Assembly: GCA_903853895.1 (NCBI GenBank)
Contig: CAINUX010000106.1
Location: 62,001-126,000 of the forward strand
Direction: 5' to 3'
DNA: 64,000 nucleotides
Source of the DNA: an uncultured beta proteobacterium
Lineage (GTDB): Bacteria > Pseudomonadota > Gammaproteobacteria > Burkholderiales > Burkholderiaceae_C
The notes under the pieces were generated by a model, which worked only from the letters and a program-made list of their open reading frames with translations, ran no database searches and was not told where the DNA came from. Every line of letters begins with the position of its first letter. Position 1 is the first letter of the stretch. Both the position numbers and the translations under genes were made by a program. This document shows positions 1 through 64,000 of the stretch, in pieces.

Positions 1-686
1 AGGAAGTTGACGTACAGAAGGAAAAAATCCAGCGCAATACTGAACAGTTTGTCCGCGGTTTGCCCGCCAACAACGTGCTGCTGACCGGTTCGCGAGGCAC
101 CGGAAAATCCTCGCTGATTCGGGCATGCCTGCATGCGTACGCAGCTCAGGGGCTGCGTTTGATTGAGGTCGACAAAGCGGAGCTGGTGGACCTACCTGAC
201 ATCGTCGAGCTGGTGGCCCAACGACCGGAGAAGTTCATCGTCTTTTGCGATGACTTGAGCTTTGACGAAGGCGAACCCGGCTACAAGGCTTTGAAGTCGG
301 TTCTGGATGGCTCCGTCGCCGCTGCCACGCCCAATGTGCTGGTGTACGCCACCAGCAACCGACGCCATTTGTTGCCTGAATACATGGCGGAAAATCTCAC
401 CTACACCTACACCCCGGAGGGAGAAGTGCACCCGGGCGAAGTGGTGGAGGAAAAAATTTCCCTCTCGGAGCGTTTTGGTTTGTGGGTGAGCTTCTACCCA
501 TTCAATCAGGACGAGTATCTGCAAATTGTGGCGCAGTGGCTCTCCGCAATGGGTGTGGAGCCGTCCCGCATTGCCGCTGCACGACCCGAAGCCCTAGTGT
601 GGGCGCTGGAGCGTGGCTCCCGCAGCGGCCGCGTGGCCTGGCAGTTTTCGAGAGACTTCGCAGGCCGCAGCGCCTCTCAATCATGA
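1..686 (+). CDS. DUF815-family AAA ATPase (5' end outside window)
   Basis: The reading frame is open from base 3, so the true start lies left of the window; the TTG at 60 is internal. A Walker A motif (GSRGTGKSS) comes soon after the edge, followed by an acidic Walker B-like stretch (FIVFCDDLSF) and the segment EGEPGYKALKSVLDG, which is typical of DUF815 ATPases. The family is a group of single-domain P-loop ATPases with no settled role. The stop codon overlaps the next start as ATGA at 683-686, so the two genes are probably translationally coupled. Family assignment is confident; function is unknown. Confidence 0.88.
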   Translation, partial: EVDVQKEKIQRNTEQFVRGLPANNVLLTGSRGTGKSSLIRACLHAYAAQGLRLIEVDKAELVDLPDIVELVAQRPEKFIVFCDDLSFDEGEPGYKALKSVLDGSVAAATPNVLVYATSNRRHLLPEYMAENLTYTYTPEGEVHPGEVVEEKISLSERFGLWVSFYPFNQDEYLQIVAQWLSAMGVEPSRIAAARPEALVWALERGSRSGRVAWQFSRDFAGRSASQS

Positions 687-1174
687 CCCGCAAGCCCATC
701 GTGGCCGACCCCGGGTCGGCGCGGCAAGGGGGCCCGGACCGCGGTGTGGTGGACGTGGCGGTTGGGGTTTTGATGCGACCTGACGGTGATTTTCTGCTGA
801 CCTCGCGCCCTCACGGGAAGCCGTATGCAGGCTATTGGGAGTTTCCGGGTGGGAAGCTGGAGGCCGACGAAACCGTTCAACAGGCGCTGGCGCGTGAACT
901 GTTTGAGGAACTCGGGATTCAGATCGGTGCCATCCATCCCTGGAAAGTCGAAGTAGTGGACTATCCTCATGCCCTGGTGCGTCTGCACTTTTGTAAGGTC
1001 TATGAATGGTCGGGCGAATTAGAGATGCGCGAGGCGCAGTCATTTTCGTGGGAACGGCTTCCCGTGCATATGGGTCCGGTTTTGCCCGGAACGATTCCGG
1101 TATTGCTGTGGCTGGCAGAAGAATCGGAATACCAGGGCGCTACACATTTAGTAGCGGTCGAGTCAATAAAATAG
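683..1174 (+). CDS. Nudix hydrolase, MutT-like (8-oxo-dGTP pyrophosphatase candidate)
   Basis: A 163-residue protein with a complete Nudix box: GGKLEADE, then RELFEELGI, matching GX5EX7REUXEEXGU. MutT-type enzymes hydrolyse oxidised nucleoside triphosphates such as 8-oxo-dGTP to the monophosphate. The ATG at 683 is chosen because it overlaps the upstream stop (ATGA) and places the hydrophobic first strand (VDVAVGVLM) where the family expects it. The upstream frame is open but only runs through the DUF815 gene. The last eleven residues and the stop codon are encoded by a dispersed 47-bp element starting at 1139, so the original C-terminus may have been replaced. In betaproteobacteria a MutT gene commonly follows the DUF815 ATPase. 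Confidence 0.9.
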   Translation: MTRKPIVADPGSARQGGPDRGVVDVAVGVLMRPDGDFLLTSRPHGKPYAGYWEFPGGKLEADETVQQALARELFEELGIQIGAIHPWKVEVVDYPHALVRLHFCKVYEWSGELEMREAQSFSWERLPVHMGPVLPGTIPVLLWLAEESEYQGATHLVAVESIK

Positions 1175-1185
1175 AGGGCTACAGG
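1139..1185 (+). repeat. Dispersed 47-bp element, copy 1
   Basis: Left inverted repeat GCTAC-N7-GTAGC (1139-1155), a 17-nt spacer (1156-1172) and a tail reading GAGGGCTACAGG (1174-1185). It starts exactly on a codon boundary of the Nudix gene and encodes its last eleven residues (ATHLVAVESIK) and TAG stop. Spacing is identical to the other eight copies in the window. Confidence 0.8.
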
Positions 1186-1218
1186 GCGATTTAGCCAAGC
1201 CAATCGAGCTGAGTGGTG

Positions 1219-1416
1219 CTATTGGAGCGTGGCGACACTTTCATCCAGATCACCGGCCGTTACGGGCGCTGGTACCCGAAAGCTTTCACTGGCCCAAGCA
1301 CCGAAATCCATGTCCTTGCACCGTTCGCTGCAAAACGGCCGGGCAGTATTGGATACGGCATAAACACTATCTCCACCGCAGTTCGGACAGCGGACTAGGC
1401 GCGTGGTATCTGTCAT
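1219..1416 (-). CDS. yacG: DNA gyrase inhibitor YacG
   Basis: A 65-residue zinc-binding protein. The CPNCGG motif near residue 10 and [14 protein letters not shown] near residue 28 give the four cysteines (CxxC, CxxxC) of the YacG family, followed by the usual ESFRVP stretch. E. coli YacG binds GyrB and inhibits gyrase. It is the last gene of the leftward pilB-pilC-pilD-coaE-zapD-yacG run, and its start overlaps the end of zapD by 4 nt. Length and motifs are standard. The acidic C-terminal tail is variable in the family. Confidence 0.93.
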
Positions 1417-2168
1417 GAGCAGAGGGTCAACTCGAATGCACCATCCTCACTGGAGGTGTGCAGGTGATCGTCTTCCCCGTGGCGCATGAGGCGGATCGAC
1501 ACCATGAGCCGGTTCCCGCTGATTTCAGGAATCAGTCGCAACGAATCGTCCAGGGACAGTCTCAGGAGTTGAAAGGTGCGGCCCTGCGGCAAGTTTTGCT
1601 GAAACTGTCCTCCGACGGCAATGACTTTTTGGGGCGATCCCGAATCCCGCAAGAGTTTCAGAAGCAGGTGTATGGATTCGGCCAATGGCGCCAATGTCGA
1701 GGCCCAACGCTGCAAATCGGCTTGCCGCGCCGGGGTGTCCCGGTGCTGCCAGGCAAAATAGGCAGGCAGATCAAACTCACAGGTTCCCCCGGGAATGCCG
1801 ACCCGACTGCGAATGCTCATCAGCCAGTCGTTTTCCGTCAGTGCTTGCCCAGCCTTTCCGGGCTGCGCGTTGAGAGCTGCATAGCAGCGTTCCAGTTGGC
1901 GGATGATGTTGTCTAGCACGCCTTCTGCAATCGCCGGATTGCCGCGGTAGCCATTCAAAATCTGCTTTTGCTTCTCGAGGTCTTTGAGGACATCGGATTT
2001 CAGGTCTGCGCGCGCCCCCACGTCCATTACTTCAAACATGGTGGCAATCGCGAAATGGTGGTCCAGCGCATCCGCGCGGGCCATCAGTTCAGAAAGGCGA
2101 AGGAACAGGTGTTCCAAACGCAAATACGTGCGAATTCGCTCGTTGAAGGGGTATTCGTATAGGATCAC
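1413..2168 (-). CDS. zapD: Cell division protein ZapD
   Basis: This protein of 251 residues matches the ZapD (YacF, DUF1342) family, which bundles FtsZ filaments at the division ring. The N-terminus [19 protein letters not shown] is the family's most conserved segment and begins at a GTG at 2168. I prefer it to the in-frame GTG at 2219, which would add 17 residues overlapping coaE that do not resemble the family. Predominantly helical. It sits 22 nt after coaE and overlaps yacG by 4 nt, the common betaproteobacterial order coaE-zapD-yacG. Its link to pilus genes is positional only. Confidence 0.92.
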
Positions 2169-2190
2169 GCTGATTTTTCCGGTGGCCGAA

Positions 2191-2802
2191 TCATAGCCCG
2201 AACTGGGTGCCAATTTCACGCACTTGCTGCGTAAGATGGCCTAGTGCGATTCCATCGTTGAATACGACGAGGTCGGCCGATGCCAGACGTTGTTTGCGGG
2301 TGGCCTGTGCCGCGATAACCTTGCGCACTTCATCTGCGGTAAGACCATTTCTCCCCATGACACGAGCAATTTGCGTGTCTTCGGTACAGTCAATTACCAG
2401 TACGCGGCTGAGGCGTGTCCGCCAGTGTTTGGACTCCACCAATAGGGGGATATCGAAAACGATGCACGGGGTTCCGGCCTTCTCGGCCTGCTGCGCTTGT
2501 TTCGCGATCTCCAGTCCCACCAGCGGATGGACGATCGCTTCCAGGCGGGCTTTGGCCGTTGGGTCCGAATAGACCAAGCCGCGCATCTGATCGCGGTCCA
2601 ATGCGCCCGCGCTGGTGAGCATGTCAGGACCAAAAGTGCTTTTCAACGCCGCAATGGCAGGACCGCCCGGAGCAGTTGCCGCCCTGGAAATGGCATCCGC
2701 ATCAATCAATGCAGCACCCATATGTACCAGTGCCGTGGCGACTGTGCTTTTGCCACTGCCAATTCCACCGGTTAGGCCCAAGCGATGCGGAGCGATACCC
2801 AC
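2191..2802 (-). CDS. coaE: Dephospho-CoA kinase
   Basis: A 203-residue P-loop kinase that phosphorylates the 3'-hydroxyl of dephospho-CoA, the last step of coenzyme A synthesis in the cytoplasm. Walker A is GGIGSGKST at residues 11-19. Other family landmarks are the DADAISR stretch and the HPL motif (VHPLV), plus the lid region with FDIPLLVES. The GTG start at 2802 comes 2 nt after the pilD stop, so translation is probably coupled to pilD. Length is normal. The pairing with pilD is widespread in beta- and gammaproteobacteria. Confidence 0.95.
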   Translation of the reverse strand: MGIAPHRLGLTGGIGSGKSTVATALVHMGAALIDADAISRAATAPGGPAIAALKSTFGPDMLTSAGALDRDQMRGLVYSDPTAKARLEAIVHPLVGLEIAKQAQQAEKAGTPCIVFDIPLLVESKHWRTRLSRVLVIDCTEDTQIARVMGRNGLTADEVRKVIAAQATRKQRLASADLVVFNDGIALGHLTQQVREIGTQFGL

Positions 2803-2804
2803 TT

Positions 2805-3650
2805 TTACAGACCAACAGCCTGGCGCAGTGTGTCGGCGCCGAAAAACAAAGCGGTAAAACCGGCACCCGCCAGAAAAGGACCAAATGGCACATACCCGCC
2901 TTCACGCAGGCCCGTGGTGAACTTCATCGCGATGCCAACGATCGCACCAATGACCGATGCCAGCAAAATCATTGGTATCAGTGCCTGCCAACCAAACCAG
3001 GCACCCAAGGCGGCGAAGAGTTTGAAGTCGCCATATCCCATACCTTCCTTGCCAGTGACCAGTTTGAACGCCCAATACACCATCCACAGGGAAAGGTACC
3101 CACCTACGGCGCCCCACAGAGACGCATTCAGGCTGACTGGCGTCCATTTCATGGCAGCCGCAATCAGACCGAGCCATAGCAACGGCAATGTCAGGTCATC
3201 GGGCAACAGTGTGGTGTCCCAGTCAATGACTGCCAAGGCTAGTAGCGTTGCCGAGAAAGTGCACCATGCCAGTCCGGTTGCCGATGCACCCCAGCGCCAG
3301 GCGCAAAGGAAAAACAGTCCGCCACTGACAACCTCGACGACAGGGTATCGCAGGCTGATGGGGGCTTTGCATGCAGAGCAGCCTCCCCGCAGAAACACAT
3401 AGCTGATCACCGGGACATTCTCATACCAGTGGATCTGATGTCCGCAATGCGGGCAGCGCGAGCGGGGAAGCATCAAGTTAAATGGCTCTCCAACAGCTTG
3501 CGGGCTTCCGGACATTTCGGCGCACTCCGCAGCCCATTGGCGCTCCATCATCTTCGGCAAGCGGTAGATCACAACGTTGAGAAAACTGCCAATCAATAGG
3601 CCAAAGACTGCTGCAAGGGATGCCTCAAACCACTGCGGGTTCACCAGCAT
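2805..3650 (-). CDS. pilD: Type IV prepilin peptidase / N-methyltransferase PilD
   Basis: A 281-residue polytopic inner-membrane aspartyl protease that cleaves and N-methylates type IV prepilins and type II pseudopilins. The N-terminal cytoplasmic domain carries two CxxC pairs, CPHCGH and CSACKA, as in the zinc-binding methylating forms. The two catalytic aspartates are in DWDTTLLPDD and the conserved GYGDFKL motif. About seven hydrophobic segments follow. The ATG at 3650 overlaps the pilC stop as TGATG; a TTG directly upstream is less likely. It completes the pilB-pilC-pilD assembly set. Confidence 0.95.
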   Translation of the reverse strand: MLVNPQWFEASLAAVFGLLIGSFLNVVIYRLPKMMERQWAAECAEMSGSPQAVGEPFNLMLPRSRCPHCGHQIHWYENVPVISYVFLRGGCSACKAPISLRYPVVEVVSGGLFFLCAWRWGASATGLAWCTFSATLLALAVIDWDTTLLPDDLTLPLLWLGLIAAAMKWTPVSLNASLWGAVGGYLSLWMVYWAFKLVTGKEGMGYGDFKLFAALGAWFGWQALIPMILLASVIGAIVGIAMKFTTGLREGGYVPFGPFLAGAGFTALFFGADTLRQAVGL

Positions 3651-4867
3651 CAAACCACCTGACCCAGCTTGAAAATCGGCAGGTACATGGCAACCACGAT
3701 GCCACCAATCAGCGTGCCAAGGATCACGATGATGATGGGCTCCATCAAACTGGAGATGCCGGCGACCATGTCATCCACTTCCGCTTCGTAGAAGTCTGCG
3801 GCTTTGCCGAGCATGTGGTCAATGGAGCCGGACTCTTCGCCGATCGAGCACATTTGCAGCACCATCGATGGAAACAGGTTGGCGTTGGTCATGGCTGCGG
3901 TCAAGGCGGTTCCAGTGGAAACTTCCTGCTGAATCTTGAGTGTGGCTGACGCAAAAACATCATTGCCGGACGCGCCGCCGACTGAGTCCAGCGCTTCGAC
4001 CAAGGGAACGCCCGCTGCAAACATCGTCGACAGGGTTCGCGTCCATCGGGCGATACATGATTTTTCCACTAGGACGCCAAAGATGGGTAGTTTCAACATG
4101 ACACGGTCCATGAAGGCCTGCATCTTCTTGTTGCGTTTCCAAGATTCCATGAAGAAATACACGCCGCCAAAAAGGCCACCAAAAATCAGATACCAATATT
4201 TGATAAAGAACTCACTCATGGCGATAACGACCAGGGTGGGCATCGGGAGTTCTCCTCCGAAAGAGGTGAACACTTGCTTGAAGGACGGGATCACAAATAT
4301 CATGATCACTGCGACAACGACGAAGGCCACAATGAGAACCGATATCGGGTACATCAATGCGGATTTGATTTTGGACTTGATGGCCTCGGTCTTCTCCATG
4401 TAGACGGCCAGCCGGTCCAGCAACTGGTCCAGAATACCGGCCGACTCGCCAGCCTCCACCAAGTTGCAATACAGCGCGTCAAAGTACAGCGGGAATTTTC
4501 GGAATGCAACGCTGAGGGATGTTCCGGTCTCCACGTCGGTCCGAATATCGTTGAGCAGTTTGGTGACCCGGGGGTTTGGATTGCCACGACCGACGATGTC
4601 GAATGCCTGCAGTAACGGCACGCCGGCCTTCATCATCGTCGCCAACTGCCGTGTGAAAATGGCCAGATCCTTGGGTTTGATCGATGATCCTGCGCTCATC
4701 CGGCGTTTTTTGATTTTGGTCGGGGTGACACCCTGCCGTCTCAACGACGCCTTGACCTGGTTTTCGCCCGCCGCGCGAATTTCTCCGCGCACCTGCTTGC
4801 CATTGCGGTCCTTGCCTTCCCATTCGAATACGGCTTCTTTGCTGACAGCAGTTTTTGCGGTTGCCAT
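3650..4867 (-). CDS. pilC: Type IV pilus inner-membrane platform protein PilC
   Basis: A 405-residue GspF/PilC family protein, the inner-membrane platform that couples the PilB motor to pilin polymerisation. It has two GspF domains, each with the RQLATMMKAGVPLLQAFD or RTLSTMFAAGVPLVEALD type motif (near residues 70 and 270). Three hydrophobic segments lie near residues 170-195, 220-238 and 375-400. The basic N-terminus (KKRR) is typical. The gene lies 21 nt downstream of pilB and overlaps pilD by 1 nt. Confidence 0.95.
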   Translation of the reverse strand: MATAKTAVSKEAVFEWEGKDRNGKQVRGEIRAAGENQVKASLRRQGVTPTKIKKRRMSAGSSIKPKDLAIFTRQLATMMKAGVPLLQAFDIVGRGNPNPRVTKLLNDIRTDVETGTSLSVAFRKFPLYFDALYCNLVEAGESAGILDQLLDRLAVYMEKTEAIKSKIKSALMYPISVLIVAFVVVAVIMIFVIPSFKQVFTSFGGELPMPTLVVIAMSEFFIKYWYLIFGGLFGGVYFFMESWKRNKKMQAFMDRVMLKLPIFGVLVEKSCIARWTRTLSTMFAAGVPLVEALDSVGGASGNDVFASATLKIQQEVSTGTALTAAMTNANLFPSMVLQMCSIGEESGSIDHMLGKAADFYEAEVDDMVAGISSLMEPIIIVILGTLIGGIVVAMYLPIFKLGQVV

Positions 4868-4888
4868 AGTTTTCCTCTGAATTCTTTG

Positions 4889-6622
4889 CTATTCGTTGGT
4901 GCAGGCGAGAACTTCTTCTAGCGAAGTCATCCCTTGCTTGACCTTGTGTAACCCGGATTGTCGCAAAGAGCGAACGCCCTCTTTTTCGGCCTGAATCGCA
5001 ATGTCGAGTGAACTGCCGTCCCGAAGAATGATGCGCTGGATTTCCTCGGTAATTGGCATCACCTGATAAATGCCGACCCGCCCTTTGTAGCCACCGTTGC
5101 ACAGGGAGCAGCCAACCGCTTTGTAGGGCTTCCAGGTTCCGTCCAGTTGGGGTTCCTTGAATCCTGCATTGAGTAGTGTCTTCTGCGGAAGTTCCACTGG
5201 CGCTTTGCAGTTCAGACAGAGGCGCCTGGCCAGACGCTGCGCGGTGATCAGAATGACGCTCGACGCGATGTTGAAGGGTGCAATTCCCATATTGCGCATG
5301 CGGGTCAACGTCCCCGGCGCGTCGTTGGTATGCAAGGTCGATAGTACCAAGTGACCGGTCTGGGCGGCCTTGATGGAAATGTCTGCAGTTTCAAGATCGC
5401 GAATTTCGCCGACCATGATGATGTCTGGGTCCTGGCGCAAGAATGACTTCAGGGCGACGGCAAAGGTCAAACCCGCCTTGTCATTCATGTTGACCTGGTT
5501 GACACCCGGCAAGTTGATTTCCGACGGGTCTTCTGCGGTTGCAATATTTACGCCGGGTTGGTTCAACAAGTTCAGGCAGGTGTAGAGCGATACGGTTTTC
5601 CCGGAGCCGGTCGGTCCTGTCACCAGAATCATGCCGTAAGGGCGTTCGATTGCCTTGAGGAGACGTTCTTTTTCCTCTGGTTCATAGCCCAATGCATCAA
5701 TGCCAAGCTTGGCGCTGCTGGGGTCCAGAATCCGGATGACTATCTTTTCGCCGAATAGCGTGGGCAATGTGCTCACCCGAAAGTCAATCACCCGGTCCGG
5801 GCCGACTTTGAGCTTCATCTTTCCGTCCTGGGGCACCCTTTTTTCCGAGATATCCATGCGCGAGATCACCTTGATTCGCGAGGCAAGCTTGTCCTTGATG
5901 GCGATCGGAGGGGACGCAATTTCACGCAATTCACCGTCAATGCGAAAGCGCACCCGGTACGTGTGCTCGTAAGGTTCAAAATGCAGATCGGACGCACGCA
6001 TGCTGAAAGCGTCCATCAGCATTTTGTGCAAAAACCGCACAACCGGTGCATCTTCAACGTCGGATGCAGCGGCCGGGCCGTTGTCAATGACGGCTTCAGC
6101 GGCGGCTTCGTCAAACTCGAAGTCACCACCAATAATGTCTTCCATCGCCTCCGTTGCGGTGGTTGCATTGGTATCCACCAACTTTGACAGCTTGTCGTAT
6201 TCGGCAATGACCCAGTCGACCCCCATCTGGGTCGAAAACTTGATCTTTTCGGCCGCCGCCTGGTCAGATGGGTCAGCAGTTGCGACGATAAGCCGGTTAC
6301 TGCGCTTGCTCAGAACAACCACGCGGTAGGCGATGCAAATCTTGCTATCCAGCAGGCCTTTTGGCAGGCGGTTGGCGTCAATGGCGTCCAGGTCCAGCAG
6401 TGGAGCGGCGAACGCTGAAGAAAGAGTGTGCGCTAGGTCCGCTGCGGAAACCGCGCCTGAACCGACCAGCTCCGCGATAAAGCTGCTTTTGCTGGAGAGC
6501 GCCTTGCGGTATATGTCTTCCGCGGACTTTTGCCCCAATTTGCCCGCGGTGATAAGGGCCCTCCCGAGGCCAGGAAGGGCTATGGCTTGGTTTTCACGTT
6601 GTAGGGGATCGACAGTTGCCAT
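4889..6622 (-). CDS. pilB: Type IV pilus assembly ATPase PilB
   Basis: A hexameric cytoplasmic ATPase of 577 residues that powers pilus extension. An N-terminal MshEN/GspE-N domain (residues 1-150) is followed by the motor domain. Walker A is GPTGSGKTVSLY, the Asp box and Walker B are DPDIIMVGEIRD, and the His box is GHLVLSTLHTNDAPGTL. A tetracysteine zinc site is formed by CLNCK and CSLCNGG. It heads the leftward operon and faces manC across 156 bp that must hold both promoters; I could not assign clear hexamers there. A second ATPase of this superfamily lies at 16716. Confidence 0.96.
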   Translation of the reverse strand: MATVDPLQRENQAIALPGLGRALITAGKLGQKSAEDIYRKALSSKSSFIAELVGSGAVSAADLAHTLSSAFAAPLLDLDAIDANRLPKGLLDSKICIAYRVVVLSKRSNRLIVATADPSDQAAAEKIKFSTQMGVDWVIAEYDKLSKLVDTNATTATEAMEDIIGGDFEFDEAAAEAVIDNGPAAASDVEDAPVVRFLHKMLMDAFSMRASDLHFEPYEHTYRVRFRIDGELREIASPPIAIKDKLASRIKVISRMDISEKRVPQDGKMKLKVGPDRVIDFRVSTLPTLFGEKIVIRILDPSSAKLGIDALGYEPEEKERLLKAIERPYGMILVTGPTGSGKTVSLYTCLNLLNQPGVNIATAEDPSEINLPGVNQVNMNDKAGLTFAVALKSFLRQDPDIIMVGEIRDLETADISIKAAQTGHLVLSTLHTNDAPGTLTRMRNMGIAPFNIASSVILITAQRLARRLCLNCKAPVELPQKTLLNAGFKEPQLDGTWKPYKAVGCSLCNGGYKGRVGIYQVMPITEEIQRIILRDGSSLDIAIQAEKEGVRSLRQSGLHKVKQGMTSLEEVLACTNE

Positions 6623-6778
6623 GAACCGATAAGAATATGCGTTACGTAAAAGACTGGTGCATCATCGCTGATTGCGCCACCAATGTAAATCAATTGGGAA
6701 CAATGTTACCTTGGTGCGTCCCAGAGCGTTGGCTGCCTGTCATACTCTTGTTTCCATCCACGTTTCAGAGTCTGTTAC

Positions 6779-8212
6779 ATGAATCCAAACGAGCGCACGG
6801 CGCCTGATAGCATTACTTCCGTCGTTTTGTGCGGCGGCAGCGGTACCCGACTGTGGCCGCTGTCACGCAAAGCGTTGCCAAAGCAGTTTGTACCACTGAT
6901 TCAAGGCAAGAGCCTGTTGCAACTTACGCTGGAGCGTGCCGCGCGGCTTGGCCAGCGGCAGCTCATTGTGGCTGCGGAAGACCATCGTTTTTTGGTCCAG
7001 GCGTGCGCCGCGGCGGCAGGCGTGCCAAGCACCATATTGCTTGAGCCTGTGGCACGCAACACGGCGGCCGCAATGGCTGCAGCCGCTTTGAATGTAGCGC
7101 CCGATGCATTGCTGCTGTTTCAACCCGCAGACCACCACATTCCGGATTCGGTCGCGTTTGTCGCTACCGTTCTCGCTGGGGTGCCTGCTGCCCGTGCGGG
7201 CTCCATTGTCACCTTTGGTGTACACCCGACTTATCCGAGCACGGCCTACGGCTATATCGAGCAGGGTGATGCGTTGACAGGTCAGGGCGAGGCCCGCAGT
7301 GTTGCGTGTTTTATCGAGAAGCCTGACGCCGCACGCGCGCAACAATTGTTGTTGGCGGGGGGCTACTTCTGGAATGCAGGTATCTTTTTGGTTCAGGCCA
7401 GCACTCTGTTGGATGCACTCAGAACCTACGCAGGGGATATTCTGGACGCTTGTGAAGTGGCCGTGTCCAGCCAAACCACCGATGGGGACTTCCGTCGACT
7501 GGATGCTGAAGCGTTTGCTGCCTGCCGAGCAGACAGCATTGACTATGCGGTCATGGAAAAGGCAGCCAACGTGTCAGTAATTCCGTTTGCTTCCGCTTGG
7601 AGCGACGTCGGAAGCTGGAACGCCGTAGCCGAGTTGACTGTGCCCGACGTCAACGGCAACCGCATACATGGCCAGGGACATACCGTCCAGGCAACGAACA
7701 CTTTTATCCACGCTCCGCATCGTCCGGTTGTCGCGCTGGGTACACAAAACCTTTTGATCATTGATACCGTGGACGCCGTGTTAGTGGCTGACGCCTCGTC
7801 GGCTGAGCTAGTCAAGACAGTGGTTGCTCAACTGGAAGCCAAGGGTGTGCCCCAGGCCTTACATCACCGGCACGTGGCGCGCCCGTGGGGTACCTATGAC
7901 AGTGTCGATAGTGGCGAGCGATTTCAGGTCAAACGCATTGTAGTGAAGCCGGGCGCCACGCTGAGTTTGCAGATGCATCACCATCGTGCTGAGCATTGGG
8001 TAGTGGTGAGTGGCACCGCGGAGGTTACCAATGGTGACAAGGTGACCCTCTTGTCTGAGAACCAGAGTACTTATATTCCTCTTGGCCAGATTCACCGTTT
8101 GGCCAACCCCGGAAAAGTGCCTTTGGAGATTATTGAGGTCCAGTCTGGATCCTACCTGGGGGAAGACGACATTGTGCGTCTAGAGGACACCTATGGGCGG
8201 GTTCAGCAGTAG
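6779..8212 (+). CDS. manC: Mannose-1-phosphate guanylyltransferase / mannose-6-phosphate isomerase
   Basis: A 477-residue bifunctional ManC/AlgA-type enzyme. It supplies GDP-mannose for exopolysaccharide or LPS sugars. The N-terminal nucleotidyltransferase domain (about residues 15-290) opens with the signature VVLCGGSGTRLWPLSRK and PKQF. The FIEKPD and NAGIF motifs follow. The C-terminal cupin (about 350-470) contains RPWGTYDSVDSGERFQVKRI and HHHRAEHWVVVSGTAEV, the isomerase metal-binding region. The ATG at 6779 gives a standard N-terminus. No other polysaccharide genes are nearby, so its end product cannot be read from context. Confidence 0.94.
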   Translation: MNPNERTAPDSITSVVLCGGSGTRLWPLSRKALPKQFVPLIQGKSLLQLTLERAARLGQRQLIVAAEDHRFLVQACAAAAGVPSTILLEPVARNTAAAMAAAALNVAPDALLLFQPADHHIPDSVAFVATVLAGVPAARAGSIVTFGVHPTYPSTAYGYIEQGDALTGQGEARSVACFIEKPDAARAQQLLLAGGYFWNAGIFLVQASTLLDALRTYAGDILDACEVAVSSQTTDGDFRRLDAEAFAACRADSIDYAVMEKAANVSVIPFASAWSDVGSWNAVAELTVPDVNGNRIHGQGHTVQATNTFIHAPHRPVVALGTQNLLIIDTVDAVLVADASSAELVKTVVAQLEAKGVPQALHHRHVARPWGTYDSVDSGERFQVKRIVVKPGATLSLQMHHHRAEHWVVVSGTAEVTNGDKVTLLSENQSTYIPLGQIHRLANPGKVPLEIIEVQSGSYLGEDDIVRLEDTYGRVQQ

Positions 8213-8220
8213 CTGATGAA

Positions 8221-8297
8221 TGGTCGGGGTGACACGATTCGAACGTGCGGCCTCTACGTCCCGAACGTAGCGCTCCACCAGGCTGAGCTACACCCCG
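8221..8297 (-). tRNA. tRNA-Pro (CGG)
   Basis: A 77-nt cloverleaf on the minus strand. The acceptor stem CGGGGTG pairs with CACCCCG and is followed by ACCA, so CCA is encoded. The D stem is GCTC/GAGC. The anticodon stem CTACG/CGTAG encloses loop TTCGGGA, giving anticodon CGG. The T arm contains TTCGAAT. It lies 24 nt downstream of ispB on the same strand and only 8 nt from the manC stop on the other strand, with no visible terminator between. Confidence 0.97.
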
Positions 8298-8321
8298 CAG
8301 CCAGACGTTCTTCCCACGAAA

Positions 8322-9305
8322 TCAGTGGTTTCTTTCCAGCAATTGCGATGCCAATTGTACCAAACAGTCCTTGTGCGGGCCGTCTGGAAGGAGGCTCGCG
8401 GCAGCGATGGCGCGCCTCGCTTCCTGTTGTGCGGCGCTGCGCGCAACGTCCAGAGCGCCGGTCGCATGGACGATGGCAATCACAGCGTCCAGCATGGTCA
8501 CGTCACCGGTCTCGATGGCTTGCTGAATGGTTTCGCGCTCCGAAGGTGTGCCGCGTTGCATGGCAGCAATCAGCGGCAGGGTGGCTTTGCCCTCGCGCAA
8601 GTCGTCCCCCAGATTCTTGCCCATTACAGACGCGTCACCGGTGTAGTCCAGAACATCGTCAATCACCTGAAACGCGGTGCCCAACGCCTGGCCATAGTCG
8701 GCACATGCCTCTTCATCGGCTGTGGTAGCGCCTGACAGGATGGCGCCGACCCGGGCGCTAGCCTCAAACAGCTTTGCGGTCTTGGAGCGGATGACTTGCA
8801 AATACGATGCCTCGTCGAGTGCGGCATTGTGCATGTTCATCAATTGCATGACCTCGCCCTCGGCAATGATGTTGGTCGCATTCGCCAAAACTTCCATAAT
8901 CCGCATGTTTTGCGTGTCCACCATCATCTGGAATGCACGGGAATACAGAAAATCACCCACCAGTACGCTGGCCGGGTTGCCAAACCTGGCATTGGCTGTT
9001 GGACTTCCCCGTCTCAACGCCGAATCATCCACTACGTCGTCATGCAACAGTGTTGCAGTGTGGATGAATTCGACCACGGCAGCCATATTGAAGCGTTGCG
9101 CGCCTTCAAAACCCAGGGCGCCGCAGCACAGCAACAAGAGTGCCGGGCGCAGGCGCTTGCCACCAGCAGAGATGATGTAGTGCGAGACACTTCCGACCAA
9201 GGGCACACCAGAGGACAACCGCTGGGCGATGACCTGGTCAACCTGGAGCATGTCCTGTTCGACGATAGAGAGCCCGGACGAAGCGCCGGTCGGATTGGCT
9301 TGCAA
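8322..9305 (-). CDS. ispB: Polyprenyl (octaprenyl) diphosphate synthase
   Basis: A trans-prenyltransferase that builds the side chain of ubiquinone. It has the first aspartate-rich motif [12 protein letters not shown] and the second DDVLDYTGD, both with the intact DDxxD pattern, and the [12 protein letters not shown] segment. The start is uncertain. The TTG at 9305 gives about 327 residues and a start like that of related proteins ([12 protein letters not shown]); an in-frame TTG at 9389 would add 28 residues without family support. It is divergent from rplU-rpmA, a gene order common in proteobacteria. Chain length cannot be read from the sequence, but octaprenyl is usual in the order. Confidence 0.92.
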
Positions 9306-9380
9306 GGCAGTTAGGCTTTTTGTTGGATGGGGAATTGTATCGAAGCCGGGAGCGCCTTTTGGCGCCCGCCGTAGGACTGT

Positions 9381-9409
9381 TTGACGCAAATGGCTGGCAA
9401 TGTTATACT
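9381..9409 (+). promoter_or_regulatory. Sigma70 promoter for rplU-rpmA
   Basis: -35 box TTGACG (9381-9386) and -10 box TATACT (9404-9409) with a 17-nt spacer, each one mismatch from consensus. The leader to the rplU ATG at 9461 is about 45 nt. This is the clearest sigma70 promoter in the window and suits a highly expressed ribosomal protein operon. Confidence 0.85.
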
Positions 9410-9460
9410 CATGGGCTCTGCGAAAATTCGTTTGCAGAATCTCAATTTGAAGAGGTCAAT

Positions 9461-9772
9461 ATGTACGCGGTCATAAAAACCGGCGGCAAGCAATATCGTG
9501 TTGCTGCCGGCGAAAAAATTAAAGTAGAACAGATTGCTGCGGATGTAGGCCAAGAAATTGTGTTTGACCAGGTTTTGGCTGTCGGAAACGGCGCTGAATT
9601 GAAGGTTGGCACACCCTTGGTGTCCGGCGCAACGGTGACAGTCACCGTCTTGGCGCATGGCAAGCACGACAAAGTGGGCATTTTCAAAATGCGCCGTCGT
9701 AAGCATTATCAAAAACGTCAAGGGCACCGTCAGCAGTTCACAGAGCTGCTCATCGGCGCGATTGCTGGATAA
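9461..9772 (+). CDS. rplU: 50S ribosomal protein L21
   Basis: A 103-residue protein of the large ribosomal subunit. The start [14 protein letters not shown] is the classic L21 N-terminus, and the [14 protein letters not shown] stretch near the C-terminus is its rRNA-binding signature. A Shine-Dalgarno-like AGAGG at 9451-9455 precedes the ATG at 9461. It forms an operon with rpmA, 12 nt downstream, transcribed from the promoter at 9381 and ended by the terminator at 10064. Confidence 0.98.
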
Positions 9773-9784
9773 GGGGCATAGGTC

Positions 9785-10042
9785 ATGGCACAGAAAAAAG
9801 GCGGCGGCTCTACGCGAAATGGGCGCGATTCAAAGCCCAAAATGCTCGGTGTGAAGAAATTTGGCGGTGAATTGGTCAGCGGCGGCGCGATCATCGTGCG
9901 TCAACGCGGCACCAAGTTCCATCCTGGCACCAATGTAGGCATCGGCAAGGATCACACCTTGTTTGCGCTGACTGAAGGCCATGTTTCGTTCACCACTAAG
10001 GGTGCGCTGAACAAACACACGGTGAACGTGACTGCAGCCTGA
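9785..10042 (+). CDS. rpmA: 50S ribosomal protein L27
   Basis: An 85-residue protein of the large subunit, whose N-terminal tail reaches the peptidyl transferase centre. It begins [16 protein letters not shown] directly, so there is no cleavable Firmicute-type N-terminal extension. The GVKKFGGE and [10 protein letters not shown] motifs are standard. It sits 12 nt after rplU and is followed by a strong intrinsic terminator. Confidence 0.98.
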
Positions 10043-10052
10043 TCTGCAGTGA

Positions 10053-11186
<1,134 letters not shown>

Positions 11187-11190
11187 ATTT

Positions 11191-11237
11191 ACTATAAAAA
11201 TAGTAGCTGTCTACGCAATGCGGGCGGGGGCTACTGG
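11191..11237 (+). repeat. Dispersed 47-bp element, copy 2 (intergenic)
   Basis: Left inverted repeat ACTAT-N7-GTAGC (11191-11207), a 17-nt spacer with CGCA in the YGYA position, and a diverged tail CGGGGGCTACTGG. It nearly fills the 56-bp obgE-proB gap. AGTAGC and GCTACT within it can also pair over a longer distance. Confidence 0.7.
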
Positions 11238-11242
11238 CTCAT

Positions 11243-12379
11243 ATGGCAAACATGTCTAGTTCTTCCGTGCTGCGCGACGCGCGGCGTATTGTGGTCAAGG
11301 TGGGCTCCAGCCTGGTGACCAATGATGGCCGCGGCCTGGACGAAGCGGCCATCGGCGAATGGTGTCGCCAGATGGCGCAACTGATGCGCGATGGACGCGA
11401 AGTCATCATGGTTTCCAGCGGTGCCATTGCCGAGGGCATGAAGCGCCTGGGCTGGACGGTTCGCCCCAAGGCGATTCAGGAACTGCAGGCCGCCGCCGCT
11501 GTCGGGCAAATGGGCTTGGCGCAAATGTACGAGACCAAGCTCAAGCTGAACGGCCTGGGCAGCGCGCAGGTCTTGCTGACCCATGCCGACCTGGCCGACC
11601 GGGAGCGCTACCTCAACGCCCGCTCCACGCTGCTGACCCTGCTCAAACTGGGGGTCGTGCCTGTCATCAACGAAAACGACACGGTGGTCAACGACGAGAT
11701 CAAGTTTGGTGACAACGACACGCTGGGTGCGCTGGTGGCCAACTTGGTGGAAGCCGATGCGCTGGTGATCCTGACCGACCAGAAGGGGCTCTTCACCGCC
11801 GATCCCCGCAAAGCCCCCAATGCCGAGTTCGTGCATGAAGCCCGCGCGGGTGATGCCTCGCTGGAGGCCATGGCCGGCGGTGCTGGCTCCAGCCTAGGGC
11901 GCGGCGGCATGATCACCAAGATTTTGGCCGCCAAGCGTGCGGCGGGCTCGGGCGCATCCACCGTAATCGCCTGGGGCCGGGAGCCCGATGCATTGATTCG
12001 CTTGACCCAAGGAGAGGCCATTGGCACCCTGCTGGTGGCGCAAACCCAGAAAAATCAGGCGCGCAAACAGTGGATGGCGGACCACTTGCAACTGCGCGGC
12101 GCGGTCGTGGTGGACGCGGGTGCAGTCGTCAAAGTGCGTGACCAGGGAAAAAGCCTGCTACCGGTCGGGATGGTGCTGGTGGAGGGGGACTTTTCACGCG
12201 GTGACGTGATCGCGTTGCGTGACGAGCGCGGTGTCGAATTTGCCCGGGGTCTGGCCAATTATTCGAGTTCCGAGGCGCGGCTACTGTGCCGCAGGCCTTC
12301 TGCCGATATCGAAAAACTGTTGGGCTATGCCGCGGAGCCCGAGATGCTTCACCGAGACAACCTGGTGCTGACCCGATAA
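11243..12379 (+). CDS. proB: Glutamate 5-kinase
   Basis: A 378-residue first enzyme of proline biosynthesis, making gamma-glutamyl phosphate. The amino acid kinase domain (about 1-260) opens with [14 protein letters not shown] and contains the family segments [17 protein letters not shown] and [14 protein letters not shown]-terminal PUA domain (about 280-360) is present, as in E. coli. ATG at 11243. The 47-bp element ends 6 nt upstream of the start, so the ribosome-binding region lies inside or next to repeat sequence (no strong Shine-Dalgarno is visible). Confidence 0.96.
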
Positions 12380-12400
12380 GCGGGGACTGAGTAGAACGCC

Positions 12401-12898
12401 TTAGTCGCGGGCCACTTGGCGTCGTTTCAGGGCTGTGACGATATCGTCCCGTTTGGCGGCGGTACGACCTTCACAGGCGCCCTGCTTGGCAATCGCATAG
12501 GCGTGGCGTGACGGCAAATTGCTGGTCATGTCTTTCCAGGGGGCTTGTTCGTTGTTCACCCATTGGTCCGCGGCATTGACTCTGGCATAGGTTTTGACTT
12601 CACCCGTCGCGCACCGGATGCCCTCATACGCCACGTTCCTGGAACCTGACGCATTGCGCATGACGACTACGTACCGCACAATGCCGTCGGTCGCGCCGAC
12701 TGCCAACGTTGCGGGGTCAATGCCGACTTTTAGCGTGACATAGGGGGGCATTTCAACAGGGATCAGCAGGTCAGTCGAGTAAGCTGGCGTAGATGGTGAT
12801 CTTTCCTCGACCCACTCCGCAACCTCAACGGGAGTCTGGGCCCAGACGCCTGCGCCAGCAATAGCCATCCAGAACCCGAAAATGACTCTACATTTCAT
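12401..12898 (-). CDS. CNP1-like family exported protein
   Basis: A 165-residue protein resembling the CNP1-like family of uncharacterised betaproteobacterial proteins. The ATG at 12898 is followed by a signal peptide with a basic start, a hydrophobic core and a likely cleavage site VWA/QTP near residue 20. The mature part has the segment [25 protein letters not shown], recognisable in the family, and ends in a basic tail. The start overlaps the end of rppH by 11 nt on the same strand, suggesting co-transcription. Function is unknown; a periplasmic location is inferred from the signal peptide. Confidence 0.8.
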
Positions 12899-13520
12899 GC
12901 TTGCGTCCGTGATTTTGGGCAGACGGATCGGGCTCAAACGACGCACCGGGAGGCAGTTCCATGCCATTGGGCAGATGATCGCGAATGGACTCGTCCCCAT
13001 GTTCGTGGGAGCGGTGTCCATGGCGCAGAAAACGGTTGCGGGGTTCATTGCGCGGCAAATAGCGGGCGAGCTCCGTCAGGGCGGTCTCATAGACACCCCG
13101 TTTGAATTCGACCACGGCGTCCAGCGGAACCCAGTAATCGTTCCAGCGCCAGGCGTCAAACTCAGGGTGATCGGTGGCGCGCAGGTTCAGATCCCAGTCG
13201 TGCCCGATCAATTTGAGTAAGAACCAGATTTGCTTCTGGCCCTTGTAGTGGCCGCGTGCGTCGCGGCGAATGTAACGGTCCGGCACCTCGTAGCGCAACC
13301 AGTCTCGGGTACGGGCAACTATGCTCACATGCTCCGGGTGGAGCCCGACTTCCTCGTGCAGTTCACGGATCATGGCCTGCTCAGGAGTCTCCCCCCGGTC
13401 AATGCCACCCTGTGGAAACTGCCACGAATGGGTACGAATGCGCTTGCCCCAAAATACCTGATTTTTCTGGTTGAGCAGGACGATGCCGACGTTGGGCCGA
13501 AAGCCGTCCCGGTCAAGCAT
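12888..13520 (-). CDS. rppH: RNA pyrophosphohydrolase RppH
   Basis: A Nudix enzyme of about 210 residues that removes pyrophosphate from 5'-triphosphorylated mRNA and so triggers RNase E decay. It starts [17 protein letters not shown]. Its Nudix box is [11 protein letters not shown] followed by RELHEEVGL, and it has WQFPQGG as in E. coli RppH. The ATG at 13520 is preferred over a TTG two codons earlier. The C-terminal 50 residues are His- and Pro-rich and extend beyond the E. coli length (176), which is usual for Burkholderiales. Divergent from proS. Confidence 0.94.
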
Positions 13521-13612
13521 AATCAAACCCCAATTTTTAAACTTCGTTCATTATGCACAGCAAGCGCCGTGTATCAAGGGGCGAGGGCCTCTGAAGTTCA
13601 CCGAGTCACCCC

Positions 13613-15355
13613 ATGAAAGCATCCCAATTTCTCATTTCCACCCTCAAAGAGGCTCCCGCGGACGCGGAGGTGGCCAGCCACAAGCTGATGATGCGCGCGG
13701 GCATGATCAAGAAGCTGGGCGCCGGCATCTACACCTACATGCCTATGGGGCTGCGGGTTATCCGCAAGGTGGAGGCTATTGTTCGGGAGGAAATGAACCG
13801 CGCCGGTTCAGTGGAGCTGAGCATGCCGGTGATCCAACCTGCCGAGTTGTGGCAGGAAACCGGACGCTTCACGACCAATGGCCCCGAGCTGCTGCGCATC
13901 CAGGACCGCCATGGCCGCGATTACATCGTGCAGCCGACCAGCGAAGAAGTGATCACTGACATTGCACGCCAGGAAATCAAGAGCTACAAACAGTTGCCCA
14001 AGAACCTGTACCAGATCCAGACCAAGTTCCGTGACGAGCGCCGTCCGCGCTTTGGTCTGATGCGTGGACGTGAGTTCACGATGAAGGACGCCTACAGCTT
14101 CGACCGGGATCTGGACGCCGCCAAGAAGAGCTACGACACCATGAGTGGTGCCTACCGCCGCATCTTTGACCGTTTTGGCCTGCGCTACCGCGCGGTTGCG
14201 GCCGACAGTGGCGCCATTGGCGGAGACCTGAGCGAAGAATTTCAGGTAATTGCCGATACCGGCGAAGACGCCATCGTCTACTGCCCCGATAGCAGCTATG
14301 CCGCGAATATGGAAAAGGCCGAGGCGCTGGCACCTGCAGGGCCCCGCGGCGCGGCTACTCAGGCCATGGCCAAAGTGTCCACGCCGGGAAAGAGCACCTG
14401 TGAAGACGTGGCCGAGTTGCTGGGTGTTGCCCTGCAAACCACCGTCAAGTCGCTCGTGCTGGCCACCGACGCCAAAGACGACAAGGACAACATTGTCAAA
14501 ACCCAGGTCTGGCTGTTGCTGCTGCGCGGCGACCACGAGATGAACGAAGTCAAGGTTGGCAAGGTGCCGGGCCTGAATGACTTCCGTTTTGCCACGCTGG
14601 GGGAGATTGAAGAGTATTTTGGCTGCAAGCCGGGCTACCTGGGCCCCATCGGTTTGCAGAAACCCGTCAAACTGGTGGTGGACCGCGAGGTGGCAGTCAT
14701 GGTCGACTGGATTTGCGGCGCCAATGCCGAAGATTTCCATACCACAGGCGTCAATTGGGGCCGTGACCTGCCAGAACCTGCGCTGGTCGCAGATCTGCGC
14801 AATGTGAAGGCGGGAGACCTGTCGCCAGATGGCAAAGGTGTGCTGGCGATTGAGCGCGGTATCGAAGTGGGGCACGTATTCGTGTTGGGCACCAAGTACA
14901 GCAAGCCCATGAACGCGACGTTCCTGGACGTGAATGGCAAACCCCAGTTCATGGAAATGGGCTGCTACGGTATTGGCATTACTCGCCTGCCTGCCGCCGC
15001 CATCGAGCAGAACCACGATGCCCGCGGCATCATCTGGCCAGACGCGCTGGCGCCGTTCACTGTGGTGCTGTGCCCCATCAGTCCGGACCGCTTCCCCGAC
15101 GTCAAGGCCGCTGCTGACAACCTGTACGCCGAGCTGCTGGCCGCCGGCGTGGATGTGATGCTGGACGACCGCTGCGAGCGCCCGGGCGCCATGTTTGCCG
15201 ACTGGGAGCTGATTGGCGTGCCGCACCGCGTCACCATTGGCGACCGTGCGCTGAAAGAAGGCGTGGTGGAGTATCAACACCGCCGCGATACGGAAGCTAC
15301 CAAGGTCTCGCTGGGCGAGGTGGCGGCGCTGATTCGTGCCAAACTGGCAGCATGA
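13613..15355 (+). CDS. proS: Prolyl-tRNA synthetase
   Basis: A 580-residue class II aminoacyl-tRNA synthetase of the bacterial type. Motif 1 to 2 regions include [10 protein letters not shown] and the [19 protein letters not shown] block. An editing INS domain (about 225-400) interrupts the catalytic core. Motif 3 follows in the segment [16 protein letters not shown]. The anticodon-binding domain is at the C-terminus. ATG at 13613. The stop overlaps the start of the following lytic transglycosylase as ATGA. Confidence 0.97.
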
Positions 15356-16011
15356 CGCCTGCCACGGCTCCGTTGGGCGCCCGCGTTACACGAAGAATCT
15401 GCCTCCTGCCCTCGTTGGTAGGTCTTGGGTTGCTATCGATTCAGGAGCATTCCTGGGCCGGCGCGCAAATTGAGGAGCCCATAGCCGACGCGGTTCGAAA
15501 CGCAATGCGTGCGTCCGTCCATAGTGACGCACCACCTGAACCGGTCTTTCCGTCTACGGAGTCGCGGTTGCACTACTTGCGCTGGAAGATTGAGATGAAC
15601 AAGCGGCTGATCAGCCGCAGAACCGACCTCAGAACTTTCCAGGAAAGAGATGAGTTTCTTCAGTCAGTTTGGTACAACAGCAAACGAACGCGACTCGACG
15701 TGGATTTGGTCTTGGGATTGATCCAGGTTGAAAGCAATTTCCGAAAAAGAGCCATTAGCTCTGTGGGAGCCCGTGGCTACATGCAAGTCATGCCCTTTTG
15801 GATGCGCCTGCTGGGCGAAGGCGACGTTGCCAAGTTGTTCAACATGCAAACCAATTTGCGCTTTGGCTGCGTGATTTTGCGACACTACCTCGATAGGGAA
15901 AACGGCGACCTGTTCTTGGCCTTGGGGCGATACAACGGCTCGCGGGGAAAACCACAGTACCCGGATGCTGTCTTTGCCAACAAACGGTTGTGGGAGTTTG
16001 TCGTCAAGTAA
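15352..16011 (+). CDS. Lytic transglycosylase, SLT domain
   Basis: A 219-residue exported murein-cleaving enzyme. The N-terminus (residues 1-36) is a signal peptide with basic residues and a hydrophobic stretch [12 protein letters not shown] ending near SWAGA. The SLT catalytic domain spans about 110-205. It contains [16 protein letters not shown], with the catalytic Glu in VESNF, then [13 protein letters not shown] and the RYNGSRG substrate-site motif. It overlaps proS by 4 nt; this proS-SLT pairing recurs in Burkholderiales. A 17-bp half-match to the dispersed element lies in the signal-peptide region at 15432. Exact substrate preference is unknown. Confidence 0.88.
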
Positions 16012-16207
16012 GTCATTTGGCACTACTTCCTTTGGCGGGATCCGTTGGGCTGCACGTATTTCTGCGTGTCCCCCGCCCGCTGTGCGGGCTCCTCCAGCGC
16101 ATAACACCCACGCCGTGCCTGCTGCGTGCGCGCGAAGTGCCAGCTGTGTGCGAGATACGCACCGTCAGTCAAGCGAGCGAAGTGTTCCAACTCCGCAGAC
16201 AAATAAC

Positions 16208-16534
16208 TCAGGCCGCCGGAGTACCCAAGGCCTGCTGCAACTCACCGTTTTCGTACATCTCCATCATGATGTCCGAACCACCGATGAACTCGCCCTTGAC
16301 GTAGAGCTGTGGAATGGTCGGCCAGTTGCTGTAGTCCTTGATGCCGGCGCGGATCTCGTCGTCTTCCAGCACATTGACGGTCTTGATGGCCTTGGCATCC
16401 ACACCACAGGCCTTGAGGATCTGGATGGCGCGCCCTGAAAAACCGCACTGTGGAAAACTGGCATTGCCCTTCATGAAAAGCACAATCTCGTTGTGCTTGA
16501 CCAACTCGTCGATTCGTTGCTGTGTGTCGCTCAT
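16208..16534 (-). CDS. grxD: Monothiol glutaredoxin (Grx4 type)
   Basis: A 108-residue monothiol glutaredoxin with the active site CGFS (FPQCGFSGRAIQIL). CGFS glutaredoxins bind a [2Fe-2S] cluster with glutathione and donate or traffic clusters rather than acting as general reductants. The WPTIPQLYVKGEFIGGSDI segment holds the cis-proline and glutathione-binding residues. Length is standard. It is divergent from the GspE-like gene, with a perfect FNR-type palindrome in the 181-bp gap. The 196 bp on its other side hold a small GC hairpin (16075-16089) without a T run and nothing else I recognise. Confidence 0.95.
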   Translation of the reverse strand: MSDTQQRIDELVKHNEIVLFMKGNASFPQCGFSGRAIQILKACGVDAKAIKTVNVLEDDEIRAGIKDYSNWPTIPQLYVKGEFIGGSDIMMEMYENGELQQALGTPAA

Positions 16535-16642
16535 CGCAAAAACTCCATGTAATCAGGCCCAATCGGCCCGGTGCGCTAACCTAATCTGCCATTATCCCAG
16601 ACCCTGTTGACGGCGCGGTCAAGTGGGGGCTAAGGAGGTTGC

Positions 16643-16656
16643 TTGATTCAAATCAA
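16643..16656. promoter_or_regulatory. Perfect FNR/Anr-type operator
   Basis: TTGAT-TCAA-ATCAA matches the FNR/CRP-type oxygen regulator consensus TTGAT-N4-ATCAA at all ten fixed bases, and flanking G/C extends the palindrome to 16 bp. The centre (16649.5) is 66 bp before the GspE-like ATG and 115 bp before the grxD ATG. A class II position (-41.5) would put the start near 16691, with a weak TG-N-GAGCAT extended -10 at 16676-16684. The match is seen; regulation is inferred. Confidence 0.65.
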
Positions 16657-16715
16657 GCAGGGCTGGCGGCTTCGGTGCGAGCATGAGAATATTGGTTTAA
16701 TTTGATCCGCCCCCC

Positions 16716-18623
16716 ATGACCGACCCTGATATCGAGTTACCACACGACGTCCTGCTGGGCGACGACTTTTCTCGCCATACAGGGCATGCTGGCGATTGGC
16801 CAAGCCAGAACACCGCCCCCGTTCCGCTGGATGGGAGCGATGCCGTCTTCTCCTCCCTGCAAATGGGCGTCGTGCATGACCTGGAGCAATTGCAAAGCCT
16901 GTTGCAACAAGGAATTTTTCGCGTGCTGCCCCTGGAAAGTACAGGCCCGTTGGAGAAAAGTGCGGGTCCCGAATGTCTCGTGGAAGCCTTTCGAGCGAGA
17001 ACCTTGCACCCGATGGACGATTCGGCAGAGCTGGCAGCCCGTCTGATGGTTCAGTTGTCCAAGGCGGGGCACGGCCAGCATGCGGTTAGTCAGGCGCTGT
17101 TGGTGGCAGGCGTTCTCAACCATGTGCCGGTAATTGAACTGACGGACTTCGAACCCCAGGCGCACGCTGTGGAAACGCTGCCCGCGGACATGGCAAACCG
17201 CCTCAATGTGCTGCCCATTTTGCGGGAAGGTGATGTGCTGATGGTGGCCATGGCCGAGCCCATGGATGCCGAACACCAGCATTTGATTCGCTTTGTCACC
17301 CAGTGCCGCGTGGTGGCGGTACTGGCAGCGAAGGATGACATTCAGCACGCGATTGGCCGCTGTTACGCGCTGCACAGCGATTCGGGTGAATTGGAGTCGC
17401 TGGCGATCAGCGAGATCGAAACCGGTAGCGAAGAAGAGGAAATGCGGGTCTGGAGCGAGGCCGAGACCTTGGCCCGCCAGGCACCCATCGTGCGTCTGGT
17501 CAGTACCCTTTTGTCCGACGCGGTGAGCCGGCGGGCCTCGGACATCCACATTCGCCCCGGCCAGAAGACTTTTGAAGTGCTGTACCGCATCAATGGCACG
17601 CTGGTGCCGGTGCGACGCCTGCGCCGCGCCTTGCTACCGCCCGTGGTGGGGCGCATCAAGATTCTGGCCAGTATGAACAGTTCGGAGCATCGGTTGCCGC
17701 AGGACGGCCGCATCCGCATCACCGAGAACGGTGCTGGCATCGACCTGCGCATTTCCATTATCCCCTCGCAGTTCGGCGAGAGCGTTGTGATCCGTGTGCT
17801 GGCGCGCACGGCCGACATGCGCAGCCTTGACGCCATCGGGTTCGAGACGTCGGATCTTGCCCGCCTGCGGGATCTGCTACGGCGCAGCATGGGCATCGTG
17901 CTGGTGACCGGTCCCACGGGTTCGGGCAAGACCACCACGCTGTACGCGGCACTGCAAGAGGTGGTGCGGCAAAACGTCAACATCATCACGGTTGAAGATC
18001 CGATCGAATACGAACTGGAAAACGTGATTCAGATCCAGGTCAATCCGGTCATTGACTTCAGCTTTCCCAAGGCCCTGCGCCACATCCTGCGCCACGACCC
18101 GGACGTGATCCTGATAGGCGAGATGCGCGACTACGAGACGGCCAAGATCGCCGTAGAGAGCGCGCTGACTGGTCACCTGGTGTTCAGCACCCTGCACACC
18201 AACGATGCACCCAGTGCGCTGGTGCGACTAATTGAGATGGGGGTGGAGCCCTATTTGATCCGCTCGGCCGTGATCGGCGTGCTGGCCCAACGGCTGGTGC
18301 GCACCAACTGCCCCCACTGCCGCGCAATCGAGCCCGTGGACACCCTGATGCGGACGAACCTCGACCTGGGACCTGACGAGGTTTTCTGGCGCGGCGCGGG
18401 CTGTGATCGCTGCCATGGCACGGGCTTCTCGGGCCGCCAGGCGATTTACGAGCTGCTGGTCATGGATAAACAACTGGCCGAACGGGTAGATATTGGGGTG
18501 TCTGCCGATGTATACCGCGACAGCGCCCTGTCGAGCCGCATGCACAGTCTGCCAGCCAACGGCATCAAACTGGCGCGGACCGGTGCCGTGTCACTGGCAG
18601 AAATCTACCGGGCCTGCATGTAG
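16716..18623 (+). CDS. GspE/PilB-family secretion ATPase (orphan)
   Basis: A 635-residue ATPase of the type II secretion / type IV pilus motor family. Residues 1-240 form a long acidic N-terminal region with a GspE-N-like part. The motor domain has the paired-arginine region SRRASDIHIRPG, Walker A GPTGSGKTTTLYAAL, Walker B DPDVILIGEMRD and the His box GHLVFSTLHTNDAPSALV. The CPHC and CDRCHG cysteines form the zinc site. It is distinct from the pilB at 4889 and has no gsp or pil neighbours here. The system it serves is therefore unknown; MshE- or GspE-like roles are possible. A perfect FNR box lies upstream. Confidence 0.88.
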   Translation: MTDPDIELPHDVLLGDDFSRHTGHAGDWPSQNTAPVPLDGSDAVFSSLQMGVVHDLEQLQSLLQQGIFRVLPLESTGPLEKSAGPECLVEAFRARTLHPMDDSAELAARLMVQLSKAGHGQHAVSQALLVAGVLNHVPVIELTDFEPQAHAVETLPADMANRLNVLPILREGDVLMVAMAEPMDAEHQHLIRFVTQCRVVAVLAAKDDIQHAIGRCYALHSDSGELESLAISEIETGSEEEEMRVWSEAETLARQAPIVRLVSTLLSDAVSRRASDIHIRPGQKTFEVLYRINGTLVPVRRLRRALLPPVVGRIKILASMNSSEHRLPQDGRIRITENGAGIDLRISIIPSQFGESVVIRVLARTADMRSLDAIGFETSDLARLRDLLRRSMGIVLVTGPTGSGKTTTLYAALQEVVRQNVNIITVEDPIEYELENVIQIQVNPVIDFSFPKALRHILRHDPDVILIGEMRDYETAKIAVESALTGHLVFSTLHTNDAPSALVRLIEMGVEPYLIRSAVIGVLAQRLVRTNCPHCRAIEPVDTLMRTNLDLGPDEVFWRGAGCDRCHGTGFSGRQAIYELLVMDKQLAERVDIGVSADVYRDSALSSRMHSLPANGIKLARTGAVSLAEIYRACM

Positions 18624-18632
18624 GCCTGTGTC

Positions 18633-18926
18633 TCACAGCAGCCCGAGCAACTGCGCGGCTGGCTTGGCGACACTAGTCCTGCCAAACATCAGGTGCTCGA
18701 GGACCGGGATGGCAATGCACAGCAATACGAAAACTGGCAGTCGGCTGGTGTCCCAGCGGTCTTCCCGCCATTGTTTCTCCAGCGTGAACCACCAGTCGGC
18801 GTTGGACCACAGGCGCAACGCCTCCAGAAAACCAGTCCAGTCCTTGAAGATCAACCGCCCCAGGCCCAGATAGACCGGGATATTGACCAGGACCAGGAGG
18901 AGCCATTGGGCTTTTTGGGGGTTCAT
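18633..18926 (-). CDS. Small hypothetical membrane protein
   Basis: A 97-residue protein with two predicted hydrophobic segments, WLLLVLVNIPVYLGLG near the N-terminus and LPVFVLLCIAIPVLEHLMFG near the C-terminus. They are separated by a Trp- and charge-rich loop containing FKDW and EKQWREDRWDTSR. The ATG at 18926 is chosen because it puts the first membrane segment close to the start. It lies 11 nt downstream of the YjdM-like gene on the same strand and converges with the GspE-like gene. I do not recognise the family. Confidence 0.7.
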   Translation of the reverse strand: MNPQKAQWLLLVLVNIPVYLGLGRLIFKDWTGFLEALRLWSNADWWFTLEKQWREDRWDTSRLPVFVLLCIAIPVLEHLMFGRTSVAKPAAQLLGLL

Positions 18927-18937
18927 GGGCGCGGCGA

Positions 18938-19282
18938 TCAGGCCTTTTTCAGGAAGCAGGCCTTGAGCATAAAGCTGCCCCCGTCCATTTTGCAATCCAC
19001 TTCATGGTCGCCGCCCACGAGGCGGATGCTCTTGACCTTGGTACCCATCTTCAGCACTGTGGAGGACCCCTTGACCTTGAGATCCTTGATCAGCACCACG
19101 GCATCGCCATCCTGCAGCACCTGGCCATTGGAGTCCTTGACGACAGCGTCGGCATCGTCATCGGCGGCAGAGCCGGGCGCCATCGGCCACTCAAAGCCGC
19201 AGTCGGCACAGACGAAGTTGGTGCCATCGGGGTAGGTGTTCTCAAGGGTGCATTGGGGGCAGGGGAGTGTGGTGGTGGGCAT
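18938..19282 (-). CDS. YjdM/PhnA-like zinc-ribbon protein
   Basis: A 114-residue protein of the YjdM family, historically called PhnA. An N-terminal zinc ribbon has CPQC and CADCGFEW. A small beta domain follows with VVKDSNGQVLQDGDAVVLIKD and KVKGSSTVLKMGTKV, the family's most conserved blocks. Despite the old name, the family is not shown to act on phosphonates, and the enzyme phosphonoacetate hydrolase PhnA is unrelated. Full length. No phosphonate genes are near. It lies 20 nt upstream of a 47-bp element. Confidence 0.9.
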   Translation of the reverse strand: MPTTTLPCPQCTLENTYPDGTNFVCADCGFEWPMAPGSAADDDADAVVKDSNGQVLQDGDAVVLIKDLKVKGSSTVLKMGTKVKSIRLVGGDHEVDCKMDGGSFMLKACFLKKA

Positions 19283-19302
19283 GGAGCAAACGTCCTTTTG
19301 AT

Positions 19303-19349
19303 GCTATTGAATCAGTAGCTATAAGCGTATATTTTACGAGGGCCAACGG
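19303..19349 (+). repeat. Dispersed 47-bp element, copy 3 (overlaps prmC end)
   Basis: Left inverted repeat GCTAT-N7-GTAGC (19303-19319), a 17-nt spacer containing CGTA, and tail CGAGGGCCAACGG (19337-19349). Read on the minus strand, the tail and spacer edge encode the last residues (WPS) and TAA stop of PrmC. Confidence 0.8.
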
Positions 19350-20218
19350 CCGCCACTGCAACGTTCAACGCCGGCCAGGTCACGCCGGGATTGTGCATCC
19401 GCAAAGCCTGCGTCCGCCAGCAGCGCGCGCACGGCAGAGGCCTGGTCGTAGCCGTGTTCCAGTAACAGCCAGCCACCGGGCTGCAGATGGCGGCCCGCCT
19501 GGGCAATGATGGTGCCGATATCGTCCAGCCCGTGGTCGCCGCTGGCCAGTGCCTGCCGGGGTTCGTGGGTCAACGCCGCCAGATGCGGATCAAGCGCTGC
19601 GATGTAGGGCGGGTTGGAGACGATCAGGTCAAAGCAGCCCTGCACGCCGTCCAGCCAGTTGCCTTGCGCAAACCGGACCTTGAGATGCAGACGTAGGGCG
19701 TTGGCTTGTGCCACCGTCAGTGCGTCGGTGCTGTAGTCGATCGCCAGTACTTGCAGGTCGGGGCGGCTGTGTTGGAGCGCTAAGGCGATGGCGCCGCTGC
19801 CGGTGCCTAAATCGAGGACGCGGGTGGGCTTGGTGTGCGGCTCAGTCGTTGTAGAGGTGCTCGCAGTCGTTGGAGCGATGGCTAACACCTCCAGCGCCCA
19901 GTCCACCAGCGTCTCGGTATCAGGCCGGGGCACCAGAACACGGCCGTCCACACAAAGGTCCAGCCCGTAAAACGCTTTGTGGCCGGTGATATAGGCCAGC
20001 GGTTCACCCGCGGCACGACGACGCACGGTGGCCTGCAGCGTGGCGTGGGCGGCGTCGGGCAGGGCGTCGGTGTCGTGCGCCAGCAGCCAGGCGCGTTCCA
20101 TGTCCGTGCGGCCTACTGCGTGCAGTACCAGCAGTTGCGCGTCGAGCCGGTCCAAGCCCTGGGTCTGGGCCCATCCCATGGCCTGGGCGATGGTGGAGGG
20201 TGTTTGCGGGGTTCCCAT
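19334..20218 (-). CDS. prmC: Release factor glutamine methyltransferase PrmC
   Basis: A 294-residue SAM-dependent enzyme that N5-methylates the glutamine of the GGQ motif in release factors. The N-terminal helical domain (1-75) is followed by the methyltransferase fold. It has the SAM motif VLDLGTGSGAIALAL, and the catalytic motif NPPY in VSNPPYIAALDPHL. It lies downstream of prfA (its substrate gene) on the same strand, the usual pairing. The two are separated here by one 47-bp element, and another supplies the PrmC stop codon. Confidence 0.95.
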   Translation of the reverse strand: MGTPQTPSTIAQAMGWAQTQGLDRLDAQLLVLHAVGRTDMERAWLLAHDTDALPDAAHATLQATVRRRAAGEPLAYITGHKAFYGLDLCVDGRVLVPRPDTETLVDWALEVLAIAPTTASTSTTTEPHTKPTRVLDLGTGSGAIALALQHSRPDLQVLAIDYSTDALTVAQANALRLHLKVRFAQGNWLDGVQGCFDLIVSNPPYIAALDPHLAALTHEPRQALASGDHGLDDIGTIIAQAGRHLQPGGWLLLEHGYDQASAVRALLADAGFADAQSRRDLAGVERCSGGRWPS

Positions 20219-20220
20219 AT

Positions 20221-20267
20221 GCTATTGAATTGGTAGCTGCATACGTAGTATCTACGAGGGCTAGAGG
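20221..20267 (+). repeat. Dispersed 47-bp element, copy 4 (prfA-prmC gap)
   Basis: Left inverted repeat GCTAT-N7-GTAGC (20221-20237), a 17-nt spacer with CGTA, and a perfect tail CGAGGGCTAGAGG (20255-20267). It begins 2 nt beyond the prmC start codon and occupies most of the 59-bp gap between prfA and prmC. Confidence 0.85.
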
Positions 20268-20277
20268 TCTAAAATGC

Positions 20278-21375
20278 TTACACGATTCCCAGTTCGAGCG
20301 CGGCAAGCTGTTCGGCGGCCTCGTAGGCTTGCAAGGCCTGTACCACGTCGTCCAGGTCGCCTTCCATGATTTGCAGCAGTTTGTACAGCGTCAGATTGAT
20401 GCGGTGGTCGGTCAGCCGCCCTTGCGGGAAGTTGTAGGTGCGGATGCGGTCGCTGCGGTCGCCACTGCCGACCAGGCTCTTGCGTTCGGCGGCGTCCTTG
20501 GCGGCGCGCTCGCTGCGGTCTTTTTCGTGGATGCGGGCCGTCAGGACTTTGAGGGCCTGGGCCTTGTTGCTGTGCTGACTGCGCCCGTCCTGGCACTCGG
20601 CGACGATGCCGGTGGGAATGTGGGTGATGCGCACTGCCGAGTCGGTCTTGTTGATGTGCTGGCCGCCGGCGCCACTAGCGCGGTAGGTGTCGATGCGCAG
20701 GTCGGACGGGTTGATCTTGATGGCCTCGGCCTCATCCTGCTCGGCCAGCACGGCGATGGTGCAGGCGCTGGTGTGGATGCGGCCTTGCGTCTCGGTGGCA
20801 GGCACGCGTTGCACGCGGTGGCCACCGGACTCGAACTTGAGCGCGCCATAGGCGCCGGTGCCATTGTGAAAGCCTTCCATGCGCACCACCACTTCCTTGT
20901 AGCCACCCAGCTCGCTGGGGGATTCGCTGACGATCTCGGTCTTCCAGCCGCAGCGGTCCGCATAGCGCGTGTACATGCGCAGCAGGTCGCCGGCAAACAG
21001 AGCGGACTCGTCGCCACCGGTGCCGGCGCGGATTTCCACAAAAGCCGGGCGTGCGTCGTCCGGGTCTTTGGGCAGCAGCATGCGCTGCAGTTCGCCCTCC
21101 AACTGCGCCAGTTCGGCCGTGGCACTGGTGATTTCTTCCTCGGCCATCTCCGCCATGTCGGGGTCGGACTTCATCTCCTCGGCGCTGGCAAGATCGGCCT
21201 CACGCTGCTGGTAGCGGGCCCAGCGCGATGCGACCGCGGAGACATCGGTGTGCTCGCGCGACAGTTTCAGAAACTGCTCCATGTCTTTCATGATGTCTTC
21301 GCGCGAGAGCAAAAATTCTAGCTCCCCCTGACGATCGGTGTAGCGGGCAAGTTGTTGGCGGAGAAAGGGTTTCAT
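20278..21375 (-). CDS. prfA: Peptide chain release factor 1
   Basis: RF1 ends translation at UAA and UAG. The 365-residue protein has the codon-recognition tripeptide PAT (in [12 protein letters not shown]) and the catalytic GGQ ([15 protein letters not shown]). The ATG at 21375 gives the expected start [12 protein letters not shown]; the upstream open frame runs through a GC-rich hairpin and is not coding. It lies downstream of hemA, the conserved hemA-prfA-prmC order. Confidence 0.97.
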
Positions 21376-21457
21376 AGGTAAGCAATCTGAATGACGAGCA
21401 ACGCGACGACCGTAAGGCCCTAGCCGAAGCGAAATAACAAAATGTGGCTGTTTGGCT

Positions 21458-21485
21458 CCCCTCTCGCCCGGCGGGGCGAGAGGGG
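21458..21485. repeat. GC-rich perfect hairpin (hemA-prfA gap)
   Basis: A 12-bp perfect inverted repeat, CCCCTCTCGCCC with GGGCGAGAGGGG, around a 4-nt loop, followed by TTGGGGGAGAGTGGGG. This type of CCCTCTC-GGGAGAGGG(TTGGGG) sequence is commonly dispersed in proteobacterial genomes. There is no T run on the minus strand, so it is not a typical intrinsic terminator for hemA. Confidence 0.6.
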
Positions 21486-21511
21486 TTGGGGGAGAGTGGG
21501 GGCTACCCCAG

Positions 21512-22771
21512 CTAACGACTGTTGCGCAAGAAGAAGTGCGAAATGGCGGTGCCCGCACGTTCGCGGGCCTGGGCATCGCCCGCATGTAGCTCAGCCATGG
21601 CGCCGTGCAACATCTTTTGTGTCAGGCCCTTGGACAGGGCTTCTAGCACCGCGTCCACCGGCTCGCCCTTGGCTAGCAGTTTGCGGGCGCGGGCCAGCTC
21701 GGTCGCGCGCCAGGCGTCTGCCTGGGCATTGAGTTGCTGGATCAGGGGGACCGAACTGCGCTGGTCGATCCAGTGCATGAAGCTCTGAACCCCGGCGTCG
21801 ACGATGGCTTCGGCCTGGGCCACAGCCGCCTGGCGACTGGCCTGTGCGGTCTGCACCACACCGGCCAGATCGTCGACGGTATAGAGGTACACGTCTTCCA
21901 GGGACTTGACCTCCACCTCGATGTCGCGCGGCACGGCCAGATCGACCATAAACATGGGGCGGCGGCGGCGCTTCTTCAGGGCCCGTTCGACGGCACCCAG
22001 GCCAATGATGGGCAGGGTGCTGGCGGTACAACTGATGACGGCATCAAATTCGTGCAAGCGGTCGGGCAGATCCCCCAGACGCATCACCTCGCCGCCAAAG
22101 CGCGAGGCCAGCTTCTCACCGCGCTCCAAGGTGCGGTTAGCAATGGCGATCGACTTCGGCGTCTTGGCGGCAAAATGTGTGGCGCACAGTTCAATCATTT
22201 CACCTGCGCCCACAAACAGGACGTTGACCTCGCTCAGGTCTTCAAACAGATTGCCTGCCAGGCGCACGGCGGCGGCGGCCATGCTGATGGAATGGGCGCC
22301 GATTTCGGTAGAGGAGCGCACCTCTTTGGCCACGGCAAACGAGCGCTGGAACAGCTGCGAGAGCGTAGTGCCCAGTGCGCCGGCGGCCTCGGCAGCGCGC
22401 ACAGCATCCTTCAATTGCCCCAGAATTTGCGGCTCGCCGAGCACCATGGAGTCCAGTCCGCTGGCCACACGAAAGGCGTGGCGGGCGGCGTGGCCATCCT
22501 GAAGGCTGTAGGTGTGGGAGCGCAGCGCGTCAGCTGAGATGCCCGCAGTGTTGGCCAGCCAGCCCAGCGTGGGTTCAAGTTCGGTTTCGTCACCGGCGCA
22601 ATAGATCTCGGTGCGGTTGCAAGTGGACACAATCGCCGCTTCGGGCATGCGGTGCAAGGCCTGGCGCAAGCCTCGCAATTGCGGCTCCACTTGGTCCATG
22701 GCGAACGCAAACCGACCGCGCAAATCCAGCGGTGCAGTGGTGTGGTTGATGCCAAGTGTCCAGACGGCCAT
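21512..22771 (-). CDS. hemA: Glutamyl-tRNA reductase
   Basis: A 419-residue enzyme that reduces Glu-tRNA(Glu) to glutamate-1-semialdehyde, the first step of C5 tetrapyrrole synthesis. The N-terminal catalytic domain has [17 protein letters not shown] and the catalytic cysteine in STCNRTEIY. The NADPH domain has the [12 protein letters not shown] motif, and [12 protein letters not shown] is conserved. The ATG at 22771 is chosen; an in-frame TTG at 22792 would add seven residues not seen in the family. It heads the leftward hemA-prfA-prmC run. Confidence 0.96.
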
Positions 22772-22791
22772 ATATTCGGGATTAAAGAGCA

Positions 22792-22820
22792 ATTATAAAA
22801 TCGTCACCACTTCCACAACC
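22792..22820 (-). promoter_or_regulatory. Candidate promoter for hemA
   Basis: On the minus strand a perfect -10 hexamer TATAAT (22792-22797) lies 21 nt before the hemA ATG. The -35 region is weak (GGTTGT at 17-nt spacing, or TTGTGG at 15 nt). The leader would be only about 13 nt. Confidence 0.4.
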
Positions 22821-22844
22821 TGACTGCCATTCCTGGCAAGCCGC

Positions 22845-23120
22845 ATGGGCCCTTTGGACCAACTCTATCACCTGGCCAATTTCCTGGCGCCCGCGATTGT
22901 CGTGGGGTTGTTGCTGGCCCTGGCTGGCCCACTTTTTAACAAAAATAGCCCTGTAGCCCTCGGATTCATTGTGCAAGCAGCTATTAATTGTATAGCTGGC
23001 GCAATGGCGCTTGGAATCGGTCTTTGGTTTTTTGGTCGTGATGGCAAGATGGCGAGTTACGCGGCCTTGCTGGTCTTTGCGGTCACCAGCCAGTGGGTCG
23101 GCGGGCGCGGGTGGCGTTGA
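22845..23120 (+). CDS. Small hypothetical membrane protein with repeat-derived core
   Basis: A 91-residue protein with two or three hydrophobic stretches: APAIVVGLLLALAGPL (15-30), ALGFIVQAAINCIAGAMALG (38-57), and one near the C-terminus. Residues 36-51 are encoded by a 47-bp element in inverse orientation, which therefore supplies much of the second hydrophobic stretch. It is divergent from hemA. No family is recognised. The composition (hydrophobic N-terminus after a short amphipathic start, basic GRDGK loop) is consistent with a real inner-membrane protein, but expression is unproven. Confidence 0.6.
   Translation: MGPLDQLYHLANFLAPAIVVGLLLALAGPLFNKNSPVALGFIVQAAINCIAGAMALGIGLWFFGRDGKMASYAALLVFAVTSQWVGGRGWR
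22950..22996 (-). repeat. Dispersed 47-bp element, copy 5 (inside a small ORF)
   Basis: On the minus strand: inverted repeat GCTAT-N7-ATAGC (22996-22980), a 17-nt spacer with CACA in the YGYA position, and tail CGAGGGCTACAGG (22962-22950). The tail variant CTACAGG is shared with copy 1 at 1139. It lies wholly within the small membrane-protein gene. Confidence 0.8.
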
Positions 23121-23278
23121 GTGGCGGTTTCGGCCTGCTTGGTAGAAAAGTTTTGCTTGGCAAAAATGTAGCGCCAATCGAACGCTTCGCGCGTTTCGTT
23201 CGTTGAGTTCAGTCGGTCAGGTTGGGAAACAGGACAATGGCGATAGCGATTGGCAGTCGCCAAGTATCGAAGCAAAGG

Positions 23279-23863
23279 CTACTTTTTGCTGTTGCCCTTT
23301 GCCTGCAGCTGCGCAGGTGTGCCCGACCACACTTCAAAGAATCCATCTGCCTTCTTGGTTTGCAGCCAGGTTTCCCAGCGCGTGTTGACCAGGGCCGGGT
23401 CGGTAACGGCGTGTGCGAGTGAGTCCTGTTCCACCCCCATGCCCAGCGTGCCGCCACTCTTCTTGTTAGGGTCTGCCTTGGCCTTGCGGATAGTGGCTTG
23501 AATGCTTTGCAAATCGGTTTGCGTGTTGGCGGGCATGCTGTAAATCAGCCAGCGTCGCCCTAGCGGGGGCGCATCCAACCCCATGGTTGATGCGTTTGCC
23601 ACGGCCACCTGTAGGGGCAGTTTCTTGTCAATGGCGGCGAATGCGGTTGGATCGCTGGGCGTGACTTTGATCATGAGGTGGGGCACGGCGCTTGGCGGTG
23701 GCACCATGCGAGCATCCACTTGCAATGCGACCATGAACTCCGCCGGGTTGGCCTCAAGCAACTGGCTGTTGAGTTGAAGCAGTTTTGGAATCGAGCGCAC
23801 GGGAACGCCCGAACAGGCGGCAAGCAACACACAAGCAAGAAAACTTCCGAAAAGTCGCTTCAT
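23279..23863 (-). CDS. Hypothetical lipoprotein
   Basis: A 194-residue protein with a lipoprotein signal: MKRLFGSFLACVLLAAC, where the LAAC lipobox gives a lipidated Cys at residue 17. The mature part has a beta-rich, low-charge character and a conserved-looking stretch RRWLIYSMPANTQTDLQSIQATIRKAK, but I do not recognise a family. The ATG at 23863 has a GGAG-type Shine-Dalgarno; a GTG two codons upstream is possible. It diverges from the DUF2975-Xre pair across an AT-rich 95-bp region. The final residue before the Cys (Ala) and the Ser after it suggest outer-membrane sorting. Confidence 0.75.
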   Translation of the reverse strand: MKRLFGSFLACVLLAACSGVPVRSIPKLLQLNSQLLEANPAEFMVALQVDARMVPPPSAVPHLMIKVTPSDPTAFAAIDKKLPLQVAVANASTMGLDAPPLGRRWLIYSMPANTQTDLQSIQATIRKAKADPNKKSGGTLGMGVEQDSLAHAVTDPALVNTRWETWLQTKKADGFFEVWSGTPAQLQAKGNSKK

Positions 23864-23899
23864 AGGCACTCCAGAGGCAATTTATAAAAAAATAATTAG

Positions 23900-23928
23900 T
23901 TATCATTAAACGATAATATATCATTTAA
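23900..23928. promoter_or_regulatory. Overlapping AT-rich palindromes, candidate operator
   Basis: Two overlapping palindromes lie in a region far richer in A+T than its surroundings. The first is TTATCATTAAACGATAA (23900-23916, one mismatched pair). The second, 23906-23928, is centred on GATA-ATA-TATC with outer TTAAA/TTTAA arms. They sit 31-59 bp before the DUF2975 ATG and 37-65 bp before the divergent lipoprotein ATG. The downstream Xre-type regulator is the obvious candidate binder (inference). Confidence 0.5.
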
Positions 23929-23958
23929 ATACAACAACTTACTCGGTAAGGCAATTTG

Positions 23959-24522
23959 ATGTTCACTGACACTGCATCCCGGCCCCAGGACCACCTGCAA
24001 CGTATTCGGCGCCTCAGCCATTGGCTGGCGTGGACTTGCATGGCGCTTATGTTTGCGCTGCCGCTGGCATTGTTCGCATATCTGATTACGGCGGAAGTAC
24101 CGGAAATGGCGAAGATGGCTGGTCTTTCGCCCGATGCCATTCAGCAGTCCCTGCAAGTCTGGCAGTGTTGGCTGGCCGGTGGCGTGGCAAGCGTTCCGCT
24201 GGCGATGCTGTTGATGGGCCTTTGGCAGGCAAGGTGCTGTTTTGAACTGTTTAGGCGAGGTCAGGTGTTCACCGGTCTGGCCACACAGCACTTGCGCCGC
24301 TTCGCCGCCTGGATTGGCGCTGCCACGTTGGCTGGCCCAATGGCGGCGACGGTGAATTCGATGGTGTTGACGATGCAAAACGCTCCTGGCACGCGCCGCC
24401 TGGTGTTGGGGCTGGGTTCTGACCATCTGTTCATGCTGCTCTTTGCCGCATTGGTGTACTTGATGGCGGACGTTATTGCCCAAGGTCAGGCGCTGGCTGA
24501 AGAGAACGAACGCTTCGTGTAG
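23959..24522 (+). CDS. DUF2975 membrane protein
   Basis: A 187-residue protein with about four membrane segments: ALMFALPLALFAYLI near 30, VPLAMLLMGLW near 80, a third around 115-130, and LFMLLFAALVYLMADVIAQG near the C-terminus. The layout and the terminal motif GQALAEENERFV resemble DUF2975 proteins, which are usually encoded next to a small YozG/Xre-type HTH protein, as here. The ATG at 23959 is preferred to the TTG one codon earlier. Function is unknown; a membrane sensor or partner of the regulator is possible. Confidence 0.82.
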   Translation: MFTDTASRPQDHLQRIRRLSHWLAWTCMALMFALPLALFAYLITAEVPEMAKMAGLSPDAIQQSLQVWQCWLAGGVASVPLAMLLMGLWQARCCFELFRRGQVFTGLATQHLRRFAAWIGAATLAGPMAATVNSMVLTMQNAPGTRRLVLGLGSDHLFMLLFAALVYLMADVIAQGQALAEENERFV

Positions 24523-24529
24523 GACTGAA

Positions 24530-24754
24530 ATGCCCATCGTTGTACAACTGGACATCATGCTGGCGCGGCGCAAGGTTAAGTCGAAAGACTTGGCCGAGCA
24601 CGTCGGCATTACCGAGGCGAATATGTCCCTGCTGAAGCAGGGCAAGGTCAAAGGCGTGCGCTTTGACACGCTGGAAAAAATCTGTACCTATCTGGACTGC
24701 CAGCCCGCCGACTTGCTGGTGTATGCGACCGACCCGCAATCAGGGGTGAAATAG
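24530..24754 (+). CDS. Xre-family (YozG-like) HTH regulator
   Basis: A 74-residue single-domain helix-turn-helix protein: MLARRKVKSKDLAEHVGI, then TEANMSLLKQGKVKGVRFDTL and ICTYLDCQPADLLVY. This is the usual layout of the YozG-like Xre family. The ATG at 24530 follows the DUF2975 stop by 7 nt, so the two form an operon. The last 15 nt overlap the convergent ugpQ gene. It probably represses its own promoter at the AT-rich palindromes upstream (inference from position and pairing). Confidence 0.88.
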   Translation: MPIVVQLDIMLARRKVKSKDLAEHVGITEANMSLLKQGKVKGVRFDTLEKICTYLDCQPADLLVYATDPQSGVK

Positions 24755-25564
24755 ATCAACCCGGTCTGTGATGATGCCGTCGGTTCCCAGGTCGATGAGG
24801 CGCAGCGCCGCCCATTCGTCGTTGACGGTATAGCTAAGGGTACGAAAGCCGGCACTGCGGGCTTGAGTGACGGTGCTGTGGTCCCACAGGGCATGGTTGC
24901 AGACAATGGCACGGCAGTCCAGGGTAAGTGCGGTCTCCAGCCAACCGCTCCACAGCGTGTCGAGCAGAAGGCCGCGTGGCAGTTCGGGCGCGGTGTCCAG
25001 GGCGCCGCGCAGGGCGCCGGGTTCAAAGGAGGTCAGCAGCGGCGGCACGGCTTGGCCGGCCCACAGGCGGGCGGCCATTGACGCCACGACCTTCCCGGTC
25101 TGTAGTTCGGTGCCGGGTGTGGGTTTGATCTCGATGTTCAGAAAATAGCTGTTGCGGATGCAAAAGGCCGCGATGGCATCCAATGTAGGCAACGGCTCGC
25201 CCGCAAAGGCGCGGCTGTGCCAGCTTCCCGCATCAAGTTGTGCAAGCCGGCCCCAGGGCCAGTCTCCACCGACCAAACTGACGGAAGTTGCTACTGAATC
25301 AGGAGCGATATGTGTAGATTGAACGAGGGCTAGAGGCACTTTTAATGCATTGGTAGTGCGCTGAAGGGTAGCGTCGTGCATTAGAAAAGGCACGCCGTCG
25401 GCGCTGAGCTTCACATCGCATTCGAACATGCGGTAGCCGTGGTTGGCGCCTACGCGGAAGGCGGCCAACGTGTTCTCAGGAGCAAGTTTGCCTGCGCCCC
25501 GGTGGGCGATCCAACGGGGATAGGGCCACGCCGGCAGGTCGGGGGCCAGGGCGTCGTCGCTCAT
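24740..25564 (-). CDS. ugpQ: Glycerophosphodiester phosphodiesterase UgpQ
   Basis: A 274-residue GDPD-family enzyme that hydrolyses glycerophosphodiesters to glycerol-3-phosphate and an alcohol. Motifs seen are the [16 protein letters not shown] start (residues 21-36), the metal-binding [11 protein letters not shown], and [10 protein letters not shown], then LDAGSW and NIEIKP. Between RTTN and DAGSW there are 38 residues, where E. coli UgpQ, as I recall it, has about 16. Residues 77-92 in that insertion are encoded by a 47-bp element. It is last in the ugpB-A-E-C-Q operon, with an ATGA overlap with ugpC. Confidence 0.92.
25290..25336 (+). repeat. Dispersed 47-bp element, copy 6 (inside ugpQ)
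   Basis: Left inverted repeat GCTAC-N7-GGAGC (25290-25306, one arm base changed), a 17-nt spacer with TGTA, and a perfect tail CGAGGGCTAGAGG (25324-25336). It lies antisense within the ugpQ coding sequence and is translated as residues 77-92 ([16 protein letters not shown]). Confidence 0.85.
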
Positions 25565-26586
25565 GTGGCCGCCATCCGCTTCCCGGTGGTGGCGTCAAAG
25601 GCATGCAACTTTTCAGCCCGCGGCGTGACATGGATGGTCGCACCCAGCGCGGGCACCGTGTGGGACTCTTCGGTGCGGATGATGACCAGTTCGTCGGTTG
25701 CGCTGTGGGCCCAGCGGCCATAGACCAGTCGCTCGGCGCCCAGCATTTCCACTGCCTCGACCTTCAGTGCCCAGCCGCTGGGTGTGATGTCAAGATGCTC
25801 GGGGCGAATGCCGGTGATGACGCCCGCCTGGGCTTCGGGTGCGTTCTTCAGCAGGTTCATGGGAGGTGAGCCGATAAAGCTGGCCACAAAGGTGGTAGCC
25901 GGGCACGTGTATACCTCTTCGGGCGTGCCAAATTGCTCCATCACGCCGCCATTCATGACGATCATCCGCTGTGCCAGTGTCATGGCCTCGACCTGGTCGT
26001 GGGTCACAAACAGGCTGGTGATGCCCAACTCACGGTGCAGTTTCTGGATTTCGAGCCGGGTCTGGGCGCGCAGTTTCGCGTCCAGGTTGCTCAAGGGCTC
26101 GTCAAACAAAAAAACCTGCGGCTGGCGCACGATCGCCCGGCCCATAGCCACCCGCTGGCGTTGGCCACCGGAGAGCTCGCGAGGCTTGCGCGCCATGAAC
26201 GGGCCAATCTCCAGAATCTTGGCCGCCTTGTCCACGCGCGCCTTGATCTCGTCCAGCGGCACCTTGGCAATCTTCAGGCCGTAGGCCATGTTGTCGAACA
26301 CGCTCATGTGGGGGTAGAGCGCGTAGTTCTGGAACACCATGGCGATGTCGCGGTCGCTGGGCTCCACGTCGTTGACGACCTTGCCGTTGATGGCGATCTC
26401 GCCGCCCGTGATCTCTTCCAGTCCCGCGACCATGCGCAAGAGCGTGGATTTGCCGCAACCCGAAGGTCCGACGATGACGATGAACTCGCCGTGGGCGATT
26501 TCGGCGTTGACGCCATGAATCACGGCGACCGCTTTAGGACCTGTGCCGTAGCGTTTGACGACGTTTTTAAGGGAAATGGAGGCCAT
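25561..26586 (-). CDS. ugpC: sn-Glycerol-3-phosphate ABC transporter, ATP-binding protein
   Basis: A 341-residue ATPase of the MalK/UgpC subfamily. Walker A is GPSGCGKST, the signature is LSGGQRQR, and Walker B is [12 protein letters not shown], followed by the H-loop TLFVTHDQ region. A C-terminal OB-fold regulatory domain (about 240-341) is present. The ATG at 26586 gives the usual [14 protein letters not shown] start. It is downstream of ugpE across a 144-bp gap that holds a long inverted repeat, and overlaps ugpQ by 4 nt. Specificity for glycerol-3-phosphate is inferred from the adjacent ugpQ and ugpB-like genes. Confidence 0.93.
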
Positions 26587-26623
26587 GAGGAAACTATTTA
26601 TTGCAAGAGTGCCAAAGGAGCAG

Positions 26624-26697
26624 GGGACGGCCAAGGGTATAGGGCCAATTTCCTGGAACAGCAGGGACTGATGAGGCCCTGTGCCCTTGGCCGTTCC
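26624..26697. repeat. 23-bp imperfect inverted repeat between ugpE and ugpC
   Basis: Arms 26624-26646 and 26675-26697 pair along 23 positions (GGGACGGCCAAGGG... against ...CCCTTGGCCGTTCC), with three T-G or A-C imperfections, around a 28-nt loop. There is no T run. It sits inside an operon, between the membrane-subunit and ATPase genes, so it could act as a processing or stability element in the ugp mRNA (inference). Confidence 0.7.
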
Positions 26698-26730
26698 GTG
26701 CGGAGCAACGTGAATAGACGGGGGTGAATG

Positions 26731-27582
26731 TCATTTTTCAGTATCCACCAAACCTTTAATAAACCAGCGCTGCATGAAGACCACCACCACGGCGGGAGGC
26801 AGCATAGCCAGGATGGCGGTGGCCATCACAATGTTCCACTCGTTGCCGGAGTCACCGCCGGCGATCATGCGTTTGATACCGACCACCACCGGGTACATGT
26901 CCTCGCTGGTAGTGGCCAGCAGCGGCCACAGGTACTGGTTCCAGCCGTAGATGAACTGGATCACGAACAGGGCGGCGATGGAGGTTCTGGACAGCGGCAG
27001 CAGGATGTCCTTGAAGAAACGCATGGGTCCGGCGCCATCCATGCGCGCGGCTTCCAGCAGTTCATCGGGCACCGTCAGGAAGAACTGGCGAAACAAAAAC
27101 GTGGCAGTGGCCGACGCAATCAGTGGTACGGTCAAACCGGCGTAGCTGTTGAGCATGCCCAGATCCGACACGACCTGGTAGGTCGGACCAATGCGCACCT
27201 CCACCGGGAGCATCAGGGTAATGAAGATGGCCCAGAAGAACAGAGAACGAAACGGAAACCGGAAGTACACCAATGCGAACGCCGACAGCAATGAAATGCT
27301 GATCTTGCCAAAGGTGATGACAAGTGCCGTCACCAAACTGATCCACATCATGCGCGCCACTGGCGCGTTGGACCCGGCCCCGCCGCCCTGACCGGTCAGG
27401 GCCGCCGCATAGTTGTCCCACAGGTGTGCACCGGGCAACATTGGCATAGGGGCCTGCAGAATATCTTGCGCCGTGTGGGTCGATGCCACAAACGCCAGGT
27501 ACAGCGGAAAGGCGACGATCAACAGGCCTAGCACCATCACGGCGTGAGCCAGAAGATCCAGCCAGGGGCGGCGTTCAACCAT
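26731..27582 (-). CDS. ugpE: sn-Glycerol-3-phosphate ABC transporter permease UgpE
   Basis: A 283-residue inner-membrane permease with about six membrane segments. The cytoplasmic EAA loop is [27 protein letters not shown], which docks with the ATPase. The [16 protein letters not shown] region near the start matches UgpE. Its ATG overlaps the ugpA stop as TGATG, so the two permease subunits are probably co-translated. It works with UgpA and UgpC to import glycerol-3-phosphate delivered by UgpB. Confidence 0.93.
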
Positions 27583-28472
27583 CAGTACTGCACCTTCTTT
27601 TCGATGTAGCGGAACTGGAACACCGTCATCGCCACGACCACGACCATCAAGATGACGGATTGCGCCGCTGCGCCGCCGATGTCGCCCCCCTTGAAGCCGT
27701 CTTGGTAGACCTTGTAGACCAAAATAACCGTATCACGTCCGGGGCCGCCGTGCGTGGTGGCGTCGATGATGGCAAAGGTGTCGAAGAAGGCGTACACCAT
27801 GTTGATGACGAGTAGAAAGAACGTGGTGGGCGACAACAGCGGAAATTGAATCGTCCAGAAGCGCCGCCAAGGGCGCGCACCATCCATCGCAGCCGCTTCG
27901 ATCAACGATTTGGGAATGGACTGCATGCCCGCCAGGAAGAACAGGAAGTTGTAGGAAATCTGCTTCCACACCGCCGCCGTGACGATGAGCGCCATGGCAT
28001 GCGTGGAGTTGAGCAAGTGGTTCCACTCAAAGCCAAAGGAATGACTGAGCAGGTAGGACACCACGCCGATAGAGGGTGAGAACATGAAGACCCACAAGAC
28101 CCCCGCCACCGCCGGTGCCACGGCGTAGGGAACGATCAGCATGGTGCGGTATACCAGCGCGCCGCGGATGATGCGGTCGGCAAAGACGGCCAGGAACAGT
28201 GATAGTGCGATGCCCAGCACTGCCACCAGAATGGAAAACACCGCCGTGGTCTGAAACGACTCCAGGTAGGCCGAGTCCGACAGCAGGGTCCTGAAGTTGT
28301 CGAACCCCACCCAGGTGACGCTCAGCCCGAAAGCATCCTGCTCCTGCAATGACTGCAACAGCGCCTGCCCGGCTGGCCAGAAAAAAAACACCGCGACGAT
28401 GACCAGCTGCGGCGCCAAAAGCGCCCACGGCAGCCAGGTCGACCTGAAAAAGACGCGTTTTTCAACTGCCAT
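27582..28472 (-). CDS. ugpA: sn-Glycerol-3-phosphate ABC transporter permease UgpA
   Basis: A 296-residue inner-membrane permease. The first membrane segment is [21 protein letters not shown], and the following [21 protein letters not shown] is characteristic of UgpA. The EAA loop is [19 protein letters not shown]. The ATG at 28472 is preferred over a TTG three codons upstream. It lies 19 nt downstream of ugpB and overlaps ugpE by 1 nt. Confidence 0.93.
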
Positions 28473-28491
28473 GGGCTTCAATCCGCCGGAG

Positions 28492-29793
28492 TTACTTGTT
28501 GGCTCTTTCGAACTTTTCCAGTTGCTCGTTGCCGCGCTTCATCGCGGTCTCCAGCGCTTCCTGGGGAGTCTTTTTGCCGGACCAGATGGTTTCGGTTTCC
28601 TCGTCGATGATGTTTCTGATCTGTACAAAGTTGCCCAGGCGGATGCCGCGCGACTTGTCGGTGGTCTTGCGAATCATCTGGGTTACGGCCACGTCGGTTC
28701 CGGGCTTCTCTTTGTAGAAGCCCGATTTCTCGGTGAGCTGGTAGGCCGCCATGGTGATGGGCAGGTAGCCGGTGCGCTTATGGCTGGCCGACTGGATCTC
28801 GGTGCTGGAGAGGTACTTGAAGAAGTCCGCCACCCCTTTGTACTCGGCCGGTTTCTTTCCGGACATGACCCACAGGCTGGCGCCGCCGATGACCGTGTTC
28901 TGTGGCGCACCGTCCACATCGGGGTAGTAGGGCAGAGGAGCCAATCCGTAGGCGAATTTGGCGCCTTTGCTGACGTCGGCATAGGAGCCTGACGAGCCCG
29001 TAAACATGGCACATTCGCCAGAAACGAATGAGGGCACGGCAACGCTGGCGCGGCCCTTGTACACAAAGAGCCCTTGCTTGGACATGTTGGCAAGGTTCTC
29101 AAAATGGCGCAGATGCAATGGCGAATTGAAGGCCAGGCGTGTGCTGGTGCCTCCAAATCCGTTGTTCTGGGTGGCAAACAGCGTGTTGTGCCACGTCGAG
29201 AAGCTCTCCAGATGCACCCAGCTCACCCAGCTTGAGGTGTAAGGGCATTTGTGGCCGGATGCCTTCAGTTTGGCCGCTGCCAATGTTACCTCTGGCCAGG
29301 TGCTGGGCGCGCGGTTGGGGTCGAGCCCGGCGGCTTTGAAAGCGTCCTTGTTGTAATAAAAGATAGTGGTCGAGCTGTTGAACGGGAATGACATCATCTC
29401 GCCATTGGGAGCGGTGTAGTAGCCCGACACCGCTGGCACATAGGCCTTGGGTTCAAAGGCAACACCGGCCTGCTTCATCACTTCGCCCACGGGCTTGATC
29501 GCGCCTTTGGCGGCCATCATGGTGGCGGTTCCCACTTCGAACACCTGCAGGATGTGCGGTGCGTTACCGGCGCGGAATGCGGCCATGGCGGAGGTCATGG
29601 ACTCGTCGTAGTTGCCCTTGAAAGTGGGAACGATTTTGAAATCCTTCTGACTCTCGTTGTAGCCCTTTGCCAGATCGTTGACCCATTCATTGAGCCCACC
29701 CGTCATCGAGTGCCACCACTGGACTTCGGTTTGCGCCTGGGCGCTGAAGGAAAGAGCAGTTCCGAGCGCCAATGTGGCGATTTTCAATTTCAT
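28492..29793 (-). CDS. ugpB: sn-Glycerol-3-phosphate-binding periplasmic protein UgpB
   Basis: A 433-residue periplasmic binding protein. The signal peptide [20 protein letters not shown] is cleaved before [10 protein letters not shown]. The motif [21 protein letters not shown] and later [26 protein letters not shown] are typical of UgpB. An AGGAG Shine-Dalgarno lies 6 nt before the ATG at 29793. It is the first gene of the leftward ugp operon. The 215 bp upstream, shared with the divergent DUF3683 gene, contain no hexamers I could assign. A PhoB box was not found by eye. Confidence 0.93.
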
Positions 29794-30008
29794 GGGGACT
29801 CCTGTAAAAAATGCCAGATCGTAGTCAGGCTTTGTGTCAGCGCCATTAAACGTGATCCGGCGTGGTGTGGCGCTTGGTAATTTCCATTAGAGGCGTCGCC
29901 CCAGCCGAGCTTGCCACTCCCGGGGGTAGGTGTTTGCTGCACTGCGGTAACATCTTCCCTCTGCCCCAGCGGCCCCAAAAGCTGCCAAGACCGCCACTGT
30001 ACCGTCCG

Positions 30009-33000
30009 ATGAACGCACCCACTTCGCTCAACCACCTCCTGTCTGCGCCCGGCATCCAGCCGCATGTGCACGAACGCATCCGCGAAATTCCGTACAACTA
30101 CACCTCGTTTTCTGACCGCGAAATCGTGATCCGTTTGCTGGGTGCGCGTGCCTGGGGCCTTCTCAACCAGTTGCGGGGTGAGCGGCGTACCGGCCGTTCG
30201 GCCCGCATGCTGTACGAAGTGCTGGGCGACATCTGGGTGGTGCAGCGCAACCCCTATTTGCAGGACGACCTGCTGGACAACCCCAAACGGCGTGCGCAAC
30301 TGGTAGAAGCCTTGCACCACCGCCTGCAGGAAGTGGAAAAACGCCGTACCCCCCAGGTGGACTCTGAGCGCGACGCTATGGTCGGCGAATTGCTTGCGGC
30401 AGCGAGTGCTGCAGTCGAAGCCTTTGATGCCGCGTCGGTCGAAGTGGGCGTGCTGCGCCGCAAGACCCAGCGCGCGCTAGTCAAGCTGACGGCCAAGGAC
30501 AACATTAAATTTGACGGTCTGTCACGCGTGTCGCACGTGACGGATGCCACTGACTGGCGCGTGGAGTACCCGTTTGTGGTGCTGACACCCGATTCCGAGG
30601 AAGAGATGGCCGGTCTGGTCAAGGGCTGTATCGACCTGGGCCTGACCATCATCCCGCGCGGCGGCGGCACCGGCTATACCGGAGGCGCCATTCCGTTGAC
30701 CTGGAAGTCGGCGGTCATCAACACCGAAAAGCTCGAAGCCATGACCGAGGTGGAGATGCGCACCCTGCCCGGCATGGACCGCGAAGTGGCGACGGTGTGG
30801 ACCGAAGCCGGCGTGGTGACCCAGCGGGTGGCCGATGCGGCCGAGCGCGGTGGCTATGTGTTTGCGGTGGACCCCACGTCCGCGGAGGCCTCCTGCATTG
30901 GTGGCAATATCGCCATGAATGCCGGTGGCAAGAAGGCCGTGCTGTGGGGCACGGCGCTGGACAATCTGGCCAGCTGGCGCATGGTGACACCGCAGGCCGA
31001 ATGGCTCGAAGTGACCCGTATTCACCACAACATGGGCAAGATCCACGACGCCGAGTCGGCGACGTTCGAGCTGCAGTATTTCAAGGCCGATGGCAAGACC
31101 CGGCTGCGCACCGAGCAGCTGGTCATACCCGGCAAGTCCTTCCGCAAGGAAGGTCTGGGCAAGGATGTAACGGACAAGTTCCTGAGTGGCTTGCCCGGCA
31201 TTCAGAAGGAGGGCTGTGATGGCCTGATTACCAGCGCACGATGGGTGGTGCACCAGATGCCGGCCCACACGCGCACGGTGTGCCTGGAGTTTTTTGGCAA
31301 TGCCAAGGACGCGGTGCCCAGCATCGTGGAAATCATCGACTTCATGTTTGCCGAGCAAAAGCGCACAGGCGTGTTGCTCGCTGGCCTGGAGCACCTGGAT
31401 GATCGCTACCTGAAAGCGGTCGGTTATGCCACCAAGAGCAAACGCGGTGGCCTGCCCAAGATGGCGTTGTTTGGCGATATCGCCGGCGATGATGCCGACG
31501 CTGTGGCCCGCGCCACGTCTGAGGTGGTGCGTATTGCCAATTCGCGCAGTGGTGAAGGGTTCGTCGCCATCAGTCCCGAGGCGCGCAAGAAATTCTGGCT
31601 GGACCGCAAGCGAACGGCCGCCATCTCGCGCCACACCAACGCCTTCAAGATCAATGAGGACGTCGTCATTCCGCTGCCCCGCATGGCCGAGTACACCGAC
31701 GGCATCGAGCGCATCAACATTGAACTGAGTCTGCGCAACAAGCTGGCCTTTTGCGATGCCTTGGCCGATTTTTTTGCGGCCGGAAGCTTGCCGTTGGGAA
31801 AAACCGATGACGCCAACGACATTCCAGCGGCCGAGCTGCTGGAAGACCGCGTGGCCCAGGCGCTGACCCTGATTGGGCAGGTGCGCCAGCAGTGGCAGGC
31901 CTGGCTCGACGGCGTGGAAGGCCTGTTCCCGCAGTTGCAGGACCATAGCCTGCGTGCCAGCTGGAAGACCCAGCTGCGCGCGCCGCTGCAGGCCATCTTC
32001 ACCGGTGGCGCGTTCGAAGCCATCCTGGCCGAATGCAACGCCATCCACCAGCGCGTGCTCAAAGGCAGGGTCTGGGTGGCTTTGCACATGCACGCCGGTG
32101 ACGGCAATGTGCACACCAACATTCCCGTCAACAGTGACGACTACGACATGCTGCAGGCCGCCCACGGTGCAGTCAAACGTATCATGGCGCTGGCACGCTC
32201 GCTGGACGGCGTGATCTCGGGTGAGCACGGCATTGGCATCACGAAGCTGGAGTTTCTGACCGACGAAGAGCTGCGTCCCTTCACGGAGTACAAGGCCAAG
32301 GTCGATCCCGAGGGTCGTTTCAACAAGGGCAAACTGCTACGAAATATAGAGCAGAATACGCAGCATGCACGAGGGCTAGAGTCCAATACGGCTCAAGGTT
32401 TCCCGGCGCACGCCGATCTGACCGATGCCTACACGCCATCCTTTGGCCTAATGGGTCACGAGTCGCTGATCATGCAGCAAAGCGACATCGGCGCCATTGC
32501 CGATTCGGTGAAGGACTGCCTGCGCTGCGGCAAGTGCAAGCCGGTGTGCGCCACCCATGTGCCGCGCGCCAACCTGCTGTACAGCCCACGCAACAAGATT
32601 CTGGCGACGTCCCTGCTGGTGGAAGCCTTCCTGTACGAAGAGCAGACGCGCCGGGGCATCAGCATCAAGCACTGGGAAGAGTTTGAAGACGTGGCCGACC
32701 ATTGCACGGTCTGCCACAAGTGCCTGTCGCCCTGCCCGGTGAAGATTGATTTTGGCGACGTGACTATGAACATGCGCAACCTGTTGCGCAAGATGGGCAA
32801 GAAATCCTGGCGCCCGGCGGCGGAGTTCCAGGCCTGGTTTATTGGAACCGCCAGCCCCAACGCCATTGCGATTGCCCGGACCGCCACGCGCCTGAGCTTC
32901 AAAGCACAGCGTCTGGGCAACCGGGTGCTCAAGGTGCTGGCCCGTAAGCAAACACAAGCCCCGCCTGCCACGGTTGGAACGGCATCGGTCAAAGAGCAGG

Positions 33001-33929
33001 TGGTTCACTTCATCAACAAGAAAATGCCAGGGAACCTGCCCAAGCGCTCGGCCCGTGCGTTGCTCGATATTGAAGACAAAGACTACGTGCCCATCATTCG
33101 CAACCCGAAAACCACGACCTCTGAGACGGAGGCCGTGTTCTATTTCCCCGGTTGCGGTTCTGAGCGACTATTCAGCCAGGTGGGTCTGGCGACGCAGGCC
33201 ATGCTCTGGCACGCGGGCGTGCAAACCGTGTTGCCACCGGGCTACCTTTGCTGCGGCTATCCGCAGCGCGGCTCGGGGCAGTTTGACAAGGCCGAAAAAA
33301 TCATCACCGACAACCGGGTACTGTTCCATCGTGTGGCCAATACGCTGAACTACCTGGACATCAAGACCGTGGTGGTGAGCTGCGGAACCTGCTATGACCA
33401 GCTGCAGGGTTACGAGTTCGACAAGATCTTTCCGGGGTGCCGCATCATCGACATCCACGAGTATTTGCTGGAGAAAAACATCACTTTGCCGTCCGGACAA
33501 GGGGGGTTCCTGTACCACGAACCGTGTCACAGCCCACTGAAGCTGCAGGAGCCGATGAAGACCGTGCGGGCCCTGGTTGGCGACAACGTGGTCGAGAGCA
33601 AACGTTGCTGCGGGGAGAGTGGCGGTTTGGCGTCGTCGCGTCCTGATGTGTCGACCCAGATCCGCTTTCGCAAGGAAGAGGAAATTCGCAAGGGCGAAGC
33701 TGCTCTGCGCCAAGCCGGCACGGTGCAGGCCGAGCAGAACGTCAAGATTCTGACCTCTTGCCCGAGTTGCCTGATGGGCCTGAACCGTTACCAGGACGAT
33801 TTGAAATCAGGCCTGCTGGAAGCGGACTACATCGTCGTCGAGATGGCCAATCAGATTCTGGGCGCCGACTGGTTGCCGCAATACGTCCAGACGGCCAACG
33901 CGGGCGGCATCGAACGGGTGTTGGTATAA
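30009..33929 (+). CDS. DUF3683 FAD-linked oxidase / Fe-S / CCG fusion oxidoreductase
   Basis: A very large (1306-residue) protein. An N-terminal DUF3683 region (1-180) precedes an FAD-binding oxidase domain of the GlcD / D-lactate dehydrogenase type, with [17 protein letters not shown] (near 215) and [13 protein letters not shown] (near 740). Two [4Fe-4S] motifs follow: [11 protein letters not shown] (from residue 837) and [12 protein letters not shown] (from 899). Two CCG-type cysteine-rich domains come next ([21 protein letters not shown], then HEPCHS and CCGESGG). It combines in one chain what GlcD, GlcE and GlcF do separately, so a flavin 2-hydroxyacid dehydrogenase feeding quinone is likely. 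The substrate is not known. ATG 30009 is chosen. A 47-bp element encodes residues 776-792 in the linker. Confidence 0.9.
32336..32382 (+). repeat. Dispersed 47-bp element, copy 7 (inside DUF3683 gene)
   Basis: Diverged left arm GCTAC-N7-AGAGC (32336-32352), a 17-nt spacer with CGCA, and tail CGAGGGCTAGAGT (32370-32382). It is translated in the forward frame within the linker between the FAD domain and the first Fe-S motif. Confidence 0.75.
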
Positions 33930-34046
33930 GCCGACGGGGGGCAAAAGTGCCTCCCCTGTTGTGGGGTGTCTGTGCGAAAATCGGATGGGCGTCCAGGGAC
34001 GCTTTGGCCTATCAGTCCACTATTCACCTATCCGGGATATCCACTC

Positions 34047-34460
34047 ATGGCAGGTTTGAAAACAGGCGCTCCAACGCCACAGGCGCTAACCGTCCACAGC
34101 CAGTCACGGGTGCTGGAGGTGACGTTTTCGGATGGTGCACTTTTTCGACTGCCGTTTGAGTTGATGCGGGTCTATTCCCCATCGGCCGAGGTGCAGGGGC
34201 ATGGTCCCGGACAGGAGGTCCTGCAGACCGGCAAGCGGGATGTGCAGTTGGACGCGCTGGATCCGGTTGGGAACTATGCCGTACAGCCCCGTTTTTCCGA
34301 CGGCCATGACACCGGGATTTTTTCCTGGGATTACCTGTATTTTTTGGGTGCCGAGCAGGAGCGCCTGTGGCAGGATTACCTGGACCGCCTCCAGGCAGCC
34401 AGCGTAGACCGCGATACCCCGATGGCGCCCAAATCCGGTAGCAGTTGCGCCAGCCACTAA
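34047..34460 (+). CDS. DUF971 family protein
   Basis: A 137-residue protein with a DUF971 (gamma-butyrobetaine hydroxylase N-terminal-like) fold. Recognisable parts are SRVLEVTFSDGALFRLPFELMRVYSPSAEVQGHG, GNYAVQPRFSDGHDTGIFSWDYLYFLG and the terminal YLDRLQ. The ATG at 34047 is chosen; the upstream open frame adds 27 residues without family support. It lies 48 nt before ubiE and probably belongs to the ubi cluster, a common arrangement in Burkholderiales. Its biochemical role is not established. Confidence 0.88.
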   Translation: MAGLKTGAPTPQALTVHSQSRVLEVTFSDGALFRLPFELMRVYSPSAEVQGHGPGQEVLQTGKRDVQLDALDPVGNYAVQPRFSDGHDTGIFSWDYLYFLGAEQERLWQDYLDRLQAASVDRDTPMAPKSGSSCASH

Positions 34461-34508
34461 CGATAAGTCAGTGAGCCGTGATGCGCGAAATCTTTCTGTT
34501 CTTCTAGT

Positions 34509-35240
34509 ATGACCACCACACATTTTGGATTCAAGTCCGTAGACGAGGCTGAAAAGGCCGGCCATGTCCGGGGCGTGTTTGACTCGGTTGCGCCCAAATA
34601 TGACCTGATGAACGACCTCATGTCTATGGGCCTGCACCGAGCCTGGAAGGCTTATACCGTCATGGTGGCCAACCTGCACCCGGGCGACAAGGCACTGGAC
34701 ATTGCCGGCGGCACCGGGGACCTTGCTCTGGCGTTTTCCAAGCAAGTGGGGAGCGCCGGGCAGGTCGTGCATACCGACATCAACGAAGCCATGCTGTGCA
34801 CCGGGCGCAACCGGCTGCTGGATGCGGGCGTTGCCTTACCAACACTGGTGTGCGATGCGGAGAAATTGCCGTTTGGTGACAATTATTTCGATGTTGTGAG
34901 CGTGGCCTTTGGCTTGCGTAACATGACGCACAAGGATGTGGCGCTGGCCGAGATGAACCGCGTGCTGAAGCCGGGCGGCAAGTTGCTGGTCCTGGAGTTT
35001 TCCAAAGTCGCGGCGCCGCTGGAGAAGATTTACGACTGGTATTCCTTCAAGGTATTGCCAAAATTGGGAAAGCTGGTCGCGGGTGATGATTCCAGTTACC
35101 AGTATTTGGCGGAGTCCATTCGCATGCATCCCGGGCAGGCCGAACTCAAAGCCATGATGCACAAAGGGGGTTTCGGTCATGTGGACTATCACAACCTGAC
35201 GGGCGGAGTAGTGGCATTGCATGTTGGAATCAAGTGCTGA
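34509..35240 (+). CDS. ubiE: Ubiquinone/menaquinone C-methyltransferase UbiE
   Basis: A 243-residue SAM-dependent methyltransferase acting on the quinone ring in ubiquinone synthesis. The UbiE start [34 protein letters not shown] is intact, as are the SAM motif [15 protein letters not shown] and the second family signature [16 protein letters not shown]. It opens the run ubiE-Tim44-ubiJ-ubiB, which encodes ring modification and accessory factors. Confidence 0.96.
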
Positions 35241-35292
35241 GGCTTGAGAAATACGAAAACCGCCTTAGATAACGAGTTCCTTTGGAGTCATC

Positions 35293-36264
35293 ATGAAAAT
35301 TTGGACAGTATTGCTGGTTATGGCGCTCGGCCTTTCGAGCATTAATGCCGAGGCCGCCAAACGGCTGGGCGGTGGCAAGTCGGTTGGAAAGCAATCTTCC
35401 AACGTGACCCAGCGTGACGCTGCGCCAGCAACCCCTGGAGCACCTAGCCAGAATGTGGCCAATGCAGCGCCCAAACCCGCTCCTGCTGCAGCGCCCACTG
35501 CCGCCAAGCGGCCGTGGGGTGCCATGCTGGGCGGCTTGGCCGCCGGTCTTGGTCTGGCATGGCTCGCCAGTTCACTGGGCATGGGGGAGGGCATGGGACA
35601 AATCCTGATGTACGCATTGTTGGCGATGGTGGTTGTGATGGGGATTGGCTGGTTTATGCGTCGGCGTGCCGCGTCTGTTGCACCCCAGAGCGCACCGTTC
35701 GCGTTTCAGGGGGCTGGCAATGTGCCAGTTGTGGACGCAAAACCCTACCGCCCTGAAAATGTCGGCAATGATGCTTCTGCGCGCCCCTGGGAGCGTACCA
35801 GCATGGCTTTTCAGGCACCGGTCGCTGGATCAGGTTCCATGATCGGGTCCGCGCTCACCGGTTCACAAAACTGGGGTGTGCCGGCCGGATTTGACGCCGA
35901 AGGCTTCCTGAGTGCCGCCAAGGCCAACTTCATCACTCTGCAGGTCGCTTGGGACAAGTCTGATATACCGGCACTGCGCGCCATGATGACCGACACCATG
36001 CTGGGCGAGATCCAGGCGCAATTGGCTGAGCGGGAGTCCCATCCAGCGGGTAGCCCCAATCGCACCGATGTCGTGATGTTGGAGGCCCGCCTCCTGGGTA
36101 TCGAAGAAACGCCCGCCGAGTACCTGGCCAGTGTGGAGTTTTCCGGCATGATCCGGGAGGAACCATCGGCTGGACCCAGTCCTTTCCGCGAGGTCTGGAA
36201 CATGAGCAAACCCGTTGATGGCAGCAGGGGCTGGCTGGTTGCCGGTGTGCAGGCCCTGCAATAG
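35293..36264 (+). CDS. Tim44-like domain membrane protein
   Basis: A 323-residue exported or membrane protein. The N-terminal signal (MKIWTVLLVMALGLSSINAEA) is followed by a Pro/Ala-rich segment (about 35-75). Two membrane segments follow, WGAMLGGLAAGLGLAWLASS and ILMYALLAMVVVMGIGWFM, and then a C-terminal Tim44-like domain (about 190-320), beginning GFDAEGFLSAAKANFITLQ. It sits between ubiE and ubiJ, as in many Burkholderiales. Role unknown; a part in organising the ubi enzymes is only a guess from position. Confidence 0.88.
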   Translation: MKIWTVLLVMALGLSSINAEAAKRLGGGKSVGKQSSNVTQRDAAPATPGAPSQNVANAAPKPAPAAAPTAAKRPWGAMLGGLAAGLGLAWLASSLGMGEGMGQILMYALLAMVVVMGIGWFMRRRAASVAPQSAPFAFQGAGNVPVVDAKPYRPENVGNDASARPWERTSMAFQAPVAGSGSMIGSALTGSQNWGVPAGFDAEGFLSAAKANFITLQVAWDKSDIPALRAMMTDTMLGEIQAQLAERESHPAGSPNRTDVVMLEARLLGIEETPAEYLASVEFSGMIREEPSAGPSPFREVWNMSKPVDGSRGWLVAGVQALQ

Positions 36265-36300
36265 AAGAGGGCGATTCTTTTCGCTGGGATAATGGGGACT

Positions 36301-36849
36301 ATGGCAACACAGTCCCCTTTTTCATTTTTGGAGAGCATTCTCCAGAACTTCAACCTTCCCCTGACACCACCTGCGTGGGCCGTCGACGAGACGCACCGGC
36401 GCATCGTGTTGCTGCTCAATCACGTCCTGATGCAGGAACCCCAGGCCATGGAGCGGCTGGGCCGAAACAGGGGCCGCACGGTTCGTGTGCAATGGCGCAA
36501 CATGACCTTCAAAGTTCTGGTAACGCCAGCCGGTCTGCTCGATGTCGCTCCCGCTGAATCTGCGGTGGACCTTGCTCTGGTGATTACTGAGGAATCTCCG
36601 CTGGCGATTGCCCAGGAATTGATGCAGGGCGGCAAGCCGGCCGTGCGCATCGAAGGCGATGTGCAGCTTGCAGCAGAGGTGAGTTGGCTGATAGACAACG
36701 TTCGGTGGGATATGGAAGAAGATCTCGCCCGGCTGCTGGGTGACGCGCCCGCACATGCCATGGTGCAGGCCGTGGGTGTGATGGCACAGGCGGTACAGCA
36801 GTTTGTCGGCCGTGGCGGCCGAAATGGTTCAGACGGAACAACTGCATGA
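36301..36849 (+). CDS. ubiJ: Ubiquinone biosynthesis accessory factor UbiJ (SCP2 domain)
   Basis: A protein of 182 residues with an SCP2 lipid-binding domain in the middle ([30 protein letters not shown]... [21 protein letters not shown]), matching UbiJ, which with UbiK presents hydrophobic intermediates to the Ubi enzymes. The ATG at 36301 is used; another in-frame ATG three codons earlier (36292) is possible. The stop overlaps the ubiB start as ATGA, and the ubiE/ubiJ/ubiB grouping supports the call. Confidence 0.87.
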
Positions 36850-38411
36850 GGCGCCTTTACCGCGGTTTTTTCATCGCCTGGGTTGTCTTTCGCTTTGGAC
36901 TTGACGAACTGGTCCTGAGCAGTTTCGAGAATCCCTGGCTGCAGCGTCTGGCGCGGCTCTTGACTATCGGCCGCACGCTGTCCGCCCCCCGTGGGCAACG
37001 CCTGCGGGAAGCGCTAGAGCGGTTGGGGCCGATTTTTGTGAAGTTCGGTCAGGTGTTGTCGACCCGCCGCGATCTGTTGCCTTTGGACATTGCAGATGAG
37101 TTGGCAAAGTTGCAGGACCAGGTTCCGCCGTTTGAGTCTGCGGTGGCGGTGGCCACGATAGAGCGTGCATTGCGCAAGCCGCTCAGCGAGATTTTTGTGT
37201 CTTTCGAGCAGCAGCCGGTGGCCAGTGCGTCCATTGCCCAAGTGCACTTTGCTGTGCTGCGGGACCGCAAGGGTCAGCACCGCGAAGTAGCGGTCAAGGT
37301 TTTGCGTCCGGGCATGCATGCCGCTATTGAGAAGGACTTGCGGCTGCTGCGCATGATGGCCTCCTGGGTGGAAAAACTGTCGGCTGATGGCAAGCGCCTG
37401 CGTCCTCGCGAAGTGGTAGCCGAGTTTGACAAACATTTGCACGATGAACTGGATCTGGTGCGAGAAGCCGCCAGTGCTGCACAGTTGCGACGCAACATGG
37501 AAGATCTACAGCTCGTCATGGTTCCCGAAGTCATGTGGGACTATTGCACCACCGATGTGATGGTGATGGAGCGCATGTATGGGGTTCCGGTCAGCCAGGT
37601 CGACCGGCTGCGGGAAGCGGGGGTGGACATCCCCAAGCTGGCGCGCGACGGCGTGACCATTTTCTTTACACAAGTGTTTCGCGATGGCTTCTTTCATGCT
37701 GACATGCACCCCGGCAATATCCAGGTCAGCATTGATCCGAAAACCTTTGGCCGCTACATTTCGCTCGATTTCGGCATCGTCGGCACCCTGACCGAGTCCG
37801 ACAAGGACTATCTGGCGCAAAACTTCACTGCCTTTTTCCGGCGCGACTACAAACGTGTGGCGGAGCTGCATATCGAGTCTGGCTGGGTGCCCCCCACGAC
37901 GCGCGTCGACGAGCTGGAAGCTGGCATTCGCGCGGTGTGCGAGCCGTATTTTGACCGGCCCCTCAGTGAAATCTCGCTGGGTATGCTGCTGATGCGGCTG
38001 TTTCAAACCTCCCGACGGTTCCAGGTGGAGATTCAGCCCCAGCTGGTCTTGTTGCAGAAGACCTTGCTGAATATTGAAGGTCTCGGGCGCGAGTTGGACC
38101 CCAATCTCGACCTGTGGGCTACGGCAAAGCCCTTTCTGGAGCAATGGATGCTGGGACAGGTAGGCCCCCAGAAGCTGATGGACCAGCTCAAGGCCCAGGC
38201 GCCACATTACTCCAAGTTGCTACCGGAACTGCCCCAGCTACTGCACAGTTTTTTGCGTCGCAGTGGAGCCGATACGTCACAGGCGATTGCGGCATTGTTG
38301 GTGGAGCAGCGACGCACCAACCGCCTGCTGCAGGGGCTGATCTACACGGGCCTTGGCTTTGCGCTGGGCATGATCGTGATGCAATTGGTGATCCGGATTC
38401 GGCTTCTGTGA
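36846..38411 (+). CDS. ubiB: Ubiquinone biosynthesis protein UbiB (ABC1/ADCK kinase-like)
   Basis: A 521-residue atypical kinase needed for ubiquinone synthesis. The KxGQ motif is [16 protein letters not shown] (near residue 60), the Ala-rich nucleotide loop is [10 protein letters not shown], and the catalytic region has [11 protein letters not shown] and LDFGIVG. A C-terminal hydrophobic anchor is formed by [23 protein letters not shown]. The start overlaps ubiJ by 4 nt. Full length. Confidence 0.96.
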
Positions 38412-38426
38412 CCAGCGCCTTATAAT
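38398..38426 (+). promoter_or_regulatory. Candidate promoter for fmdB-DUF502
   Basis: A perfect TATAAT (38421-38426) lies just after the ubiB stop and 38 nt before the FmdB-like ATG. The -35 position at 17-nt spacing reads TTCGGC, which is poor, so the call rests on the -10 alone. Confidence 0.3.
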
Positions 38427-38463
38427 TGAAGGCTTTGCAACCCGAAGTCAGAGCTTTACATTC

Positions 38464-38781
38464 ATGCCAATTTACGCCTACAAATGCGAGTCCTGCGGGT
38501 TTGCCAAGGACGTATTGCAGAAAATGTCCGACGCACCGTTGGATACCTGTCCAAATTGTTCCCAGCCGACCTTCAAAAAGCAGCTCACCGCGGCTGGCTT
38601 TCAGTTGAAAGGGTCCGGCTGGTATGCCACTGATTTCAAAGGCGCAGGCACTGCGCCGGCGACTGCGGTTGCACCCTCAGATGGTGGCGCGGCCACGACT
38701 GCAGCAGCCACCGAGCCAGCAGCGCCCAAAGCAGATGCTGCACCGGCGTCAGGCCCTGCGCCCGCCGCGTCGGGCAGCTGA
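38464..38781 (+). CDS. FmdB-family zinc-ribbon protein
   Basis: A 105-residue protein. It starts MPIYAYKCESCGFAKDVLQKMSD, the signature of the FmdB regulatory family, with CESC and CPNC making a zinc ribbon. LKGSGWYATDFK follows, then a low-complexity Ala/Pro/Thr tail (about 65-105). The tail is typical of betaproteobacterial members. FmdB was named in methylotrophs, but the family's function is not established. It lies 29 nt before the DUF502 gene, and the pair precedes aspS as in most Burkholderiales. Confidence 0.9.
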   Translation: MPIYAYKCESCGFAKDVLQKMSDAPLDTCPNCSQPTFKKQLTAAGFQLKGSGWYATDFKGAGTAPATAVAPSDGGAATTAAATEPAAPKADAAPASGPAPAASGS

Positions 38782-38810
38782 TTTTGTCTTTTACTAAGCC
38801 AGGGGTTTCC

Positions 38811-39467
38811 GTGCCGTTCAAAAAATACATGCTGACGGGATTGATGGTGTGGCTGCCGCTGGCAATCACCATCTGGGTACTGTCCTGGCTGGTCGGTTCG
38901 CTGGACGGTGTGCTCGGTAGCGTGTTGTCAGGTTTGGCCGCCGTGACACCGGACAGCCTGGCACCCTTGATTGGACGCCTGCGCACCATTCCAGGTCTGG
39001 GGGTATTGCTGGTAGCCGCCTTCATGTTCGTGACAGGAGCCTTGGTCTCCAATGTTGCGGGGCGCTGGTGGCTCAAGCAATGGGACCGCCTGTTCACCAC
39101 CATCCCCATCGTCAAATCTATCTACAACAGTGTCAAAAAGGTGTCGGACACGCTGTTTTCCAGCAATGGAAACGCATTCCGCACGGCGCTGCTGATTCAG
39201 TACCCCCGCGCAGGGAGTTGGACCATTGCGTTCCAGACCGGCACACCGTCCGGAGAGGTTGCCTCTCACCTGGGTGCCGACTTCGTCAGTGTCTATGTGC
39301 CGACCACGCCCAATCCGACCAGTGGTTTTTTCCTGATGCTGCCCCGCTCGGACGTGATCGAGTTGGACATGAGTGTGGATCAGGCCCTGACCTATGTGAT
39401 TTCCATGGGATCGGTTCCTCCGCATGCGCATGTGCCGCCTTCGGCACTGCAACACAAATCTTCTTAA
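38811..39467 (+). CDS. DUF502 membrane protein
   Basis: A 218-residue protein with two membrane segments (YMLTGLMVWLPLAITIWVLSWL and GVLLVAAFMFVTGALVSNVAG). The conserved DUF502 segment LFTTIPIVKSIYNSVKKVSDTL follows, then a soluble beta-rich part with GFFLMLPRSDVIELDMSVDQAL. The GTG at 38811 is chosen for its AGGGG Shine-Dalgarno and family start (PFKKYMLTGL); a TTG at 38784 would add nine residues. Function unknown. Confidence 0.88.
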   Translation: MPFKKYMLTGLMVWLPLAITIWVLSWLVGSLDGVLGSVLSGLAAVTPDSLAPLIGRLRTIPGLGVLLVAAFMFVTGALVSNVAGRWWLKQWDRLFTTIPIVKSIYNSVKKVSDTLFSSNGNAFRTALLIQYPRAGSWTIAFQTGTPSGEVASHLGADFVSVYVPTTPNPTSGFFLMLPRSDVIELDMSVDQALTYVISMGSVPPHAHVPPSALQHKSS

Positions 39468-39478
39468 TTTACGAAACC

Positions 39479-39498
39479 CGCTACCGAAAACGGTAGCG
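39479..39498. other. Perfect hairpin in the aspS leader
   Basis: An 8-bp perfect stem CGCTACCG / CGGTAGCG with an AAAA loop, 16 nt before the aspS ATG. It lacks a T run, so it may be a decayed terminator of the DUF502 gene or a leader structure of aspS. The decamer CGGTAGCGCC recurs in the terminator after aspS. Confidence 0.5.
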
Positions 39499-39513
39499 CC
39501 TTGAAAGACAGCT

Positions 39514-41328
39514 ATGGCCATGCGCTCCCACTATTGCGGTCTGGTGACCGAAGCCCAAATGGGCGAAACCGTTTCCCTGTGCGGCTGGGTCAACCGCCGT
39601 CGTGATCACGGTGGCGTGATTTTTGTCGATCTGCGTGACCGCGAAGGCTACGTGCAGGTGGTTTGCGACCCGGATCGCGCCGAGATGTTCAGCACTGCCG
39701 AGGGCCTGCGTAACGAATTCTGCGTTCAAGTCAAAGGGCTGGTGCGCGCACGTCCTGAGGGAACCGTTAATGAAGGACTCAAGAGCGGCAAGATCGAAGT
39801 TTTGTGCCATGAACTCGTGGTGCTCAACCCATCGGTTACTCCGCCGTTCCAACTGGACGACGACAACCTGTCGGAAACCACGCGATTGACCCATCGCGTG
39901 CTGGACCTGCGCCGCCCCTACATGCAAAACAACCTGATGCTGCGGTACCGCGTATCCATGGAGGTGCGCAAGTTTTTGGACGCCAACGGCTTTGTGGACA
40001 TCGAGACACCGATGCTGACCAAGTCAACTCCCGAAGGTGCCCGTGACTACCTGGTCCCCAGCCGAGTTCACGATGGCCATTTCTTTGCGCTGCCACAGTC
40101 GCCACAGCTGTTCAAGCAGCTGCTGATGGTGGCCGGCTTTGACCGCTACTACCAGATCACCAAGTGCTTCCGCGACGAAGACTTGCGCGCCGACCGCCAG
40201 CCCGAGTTCACGCAGATCGATATCGAGACATCCTTCCTGGGCGAAGAAGAAATCCGCGACATCTTCCAGGGCATGATCAAGACCGTGTTTCAGAACACCA
40301 TCAAGGTGGATCTGGGCGATTTCCCGGTTATGACCTACCAGGAAGCCATGCACCGCTACGGCTCCGACAAGCCTGATCTGCGCGTGAAGCTGGAATTTGC
40401 CGAAGTGACCGACGTGATGGCTGATGTGGACTTCAAGGTTTTCTCGGGTGCCGCCACCATGAAGGGCGGCCGCGTGGTCGCGCTGCGCGTGCCCGGTGGA
40501 TCGGTGGAAGGCGGCGGCATCAGCCGTGGCGAGATCGATGCGTACACCGAGTTCGTCAAGATCTATGGTGCCAAGGGCCTGGCCTATATCCGCGTGAATG
40601 ATTTGTCCAAGGGCCGTGACGGTTTGCAATCACCCATCGTCAAGAACATCCACGACAAGGCGCTCAACGCCGTGCTGGAGCGTTCCGGCGCGCAGAACGG
40701 CGACCTGATTTTCTTTGGCGCCGACAAAGCCAAGATCGTCAACGACGCGATCGGTGCCCTGCGCCTTAAGGTCGGCCACAGCGATTTCGGCAAGAAGAAT
40801 GGCCTGTTTGAAAAGGGCTGGCGTCCGATGTGGGTGGTCGACTTTCCGATGTTTGAGTACGACGAAGAAGCCCAGCGCTACACCGCCACCCACCACCCCT
40901 TTACCGCCCCCAAGGACGGTCATGAGGACTGGATGGTCACCGCCCCCGAGAAATGCATTTCGAAGGGCTATGACATGGTCTTGAACGGCTGGGAAATGGG
41001 TGGCGGTTCGGTGCGTATCCACCGTGCCGACGTGCAGCAAAAAGTGTTCGACGCGCTGAAGATCACTCCCGAGGAAGCCCAGCTCAAATTTGGCTTCCTG
41101 CTGGATGCCTTGCAATACGGTGCACCTCCGCACGGGGGCCTGGCCTTTGGTCTGGACCGCATCGTGACGCTGATGACGGGTGCCGAGTCCATCCGAGACG
41201 TGATCGCCTTCCCCAAGACCCAGCGCGCCCAATGTCTTTTGACCCAGGCACCGAGCCCGGTGGACGAAAAGCAGTTGCGCGAGTTGCACATTCGTCTGCG
41301 CGCACCGGACGCCGCCAAAGCCATGTGA
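39514..41328 (+). CDS. aspS: Aspartyl-tRNA synthetase
   Basis: A 604-residue class IIb synthetase. The N-terminal OB-fold anticodon domain ([30 protein letters not shown]) is followed by the catalytic domain, with [18 protein letters not shown] (motif 2). The bacterial GAD insertion lies around residues 290-420. Motif 3 is near [16 protein letters not shown] at 39514 or, two codons later, 39520. A strong terminator follows 25 nt after the stop. Confidence 0.97.
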
Positions 41329-41353
41329 GTGGCGCCTGGCTTGGTGCACAATG

Positions 41354-41381
41354 AAAGGGCGCTCCGGTAGCGCCCTTTTTT
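41354..41381 (+). terminator. Rho-independent terminator after aspS
   Basis: A 7-bp perfect GC stem GGGCGCT / AGCGCCC around loop CCGGT, preceded by AAA and followed by six T (41376-41381). The nudB start codon follows one base after the last T. Confidence 0.9.
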
Positions 41382-41382
41382 C

Positions 41383-41886
41383 ATGCCCCAACCATTCAAA
41401 ATTCCCCAATCCGTGCTGGTCGTAATCTACACCCCGGCGCTGGATGTCTTGCTGATCCGGCGCGCGGACGGCGACGATGTGGGTGGTGAGTATTGGCAAT
41501 CGGTGACGGGCAGTCGGGACACTCCCGATGAAGACTGGGCTCTGACGGCAGCGCGCGAGGTTCTGGAGGAGACGGGCATCGAATGCAGGCCCGGGCTTGA
41601 GGGGCAAGGCGCTCTGGGCGATTGGCAACTGGAGAATGTGTACAACATCTACCCCCAATGGCTACACCGCTACGCCCCAGGTGTGACGCGCAATACCGAA
41701 CGGTTGTTCGGCCTTCAGGTTTCCGAACGGTGTGCGGTGCGGCTCAATCCACAGGAGCATACGGCCTACCAATGGCTGCCCTACCGGGAGGCGGCCGACC
41801 TGTGCTTTTCACCATCGAATGCCGAGGCGATACTGCAACTTCCCCGCTTCACCACTTCGCCGCGTGAGCCGGTATTTCTACGCTAG
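41383..41886 (+). CDS. nudB: Dihydroneopterin triphosphate diphosphatase (NudB)
   Basis: A 167-residue Nudix hydrolase that converts dihydroneopterin triphosphate to the monophosphate in folate synthesis. The start FKIPQSVLVVIYTPALDVLLIRRAD and WQSVTGSRD match NudB. The Nudix box is degenerate at its glycine end, as in NudB: AAREVLEETGI. The ATG at 41383 lies one base after the aspS terminator T run, so no normal Shine-Dalgarno is possible there. It heads a run nudB-EEP-clsB; folE, the first enzyme of the same folate pathway, lies 2 kb downstream. Confidence 0.93.
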   Translation: MPQPFKIPQSVLVVIYTPALDVLLIRRADGDDVGGEYWQSVTGSRDTPDEDWALTAAREVLEETGIECRPGLEGQGALGDWQLENVYNIYPQWLHRYAPGVTRNTERLFGLQVSERCAVRLNPQEHTAYQWLPYREAADLCFSPSNAEAILQLPRFTTSPREPVFLR

Positions 41887-41893
41887 GAGTCGC

Positions 41894-42637
41894 ATGACAA
41901 CGGTCCGTGTAGCAACATACAACATCCACAAAGGTGTGCAAGGCGTTGGTCCGGCCCGGCGTCTGGAGATCCATAACCTGGGTCACGCGGTAGAGCAACT
42001 TGATGCGGACATTGTTTGTTTGCAGGAAGTGCGCAAGATGCATCGCCGTGAGGCTGCCTATTTTCCCCATTGGCCTGAGCAGCCGCAAGCCGATTTTCTG
42101 GCGCCCGAAGGCTACACCGCTGTGTACCGTACCAATGCCCACACGCGACACGGTGAGCACGGAAACGCGATGCTGTCGCGCTGGTCTGTGGTTTCGCACC
42201 AGCATGAAGACATGTCTGATCACAGGTTCGAGCAGCGCGGGCTGTTGCATTGCGAAGTGACCGTGCATGGACGCGCAGTGCATGTGGTAGTCGTGCATCT
42301 GGGCTTGATTAAGGCCAGTCGTGTGCGCCAACTGGCGCAGCTGCGGCAATTCATTGCCCGAGAGATTCCTGAGCAGGCGCCGCTGCTTGTGGCAGGGGAT
42401 TTCAATGATTGGGGAACGACCGTGCAGAAGGCCATGGCCGATGGGGGGTTGCAGGCGTCCGACCAGAAAAGGGTGGCGACCTTCCCGTCGCGCTTGCCCG
42501 TGGTGCAGCTGGACCATGTGTATGCCAGAGGCCTTACACCACTGGGCTTGCACGTTCCGCGCGGGCGCATTTGGGGCCGCATGTCAGACCACTTGCCGCT
42601 AATCGCAGATTTCGACCTGCCAGAGAGTGCCGCTTGA
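41894..42637 (+). CDS. Endonuclease/exonuclease/phosphatase (EEP) family protein
   Basis: A 247-residue metal-dependent hydrolase of the EEP superfamily. The active-site motifs appear in order: ATYNIHKG (Asn), CLQEV (metal-binding Glu), VVHLGL, GDFNDWG (catalytic Asp and Asn), LDHVYARG and SDHLPL (catalytic His). An AGGAG Shine-Dalgarno at 41885-41889 precedes the ATG at 41894. The stop overlaps the clsB start as TTGA. The nudB-EEP-clsB order is common in Burkholderiales. The substrate (DNA, phospholipid or other phosphodiester) cannot be told from sequence. Confidence 0.9.
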   Translation: MTTVRVATYNIHKGVQGVGPARRLEIHNLGHAVEQLDADIVCLQEVRKMHRREAAYFPHWPEQPQADFLAPEGYTAVYRTNAHTRHGEHGNAMLSRWSVVSHQHEDMSDHRFEQRGLLHCEVTVHGRAVHVVVVHLGLIKASRVRQLAQLRQFIAREIPEQAPLLVAGDFNDWGTTVQKAMADGGLQASDQKRVATFPSRLPVVQLDHVYARGLTPLGLHVPRGRIWGRMSDHLPLIADFDLPESAA

Positions 42638-43848
42638 CGGTACCCCAGTTCAAAGAGGGGAACCACATTCGCCTTCTGAAAGGGGGCGGGGAATTCTTCC
42701 CATCGCTGATCCAGGCGATTGATGCCAGTGTGCAGGAAGTGCGGCTGGAAACCTATATTTTTTACTTTGACGATGTAGGAGAGCGGGTTTGCACCGCGCT
42801 GGAACGTGCCGGCCTGCGCGGCGTGAACGTCTATCTGGTGATGGACGGTATTGGTACGCCCAGCATTCCCGATGCCTGGATTCAGCGTTTTTTGGATGCC
42901 GGCGTGCACTGGCACCGGTTTTCGCCGCTGGGGCGATGGGGGCTTTTGATGCCAGTCGGCTGGCGGCGATTGCATCGCAAGCTGTGTGTGGTGGATGCAC
43001 AACTGGTTTTTTGCGGTGGCATCAACATTCTGGACGACTACGTTGATCCCACCTATGGGGCCCTCGAATCACCACGGTTTGATTTTGCGGTGTCGGTCCA
43101 AGGACCTTTGGTGATAGATGCCCACCGTGCGATGGTCCAGTTTTGGGATCGCTTGCAGATCACCCGCCAGCTGGAACGCATGCAGTTCCAAGGCGCGCGC
43201 CAGACCTGGAAGGACTCCAGGCTATCCGCGCACTTGTTGCCGCCTGCCGACCCTGAGCCAGGGGGGAGGTCTGGCATCCGGGCCATGCTGGTCCTGCGGG
43301 ACAACCTGCGCAACCGCAACCGCATCGAGCGCGCCTACCGCAAAGCGATTGCGGATGCACGCCAGGAAGTGCTGATTGCCAGCGCCTACTTTCTGCCGGG
43401 TGCCAAATTACGGCGCTCGCTGATCCACGCCGCCCGCCGGGGGGTTCGGGTGCGGTTATTGCTGCAGGGGCACTATGAGTATTTCATGCAGTACCACGGA
43501 GCCCGGCCGGTTTTTGGCGCGTTGCTGGCCGCGGGGGTCGAGATCCACGAATATTCTGCGGGCTTTTTGCACGCCAAGGTTGCTGTCGTGGACGGGCGCT
43601 GGGCGACGGTGGGTTCGTCGAATCTGGACCCCTTGAGTCTGCTGCTGGCGCGTGAGGCTAATGTGATCGTTAGCGATGTACCCTTTGCACAGGAACTGCG
43701 TGCGTGTCTGGTGGCCGCCATGGAGTCGCATGGGGTGCAACTTGATGCGCAGGCCTACGCGCAGCGCCCGTGGCGGCAGCGCCTTCTGGACGGAGTGGCC
43801 TTTGGTGTCATGCGTCTCTTGCTGTTTCTGGCTGGGCGACGCTATTGA
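42634..43848 (+). CDS. clsB: Cardiolipin synthase ClsB-type (phospholipase D family)
   Basis: A 404-residue phospholipase D-superfamily enzyme joining phosphatidyl groups to make cardiolipin. It has two HKD motifs: HRKLCVVDAQLVFCGGIN (near residue 115) and HAKVAVVDGRWATVGSSNLD (near 312). There are no N-terminal membrane segments, as in ClsB. The TTG at 42634 overlaps the upstream stop (TTGA) and has AGAGAG upstream; no ATG fits. The C-terminal hydrophobic stretch ends GRRY, where the stop codon lies inside a 47-bp element beginning at 43841. Confidence 0.92.
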   Translation: MTVPQFKEGNHIRLLKGGGEFFPSLIQAIDASVQEVRLETYIFYFDDVGERVCTALERAGLRGVNVYLVMDGIGTPSIPDAWIQRFLDAGVHWHRFSPLGRWGLLMPVGWRRLHRKLCVVDAQLVFCGGINILDDYVDPTYGALESPRFDFAVSVQGPLVIDAHRAMVQFWDRLQITRQLERMQFQGARQTWKDSRLSAHLLPPADPEPGGRSGIRAMLVLRDNLRNRNRIERAYRKAIADARQEVLIASAYFLPGAKLRRSLIHAARRGVRVRLLLQGHYEYFMQYHGARPVFGALLAAGVEIHEYSAGFLHAKVAVVDGRWATVGSSNLDPLSLLLAREANVIVSDVPFAQELRACLVAAMESHGVQLDAQAYAQRPWRQRLLDGVAFGVMRLLLFLAGRRY

Positions 43849-43887
43849 AATGATAGCTATCCGTGCAATTCCCGCGAGGGCTAGAGA
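43841..43887 (+). repeat. Dispersed 47-bp element, copy 8 (clsB end / folE upstream)
   Basis: A perfect left arm GCTAT-N7-ATAGC (43841-43857), a 17-nt spacer with TGCA, and tail CGAGGGCTAGAGA (43875-43887). The TGA at 43846-43848 within its left arm ends clsB. The rest lies in the 78-bp clsB-folE gap. Confidence 0.85.
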
Positions 43888-43926
43888 CCAAAAACCCTAT
43901 TGGGAAAAGGCTGGTAGTATTCCAGT

Positions 43927-44652
43927 ATGTTAATGAAAACCCTGAGTACCATGAACCCATCTGATGCCGATGAGGGAACTCCCGTTTCCGTCAAAATTCG
44001 GGAGCGCCTGGTGGCGGCTCGCAAGCGATTTCACGCCAATGACAATATTGCGGAGTTTGTGACCCCCGGTGAGCTGGAAAAGCTGCTCGACGAAGTGGAG
44101 GTCAAAATGCAGGGCGTGCTGGACAGTCTGGTCATCGACACAGCCAACGACCACAACACCGACAACACCGCGCGTCGCGTCGCCAAGATGTATGTCAACG
44201 AGGTGTTCCGCGGCCGGTACGTGGCGGGGCCCAGCATCACGGAATTTCCCAATGTGGGTCATCTGAACGAGTTGATGATCGTGGGGCCCATCACCGTGCG
44301 CAGTGCCTGCAGCCACCATTTTTGCCCGGTCATTGGCAAGATCTGGATTGGTGTGATGCCCAATGAGCACACCAACGTTATTGGCCTGTCGAAATATGCG
44401 CGGCTGGCAGAGTGGATCATGGGCCGCCCGCAAATCCAGGAGGAGGCAGTAGTGCAGCTGGCTGACCTGATCCAGGAAAGGACCCAGCCGGACGGTTTGG
44501 CCATTGTGATGGAGGCCAGCCACTATTGCATGTCTTGGAGGGGCGTGAAGGACATGGACAGCAAGATGATCAACTCGGTGATGCGCGGCGCGTTCCTGAA
44601 AGACCCCAATTTGCGGCGCGAGTTTTTATCCCTGATTCCACAGAGAGGCTAA
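43927..44652 (+). CDS. folE: GTP cyclohydrolase I
   Basis: A 241-residue enzyme converting GTP to 7,8-dihydroneopterin triphosphate, the substrate of the NudB encoded upstream. The zinc and catalytic motifs are in TVRSACSHHFCPVIGKIWIGVMP, and the end has VMEASHYCMSWRGVKD. There are several candidate starts: ATG 43927, 43933 and 43951. The first is given, although no Shine-Dalgarno distinguishes them. It is followed after 3 nt by the BLUF gene, so the two are almost certainly co-transcribed. Confidence 0.95.
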   Translation: MLMKTLSTMNPSDADEGTPVSVKIRERLVAARKRFHANDNIAEFVTPGELEKLLDEVEVKMQGVLDSLVIDTANDHNTDNTARRVAKMYVNEVFRGRYVAGPSITEFPNVGHLNELMIVGPITVRSACSHHFCPVIGKIWIGVMPNEHTNVIGLSKYARLAEWIMGRPQIQEEAVVQLADLIQERTQPDGLAIVMEASHYCMSWRGVKDMDSKMINSVMRGAFLKDPNLRREFLSLIPQRG

Positions 44653-44655
44653 ACC

Positions 44656-45078
44656 ATGTTGGTACGTTTGTTGTATGCGAGCCGCGCGGTGGACCCTAGC
44701 CCTGACGCAATTGAAACCATTCTTGCCAAGTCGCGACAGTACAACCCGACCTGCGGGATTACCGGCATTCTTTGCTATGGCGGCGGCATCTTTCTGCAGG
44801 CCATTGAAGGCGGCCGTATGGCGGTCAGCGAGCTCTATGGCCATATCCAGCGCGATGTTCGCCACAAGGACGTGGTGTTGCTGCATTACGAGGAAATCTC
44901 CGAACGCCGGTTTGGGGGCTGGACCATGGGCCAGGTCAACATGTCCAAAATCAACACCAACATTCTGCTGAAGTACGCGGAAAAGCCGGAACTGGATCCT
45001 TATTCGGTATCCGGCAAAGTGTCACTGGCATTGTTGGAAGAATTGATGGCAACGGCCTCCATCATCGGCCGCGCGTAG
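44656..45078 (+). CDS. Single-domain BLUF blue-light sensor
   Basis: A 140-residue flavin photoreceptor. The BLUF fold (about 1-95) retains the key residues: Tyr7 in RLLYASR, Asn30 in RQYNPTCGITGILCYGGG, Gln48 in IFLQAIEGG, and Trp89 and Met91 in GGWTMGQ. A C-terminal helical cap (about 100-140) follows, with no enzymatic output domain, so it should signal through a protein partner like other short BLUF proteins. It starts 3 nt after folE, and the gene after it is an EamA transporter. Binding of FAD is expected from the family; the partner is unknown. Confidence 0.92.
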   Translation: MLVRLLYASRAVDPSPDAIETILAKSRQYNPTCGITGILCYGGGIFLQAIEGGRMAVSELYGHIQRDVRHKDVVLLHYEEISERRFGGWTMGQVNMSKINTNILLKYAEKPELDPYSVSGKVSLALLEELMATASIIGRA

Positions 45079-45088
45079 TTATTCGGGG

Positions 45089-45970
45089 ATGCCGGCGTCC
45101 GCGCTTGCGCTGGTGGTACTGGCCGGTCTGATCCACGCCTGCTGGAATATTGCGGCCAAGAAGGCCGGAGGCGACGCGCGGTTCTCGTGTTTCAGTTCTC
45201 TGGTCATGATGGTTTTCTGGGCGCCGGTCGGGTTGTGGCTGGGCTGGCAACAGATTCCGGCCTGGGGTGCTGTGCAGTGGTGGCTGGTGGGGGTCAGCGG
45301 AGTTCTGCACACCGTGTACTTCGTGGTGCTGTTGCGCGGCTACCGCAAGGCCGATCTGACCGTGGTCTATCCCCTGGCGCGCGGTTCCGGTCCCCTGTTG
45401 TCGTCCCTGGTGGCGATTCTTTTCCTGGGTGAACACATTTCCGCGGTAGGTGCTACGGGCGTGGTGGCGGTGGTGGTCGGGGTCTTCCTGATCGCCGGCG
45501 GCCCGGGATTGTTCCGCGCTACGCACAGCGCCGAACAGCACCGACGGATTCGCAAAGGCATGCTGTACGGCCTGCTGACCGGTGTATTCATTGCCAGCTA
45601 CACCGTACTGGACGGGTATGCGGTCAAGGTGGTTTTCATCTCGCCGATCCTGCTGGATTATTTCGGGAATTTTGTGCGGCTGGCCTTTGTGTTGCCCGCA
45701 GTCCTGCGTAACCCGGGCGAGGCTCGTGCGCTGTGGCGGCTCCAGTGGAAATATGCAGTGGTGGTTGGCGTGGTCAGCCCGGTTTCGTATGTTCTGGTGC
45801 TGTATGCCATGCAGGTGGCGCCGCTGAGCCATGTGGCACCAGCCCGCGAGGTCTCCATGTTGTTTGCGGCGCTGTTGGGTGGGCAATTGCTCGGAGAGGG
45901 GGACCGCGTCACCCGTTTTTTCGGTGCGGCGTGTATCGGGGTTGGCGTGATGGCGCTAGCACTGGGGTAG
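45089..45970 (+). CDS. EamA/DMT-family transporter
   Basis: A 293-residue inner-membrane protein with about ten hydrophobic segments in two EamA repeats. The first repeat includes GLIHACWNIAAKKAG and GYRKADLTVVYPLARGSGPLLSSL; the second begins at IRKGMLYGLLTGVFIASYTVLDG. These match drug/metabolite transporters of the EamA family. ATG at 45089, 10 nt after the BLUF stop. The substrate is unknown. Linked to folE-BLUF by close spacing only. Confidence 0.88.
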   Translation: MPASALALVVLAGLIHACWNIAAKKAGGDARFSCFSSLVMMVFWAPVGLWLGWQQIPAWGAVQWWLVGVSGVLHTVYFVVLLRGYRKADLTVVYPLARGSGPLLSSLVAILFLGEHISAVGATGVVAVVVGVFLIAGGPGLFRATHSAEQHRRIRKGMLYGLLTGVFIASYTVLDGYAVKVVFISPILLDYFGNFVRLAFVLPAVLRNPGEARALWRLQWKYAVVVGVVSPVSYVLVLYAMQVAPLSHVAPAREVSMLFAALLGGQLLGEGDRVTRFFGAACIGVGVMALALG

Positions 45971-45976
45971 GCCAAT

Positions 45977-46816
45977 ATGAGCACGCTTGTTGGCTGTGAT
46001 TTCTCCAGCAGTCCCAACCGTCGCAAGCCAATTGTGATGGCGTGGGGGCGCTTGCTGGGGGCTGTCGTAGTGCTGGAACGGCTGGAGTCTTTGCCATCAT
46101 TGGAAGCGTTCGAACACTGGCTGCTGGAGCCCCGGGCCTGGACCGGTGGCTTCGATATGCCATTTGGGTTGCCCCGGGAGTTGGTCACTGCGCTGGGCTG
46201 GCCGCTCACGTGGGAGGCCTGCATACGCCATTACGCGACCCTGAGCCGGGCCGACATCCGTGCGGCGTTTGCCGGGTTCTGTGATGCAAGGCCAGATGGC
46301 GGCAAGTTTGCCCACCGGGCTTGCGATGGGCCGGCTGGCTCCAGCCCCTCCATGAAATGGGTGAATCCTCCAGTGGCCTATATGCTCCATGCTGGAGTCC
46401 CTCGGCTGTTGGATGCAGGCGTGGCGTTGCCGGGCCTGTGGGCCCCGTGCGCCACGCATGATCCCCGCCGCAGGCGAGTGGCGCTGGAGGCCTATCCCGG
46501 CCTGTTGGCGCGTGAGATCCTGGGCAAACGCAGTTACAAGAGTGATGACCCTGCCAAGCAAACCCCGGATCGCTTGATTACGCGCAAGGACCTTTTGACG
46601 GGTCTGGAGGCGGGCCATACGCGCTTGGGTCTTCGGCTCAAGCTCACCCATGCCCAGCGGGACGCGCTGGTGGACGACGCCAAAGGGGATGCGCTGGATG
46701 CGGCGATGTGCCTACTTCAGGTTGCCTGGGGACAGCGCCACCATGAAGAGGGTGACCCGCTCTATGGTTTGCCAACAGAAATGGATTCGTTGGAGGGCTG
46801 GATCTTGACCGCTTGA
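45977..46816 (+). CDS. DUF429 family protein
   Basis: A 279-residue protein of the DUF429 family, which has a predicted RNase H-like fold. Visible features are the start VGCDFSSSPNRRKPIVMAW with an early Asp, FDMPFGLPRELV with a second acidic residue, and DAKGDALDAAMCLLQ near the end, with further Asp residues. These could form a metal site. It begins 6 nt after the EamA stop, probably in the same operon, and converges with the MinD-like gene. Nuclease activity is inferred by fold only. Confidence 0.85.
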   Translation: MSTLVGCDFSSSPNRRKPIVMAWGRLLGAVVVLERLESLPSLEAFEHWLLEPRAWTGGFDMPFGLPRELVTALGWPLTWEACIRHYATLSRADIRAAFAGFCDARPDGGKFAHRACDGPAGSSPSMKWVNPPVAYMLHAGVPRLLDAGVALPGLWAPCATHDPRRRRVALEAYPGLLAREILGKRSYKSDDPAKQTPDRLITRKDLLTGLEAGHTRLGLRLKLTHAQRDALVDDAKGDALDAAMCLLQVAWGQRHHEEGDPLYGLPTEMDSLEGWILTA

Positions 46817-46827
46817 GAGTCTAAGGG

Positions 46828-47664
46828 TTAGCGGTTGCGAGAGATCACAGTCTCTTCCAGCTTGAGTGCGAGCTGCGAAATGGCCATGGCGGCCGGACAG
46901 CCGGGGGTTGCCTGCATCAACAGTTGCCGGCGCATGATCGCCTGGCGCACGGCTGGGTCGGCCGGGATGTCGCCCATATGCACCAACTTGATAGGGCGTG
47001 CCGGGTCGGTGGCGACGAATCGGTCCAGCACCTGTTGTAGCTGTACCGTAATGGCACGCCCGTCGCCGAGTCGTGCCGTCTGGTTGATCACCATGCGAAT
47101 CGTCTGGCGTCTCTGCTGACCCACCAACACCTTGATGGTGGCATAGGCATCGGTCAGGGAGGTCGGCTCCGGGGTGGCAACTACCAACACCTCGGATGCC
47201 AGCGAAACGGCAAACAAAACCACGTCGGAGATGCCGGCGCCGGTGTCCAGCAGAACCACATCGTAGTGGGGGACCAGGCCGTTCATGATGCGCAGGAAGT
47301 CGTCCCGCACTTCAGGAGTCAGGCGGGAGTACTCCACCATGCCAGACCCCGCCAACAGCACGGAAAATCCGCCAGGCGCCCGGATAATGGCCTCTTCGAG
47401 CTTGGCTTTGCCCGTGAAGACATCGTGCAACGTAATCTTGGGGTACAGGTTGAGCACCACATCCAGGTTGGCCAGTCCGAGATCGGCATCGAGAACCAGA
47501 ACCCGCAAGCCCAGTTTGGCCAGTGCAGCGGCCAGATTGGCAGAGACAAACGTCTTGCCAACGCCACCTTTGCCACTCGTCACCGCCAGCACTTTGCCCA
47601 GTGGCTTGAGTGGCACGGTCGCGCTGGCTTCGTTGGGAACAGGGGGAGTCAGTACGTCAGCCAT
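46828..47664 (-). CDS. MinD/FleN-like ParA-family ATPase
   Basis: A 278-residue P-loop ATPase. The deviant Walker A is SGKGGVGKTFVSANLAAALA with the signature lysine. LDADLGLANLDVVLNLYP and HDVFTGKAKLEEAI match the FleN/FlhG (YlxH) subgroup rather than MinD proper, as does VLLDTGAGISDVVLF. FlhG proteins limit flagellar number, but no flagellar genes are here. The ATG at 47664 overlaps the diguanylate cyclase stop as TGATG, so the two are coupled. No C-terminal amphipathic membrane-targeting helix is obvious. Confidence 0.87.
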   Translation of the reverse strand: MADVLTPPVPNEASATVPLKPLGKVLAVTSGKGGVGKTFVSANLAAALAKLGLRVLVLDADLGLANLDVVLNLYPKITLHDVFTGKAKLEEAIIRAPGGFSVLLAGSGMVEYSRLTPEVRDDFLRIMNGLVPHYDVVLLDTGAGISDVVLFAVSLASEVLVVATPEPTSLTDAYATIKVLVGQQRRQTIRMVINQTARLGDGRAITVQLQQVLDRFVATDPARPIKLVHMGDIPADPAVRQAIMRRQLLMQATPGCPAAMAISQLALKLEETVISRNR

Positions 47665-48458
47665 CAATTCACCCTTTGCATGGCACCGCTGGCAGAACTG
47701 CCCGGCGCTTCGCTGGAAACACTCTCAATCCAGGCCGGATCTCCCAGCGCCAGATGGCCAAATAGCAGATTCTTTTCTTCTGCGCTGACGTAAATCTCCT
47801 GCTGATGGTCCAGGCAAACCCGGTTGCGCCCCTCTCTTTTGGCCCGGTACAACTGCACATCCGCACGTTCGGTCCACAGCGCCGCCGTCGAGCGGACCCA
47901 CTCCGGAGCGTATGCCCCACCAACACTCACCGTCACCTTGATCGTCAGGCTGGGAGAAATCGTGATAACCAGGGCTTCAATGGTCGCGCGGATCCGTTCG
48001 GCGACGGTTGCGCCAAACGAGGTGTGGCAATTGGGCAATACCACGGCAAATTCCTCTCCGCCATAGCGGGCCACCGTGTCCATGGGGCGCACACAACTGG
48101 CGATGGATTTTGCAATGGCCTGCAACACCCGATCGCCCGCAGGGTGACCATGGGTGTCATTGACTTGCTTGAAATGGTCGATGTCCAGCATCAACAGCAG
48201 CGCCGGATCGCCGGAACGTGCAACGCCGTCAATCGTCCGGTCTTGCACGGCGCGGAAATTCCGCCTATTGCCAAGCCCGGTCAGCGGGTCCTTCAGCGAC
48301 AACTCGCACAGGCCGTCAATGATCCCCTGCAGATAGGCCAGGGGTGACTCCTCAGGTGGCGGAAGACCTACGACCATGCCGTGGTCCAGCAGTGCGCGCG
48401 CATTGTCCAACTGCAACTGTTGCAATTCAAGGGGTGAATTGGAGGGGTCGGTTGCCAC
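47664..48458 (-). CDS. GGDEF-domain diguanylate cyclase
   Basis: A 264-residue protein. The short N-terminal region (1-50) is followed by a GGDEF domain with DPLTGLGNRRNF, DIDHFKQVND and the active-site variant GGEEF, which is catalytically competent in the family. An inhibitory I-site RPMD lies five residues before it. A C-terminal 45-residue tail carries no known domain. No membrane or PAS sensor is visible. Coupling to the FleN-like ATPase suggests a joint role in polarity or motility through cyclic-di-GMP. Confidence 0.9.
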   Translation of the reverse strand: MATDPSNSPLELQQLQLDNARALLDHGMVVGLPPPEESPLAYLQGIIDGLCELSLKDPLTGLGNRRNFRAVQDRTIDGVARSGDPALLLMLDIDHFKQVNDTHGHPAGDRVLQAIAKSIASCVRPMDTVARYGGEEFAVVLPNCHTSFGATVAERIRATIEALVITISPSLTIKVTVSVGGAYAPEWVRSTAALWTERADVQLYRAKREGRNRVCLDHQQEIYVSAEEKNLLFGHLALGDPAWIESVSSEAPGSSASGAMQRVN

Positions 48459-48526
48459 GGTTGGTGTCGAAGTTCAGCTGGTAAAGCATAACAGGAAGTG
48501 GTGGCATGTTGTCACGGAATGAGGCA

Positions 48527-48549
48527 GCCCGCCCGCACATTTGGCGGGC
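48527..48549. terminator. GC hairpin between sulP and the GGDEF gene
   Basis: A 7-bp stem GCCCGCC / GGCGGGC with a 9-nt loop. It is downstream of the SulP gene on the minus strand but has no T run on that strand (CTTTG on the plus side), so its activity as a terminator is doubtful. Confidence 0.3.
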
Positions 48550-48571
48550 CTTTGCCAAGCACTTTTGACGC

Positions 48572-50257
48572 TCACGTGTCAGAGTCCGGTGCCCACTCAC
48601 TGGTGACGTTCTGCCCCGCCAACTTTCTGACCGCTTCGGCATCGGTACGGTAAAGCTTCAGTAGCGGATCATCCGACAGCAGACTGGCCCTCAGCAAAAC
48701 ACGTTCGACCGGTAGTTTCATCCCGCTAATGTGCAAGGTGATACCGCGTTGCGAAAGATGCTTTCTCAAGGCAGTGAAGACTTCGACTCCGGTTGCATCG
48801 ATGCGGTTGATAGGTTGCGCAAACAGGCAGACGTGCTGCGTATCGGAATGCGCCGCCAGGTACTCGGATATATTGCGCTCAAAGCTGCTGGCAGCTGCAA
48901 AATCGAGCTCAGCGTCCATCCGTAGGGCATATAGGCGCTCGGCCAGTGGCGCAAGGTTCCACAGATGACGGTCGCGCAGGCTGCCATCGTGGTGCAGTCC
49001 CACTTCGATGATGCGTGGGTGCAACCGGTGGTACAGGAATGCAATGAGGCTCACCATCACACCCGCCAAGACGCCCCAGTAGATGCGCGGTGCGGTAACC
49101 AGTGTGACCACGAACGTGACACCCATCGTGAACGCCTCCACGGGCATAAGACGCCAAAGCCGTGTGAAACTGGTTGGCTTGAAAAGGCCACCAACGGCCG
49201 CCACAACGACGGCCGCCAGCACTGCCGAGGGCACATAGTACAGCGCAGGTGTCAGCCAGAGCAACACCACGAGCACCATCAGCACGGTAAACACGGTGGC
49301 CCAACCCGTCTGCGCACCCGCATAAAGGTTGATGGCCGACCGTGAAAAAGAAGAGCTCGTCGGAAAGCTGCCGCTTACGGCCGACGCCATCTTCGCCAGA
49401 CCCTGCGCAATCAGATCCTGATTGTCGTTCCACGGTTTGCCTGATGTGTCGCTTTCGACCTTGGCGCTGGACGCGGTTTCGAGAAAGCTCAACAGAGCGA
49501 TCACCATGGCGGGCATTACCAGGGCACCCAGGGTGCCCCATGGGAGCAGGGGAGGCCAGTACCAACCAGGCAGTCCCGACGGAAGGCTTCCGATCACGGC
49601 GCCGCCACGTGCTGCGAATTCGCTGCTATAACTGATCACGCCAGCACCAACGACCACCACCATGACGACCGGCAGGTGGGGTGCAAATCGCTTGCCTATC
49701 ACCAGTACCGCCAGAGCTCCCAGGCCGAACACCAAAGCGCCTACATGCACCTGTGGGCTATCCAGAAAGCCCGCCCAGCTAGCCTGCAGGCCGATCAGGG
49801 CGGGTAGTTGGGACAAGATGATCAACACCGTGGCCGCCTGCGTGAACCCTGCGAGTACCGGGGCGCTGACCACGTTGAGCACCCACCCAAACCGTCCCAC
49901 TCCGAGCGCCAGTTGCATCAATCCGCTGATCAATGCCAGCCAGACGGCCAGCGCCACCCATTGCGCGCTTCCGGGCTCTGCCAAACCGGCCAGAGAGGCC
50001 ATCACCAGGAGGCTCGTCAATGCGGTCGGCCCTACAGATAGTCGGGGCGATGCGCTCCATAAAACCGCTACCAGCGCGGGCAAGAAAGATGCAAAGATAC
50101 CGGTGACCAATGGCATGCCGGCAAGCGCGGCATAGGCCACAGACTGCGGAATAATAACCAGTGAAACGGTTACGCCTGCAATCACTTCGCCGCGCAACAA
50201 AGCCCATTGGAGGTGAGGCCAATTGAGAAAGGGCAACCAGCGGGAAAGTGGGCGCAT
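48572..50257 (-). CDS. SulP-family anion transporter with STAS domain
   Basis: A 561-residue inner-membrane transporter. The SulP core (about 1-400) has VTVSLVIIPQSVAYAALAGMPLVTGIFASF, the family signature near the N-terminus, and about ten to twelve hydrophobic segments. A C-terminal STAS domain (about 430-545) follows, with INRIDATGVEVFTALRKHL. Sulfate or bicarbonate are the usual substrates; which applies is not readable. The ATG at 50257 is preferred to a GTG at 50302, which would overlap the MoeB-like gene. The latter lies 19 nt upstream on the same strand. Confidence 0.9.
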   Translation of the reverse strand: MRPLSRWLPFLNWPHLQWALLRGEVIAGVTVSLVIIPQSVAYAALAGMPLVTGIFASFLPALVAVLWSASPRLSVGPTALTSLLVMASLAGLAEPGSAQWVALAVWLALISGLMQLALGVGRFGWVLNVVSAPVLAGFTQAATVLIILSQLPALIGLQASWAGFLDSPQVHVGALVFGLGALAVLVIGKRFAPHLPVVMVVVVGAGVISYSSEFAARGGAVIGSLPSGLPGWYWPPLLPWGTLGALVMPAMVIALLSFLETASSAKVESDTSGKPWNDNQDLIAQGLAKMASAVSGSFPTSSSFSRSAINLYAGAQTGWATVFTVLMVLVVLLWLTPALYYVPSAVLAAVVVAAVGGLFKPTSFTRLWRLMPVEAFTMGVTFVVTLVTAPRIYWGVLAGVMVSLIAFLYHRLHPRIIEVGLHHDGSLRDRHLWNLAPLAERLYALRMDAELDFAAASSFERNISEYLAAHSDTQHVCLFAQPINRIDATGVEVFTALRKHLSQRGITLHISGMKLPVERVLLRASLLSDDPLLKLYRTDAEAVRKLAGQNVTSEWAPDSDT

Positions 50258-50276
50258 AGGCAGCGCGAACTCGTTG

Positions 50277-51038
50277 CTAGGTGCGTCGATGTGCGGCACC
50301 ACACACCGGACAATCTGGGTTGCGGGGCAGTCGAATGTCGCTCCAGGTCATATTGCGACCGTCCAGCATCAGCAATCGTCCAACGGCGGGCTCTCCCGCG
50401 CCGCTGAGCAATTTGAGCGCCTCAGCGGCCTGCATACTGCCAATGATGCCCACCAGCGGCGCAAATACCCCCATCGTGGCGCAGCGCGTTTCTTCAAATG
50501 CGGCGTCTGGCGGGAATACGCAGGCATAGCAAGGCGATTGGCCGTCATTGGGGTCATAGACCGCCAGTTGGCCATCAAACCGGATGGCCGCGCCCGAGAC
50601 CAGCGGCACGCCGTGGCGCACACAGGCGGTGTTCAACGCGTGTCGGGTGGCAAAATTGTCACTGCAGTCGAGCACGACATCAGCTTGTGCCACGAGGATA
50701 TCGAGGCGTGCGGAGTCAGCCCGTTCGGCTAGAGCGGTGATCTGCAGGCCAAGATTGAGGCCCAGGAGGGTCGCGCGTGCGGACTCTACCTTGGCCGTAC
50801 CTACCCGCGCTTCGGTGTGCGCAATCTGGCGTTGCAGGTTGGTCACGTCTACGGTGTCGTGGTCCACCAGGGTCAGGTTGCCGACGCCTGCGGTGGCCAG
50901 ATACATGGCGGCCGGTGACCCTAATCCGCCAACGCCGATGATCAGCGCCCGCGCCTGCATGATGCGTTCTTGGCCCTCGACGCCCACCTCATTGAGCAGG
51001 ATGTGGCGCGAGTAGCGCAGCAACTCCGAATCATTCAT
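50277..51038 (-). CDS. moeB: MoeB/ThiF-family adenylyltransferase
   Basis: A 253-residue E1-like enzyme that adenylates the C-terminal glycine of a small sulfur carrier (MoaD for molybdopterin or ThiS for thiamine). The nucleotide site has RALIIGVGGLGSPAAMYLA, and the conserved D130-type aspartate is in VVLDCSDNFATRHALN. A zinc site is formed by CYAC and CPVC. No rhodanese domain is fused. MoeB and ThiF are hard to tell apart by sequence, and no moa or thi genes are nearby. It is between ctpA and sulP on the same strand. Confidence 0.87.
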   Translation of the reverse strand: MNDSELLRYSRHILLNEVGVEGQERIMQARALIIGVGGLGSPAAMYLATAGVGNLTLVDHDTVDVTNLQRQIAHTEARVGTAKVESARATLLGLNLGLQITALAERADSARLDILVAQADVVLDCSDNFATRHALNTACVRHGVPLVSGAAIRFDGQLAVYDPNDGQSPCYACVFPPDAAFEETRCATMGVFAPLVGIIGSMQAAEALKLLSGAGEPAVGRLLMLDGRNMTWSDIRLPRNPDCPVCGAAHRRT

Positions 51039-51067
51039 GCGAAATCACCAACGTCGGGACCATGTCC

Positions 51068-52504
51068 TTAGTTGTCCTTGGGCTCTTCCTTGCGCTCCAC
51101 CTGGGTTTTACTCACCAGAACGGGCCGCCCCTTGAGTTGGTTGAGGGCCTGCATCAACTGGAAGTCCTTGTCGGATCCAAATTCAGGAGGACGCCGCTCG
51201 GCTACAGGTTTGCGGGATTCTTCCTCCAACCGCTTCAACGCTTCATCACGGGCTTGTTCCCGTGCTGGGTCCTTGACTTCTTCGCCCTGACCGCTGCCCA
51301 GATGCTTGCCCAAATCGGCCTCACGGGTTCGCAGAGCGGCATAGGGGCTACCCTCTTCGGTGTCGTCAACCATGACGTCGGGAACGATTCCCTTGGCCTG
51401 GATGGACTTGCCGCTGGGCGTGTAGTAGCGCGAAGTTGTAATTTTCAGACCCGTATCCGGGCCTAGGGGGCGGAACGTTTGCACCGACCCCTTGCCAAAC
51501 GTTTGACTGCCCATGATCGTCGCGCGCTTGTGGTCTTGCAAGGCGCCCGCCACAATTTCACTCGCGGAGGCGGATCCTTCGTTGACCAGTACGACCAACG
51601 GAACCTTTTTGAGGCCGGCCGGCAGCTTCTTCAGCGGGTCCGCACCATCACGCCCCAAGTAGTCGCGCACCGTGGCTTTCAGGGTCTGCTTGCTGTCGGG
51701 CGTCTGTCCATTGGTTGAGACCACGGTGACATTCTCCGGCAAGAACGTGGCGGAAACTGCGACGGCTGCATTGAGCAGGCCACCCGGATCGTTGCGCAGG
51801 TCCAATACCAGCCCTTTGATAGCGGGGTCCTGCTTGTAGATTTCGTCGAGCTTTCGGGCAAAGTCATCCACCGTTTGTTCCTGAAACTGGCTGACCCGTA
51901 TCCAGGCATATCCGGGTTCGATCAGCTTGCCACGCACCGACTGTTGTTTGATCTCTTCGCGGATGATGGTGACCGGAAACGTTCGGTTTTCATCCTTGCG
52001 ATAGATCGTCAGAACAACCTTGGTGTTGGGTTCCCCGCGCATGCGCTTGACGGCCTCGTTCAAGGTCAATCCCTTGACTGCGGTTTCGTCGACTCGGGTA
52101 ATCAGATCGTTGGTCTTGATGCCGGCCCGAAAAGCGGGAGAGCCTTCGATGGGGGACACGACCTTTACCAGCCCATCTTCCTGGGTGATCTCGATGCCGA
52201 CGCCGACAAATTTTCCCGACGTGCCTTCCTTGAATTCCTTGAACGATTTCTTGTCAAAGTACTGTGAGTGGGGGTCCAGGCTGGACACCATGCCGGCGAT
52301 GGCCTCAGTGATCAGTTTCTTTTCATCGACAGGCTCCACATAGTCGCTCTTGACCATGCCAAAGACGGCCGCCAACTGCTGCAACTCTTCGAGGGGAAGC
52401 GGCGCCAGCGTACTGCGGGCAACCGTTTGGAGGGACACGGTGGTCAGCGCCCCGGCCATGACGCCCAGACCTATCCAACCCGCAATTTTCAGTTTTTGAC
52501 CCAT
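51068..52504 (-). CDS. C-terminal processing peptidase (S41 family)
   Basis: A 478-residue periplasmic serine protease of the CtpA/Prc type. The N-terminal hydrophobic segment (LKIAGWIGLGVMAGALTTVSL) anchors or exports it. A PDZ domain (about 90-170) contains SPIEGSPAFRAGIKTNDLI. The catalytic Ser lies in NEGSASASEIVAGAL, and the Lys in GSQTFGKGSVQT. The C-terminal tail is charged (KDPAREQARDEALKRLEEE). It follows gpmA across 85 bp, an order common in betaproteobacteria. Targets are unknown. Confidence 0.93.
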   Translation of the reverse strand: MGQKLKIAGWIGLGVMAGALTTVSLQTVARSTLAPLPLEELQQLAAVFGMVKSDYVEPVDEKKLITEAIAGMVSSLDPHSQYFDKKSFKEFKEGTSGKFVGVGIEITQEDGLVKVVSPIEGSPAFRAGIKTNDLITRVDETAVKGLTLNEAVKRMRGEPNTKVVLTIYRKDENRTFPVTIIREEIKQQSVRGKLIEPGYAWIRVSQFQEQTVDDFARKLDEIYKQDPAIKGLVLDLRNDPGGLLNAAVAVSATFLPENVTVVSTNGQTPDSKQTLKATVRDYLGRDGADPLKKLPAGLKKVPLVVLVNEGSASASEIVAGALQDHKRATIMGSQTFGKGSVQTFRPLGPDTGLKITTSRYYTPSGKSIQAKGIVPDVMVDDTEEGSPYAALRTREADLGKHLGSGQGEEVKDPAREQARDEALKRLEEESRKPVAERRPPEFGSDKDFQLMQALNQLKGRPVLVSKTQVERKEEPKDN

Positions 52505-52589
52505 AAGTATTCCAGTGCCGCCTCAATATACACCTTGGAGGTGGTAGCTTGCAGCGAGTTCCCTTAGTTGACGGTAGGTTCCGACGTTT

Positions 52590-53333
52590 TCAGGCTTTGC
52601 CTTGGGACGCAACGGCTGCGGCAGCCTTGGCGGCCGCTTCGGCATCGCCCAGGTAGTAGTGGCGAATCGGTTTCAAGTTGGCGTCCAACTCATACACCAG
52701 CGGAATGCCATTGGGAATGTTGAGCCCGACGATGTCGCTGTCCGAGACGTTGTCCAGGTATTTGACCAGCGCACGAATCGAGTTTCCGTGGGCCGCGATG
52801 AGCACGCGCTTGCCGCTTTGAATGGTGGGCGCAATGGACTCGCTCCAGAATGGCATGACGCGGGCTACGGTGTCCTTGAGGCATTCGGTCAATGGGACCT
52901 GGCCAGGCTGTAAATTGGCGTAGCGTATATCGGCGCGTTCGCTGCGGGCGTCGGTGGGCTCCAGAGCGGGAGGCGGGGTGTCGTAGCTGCGGCGCCACTG
53001 CAGGACCTGGGCGTCGCCATATTGCTTGGCTACTTCGGTCTTGTTCAGACCCTGGAGCGCGCCGTAATGGCGTTCATTGAGTCGCCAGGAGTGCACCACC
53101 GGTAGCCATGTTCGGTCCATTTCATCCAGGCAGTGCCACAACGTGCGGGTGGCGCGTTTCAGAACACTGGTGTAGGCAAGGTCGAATTCATAGCCATCAG
53201 CTTTCAGTAAACGGCCGGCTTCCTTGGCCTGTTCCACGCCGGTGGGGGTCAGGTCGACGTCGGTCCAGCCGGTGAAGCGGTTGTCAAGATTCCAGGTGGA
53301 TTCGCCGTGGCGAACGAGAACGAGTTTGTACAT
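52590..53333 (-). CDS. gpmA: 2,3-bisphosphoglycerate-dependent phosphoglycerate mutase
   Basis: A 247-residue glycolytic enzyme interconverting 3- and 2-phosphoglycerate. The phosphohistidine motif [18 protein letters not shown] is at residues 6-23, and the second active-site His is in [24 protein letters not shown] is conserved too. The C-terminus is Ala-rich. It is divergent from the rhodanese-grxC-secB run, as commonly seen in Burkholderiales, with a 102-bp shared upstream region. Confidence 0.97.
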
Positions 53334-53435
53334 GGTGCGGGGGCTGGGGCTGAGGGAGAGTCAGGGTCTTGGGCAGGGAAACAGCCACCATTCTAAAATG
53401 GCGGACTGAATGGTTGGTAACTAACAAGGAACAAA

Positions 53436-53843
53436 GTGAAATTCATTTTTGATAACTGGATGCTGATTGCGATTGCCATGGCTTCGGGTTCGCTACTTTT
53501 GTGGCCCGTCCTGCAGGGCGCCGCTATGGCAGGTTTGGACCCGGCAGGGGCGGTTCAGCTGATCAACCGGGAGAAAGGCGTGGTCATTGACGTGTGTGAG
53601 CCGGGTGAGTTTGCTGCTGGTCACGTGGGAGGCGCCAGGAATATTCCCTTGGGTGAACTGGAGAGCAAACTGGCCGGGGCGGTAAAAAACAAGGCCTTGC
53701 CCGTGATTCTGGTCTGCCAGTCCGGAGCCCGTTCGGGACGCGCGGTGGCGATTGCAAAAAAGCTGGGGTACGAACAGGCCCAATCCCTGGGCGGCGGCCT
53801 GGCCAGTTGGCGCGCCGCAAACCTTCCCGTTGAAAAAGGTTGA
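53436..53843 (+). CDS. Membrane-anchored rhodanese-like protein
   Basis: A 135-residue protein with an N-terminal membrane segment (WMLIAIAMASGSLLLWPVL) and a single rhodanese domain. The active-site loop is CQSGARSGRA, with a Cys at the catalytic position. The GTG at 53436 is supported by AAGGA (53425-53429). It is followed after 4 nt by grxC and then secB, an arrangement also seen in gammaproteobacteria (yibN-grxC-secB), so YibN-like. Sulfur transferase activity is likely but the acceptor is unknown. Confidence 0.92.
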   Translation: MKFIFDNWMLIAIAMASGSLLLWPVLQGAAMAGLDPAGAVQLINREKGVVIDVCEPGEFAAGHVGGARNIPLGELESKLAGAVKNKALPVILVCQSGARSGRAVAIAKKLGYEQAQSLGGGLASWRAANLPVEKG

Positions 53844-53847
53844 TGCC

Positions 53848-54108
53848 GTGCAAACCGTCAAGATGTACACCACCGCGGTTTGCCCGTATTGCGTGCAGGC
53901 AAAACGCCTTCTCCTGTCCAAAGGCGTAGGGCATATTGAAGAAATTCGCGTCGACAGTCAGCCGCAAGAACGGATGAAGATGATGGAAATGACGGGTCGG
54001 CGTACCGTGCCGCAAATCTTCATCGGCTCGACGCATGTCGGTGGGTGTGACGACCTGATGGCGCTGGACAGCCAAGGTGGTTTGTTGCCCCTGCTCAATG
54101 CGGCTTGA
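53848..54108 (+). CDS. grxC: Glutaredoxin 3
   Basis: An 86-residue dithiol glutaredoxin with active site CPYC (TTAVCPYCVQAKRLL), the cis-proline in RRTVPQIFIGSTHVGG, and CDDLMALDSQG at the glutathione site. The GTG at 53848 gives the family start VQTVKMYTT; an ATG five codons later is an alternative. It sits between the rhodanese and secB, and a terminator hairpin follows 65 nt after its stop. Confidence 0.93.
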   Translation: MQTVKMYTTAVCPYCVQAKRLLLSKGVGHIEEIRVDSQPQERMKMMEMTGRRTVPQIFIGSTHVGGCDDLMALDSQGGLLPLLNAA

Positions 54109-54173
54109 ACAGGCTGAAGATTTGGCCCCTTCGAGCCTGAGATAATCCGCGTTTAACGAAATTCCCGTTATTT

Positions 54174-54207
54174 GCCCGCCCCGATTTTTTGGGGCGGGCA
54201 TTGTTTT
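54174..54207 (+). terminator. Rho-independent terminator between grxC and secB
   Basis: A 9-bp perfect stem GCCCGCCCC / GGGGCGGGC with an 8-nt loop GATTTTTT, followed by ATTGTTTT. The secB ATG is only 20 nt further, so some readthrough or a promoter close to the hairpin is needed for secB. Confidence 0.8.
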
Positions 54208-54226
54208 ACTTAGAAAGACTGTTTTT

Positions 54227-54691
54227 ATGTCAGACCAGACTCCTGTTTTCCAGATTCAGCGCGTGTACCTCAAAGAGGCGTCGCTCGAGCAACCCAATTC
54301 CCCCGCCATTCTGCTGGAGCAGGAGCAGCCCACCGTGGACATTCAGCTGGGCGTTGAGGCTGCCCCCGTGGCTGAAGGTGTATTTGAAGTCGCCGTTACG
54401 GCAACCGTTCACACCAAAATCAAGGACAAGACGGTGTTCCTGGTGGAAGCCAAGCAGGCCGGCATTTTTGAAATCCGCAATGTGCCAGACGACCAAATGG
54501 GTCAGCTCATGGGTATTGCTTGCCCGCAAATCGTCTATCCCTATCTGCGTGGCAATGTGGCGGACCTGATCCAGCGCGGTGGCTTCCCACCAGTGCACCT
54601 GTCGGAAATCAACTTCCAGGCCATGTACGAACAACAGCAACTGGCACAAGCACAGGCTGCTGCTGCACCAGCCGACGCACTGCCACAATAA
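54227..54691 (+). CDS. secB: Protein-export chaperone SecB
   Basis: A 154-residue tetrameric cytoplasmic chaperone that keeps preproteins unfolded and delivers them to SecA. The [19 protein letters not shown] start and the [35 protein letters not shown] stretch (given in part) are hallmark SecB blocks. The C-terminus is Gln/Ala-rich. The upstream order rhodanese-grxC-secB and downstream gpsA is the classic secB neighbourhood. No strong Shine-Dalgarno is visible ahead of the ATG. Confidence 0.96.
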
Positions 54692-54708
54692 GTATCTGGG
54701 CATTTCGC

Positions 54709-54755
54709 CCTCTAGCCCTCGTATCCATTGACTATGATGCTATGAAAATTATAGT
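54709..54755 (-). repeat. Dispersed 47-bp element, copy 9 (carries gpsA start codon)
   Basis: On the minus strand: arm ACTAT-N7-ATAGC (54755-54739), a 17-nt spacer with GTCA, and a perfect tail CGAGGGCTAGAGG (54721-54709). The ATG of gpsA (54742-54744) and codons 2-4 plus most of codon 5 lie inside the left arm, and the remainder replaces the usual leader. Confidence 0.85.
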
Positions 54756-55758
54756 TATCGGGGGTGGTGCCTGGGGCACCGCACTCGCCGTGGGTGCCAG
54801 TCGCAATGCGCCGGCCGGGCACACGGTGAGTCTTTGGGTGCGCGATGCGGCCCAAGGACAGTCCATGCAAGCGTCGCGCGAAAACCAGCGCTACCTGCCG
54901 GGCATTGCCTTGCCGCCTGCATTGCACATCAGTACACAGGCGTTGCCGGAACTGATAGCTGATTTGTTCCCCGAGGATTTGGTCATTGTGGCCTCGCCGA
55001 TGGCGGGACTGCGCAGTCTGCTAGTGCAGCTGAACGGTTGCCGCGCGGCAGTCGCCTGGTTGTGCAAGGGCTTTGAGGCCGGCATCGGTTCAGCGCCCGG
55101 CTTGATGGGCCACGAGATTCAAACCCTGGTGGCTCCGGGTTTGCGCGCCGGGGTTTTGAGCGGGCCTAGTTTTGCCCAGGAAGTCGCCGCCGGCCAGCCT
55201 ACCGCTCTGGTGGCGGCGAGCGCGCATGCCTCGGTACGCGACGCGCTGGTGGGTGCGTTCCACAGTTCCAGCTTGCGCGTCTATGCTAACGAAGACGTGG
55301 TCGGCGTGGAAGTGGGTGGCGCCGTCAAGAACGTGCTGGCAATTGCCACTGGCCTGTGCGATGGCTTGCAACTGGGATTGAATGCCCGTGCCGCACTGAT
55401 TACACGCGGCTTGGCCGAGATGACCCGCTTGGGTGTGGCTCTGGGCGCCAAGGCGGAAACTTTCATGGGCCTGAGTGGCTTGGGCGATCTGGTGCTGACC
55501 GCCACGGGGGACCTGTCACGCAACCGACGTGTCGGGATGGCCTTGGCGCAGGGGAAGACCTTGCAGCAATCTGTGGATGAACTGGGGCACGTTGCCGAAG
55601 GCGTGTACAGCGCGCGCACGGTTGTGCAGCGCGCACGCAGCCTGGGCGTGGACATGCCGATTGCGCAATGCGTCGTGGATCTGCTCGACGGCCGCCTGCA
55701 ACCGCGGCAAGCCGTCGCCGCACTGATGGGGCGCGACCCCACTGCAGAGTCGGTTTAA
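54742..55758 (+). CDS. gpsA: Glycerol-3-phosphate dehydrogenase [NAD(P)+]
   Basis: A 338-residue cytoplasmic enzyme making sn-glycerol-3-phosphate for phospholipids. The dinucleotide motif [12 protein letters not shown] is at residues 5-16. The catalytic region has [25 protein letters not shown]. The start ATG at 54742 is fixed by the position of the Rossmann motif, and lies inside a 47-bp element that also occupies the expected Shine-Dalgarno region. No GGAG-type site is visible in the 20 nt upstream. It meets cphA tail to tail with no gap. Confidence 0.95.
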
Positions 55759-58329
55759 CTAGCCTTTGTGCACCCGGGCCGCAATGTGGGCCAGTGATTC
55801 TTCTACCTGGTCCACCAGGATTAGACAGAGTTCACCGGGCGCCAATTTGTCCATGGCCGTGTCGATGGCCAAAAATTCGCCTTTGATTTCTGACGTCTGC
55901 GTGGTGCGCCGCGCGTGCGCCAGGCCCTGGCGCAGCAAGGCGATCACTTCGCCGTCGCGCCGCCCGCGCTGGCATTGGTCTTCGTACAGGATCACTTCAT
56001 CAAAGGCATCGCCCAGAATCTCGGTTTGCTGGCGGATGTCCTGGTCACGGCGGTCGCCGGCACCACTGATGACCACGGAGCGGCGCGTGGCCGGCATGGC
56101 CTGTACCGCCTGCACCAGCGCGATCATGGCGTCGGGGTTGTGGCCATAGTCGGCAATGACCGTGGCCCCGCGGTACTTGAAGAAGTTGAAGCGACCCTGG
56201 GCGTTGTGCGTGTCGTTGGAAAAGCTCGACAGCCCGTTGCGGATGGTGTCCCAGTCCAGTCCCAGCGCCCAGGCAGCTGCGACCGATGCCATGACATTTT
56301 CGACCTGGAAAGGAATCATGCCACCCATGGTGACGGGAATGGATGCCAGTGCAATGGTTTGCTGGAAATCTCCCTTGCTGGCCACCAGCTGGCCGTTTTC
56401 AACGTAGACCACGGCCTGACCTTGCGCACGGTGGGTCGCCATCACGGGATGGTACTTGTCGACCGCAAAAAACGTGACCGACCCCCGGCACTTGCCGGCC
56501 ATAGCCGATACGGTGGGGTCCGTCGCGTTCAAGACGGCCACGCCGGTGGCCGCGACGTTTTGCACGATGACGCGCTTCAAGACCGCCAGGTCTTGTACGG
56601 TGGTGATGTAGTTGAGGCCAAGGTGGTCGCCGCTACCGACGTTGGTGACCACGGCTACGTCGCAGCGGTCAAAGGCAAGGCCCTCGCGCAAGACTCCACC
56701 GCGTGCGGTTTCCAGCACCGCGGCGTCCACGTCGGGGTGCAGCAGCACGCTGCGGGCACTCTTGGGGCCACTGCAGTCACCGGTGTCAATACACTGGCCG
56801 CCCACGTAGACGCCATCGGTATTCGTCATGCCCACGCACAGACCACTCTGGGTCAGCAGGTGCGATATCAGACGTACCGTGGTGGTCTTGCCATTGGTCC
56901 CGGTGACCGCAACGATGGGAATACGTCCGTTTTGCCCATTCTTGAACATGCTGGAAATGATGGCCTCGCCGACCGCCCGACCCTTGCCGAACGAGGGGCT
57001 CAAATGCATGCGCAGCCCTGGTGCAGCGTTGACTTCGACAATGCCTCCGCCCAGTTCCTCGATGGGGCGCAGGATGCTGTCACAGACCACGTCCACGCCG
57101 CAAATGTCCAGCCCCACCATGTGGGCTGCCGCCACGGCGCGGGCCGCCACCTCGGGGTGCACGTCATCCGTCACATCGGTGGCCGAGCCGCCGGTGGACA
57201 AGTTGGCGTTGTTGCGCAGGTTGACGCGCTGCCCTTTTGCAGGAACCGTGTCGACCGCGAAGCCCTGGTTGGCCAGACAGGCGTGCGCGATGTCGTCAAT
57301 GCGAATCTTGGTCAGCGATGTGGAATGCCCGCTGCCGCGCCGTGGGTCCAGGTTGACTTGCGCCACCAGTTCGGCAATCGTGTGGATGCCGTCGCCGACG
57401 ACTTTGGGCGGATCGCGGCGAGCTGCCGCCACCAGCTTGTCGCCCACCACCAGCAGGCGGAAGTCGTTGCCAGGCAAGTAGCGTTCCACCAAAATGTCAT
57501 CGCGAAACTCGGTCGCAATGGCATAGGCTTTTGTGATGTGCTCTTTCGTCGTTACGTTAACGGTGATGCCCTTGCCCTGGTTGCCATCTTTGGGCTTGAC
57601 CACCACCGGCACGCCAATTTCGCAGGCAGCCAACCAGGCATCTTCAGCATCGGTCACCACGCGACCGATTGGCACTGGAACGCCCGCCGCGGCCAGCAGT
57701 TTCTTGGTCAATTCCTTGTCTTGCGCGATGGCCTCCGAGATGGCGCTGGTGGTGTCCATTTCGGCAGCCTGGATGCGCCGCTGCTTGCTGCCCCAGCCGA
57801 AGCGCACCATGCTGCCTTCGGTCATGCGGCTGAAGGGAATGTTGTGGGCAATGGCCGCGTCCACGATGCATCCCGTACTGGGTCCCAGCCGGACGTCCTC
57901 ATCCAGGTCCCGCAGCTGGGTCAGCGCACCCGCCAGGTCAAACGGGGTGTCGTCCAGCGCGGACTGGCATAGTGCCTGGGCCAGATCCAGCGCCAGTCGT
58001 CCCACGGCTTCTTCGCTGTACTCCACCACCACCTGGTAGACATGCGCGTCTACGGTCGGAGTGGTGCAGCTAAATGTTACTGGGCAACCAGCTTGCGCCT
58101 GCAACCCCAGCGCGGCGAGCTCCAGCACATGCACCATGGCAATGGAGTCGTCATGGCCGGTGGGCTGGAACGGGCTGATTTCCGGAAAACGGGCGCGCAG
58201 GCGGGCTTCAAAACCTTCGATTTTCCCAATAGCGCGCTCTACTGGCTCGCAGGACACGATGGACTGTATAGCCGTGTGGTGGCTCCACAAATTGGGTCCA
58301 CGCAGGGCTCGGATACGGGTTACTTCCAT
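55759..58329 (-). CDS. cphA: Cyanophycin synthetase CphA
   Basis: An 856-residue enzyme that builds the storage polymer multi-L-arginyl-poly-L-aspartate (cyanophycin) without ribosomes. An N-terminal domain begins MEVTRIRALRGPNLWSHHTAIQ. An ATP-grasp domain follows (about 220-450), containing VVKPKDGNQGKGITVNV. A Mur-ligase-like domain has an intact P-loop GTNGKTTTVRL near residue 475, and the C-terminal Mur domain is complete, with ADYGHNPDAM. ATG at 58329, 7 nt after the preceding gene. All domains look functional. Confidence 0.95.
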   Translation of the reverse strand: MEVTRIRALRGPNLWSHHTAIQSIVSCEPVERAIGKIEGFEARLRARFPEISPFQPTGHDDSIAMVHVLELAALGLQAQAGCPVTFSCTTPTVDAHVYQVVVEYSEEAVGRLALDLAQALCQSALDDTPFDLAGALTQLRDLDEDVRLGPSTGCIVDAAIAHNIPFSRMTEGSMVRFGWGSKQRRIQAAEMDTTSAISEAIAQDKELTKKLLAAAGVPVPIGRVVTDAEDAWLAACEIGVPVVVKPKDGNQGKGITVNVTTKEHITKAYAIATEFRDDILVERYLPGNDFRLLVVGDKLVAAARRDPPKVVGDGIHTIAELVAQVNLDPRRGSGHSTSLTKIRIDDIAHACLANQGFAVDTVPAKGQRVNLRNNANLSTGGSATDVTDDVHPEVAARAVAAAHMVGLDICGVDVVCDSILRPIEELGGGIVEVNAAPGLRMHLSPSFGKGRAVGEAIISSMFKNGQNGRIPIVAVTGTNGKTTTVRLISHLLTQSGLCVGMTNTDGVYVGGQCIDTGDCSGPKSARSVLLHPDVDAAVLETARGGVLREGLAFDRCDVAVVTNVGSGDHLGLNYITTVQDLAVLKRVIVQNVAATGVAVLNATDPTVSAMAGKCRGSVTFFAVDKYHPVMATHRAQGQAVVYVENGQLVASKGDFQQTIALASIPVTMGGMIPFQVENVMASVAAAWALGLDWDTIRNGLSSFSNDTHNAQGRFNFFKYRGATVIADYGHNPDAMIALVQAVQAMPATRRSVVISGAGDRRDQDIRQQTEILGDAFDEVILYEDQCQRGRRDGEVIALLRQGLAHARRTTQTSEIKGEFLAIDTAMDKLAPGELCLILVDQVEESLAHIAARVHKG

Positions 58330-58336
58330 GGTGTGT

Positions 58337-60514
58337 CTAGTAAGGGGTTTTTCGGGGGTTCGACTCAAAGGTGCGCAGGCCTGCGCCGATCAGTTCCGGG
58401 GGAATATTCAGTGCCCAGGCGGCGGCAACGGCGGCCATCACCATCTCGGGCTGCGACGCCTTGGCCGGTTTCAGCGAGGCCAGCGGCAGCATGGCAACTT
58501 CCTTGGCGCCGTGGGTCAGCACGATCTGGTCGTCACGCACAAAAACCACCCGCTCTCCGGCGTTGCGGTGTTCGGTCATGACAGATCGGTTGGGGTCCAT
58601 ACCGTAAAAAATGACCTTGCCGTCGCAGAGTTCAGCCATTTCGACCACCTGCGGGTCAGCGGCGTTCAGCACAGCGGTACCGGTGGGCAGGATCACATCC
58701 ACTTGGGTGCGCGCGACCTTGTAGGCCTGCTCGGCGTCCAGTATGTCAAACGGCACCAGCGATTCCTGCCAGCTCACATCCGTGACCACGCCCACCGAGC
58801 ACTTGTCGTAGGCCAGCCCTTCGGCCAGGATGGTGTGGCTGCCGTTCTCAAACACGGCGGCTTGCACTGAGCGGTTAATCAGCAGGCGTTGACCGGCTTC
58901 CCAGTGGGCGCAATCTTTCGCCTCGACCTGCCGGCCATCCAGGTACAGGCCTTCGCTGCAAGCCAGTCCGACGTGTTTGCCGCTGATGTGGGCCAGCCAC
59001 GCGACCAGGCGGGCGATACGCCCGGTTTTTTGGGTTCCGGTAATGCCCACAATCGGAATGCGTCCATCGCGGTCTTGCTTGAACAGGTGTTCGATGATGG
59101 CTTTGCCCACCGGGCGGCCGACTCCGTCAGCAGGCTTGATGTGGGCCAGCAGGCCCGGGCTGGCATTGACCTCAATGACCGCCGCACGCTGAGACTGCAT
59201 GGGCTTGGTCACATCTTCCAGCACCATATCCACGCCGGCAATATCGAGGCCCACCACGCGGGCGGCAAGCGCTGCAGCGGCGGCCACGCTGGGGTGCAGC
59301 AAATCAGTCACATCGAAGGCCACATTGCCATTGCGCTGGATCAGTACCTTCTGGTCTTTGGGTGGAATGGACTCTGGCGTCAAACCCATGCGTTCCAATT
59401 CCAGAATGATCTCGCCGGATTGGCTGGGAAGCAGTGCGTTCAGCGGGGAGTCTTCGCCGCTGCCGCGTCGAGGGTCTGAATTGATCTGGCTGTCGGTCAG
59501 CTGGTCAACATTGGATACCCCGTCACCAATGACCCACAGCGCCTCGCCACGGGCGGCGGCCACCACGTGCTTGCCGACGACCAGCATGCGGTGCTCGTTG
59601 CCGGGGATGAATTTCTCGACGATAACGGCACTACCGTTGCCTTTGCGGTAGGCCAGTGCGTAGGCTGCTTCCACTTCGCCCTGGGTGCATAAATTAAGCG
59701 AAACGCCGCGCCCGTGGTTCCCGTCGTAAGGCTTCAGCACGACGGGCACACCCACTTCCTGTGCCGCTTCCCAGGCCTGCTCGGCACTGCGCACCAATTG
59801 CCCCTCGGGCACCGGCACGCCGCATGACTTCAGCAGCGCCTTGGTCAGGTCCTTGTCGCTGGCAATTTCTTCGGCGATGGCACTGGTCTGGTCGGTCTCG
59901 GCGGTCCAGATGCGGCGCTGGTTGATGCCGTAGCCCAGCTGGACCAGATTGCCTTCGGTCAGACGGATGGAGGGAATTTTGCGCTCCGTGGCGGCGTCCA
60001 CAATGTGGGCCGTGCTGGGCCCCAGGCACAAGTCGTCGACCATTTCTCGCAGATTGGCAACCGCGGCGACCATATCAAATGGGGTACCGTTGATGGCGGC
60101 TTCCAGTAGTTGGCGGCCCGTTTCCAGCGCCGCGCGCCCAACCTGCTCTTGCCGGGTGCGAAAGGCCACCTTGTAGACGCCTCGCTTGGAAGTAGAGCGG
60201 GCCTTGCCAAAACCGGTCTTCATGCCGGCCAGGTTCTGTAGCTCCAGGGTGACGTGCTCCAGGATGTGGGCGGCATAAGTGCCTTCCTCCAGACGCTGGA
60301 AGAAGCCGCCGCGCACACCCTCGCTGCAACGGTGCTCCACCATGTGGGGTAGCCAGGCCTTGAGCCGGTCCACCAAGCCGGGCAGTGTGTTGGAGGGGTA
60401 ATCCTCCAGGGTGCCGATGTCGACCCATGCTTCAATCACCGGGCGGTACGTCCAGATGTTGGGGCCGCGCAGGTGGGTCACCCGGAGAATTTCAATCTTT
60501 TTCAGGTCCGTCAT
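58337..60514 (-). CDS. Second cyanophycin synthetase (CphA'/CphA2-like), shortened
   Basis: A 725-residue homologue of CphA. The N-terminal domain (ILRVTHLRGPNIWTYRPVIEAWVDI) and ATP-grasp domain (VVLKPYDGNHGRGVSLNL) are intact. In the Mur-like domain the P-loop reads GTQKTGR (near residue 493) instead of GTNGKTTT, and the protein ends (ESNPRKTPY) where CphA continues with about 130 residues of Mur C-terminal domain. Cyanobacterial CphA2, which polymerises beta-Asp-Arg dipeptides, is likewise degenerate here. The ATG at 60514 fits the family; a GTG at 60577 has a better Shine-Dalgarno (AAAGAGG). Confidence 0.9.
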   Translation of the reverse strand: MTDLKKIEILRVTHLRGPNIWTYRPVIEAWVDIGTLEDYPSNTLPGLVDRLKAWLPHMVEHRCSEGVRGGFFQRLEEGTYAAHILEHVTLELQNLAGMKTGFGKARSTSKRGVYKVAFRTRQEQVGRAALETGRQLLEAAINGTPFDMVAAVANLREMVDDLCLGPSTAHIVDAATERKIPSIRLTEGNLVQLGYGINQRRIWTAETDQTSAIAEEIASDKDLTKALLKSCGVPVPEGQLVRSAEQAWEAAQEVGVPVVLKPYDGNHGRGVSLNLCTQGEVEAAYALAYRKGNGSAVIVEKFIPGNEHRMLVVGKHVVAAARGEALWVIGDGVSNVDQLTDSQINSDPRRGSGEDSPLNALLPSQSGEIILELERMGLTPESIPPKDQKVLIQRNGNVAFDVTDLLHPSVAAAAALAARVVGLDIAGVDMVLEDVTKPMQSQRAAVIEVNASPGLLAHIKPADGVGRPVGKAIIEHLFKQDRDGRIPIVGITGTQKTGRIARLVAWLAHISGKHVGLACSEGLYLDGRQVEAKDCAHWEAGQRLLINRSVQAAVFENGSHTILAEGLAYDKCSVGVVTDVSWQESLVPFDILDAEQAYKVARTQVDVILPTGTAVLNAADPQVVEMAELCDGKVIFYGMDPNRSVMTEHRNAGERVVFVRDDQIVLTHGAKEVAMLPLASLKPAKASQPEMVMAAVAAAWALNIPPELIGAGLRTFESNPRKTPY

Positions 60515-60662
60515 GGCTGCTTTTTGGTTGGGCAGTCCACCGATGGGGGGCTGACCGCGTTGTGTATTCTCGCTCACCCGCCTCTTTGGGCTAGGTCAAA
60601 AGGGCTCCGAACTGAGTATCGTAAAGTATGGAGCATGCTAAAAAGAAAAGTTGTTGTAACCC

Positions 60663-62927
60663 ATGACCCCTGATGTTCCCGCTGCAAGCCCGTTGACTGG
60701 CGAACTATCTGCTCCGTGGCGAGACGCCTTGCAATCACAACTCCACCCTGTAGAGAACGTTCTGGCGGCACTGGAGGTTGACCTGGATGCGCGCCTGCAC
60801 TTCGTCTCCAGTCTGGTCGTGGTGACCAACCAACGTCTGCTTTGCCGCGCCAGTGGGGAGACTCAGTGGCAGGAATGGGCCTACCGCGATGGTCTGGAAC
60901 TGCGGCACCACGACCACGCGGGGGTTGGGCATCTGAACCTGGTGGATCGCACCGGGCTGCTGGGTACCTGGCGATTTACGCTGGCGCAAAACCTGTATGC
61001 GATCCGGCTGGTGGACCAATTTCAGTCCCATTTGCAAAGCCATGTGAGCGGCAAGCCCCTGGCTCAGGCCCTGGTCAATGTGTGCCCGAGTTGCAAAGCC
61101 CCGCTGGAGCCTGATCAGGAAGAATGCCCGATCTGTACCAAGGTCATTCACACGCCGCCGTCGACCTGGACCCTGTTTCGCCTGTGGCGCTTTGCCAGAC
61201 CCTACCGGGGGCAGTTGTTTTTGGGGTTTGTGCTGATGCTGCTGGGTACGGCGGCCAGCCAAGTGCCGCCGTACCTCACGATCCCTCTCGTCGATGAGGT
61301 GCTCATTCCGTTCCAGAATGGGCAGCGCATTCCGCTCTCCACCGTTGCGTTTTACCTGGCGGGCCTTTTGGGTTCGGCCCTGCTGGCCTGGGGTCTGAGC
61401 TGGGGCAAGACGTATGTGCTGGCATTGGTGTCAGAGCGCATAGCAGCAGATCTGCGGACCGTGACCTACGAACACCTGCTGCGCCTGTCGCTGGAGTATT
61501 TTGGCGGCAAGCGCACGGGTGACCTGCTGTCGCGCGTGGGTAGCGGCAGCGACCGTATCGCGGTTTACTTGTCGCTGCACCTGACAGACTTCGCCAGCGA
61601 CATGGTCATGATTGTCATGACCGCGGTGATTCTGTTTTCCCTGAACCCCTGGCTGGCGCTGATTACGCTGGTGCCGCTGCCCTTCATCGGGTGGATGATC
61701 CACTTCGTGCGGTATCGGCTGCGCACCGGCTTCGAGAAGATTGATCGGGTGTGGGGCGAAGTGACCAATGTGCTGGCCGACACCATTCCCGGTATTCGGG
61801 TCGTCAAGGCGTTTGCGCAGGAACAGCGCGAGGCCAAGCGCTTTCGCGAAGCCAACCGGCACAACCTGATGGTGAACGACCGCATCAACAAGATTTGGGC
61901 GCTGTTTTCCCCCAGCGTTTCCCTATTGACGGAAATCGGCTTGCTGGTGGTGTGGGGATTTGGTATCTGGCAGGTCTCCAAGGGCGAGATCACGGTGGGA
62001 ATGCTGCTGGCGGCGGTGGCCTACATCGGCCGCTTCTATGGCCGATTGGATGCCATGAGCCGCATCGTGTCAGATACTCAGAAAACCGCGTCGGCGGCCA
62101 AGCGTATTTTTGACATTTTGGACCACGTCTCCAGCGTGCCCGAGCCCGCGCAGCCAGTGCCCATGGGCAAGGTGCAGGGGCGCATTGAAGTCAGTAATGT
62201 GGGCTTCCGCTACGGCAACCGCGAGGTGAATCGCGGAATCAATTTGTCCATTGCGCCCGGCGAGATGATTGGCCTGGTCGGTCACAGCGGATCGGGCAAG
62301 AGCACCCTGGTCAACCTGATTTGCCGCTTTTACGATGTGTCCGAAGGCTCCATCAAGGTTGATGGTGTGGACATTCGCTCCTATGCCATTTCAGACTACC
62401 GCCAGAACATCGGTCTGGTGCTGCAGGAACCCTTTTTGTTCTTTGGCACGATTGCCGAGAACATTGCCTACGGCAAGCCCGGCGCCACGCGCGGCGAAAT
62501 CATTGCTTCAGCCCGCGCGGCCCACGCCCACGAGTTCATCCTGCGCCTGCCGCAGGGCTATGACTCCATGGTTGGCGAGCGCGGGCAGGGTCTGTCGGGT
62601 GGTGAGCGCCAGCGTATCTCCATTGCGCGTGCGCTGCTGATTGACCCGCGCATCCTGATACTGGACGAGGCGACCTCGTCGGTGGACTCCGAGACCGAGA
62701 AAGAAATCCAGAAGGCGCTGGAAAATCTGGTGAAGGGCCGCACCACCATCGCCATTGCGCACCGGCTGTCCACGTTGCACCGGGCCGACCGGCTGGTGGT
62801 GCTGGACCGCGGCCGGGTGGTGGAAGAGGGTTCGCATGATGTGCTGATGGCCGCCGAGGGCGCCTACTTCAACCTGTACCAGGCGCAGGCCCGCAATATG
62901 GATGTTGACATGGATGCAGCAGAATGA
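60663..62927 (+). CDS. Cyanophycin-associated ABC exporter with N-terminal PH-like and zinc-ribbon regions
   Basis: A 754-residue half-size ABC exporter. Residues 1-135 resemble a bacterial PH-like domain (SSLVVVTNQRLLCR), followed by four cysteines at about 141, 144, 155 and 158 (CPSC, CPIC) likely to bind zinc. The membrane domain (about 170-470) has six hydrophobic segments. The ATPase has Walker A GHSGSGKST, signature LSGGERQR and Walker B ILILDEATSSVD. It is divergent from the two cphA genes and overlaps a DUF1854 gene. I recall this pair being annotated as cyanophycin-metabolism-associated. The cargo is unknown. Confidence 0.88.
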   Translation: MTPDVPAASPLTGELSAPWRDALQSQLHPVENVLAALEVDLDARLHFVSSLVVVTNQRLLCRASGETQWQEWAYRDGLELRHHDHAGVGHLNLVDRTGLLGTWRFTLAQNLYAIRLVDQFQSHLQSHVSGKPLAQALVNVCPSCKAPLEPDQEECPICTKVIHTPPSTWTLFRLWRFARPYRGQLFLGFVLMLLGTAASQVPPYLTIPLVDEVLIPFQNGQRIPLSTVAFYLAGLLGSALLAWGLSWGKTYVLALVSERIAADLRTVTYEHLLRLSLEYFGGKRTGDLLSRVGSGSDRIAVYLSLHLTDFASDMVMIVMTAVILFSLNPWLALITLVPLPFIGWMIHFVRYRLRTGFEKIDRVWGEVTNVLADTIPGIRVVKAFAQEQREAKRFREANRHNLMVNDRINKIWALFSPSVSLLTEIGLLVVWGFGIWQVSKGEITVGMLLAAVAYIGRFYGRLDAMSRIVSDTQKTASAAKRIFDILDHVSSVPEPAQPVPMGKVQGRIEVSNVGFRYGNREVNRGINLSIAPGEMIGLVGHSGSGKSTLVNLICRFYDVSEGSIKVDGVDIRSYAISDYRQNIGLVLQEPFLFFGTIAENIAYGKPGATRGEIIASARAAHAHEFILRLPQGYDSMVGERGQGLSGGERQRISIARALLIDPRILILDEATSSVDSETEKEIQKALENLVKGRTTIAIAHRLSTLHRADRLVVLDRGRVVEEGSHDVLMAAEGAYFNLYQAQARNMDVDMDAAE

Positions 62928-63415
62928 ACGAACCCAGCCTACTCAATGACAGTGCGTGGTCCCTGCAGCGCGATGCGTTCGGCAAGCTGGTCTTGACCAC
63001 CGACCAGAACGAACGGTTCGAGGGCGTCGTGCCCATACGTGCCTTTCCCATTCAGTCTCCCGAGGTCGGCATCTCGCTGGTGAATACGGATGGCCAGGAA
63101 GTGGCATGGATTGAACAACTCGCCGATGTGACGGAGCCTGCGCAAGGCCTGATTCGCCATGAGCTGGCGACCCGTGAATTCATGCCCGTGATTGGCGCCA
63201 TCCTGTCGGTGACCAGCTTCTCCACCCCCTGTACCTGGGCGGTGGAGACCGACCGTGGCCCTACCCAGTTTGTGCTGCGGGGCGACGAAGACATCCGCCG
63301 CATTGGCACCGAGGGCACATTGCTGATTTCTGAATCGCATGGCATCCAATACCTGGTGCGTGACCAGTATGCGCTGGACGCCCGAAGCAAGAAGATTCTG
63401 GACCGATTTCTGTGA
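62924..63415 (+). CDS. DUF1854 protein, cyanophycin-associated
   Basis: A protein of 163 residues with the DUF1854 pattern: FEGVVPIRAFPIQSPEVGISLV, then EVAWIEQLADV, REFMPVIGAI and a C-terminal RRIGTEGTLLISESHGIQYLV. No signal peptide or membrane segment. The ATG overlaps the ABC exporter stop by 4 nt (ATGA), so the two are translationally coupled and likely work together. Its biochemical role is unknown; being soluble, it could be a regulator or a partner of the exporter's cytoplasmic N-terminal region. Confidence 0.85.
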   Translation: MNEPSLLNDSAWSLQRDAFGKLVLTTDQNERFEGVVPIRAFPIQSPEVGISLVNTDGQEVAWIEQLADVTEPAQGLIRHELATREFMPVIGAILSVTSFSTPCTWAVETDRGPTQFVLRGDEDIRRIGTEGTLLISESHGIQYLVRDQYALDARSKKILDRFL

Positions 63416-63439
63416 TGTAGGTTGGCTATCCACTCTCGA

Positions 63440-64000
63440 CTACGGCGTGCCGATGAAGAAGTAGGCGTTCACCGGCCCGCTGCTCGATTGCCCCAGGCCG
63501 ATGTACGCCGGGCCAAACGGCGTTTCGCCACGCACGTAGATGACCGTTGAGTTGAGGAGACCAGTGCGGCGCGGCTCTGACAGGGGGTCGGCCACCCGGC
63601 CGACTTCCAGCGCCAGCCCCAGGCGCAGATCGCCGCTCAAGCCTAGCGGCATGCGGCCCACGATGCGTTCTGCCCGAATGTGGCCATAGCTGATGCGGTC
63701 CCCCATGAGCTGGTCATTGGCAAAGCCTGACAGGTTGAGGAAACCGCCCAATCGACCCATCTCCTGCGGTGGGACCACGCCATAGGTCGAGCCCGCGTAG
63801 CTGCCACGCAGGCCCAGCACCCAGTTGTCGAGCTGGTACGAGCCATCCAGGTTCAGGTTCAGCCGGTTGTAGTTGCCATCGGCCGACTCAAACCAGCTGC
63901 CCTTGCCGGACCAGCCGGTGGTGGATATGTGCAACTGGTTCTTTTGGTCCGTCTCCCAGCTGGCCAGCCAGCCGTGAATCTGCAGTGGGTCAGACGGCAG
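63440..64000 (-). CDS. C-terminal part of a patatin-like phospholipase / surface-antigen beta-barrel protein
   Basis: The reading frame is open to the right edge, so the N-terminus lies outside the window. The visible 186 residues are beta-rich with alternating hydrophobic residues: YNRLNLNLDGSYQLDNWVLGLRG, then segments ending in TPFGPAYIGLGQSSSGPVNAYFFIGTP. The terminal pattern, with a hydrophobic end and no lysines, suits an outer-membrane beta-barrel of the Omp85-like type fused to patatin-like phospholipases. Convergent with the DUF1854 gene. The patatin part cannot be seen here, so that assignment is tentative. Confidence 0.6.
   Translation of the reverse strand: MPSDPLQIHGWLASWETDQKNQLHISTTGWSGKGSWFESADGNYNRLNLNLDGSYQLDNWVLGLRGSYAGSTYGVVPPQEMGRLGGFLNLSGFANDQLMGDRISYGHIRAERIVGRMPLGLSGDLRLGLALEVGRVADPLSEPRRTGLLNSTVIYVRGETPFGPAYIGLGQSSSGPVNAYFFIGTP

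Follow-up and report, generated by a model that had tools for sequence, protein, structure and literature searches.

Rickettsia palindromic elements are palindrome-bearing units found in frame inside proteins, where they represent insertions, and the IS608-like scheme works with a guide and a target sequence. As far as the available part of one study describes, recombination in place gives rise to the uptake sequences of Neisseria, and acquired DNA has few of them (PMC2397512). In the family Comamonadaceae, transformation of Verminephrobacter and Acidovorax is DNA-selective, and the accessible portion of that report leaves the signal unnamed; Verminephrobacter eiseniae and Acidovorax temperans are competent species (PMC4212676). 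A 2017 survey, in the text available, records more motif pairs in Rhodoferax ferrireducens than in any other genome and, in Polaromonas naphthalenivorans CJ2, 125 copies of the pair ATAGCT(N)22CAAAAG, with 101 intergenic and 34 between convergent genes (PMC5217627).

The motif described here recurs along 64,000 nucleotides from an uncultured beta proteobacterium (contig CAINUX010000106.1, positions 62,001 to 126,000), referred to as the window and numbered from its first letter. An earlier sequence-only reading pointed to similar strings from Comamonadaceae, and rightly so: the Polaromonas naphthalenivorans pair (PMC5217627, as far as its text is available) probably belongs to the same family as the present motif, judging from its letters and spacing. 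The accompanying statement that no formal description exists calls for one correction, a closely similar pair being in print, though only as a statistic, in the accessible part of the survey (PMC5217627). A search of the literature found no published mechanism. The matches listed by a literature text search with GGGCTAGAGG look unrelated by title, and a text search of PMC6006769 and PMC3733652 for the family and genus names gave no occurrence.

Results

The nine copies reported for the window are real, ungapped and far above chance; each lies where it had been placed, and across 47 nt all of them line up gap-free. The proposed dyad GCTAY-N7-RTAGC holds in its strict form in five of the nine, the remaining four departing from it by an ACTAY start (11191 and 54709) or a GGAGC/AGAGC end (25290 and 32336). 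Over motif positions 1-54, copy 1 occupies 1139-1192 on the forward strand and has an orthologue in the relative G063, as does an additional, tenth copy on the reverse strand (15395-15448; profile score 36). Copy 2 (11191-11244, forward), recognised by alignment, profile and comparison with G063, nearly fills the obg-proB gap (11187-11242). Alignment and profile also place copy 3 at the prmC 3' end (19303-19356, forward), copy 4 in the prmC-prfA gap, which it fills (20221-20274, forward), copy 5 at 22943-22996 (reverse), copy 6 at 25290-25343 (forward), where the matching place in G063 has no copy, and copy 9 at 54702-54755 (reverse). Copy 7 (32336-32389, forward) falls on an interdomain linker inside a FAD-oxidase/4Fe-4S gene (29862-33929) and copy 8 (43841-43894, forward) lies where a PLD-family gene ends, ahead of a folE-like GTP cyclohydrolase I. 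The obg-proB and prmC-prfA spacers vary widely in length among motif-poor genomes.

Across the genome from which the window derives, GCTAYN7RTAGC occurs 347 times versus 46 for the reversed control pattern. A 58-column profile at a threshold of 14 detects 119 copies in 865,544 bases, whereas the best score in an order-3 Markov control of equal size is 7.7. These copies are over-represented on both strands (64 and 55), and 119 in 0.866 Mb matches the earlier estimate of about one per 7 kb. For the 37 palindromes that have a GRGGGCTA no more than 40 nt away, the distance to it is identical throughout; of 14 loops, 13 measure 7 nt and the remaining one, at 20, is chance-like. Variable internal lengths or a chance-level number were looked for genome-wide and neither was found, which upholds the fixed length. 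The unit itself was drawn too short at 47 bp and measures 54 bp at the least and about 70 bp at the most: a profile of 97 copies is conserved from about -3 to +54, weakly to about +67, with a tail that terminates in a TTT run. The 17-bp dyad comprises two GCTAY half-sites and an AT-rich, TpA-poor centre, the second block ACGAGGGCTAGMGGCCNATTT is non-palindromic and lies at a fixed spacing from it, and AT-rich runs at positions 8-10, 29-31 and 51-54 are separated by about two helical turns.

The motif is not a hairpin, because its arms do not covary. Pairing, which would have borne out the structural half of the earlier interpretation, is no better than in shuffles, in agreement with Watson-Crick counts of 117 of 244 cells for pair 5-13 (122.6 expected), 168 for pair 4-14 (169.8 expected) and 90 for pair 8-10 (124.2 expected). 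The left half-site and the reverse-complemented right half-site follow one common degenerate profile over 9 positions, and the dyad seemingly behaves like a dimer site on duplex DNA. The other half of that interpretation, protein contact rather than recent duplication, appears sound because the copies are nearly unlinked, constrained in place and probably duplex-dimer-like in their dyad. Scattered by the hundred over the chromosomes of these freshwater bacteria, they look on sequence grounds like candidate landing sites for a protein and unlike hairpin repeats of the mobile-element type.

In one relative, 16 of 20 copies are kept in place, and the 16 orthologous pairs are identical in 476 of 528 conserved columns (90%) compared with 166 of 240 variable ones (69%; p = 2e-12). 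Over the whole body, no pair among 116 copies is closer than independent draws give: the closest reaches 71.8% over 71 columns, against a column-shuffled mean maximum of 70.4%. The spread of pairwise identity is larger than in all 300 column shuffles, and the closest pair in the 17-nt spacer reaches 0.94 versus 0.83 when shuffled (p = 0.007), or 0.88 versus 0.76 in the complete genome G059 (p = 0.02). Some shared descent or subtypes therefore exist.

Judged by approximate gene calls from a home-made caller (coding fraction 0.84), the gene 3' end is within 20 nt in 40 of 84 distances measured, and divergent gaps are under-used, with 7 copies. Inside genes, 22 copies are sense and 21 antisense to transcription. 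Neither even spacing nor clustering was detected among contigs (CV 0.87 vs 0.93 simulated), the smallest distance between copies is 404 bp, and a strand bias relative to replication or GC skew was not apparent by eye in 21 stretches of G059 (420 kb, 50 copies). Two conjugative megaplasmids are nearly motif-free with one copy in 600 kb, the R. ferrireducens plasmid having no match in 250 kb and pPNAP01 one in 350 kb, compared with 46 in a 400 kb sample of the chromosome of G059, which is from a species other than the host of either plasmid.

Twelve in-gene copies were compared with relatives or solved homologues: five show no gap, four differ slightly and three sit in length-variable places. 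The gapless copies retain a recognisable old peptide. The three length-variable sites differ by 18-19 residues (54-57 bp), approximately the motif's own length and what insertion of a unit would give. All nine in-gene open reading frames compared with Pfam have domain matches, some copies lie inside essential genes, and the motif overlies conserved protein sequence, including that of the DNA polymerase III alpha gene (dnaE).

The RAYT-type transposase raised in the sequence-only reading does exist: it is encoded by a single-copy gene, the 3' end of which carries part of the motif. It was found in 57 of 61 genus genomes and is linked with copy number in the genus only. The right part of the motif recurs, with its orientation unchanged, in the RAYT 3' flank of many relatives, where 80 flanks score 0.03 on average (vs -18.8 shuffled and -16.4 on the forward strand). 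In G000 the right-part copy is present at the 3' end only, the start of the gene overlaps an upstream ORF, and two inverted REPs around the gene were not found. Within the genus, flank score and copy number rise together (Spearman 0.83, n = 54) and the anchored flank motif is present in 20 of 20 rich and 0 of 31 poor genomes, with a rich/poor label that changes only about four times on the genus RAYT tree. Outside the genus the flank motif hardly predicts copy number (6 of 17 rich vs 4 of 15 poor genomes). No full RAYT was found in five rich genus genomes, most of them incomplete. The consensus lacks a REP head, GT(A/G)G plus a GC-rich complementary palindrome, and its 5-bp arm tolerates mismatches; the many identical copies typical of REPs are likewise absent, as the closest pair at 71.8% indicates.

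Discussion

Our data are tentatively interpreted as an uptake-sequence-like signal spread by molecular drive, the leading reading, to which we give somewhat less than an even chance. Each copy would serve as a recognition signal for a protein reading duplex DNA, with the signal spreading largely by change in place, through substitution or short recombination, and being kept by selection or drive. It would settle where little is disturbed, such as gene 3' ends, convergent gaps and permissive stop-free coding stretches. The likeliest reader would be the DNA-uptake machinery of natural transformation. In its fuller form, which is more doubtful, the proposal would be of a DNA uptake sequence outside the Neisseriaceae and Pasteurellaceae, a bipartite duplex signal of 55-70 bp with a dyad and AT-rich runs two turns apart. 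The Comamonadaceae transformation pilus would be its reader, molecular drive would have let it overwrite coding sequence even in dnaE, and it would come in dialects that differ between lineages. An uptake signal would be consistent with the non-covarying arms, the common half-site profile, in-place conservation, both in-gene orientations and near-unlinked copies, as well as with gapless in-gene copies, 3'-end placement and scarcity on plasmids. Against it stand the three sites of 18-19 residues, the random spacing, the spacer excess and the distribution of ComEC, which is found in 55 of 61 genus genomes regardless of the motif, whereas G037, 99% complete and with 91 copies or more, yielded none; the ComEC test gives no support for uptake. 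A signal of more than 50 bp is also far longer than known uptake sequences.

The duplex dimer-site profile and in-place conservation would also suit sites at which a chromosome-organising or global DNA-binding protein (a nucleoid or domain protein) binds, each preserved by ordinary selection and uninvolved in uptake, as would the random orientation, the missing ComEC link and the chromosomal rather than plasmid location, seen in samples from different species. We regard this as rather unlikely, given that spacing is neither even nor clustered (CV 0.87 vs 0.93 simulated), that placement avoids disturbance instead of following a chromosomal plan and that no candidate protein was found. Terminators, processing signals or other RNA-level elements of mRNA 3' ends might explain the 40 of 84 distances within 20 nt of a gene 3' end and the terminal TTT run, but are very improbable in view of the missing pairing constraint, the 22 sense versus 21 antisense in-gene copies and the lack of an Rfam match over any window copy at gathering thresholds.

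It is unlikely that the copies are old REP/MITE-like units moved by the single RAYT and later partly fixed as functional sites. The presence of the gene, with the motif's right part in its 3' flank in many relatives, points in this direction, as do the agreement within the genus of flank score and anchored flank motif with copy number, the 54-57 bp differences at three in-gene sites and the excess similarity in the spacer. However, arm pairing and near-identical copies are both absent, the rich/poor label needs only roughly four changes on the RAYT tree, and the five rich genus genomes, mostly incomplete, have yielded no full RAYT. As a full explanation, RAYT/REP was dropped because the arms lack covariation, some in-gene copies are gapless and the association fails outside the genus (6 of 17 rich, 4 of 15 poor). 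A related IS608-like model, with GCTAY as target and RTAGC as guide, was rejected because gapless copies contradict the insertions it predicts. Where the left arm overlies old coding sequence, the model is an appealing one.

Should the motif prove to be an uptake signal, it would account for the DNA-selective transformation that has been described, but not explained, in Comamonadaceae, and would add a very different way for bacteria to recognise DNA of their own kind. As a chromosome-protein site, it would instead mark a global DNA binder with some 640 sites in each genome, as extrapolated from 119 copies. Either way, a long DNA signal overlies conserved protein sequence, a genome-level constraint on proteins that is testable with one DNA fragment.

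Among described systems, Rickettsia palindromic elements are insertions, unlike the five of 12 tested in-gene copies here that are gapless. With REP/RAYT systems, as the available text presents them (PMC2817692), the motif has in common its hundreds of copies, a palindrome, a location at gene ends and a RAYT gene beside part of the motif; it differs in having no GTRG head with GC-rich perfect palindrome, no covariation, no identical copies, and a RAYT with a partial copy on just one of its sides. BRE, compared by description only from the accessible part of its report (PMC3110155), is likewise a dispersed repeat of Bordetella and Comamonadaceae that also occurs inside some genes, but measures 75-91 bp in Bordetella with about 69% GC and is often tandem, whereas full-length G059 matches have a GC of 0.31-0.57 and the smallest gap between copies is 404 bp. 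The Polaromonas pair shares the arm ATAGCT, and its second half coincides with motif positions 41-46, where the consensus here reads CTAGMG; in the portion of the survey available it is a statistical pair, given without the left arm, the full unit, its evolution or a mechanism (PMC5217627). The DUS and USS of Neisseriaceae and Pasteurellaceae are 9-12 bp (USS with short flanks), compared with 54-70 bp including a dyad here, where conservation spans at least 54 bp in place of a short 9-12 bp core. Like the present motif, they are degenerate duplex signals that occur by the hundred, inside genes as well as in gaps, and keep their places; their rarity in acquired DNA may have a counterpart here.

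Extent, placement and conservation of the motif

The nine copies of the bipartite motif that the sequence-only reading had placed in the window were correctly located, and over 47 nt their alignment is ungapped; a 58-column profile adds a tenth that it had missed, at 15395-15448 on the minus strand. The length of 47 bp proposed there is too short: conservation among 97 copies is strong to about +54 and weak to about +67. Across the whole source genome (4.69 Mb in 292 contigs, with Rhodoferax and other Comamonadaceae as closest named relatives by the one protein compared), GCTAYN7RTAGC occurs 347 times against 46 for the reversed control pattern. The profile, at a threshold of 14 (top control score 7.7), finds 119 copies in 865,544 bases, about one per 7.3 kb, and wherever GRGGGCTA lies within 40 nt (37 cases) it stands at one constant distance from the palindrome. 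Copy number across the genus is bimodal, with 25 of 61 genomes lacking a match and 25 at or near a count of at least 91; some motif-poor genomes are large (G043, 5.2 Mb; G018, 3.9 Mb). Dispersed matches to the short window stretches 21398-21506 and 16046-16125 are numerous in sister genomes; they reach 100% over 50 bp, and some form inverted pairs separated by about 300 bp. These stretches are other repeat families.

By our home-made gene calls, 117 copies divide into 43 within genes, 40 in tandem, 22 in convergent and 7 in divergent gaps, and 5 at edges, where the available gaps of at least 50 bp number 231 tandem, 43 convergent and 85 divergent. Nearly half of the distances to a gene 3' end (40 of 84) are 20 nt or less. 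A copy at 5823-5880 of L006, the stretch around the RAYT gene, overlaps the last codons of a gltB-type ORF of 1619 codons. Since in-gene copies of the source genome run 22 along transcription and 21 opposite, the motif is hardly read as RNA. One frame holds 16 of the 22 sense copies, by our reading the sole frame without stops in the consensus, and one frame likewise holds 16 of the 21 antisense copies. The copies at window 25290 and 32336 carry GGAGC/AGAGC instead of RTAGC, which in some reading frames takes out a TAG that would be in frame; coding constraint may shape the motif.

Copies are also kept in place. In G063, a relative whose DNA is about 87% identical, 16 of 20 copies anchored by both flanks have a same-place counterpart scoring at least 15; of the four that lack one, one lies across a 2-kb gap. 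At the three unscored sites the scores were clearly below zero, which leaves few borderline pairs to have been missed. Identity in the 16 pairs is 90.2% for conserved columns (476/528) and 69.2% for variable ones (166/240; p = 2e-12), and the GCTA and TAGC bases, counted by eye, are unchanged throughout.

Recognition and descent

A palindrome used as a hairpin would be expected to have covarying arms. No such covariation was found in 244 copies from several genomes: Watson-Crick cells number 117 against 122.6 predicted under independence for pair 5-13, 168 against 169.8 for pair 4-14 and 90 against 124.2 for pair 8-10, the last shortfall arising because the dyad centre avoids TpA steps. Arm pairing in a 61-sequence alignment is likewise within the range of shuffles. 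In the 244 copies the nine-position preference of the left half-site is nearly that of the reversed right one, and the two vary independently, a symmetry that, judged from sequence, is the manner in which a dimeric protein would read duplex DNA. Runs of at least three positions, each at least 75% A or T in 166 copies, lie at 8-10, 29-31 and 51-54, spaced by about two helical turns.

The closest pair among 116 copies of the source genome is 71.8% identical over 71 columns, where column shuffles average 70.4%, and the closest pair among 50 copies of G059, a relative's genome, is likewise about as in shuffles. Pairwise identities nevertheless spread more widely than in any of 300 shuffles, and the 17-nt spacer has an excess in both genomes (closest pair 0.94 against 0.83 in shuffles, p = 0.007, in the source genome; 0.88 against 0.76, p = 0.02, in G059). 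The copies therefore show some shared descent or subtypes, and nothing resembling a family of recent copies.

Twelve in-gene copies were compared with relatives or solved homologues. Length is unchanged across five: sites A and B of an acyl-CoA-synthetase-like gene, the first site in dnaE, that in a fused isobutyryl-CoA mutase homologue and the first site in a hydantoinase-type gene. In the synthetase gene, motif-poor rows match in length exactly in 8 of 9 cases at site A and in 6 of 10 at site B, the others differ by at most 15 bp over the stretch compared, and the old peptide is still recognisable, for example DATKRVAIQAYSTRAG against DAASRIALRSYADGAL. Four show small differences: one residue in aminopeptidase N, three at the second hydantoinase site, seven in a mercuric-reductase-like gene and a linker of varying length at the second dnaE site. 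Three lie where length differs by about the motif's own. The difference is 19 residues in methionine synthase and 18 in a protein of the aminopeptidase N family, each against one solved homologue; at window 32336, 4 of 16 relatives are 54 bp shorter and the rest have other lengths. On these alignments change in place is the more frequent pattern in this small set, and at some sites the copy may truly be a unit insertion. The linker of window 32336 holds in two relatives (L269 and L273, from G046 and G057) a GC-rich repeat of CCCCCTTGGGGGGCAGCG...GGAGCGTGGGGG type, at a guess a BRE-like element.

Origin of the copies

An origin as REP/MITE elements mobilised by a RAYT transposase seems unlikely. 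The source genome has a single Y1_Tnp gene (234 codons, C106:20242-20946, HxH and NPVRAG motifs present by eye), immediately upstream of a gltB-type gene and some 41 kb to the left of the window. Its stop codon lies inside a motif copy with the left arm replaced; we take this copy for one old gene-end site, which does not prove that the transposase is cognate. In 80 named relatives the minus-strand 3' RAYT flanks score far above controls for the motif. Within the genus, flank motif and copy number go together: their Spearman correlation is 0.83 in 54 genomes (highest counts recorded as at least 91), and the anchored flank motif occurs in all 20 genomes that have 89 or more copies and in none of the 31 that have 12 or fewer. 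The spacer excess and the fewer strictly gapless copies on recount also shift the balance slightly towards a REP/MITE origin, at the expense of uptake. However, the rich/poor label requires just about four changes on the RAYT tree, and no full RAYT was found in 7 of the 61 genomes, including five rich ones. Moreover, among 40 genomes reached via named loci, whose titles place most of them outside the genus, the flank motif occurs in 6 of 17 rich genomes (at least 61 copies) and 4 of 15 poor ones (at most 3), and in 3 of the 8 intermediate ones. In L006:242-1060 and L080-L159, the RAYT gene has GGGGTCAGATTCCAATTA-type sequence beside it, on both sides in many relatives, and GGGACAYATCAAA adjoins the motif part beside the gene.

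A long, degenerate signal that is read as duplex, stays in place, differs almost independently between copies, is accepted within coding sequence and is almost absent from two conjugative megaplasmids fits both remaining readings. When 400 kb of the G059 chromosome and 400 kb of plasmid were searched together, all 46 matches, one weak and partial, fell on the chromosome; the remainder of pPNAP01 has one copy, at 186066. That the copies are sites for a chromosomal protein is a doubtful but serious candidate. Spread by biased DNA uptake, as described for Neisseria (PMC2397512), is tentatively favoured, because transformation in Verminephrobacter and Acidovorax is reported to be DNA-selective (PMC4212676) and because the copies prefer harmless places. 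The distribution of ComEC does not favour uptake: it is present in 55 of 61 genus genomes irrespective of motif content and was not found in one motif-rich, 99% complete genome (G037).

Relation to published motifs

A survey of spaced motifs (PMC5217627) records the most motif pairs of all surveyed genomes in Rhodoferax ferrireducens. Its authors offer no mechanism for the two pairs considered here, and none was found in the literature searched, survey supplements aside. One, ATAGCT(N)22CAAAAG, which occurs 125 times in Polaromonas naphthalenivorans, 34 of these between convergent genes, has the arm and spacing of the present motif. The other, GCTTAT(N)5AAGCG, listed with 114 copies for Acidovorax ebreus, may be a dialect of it.
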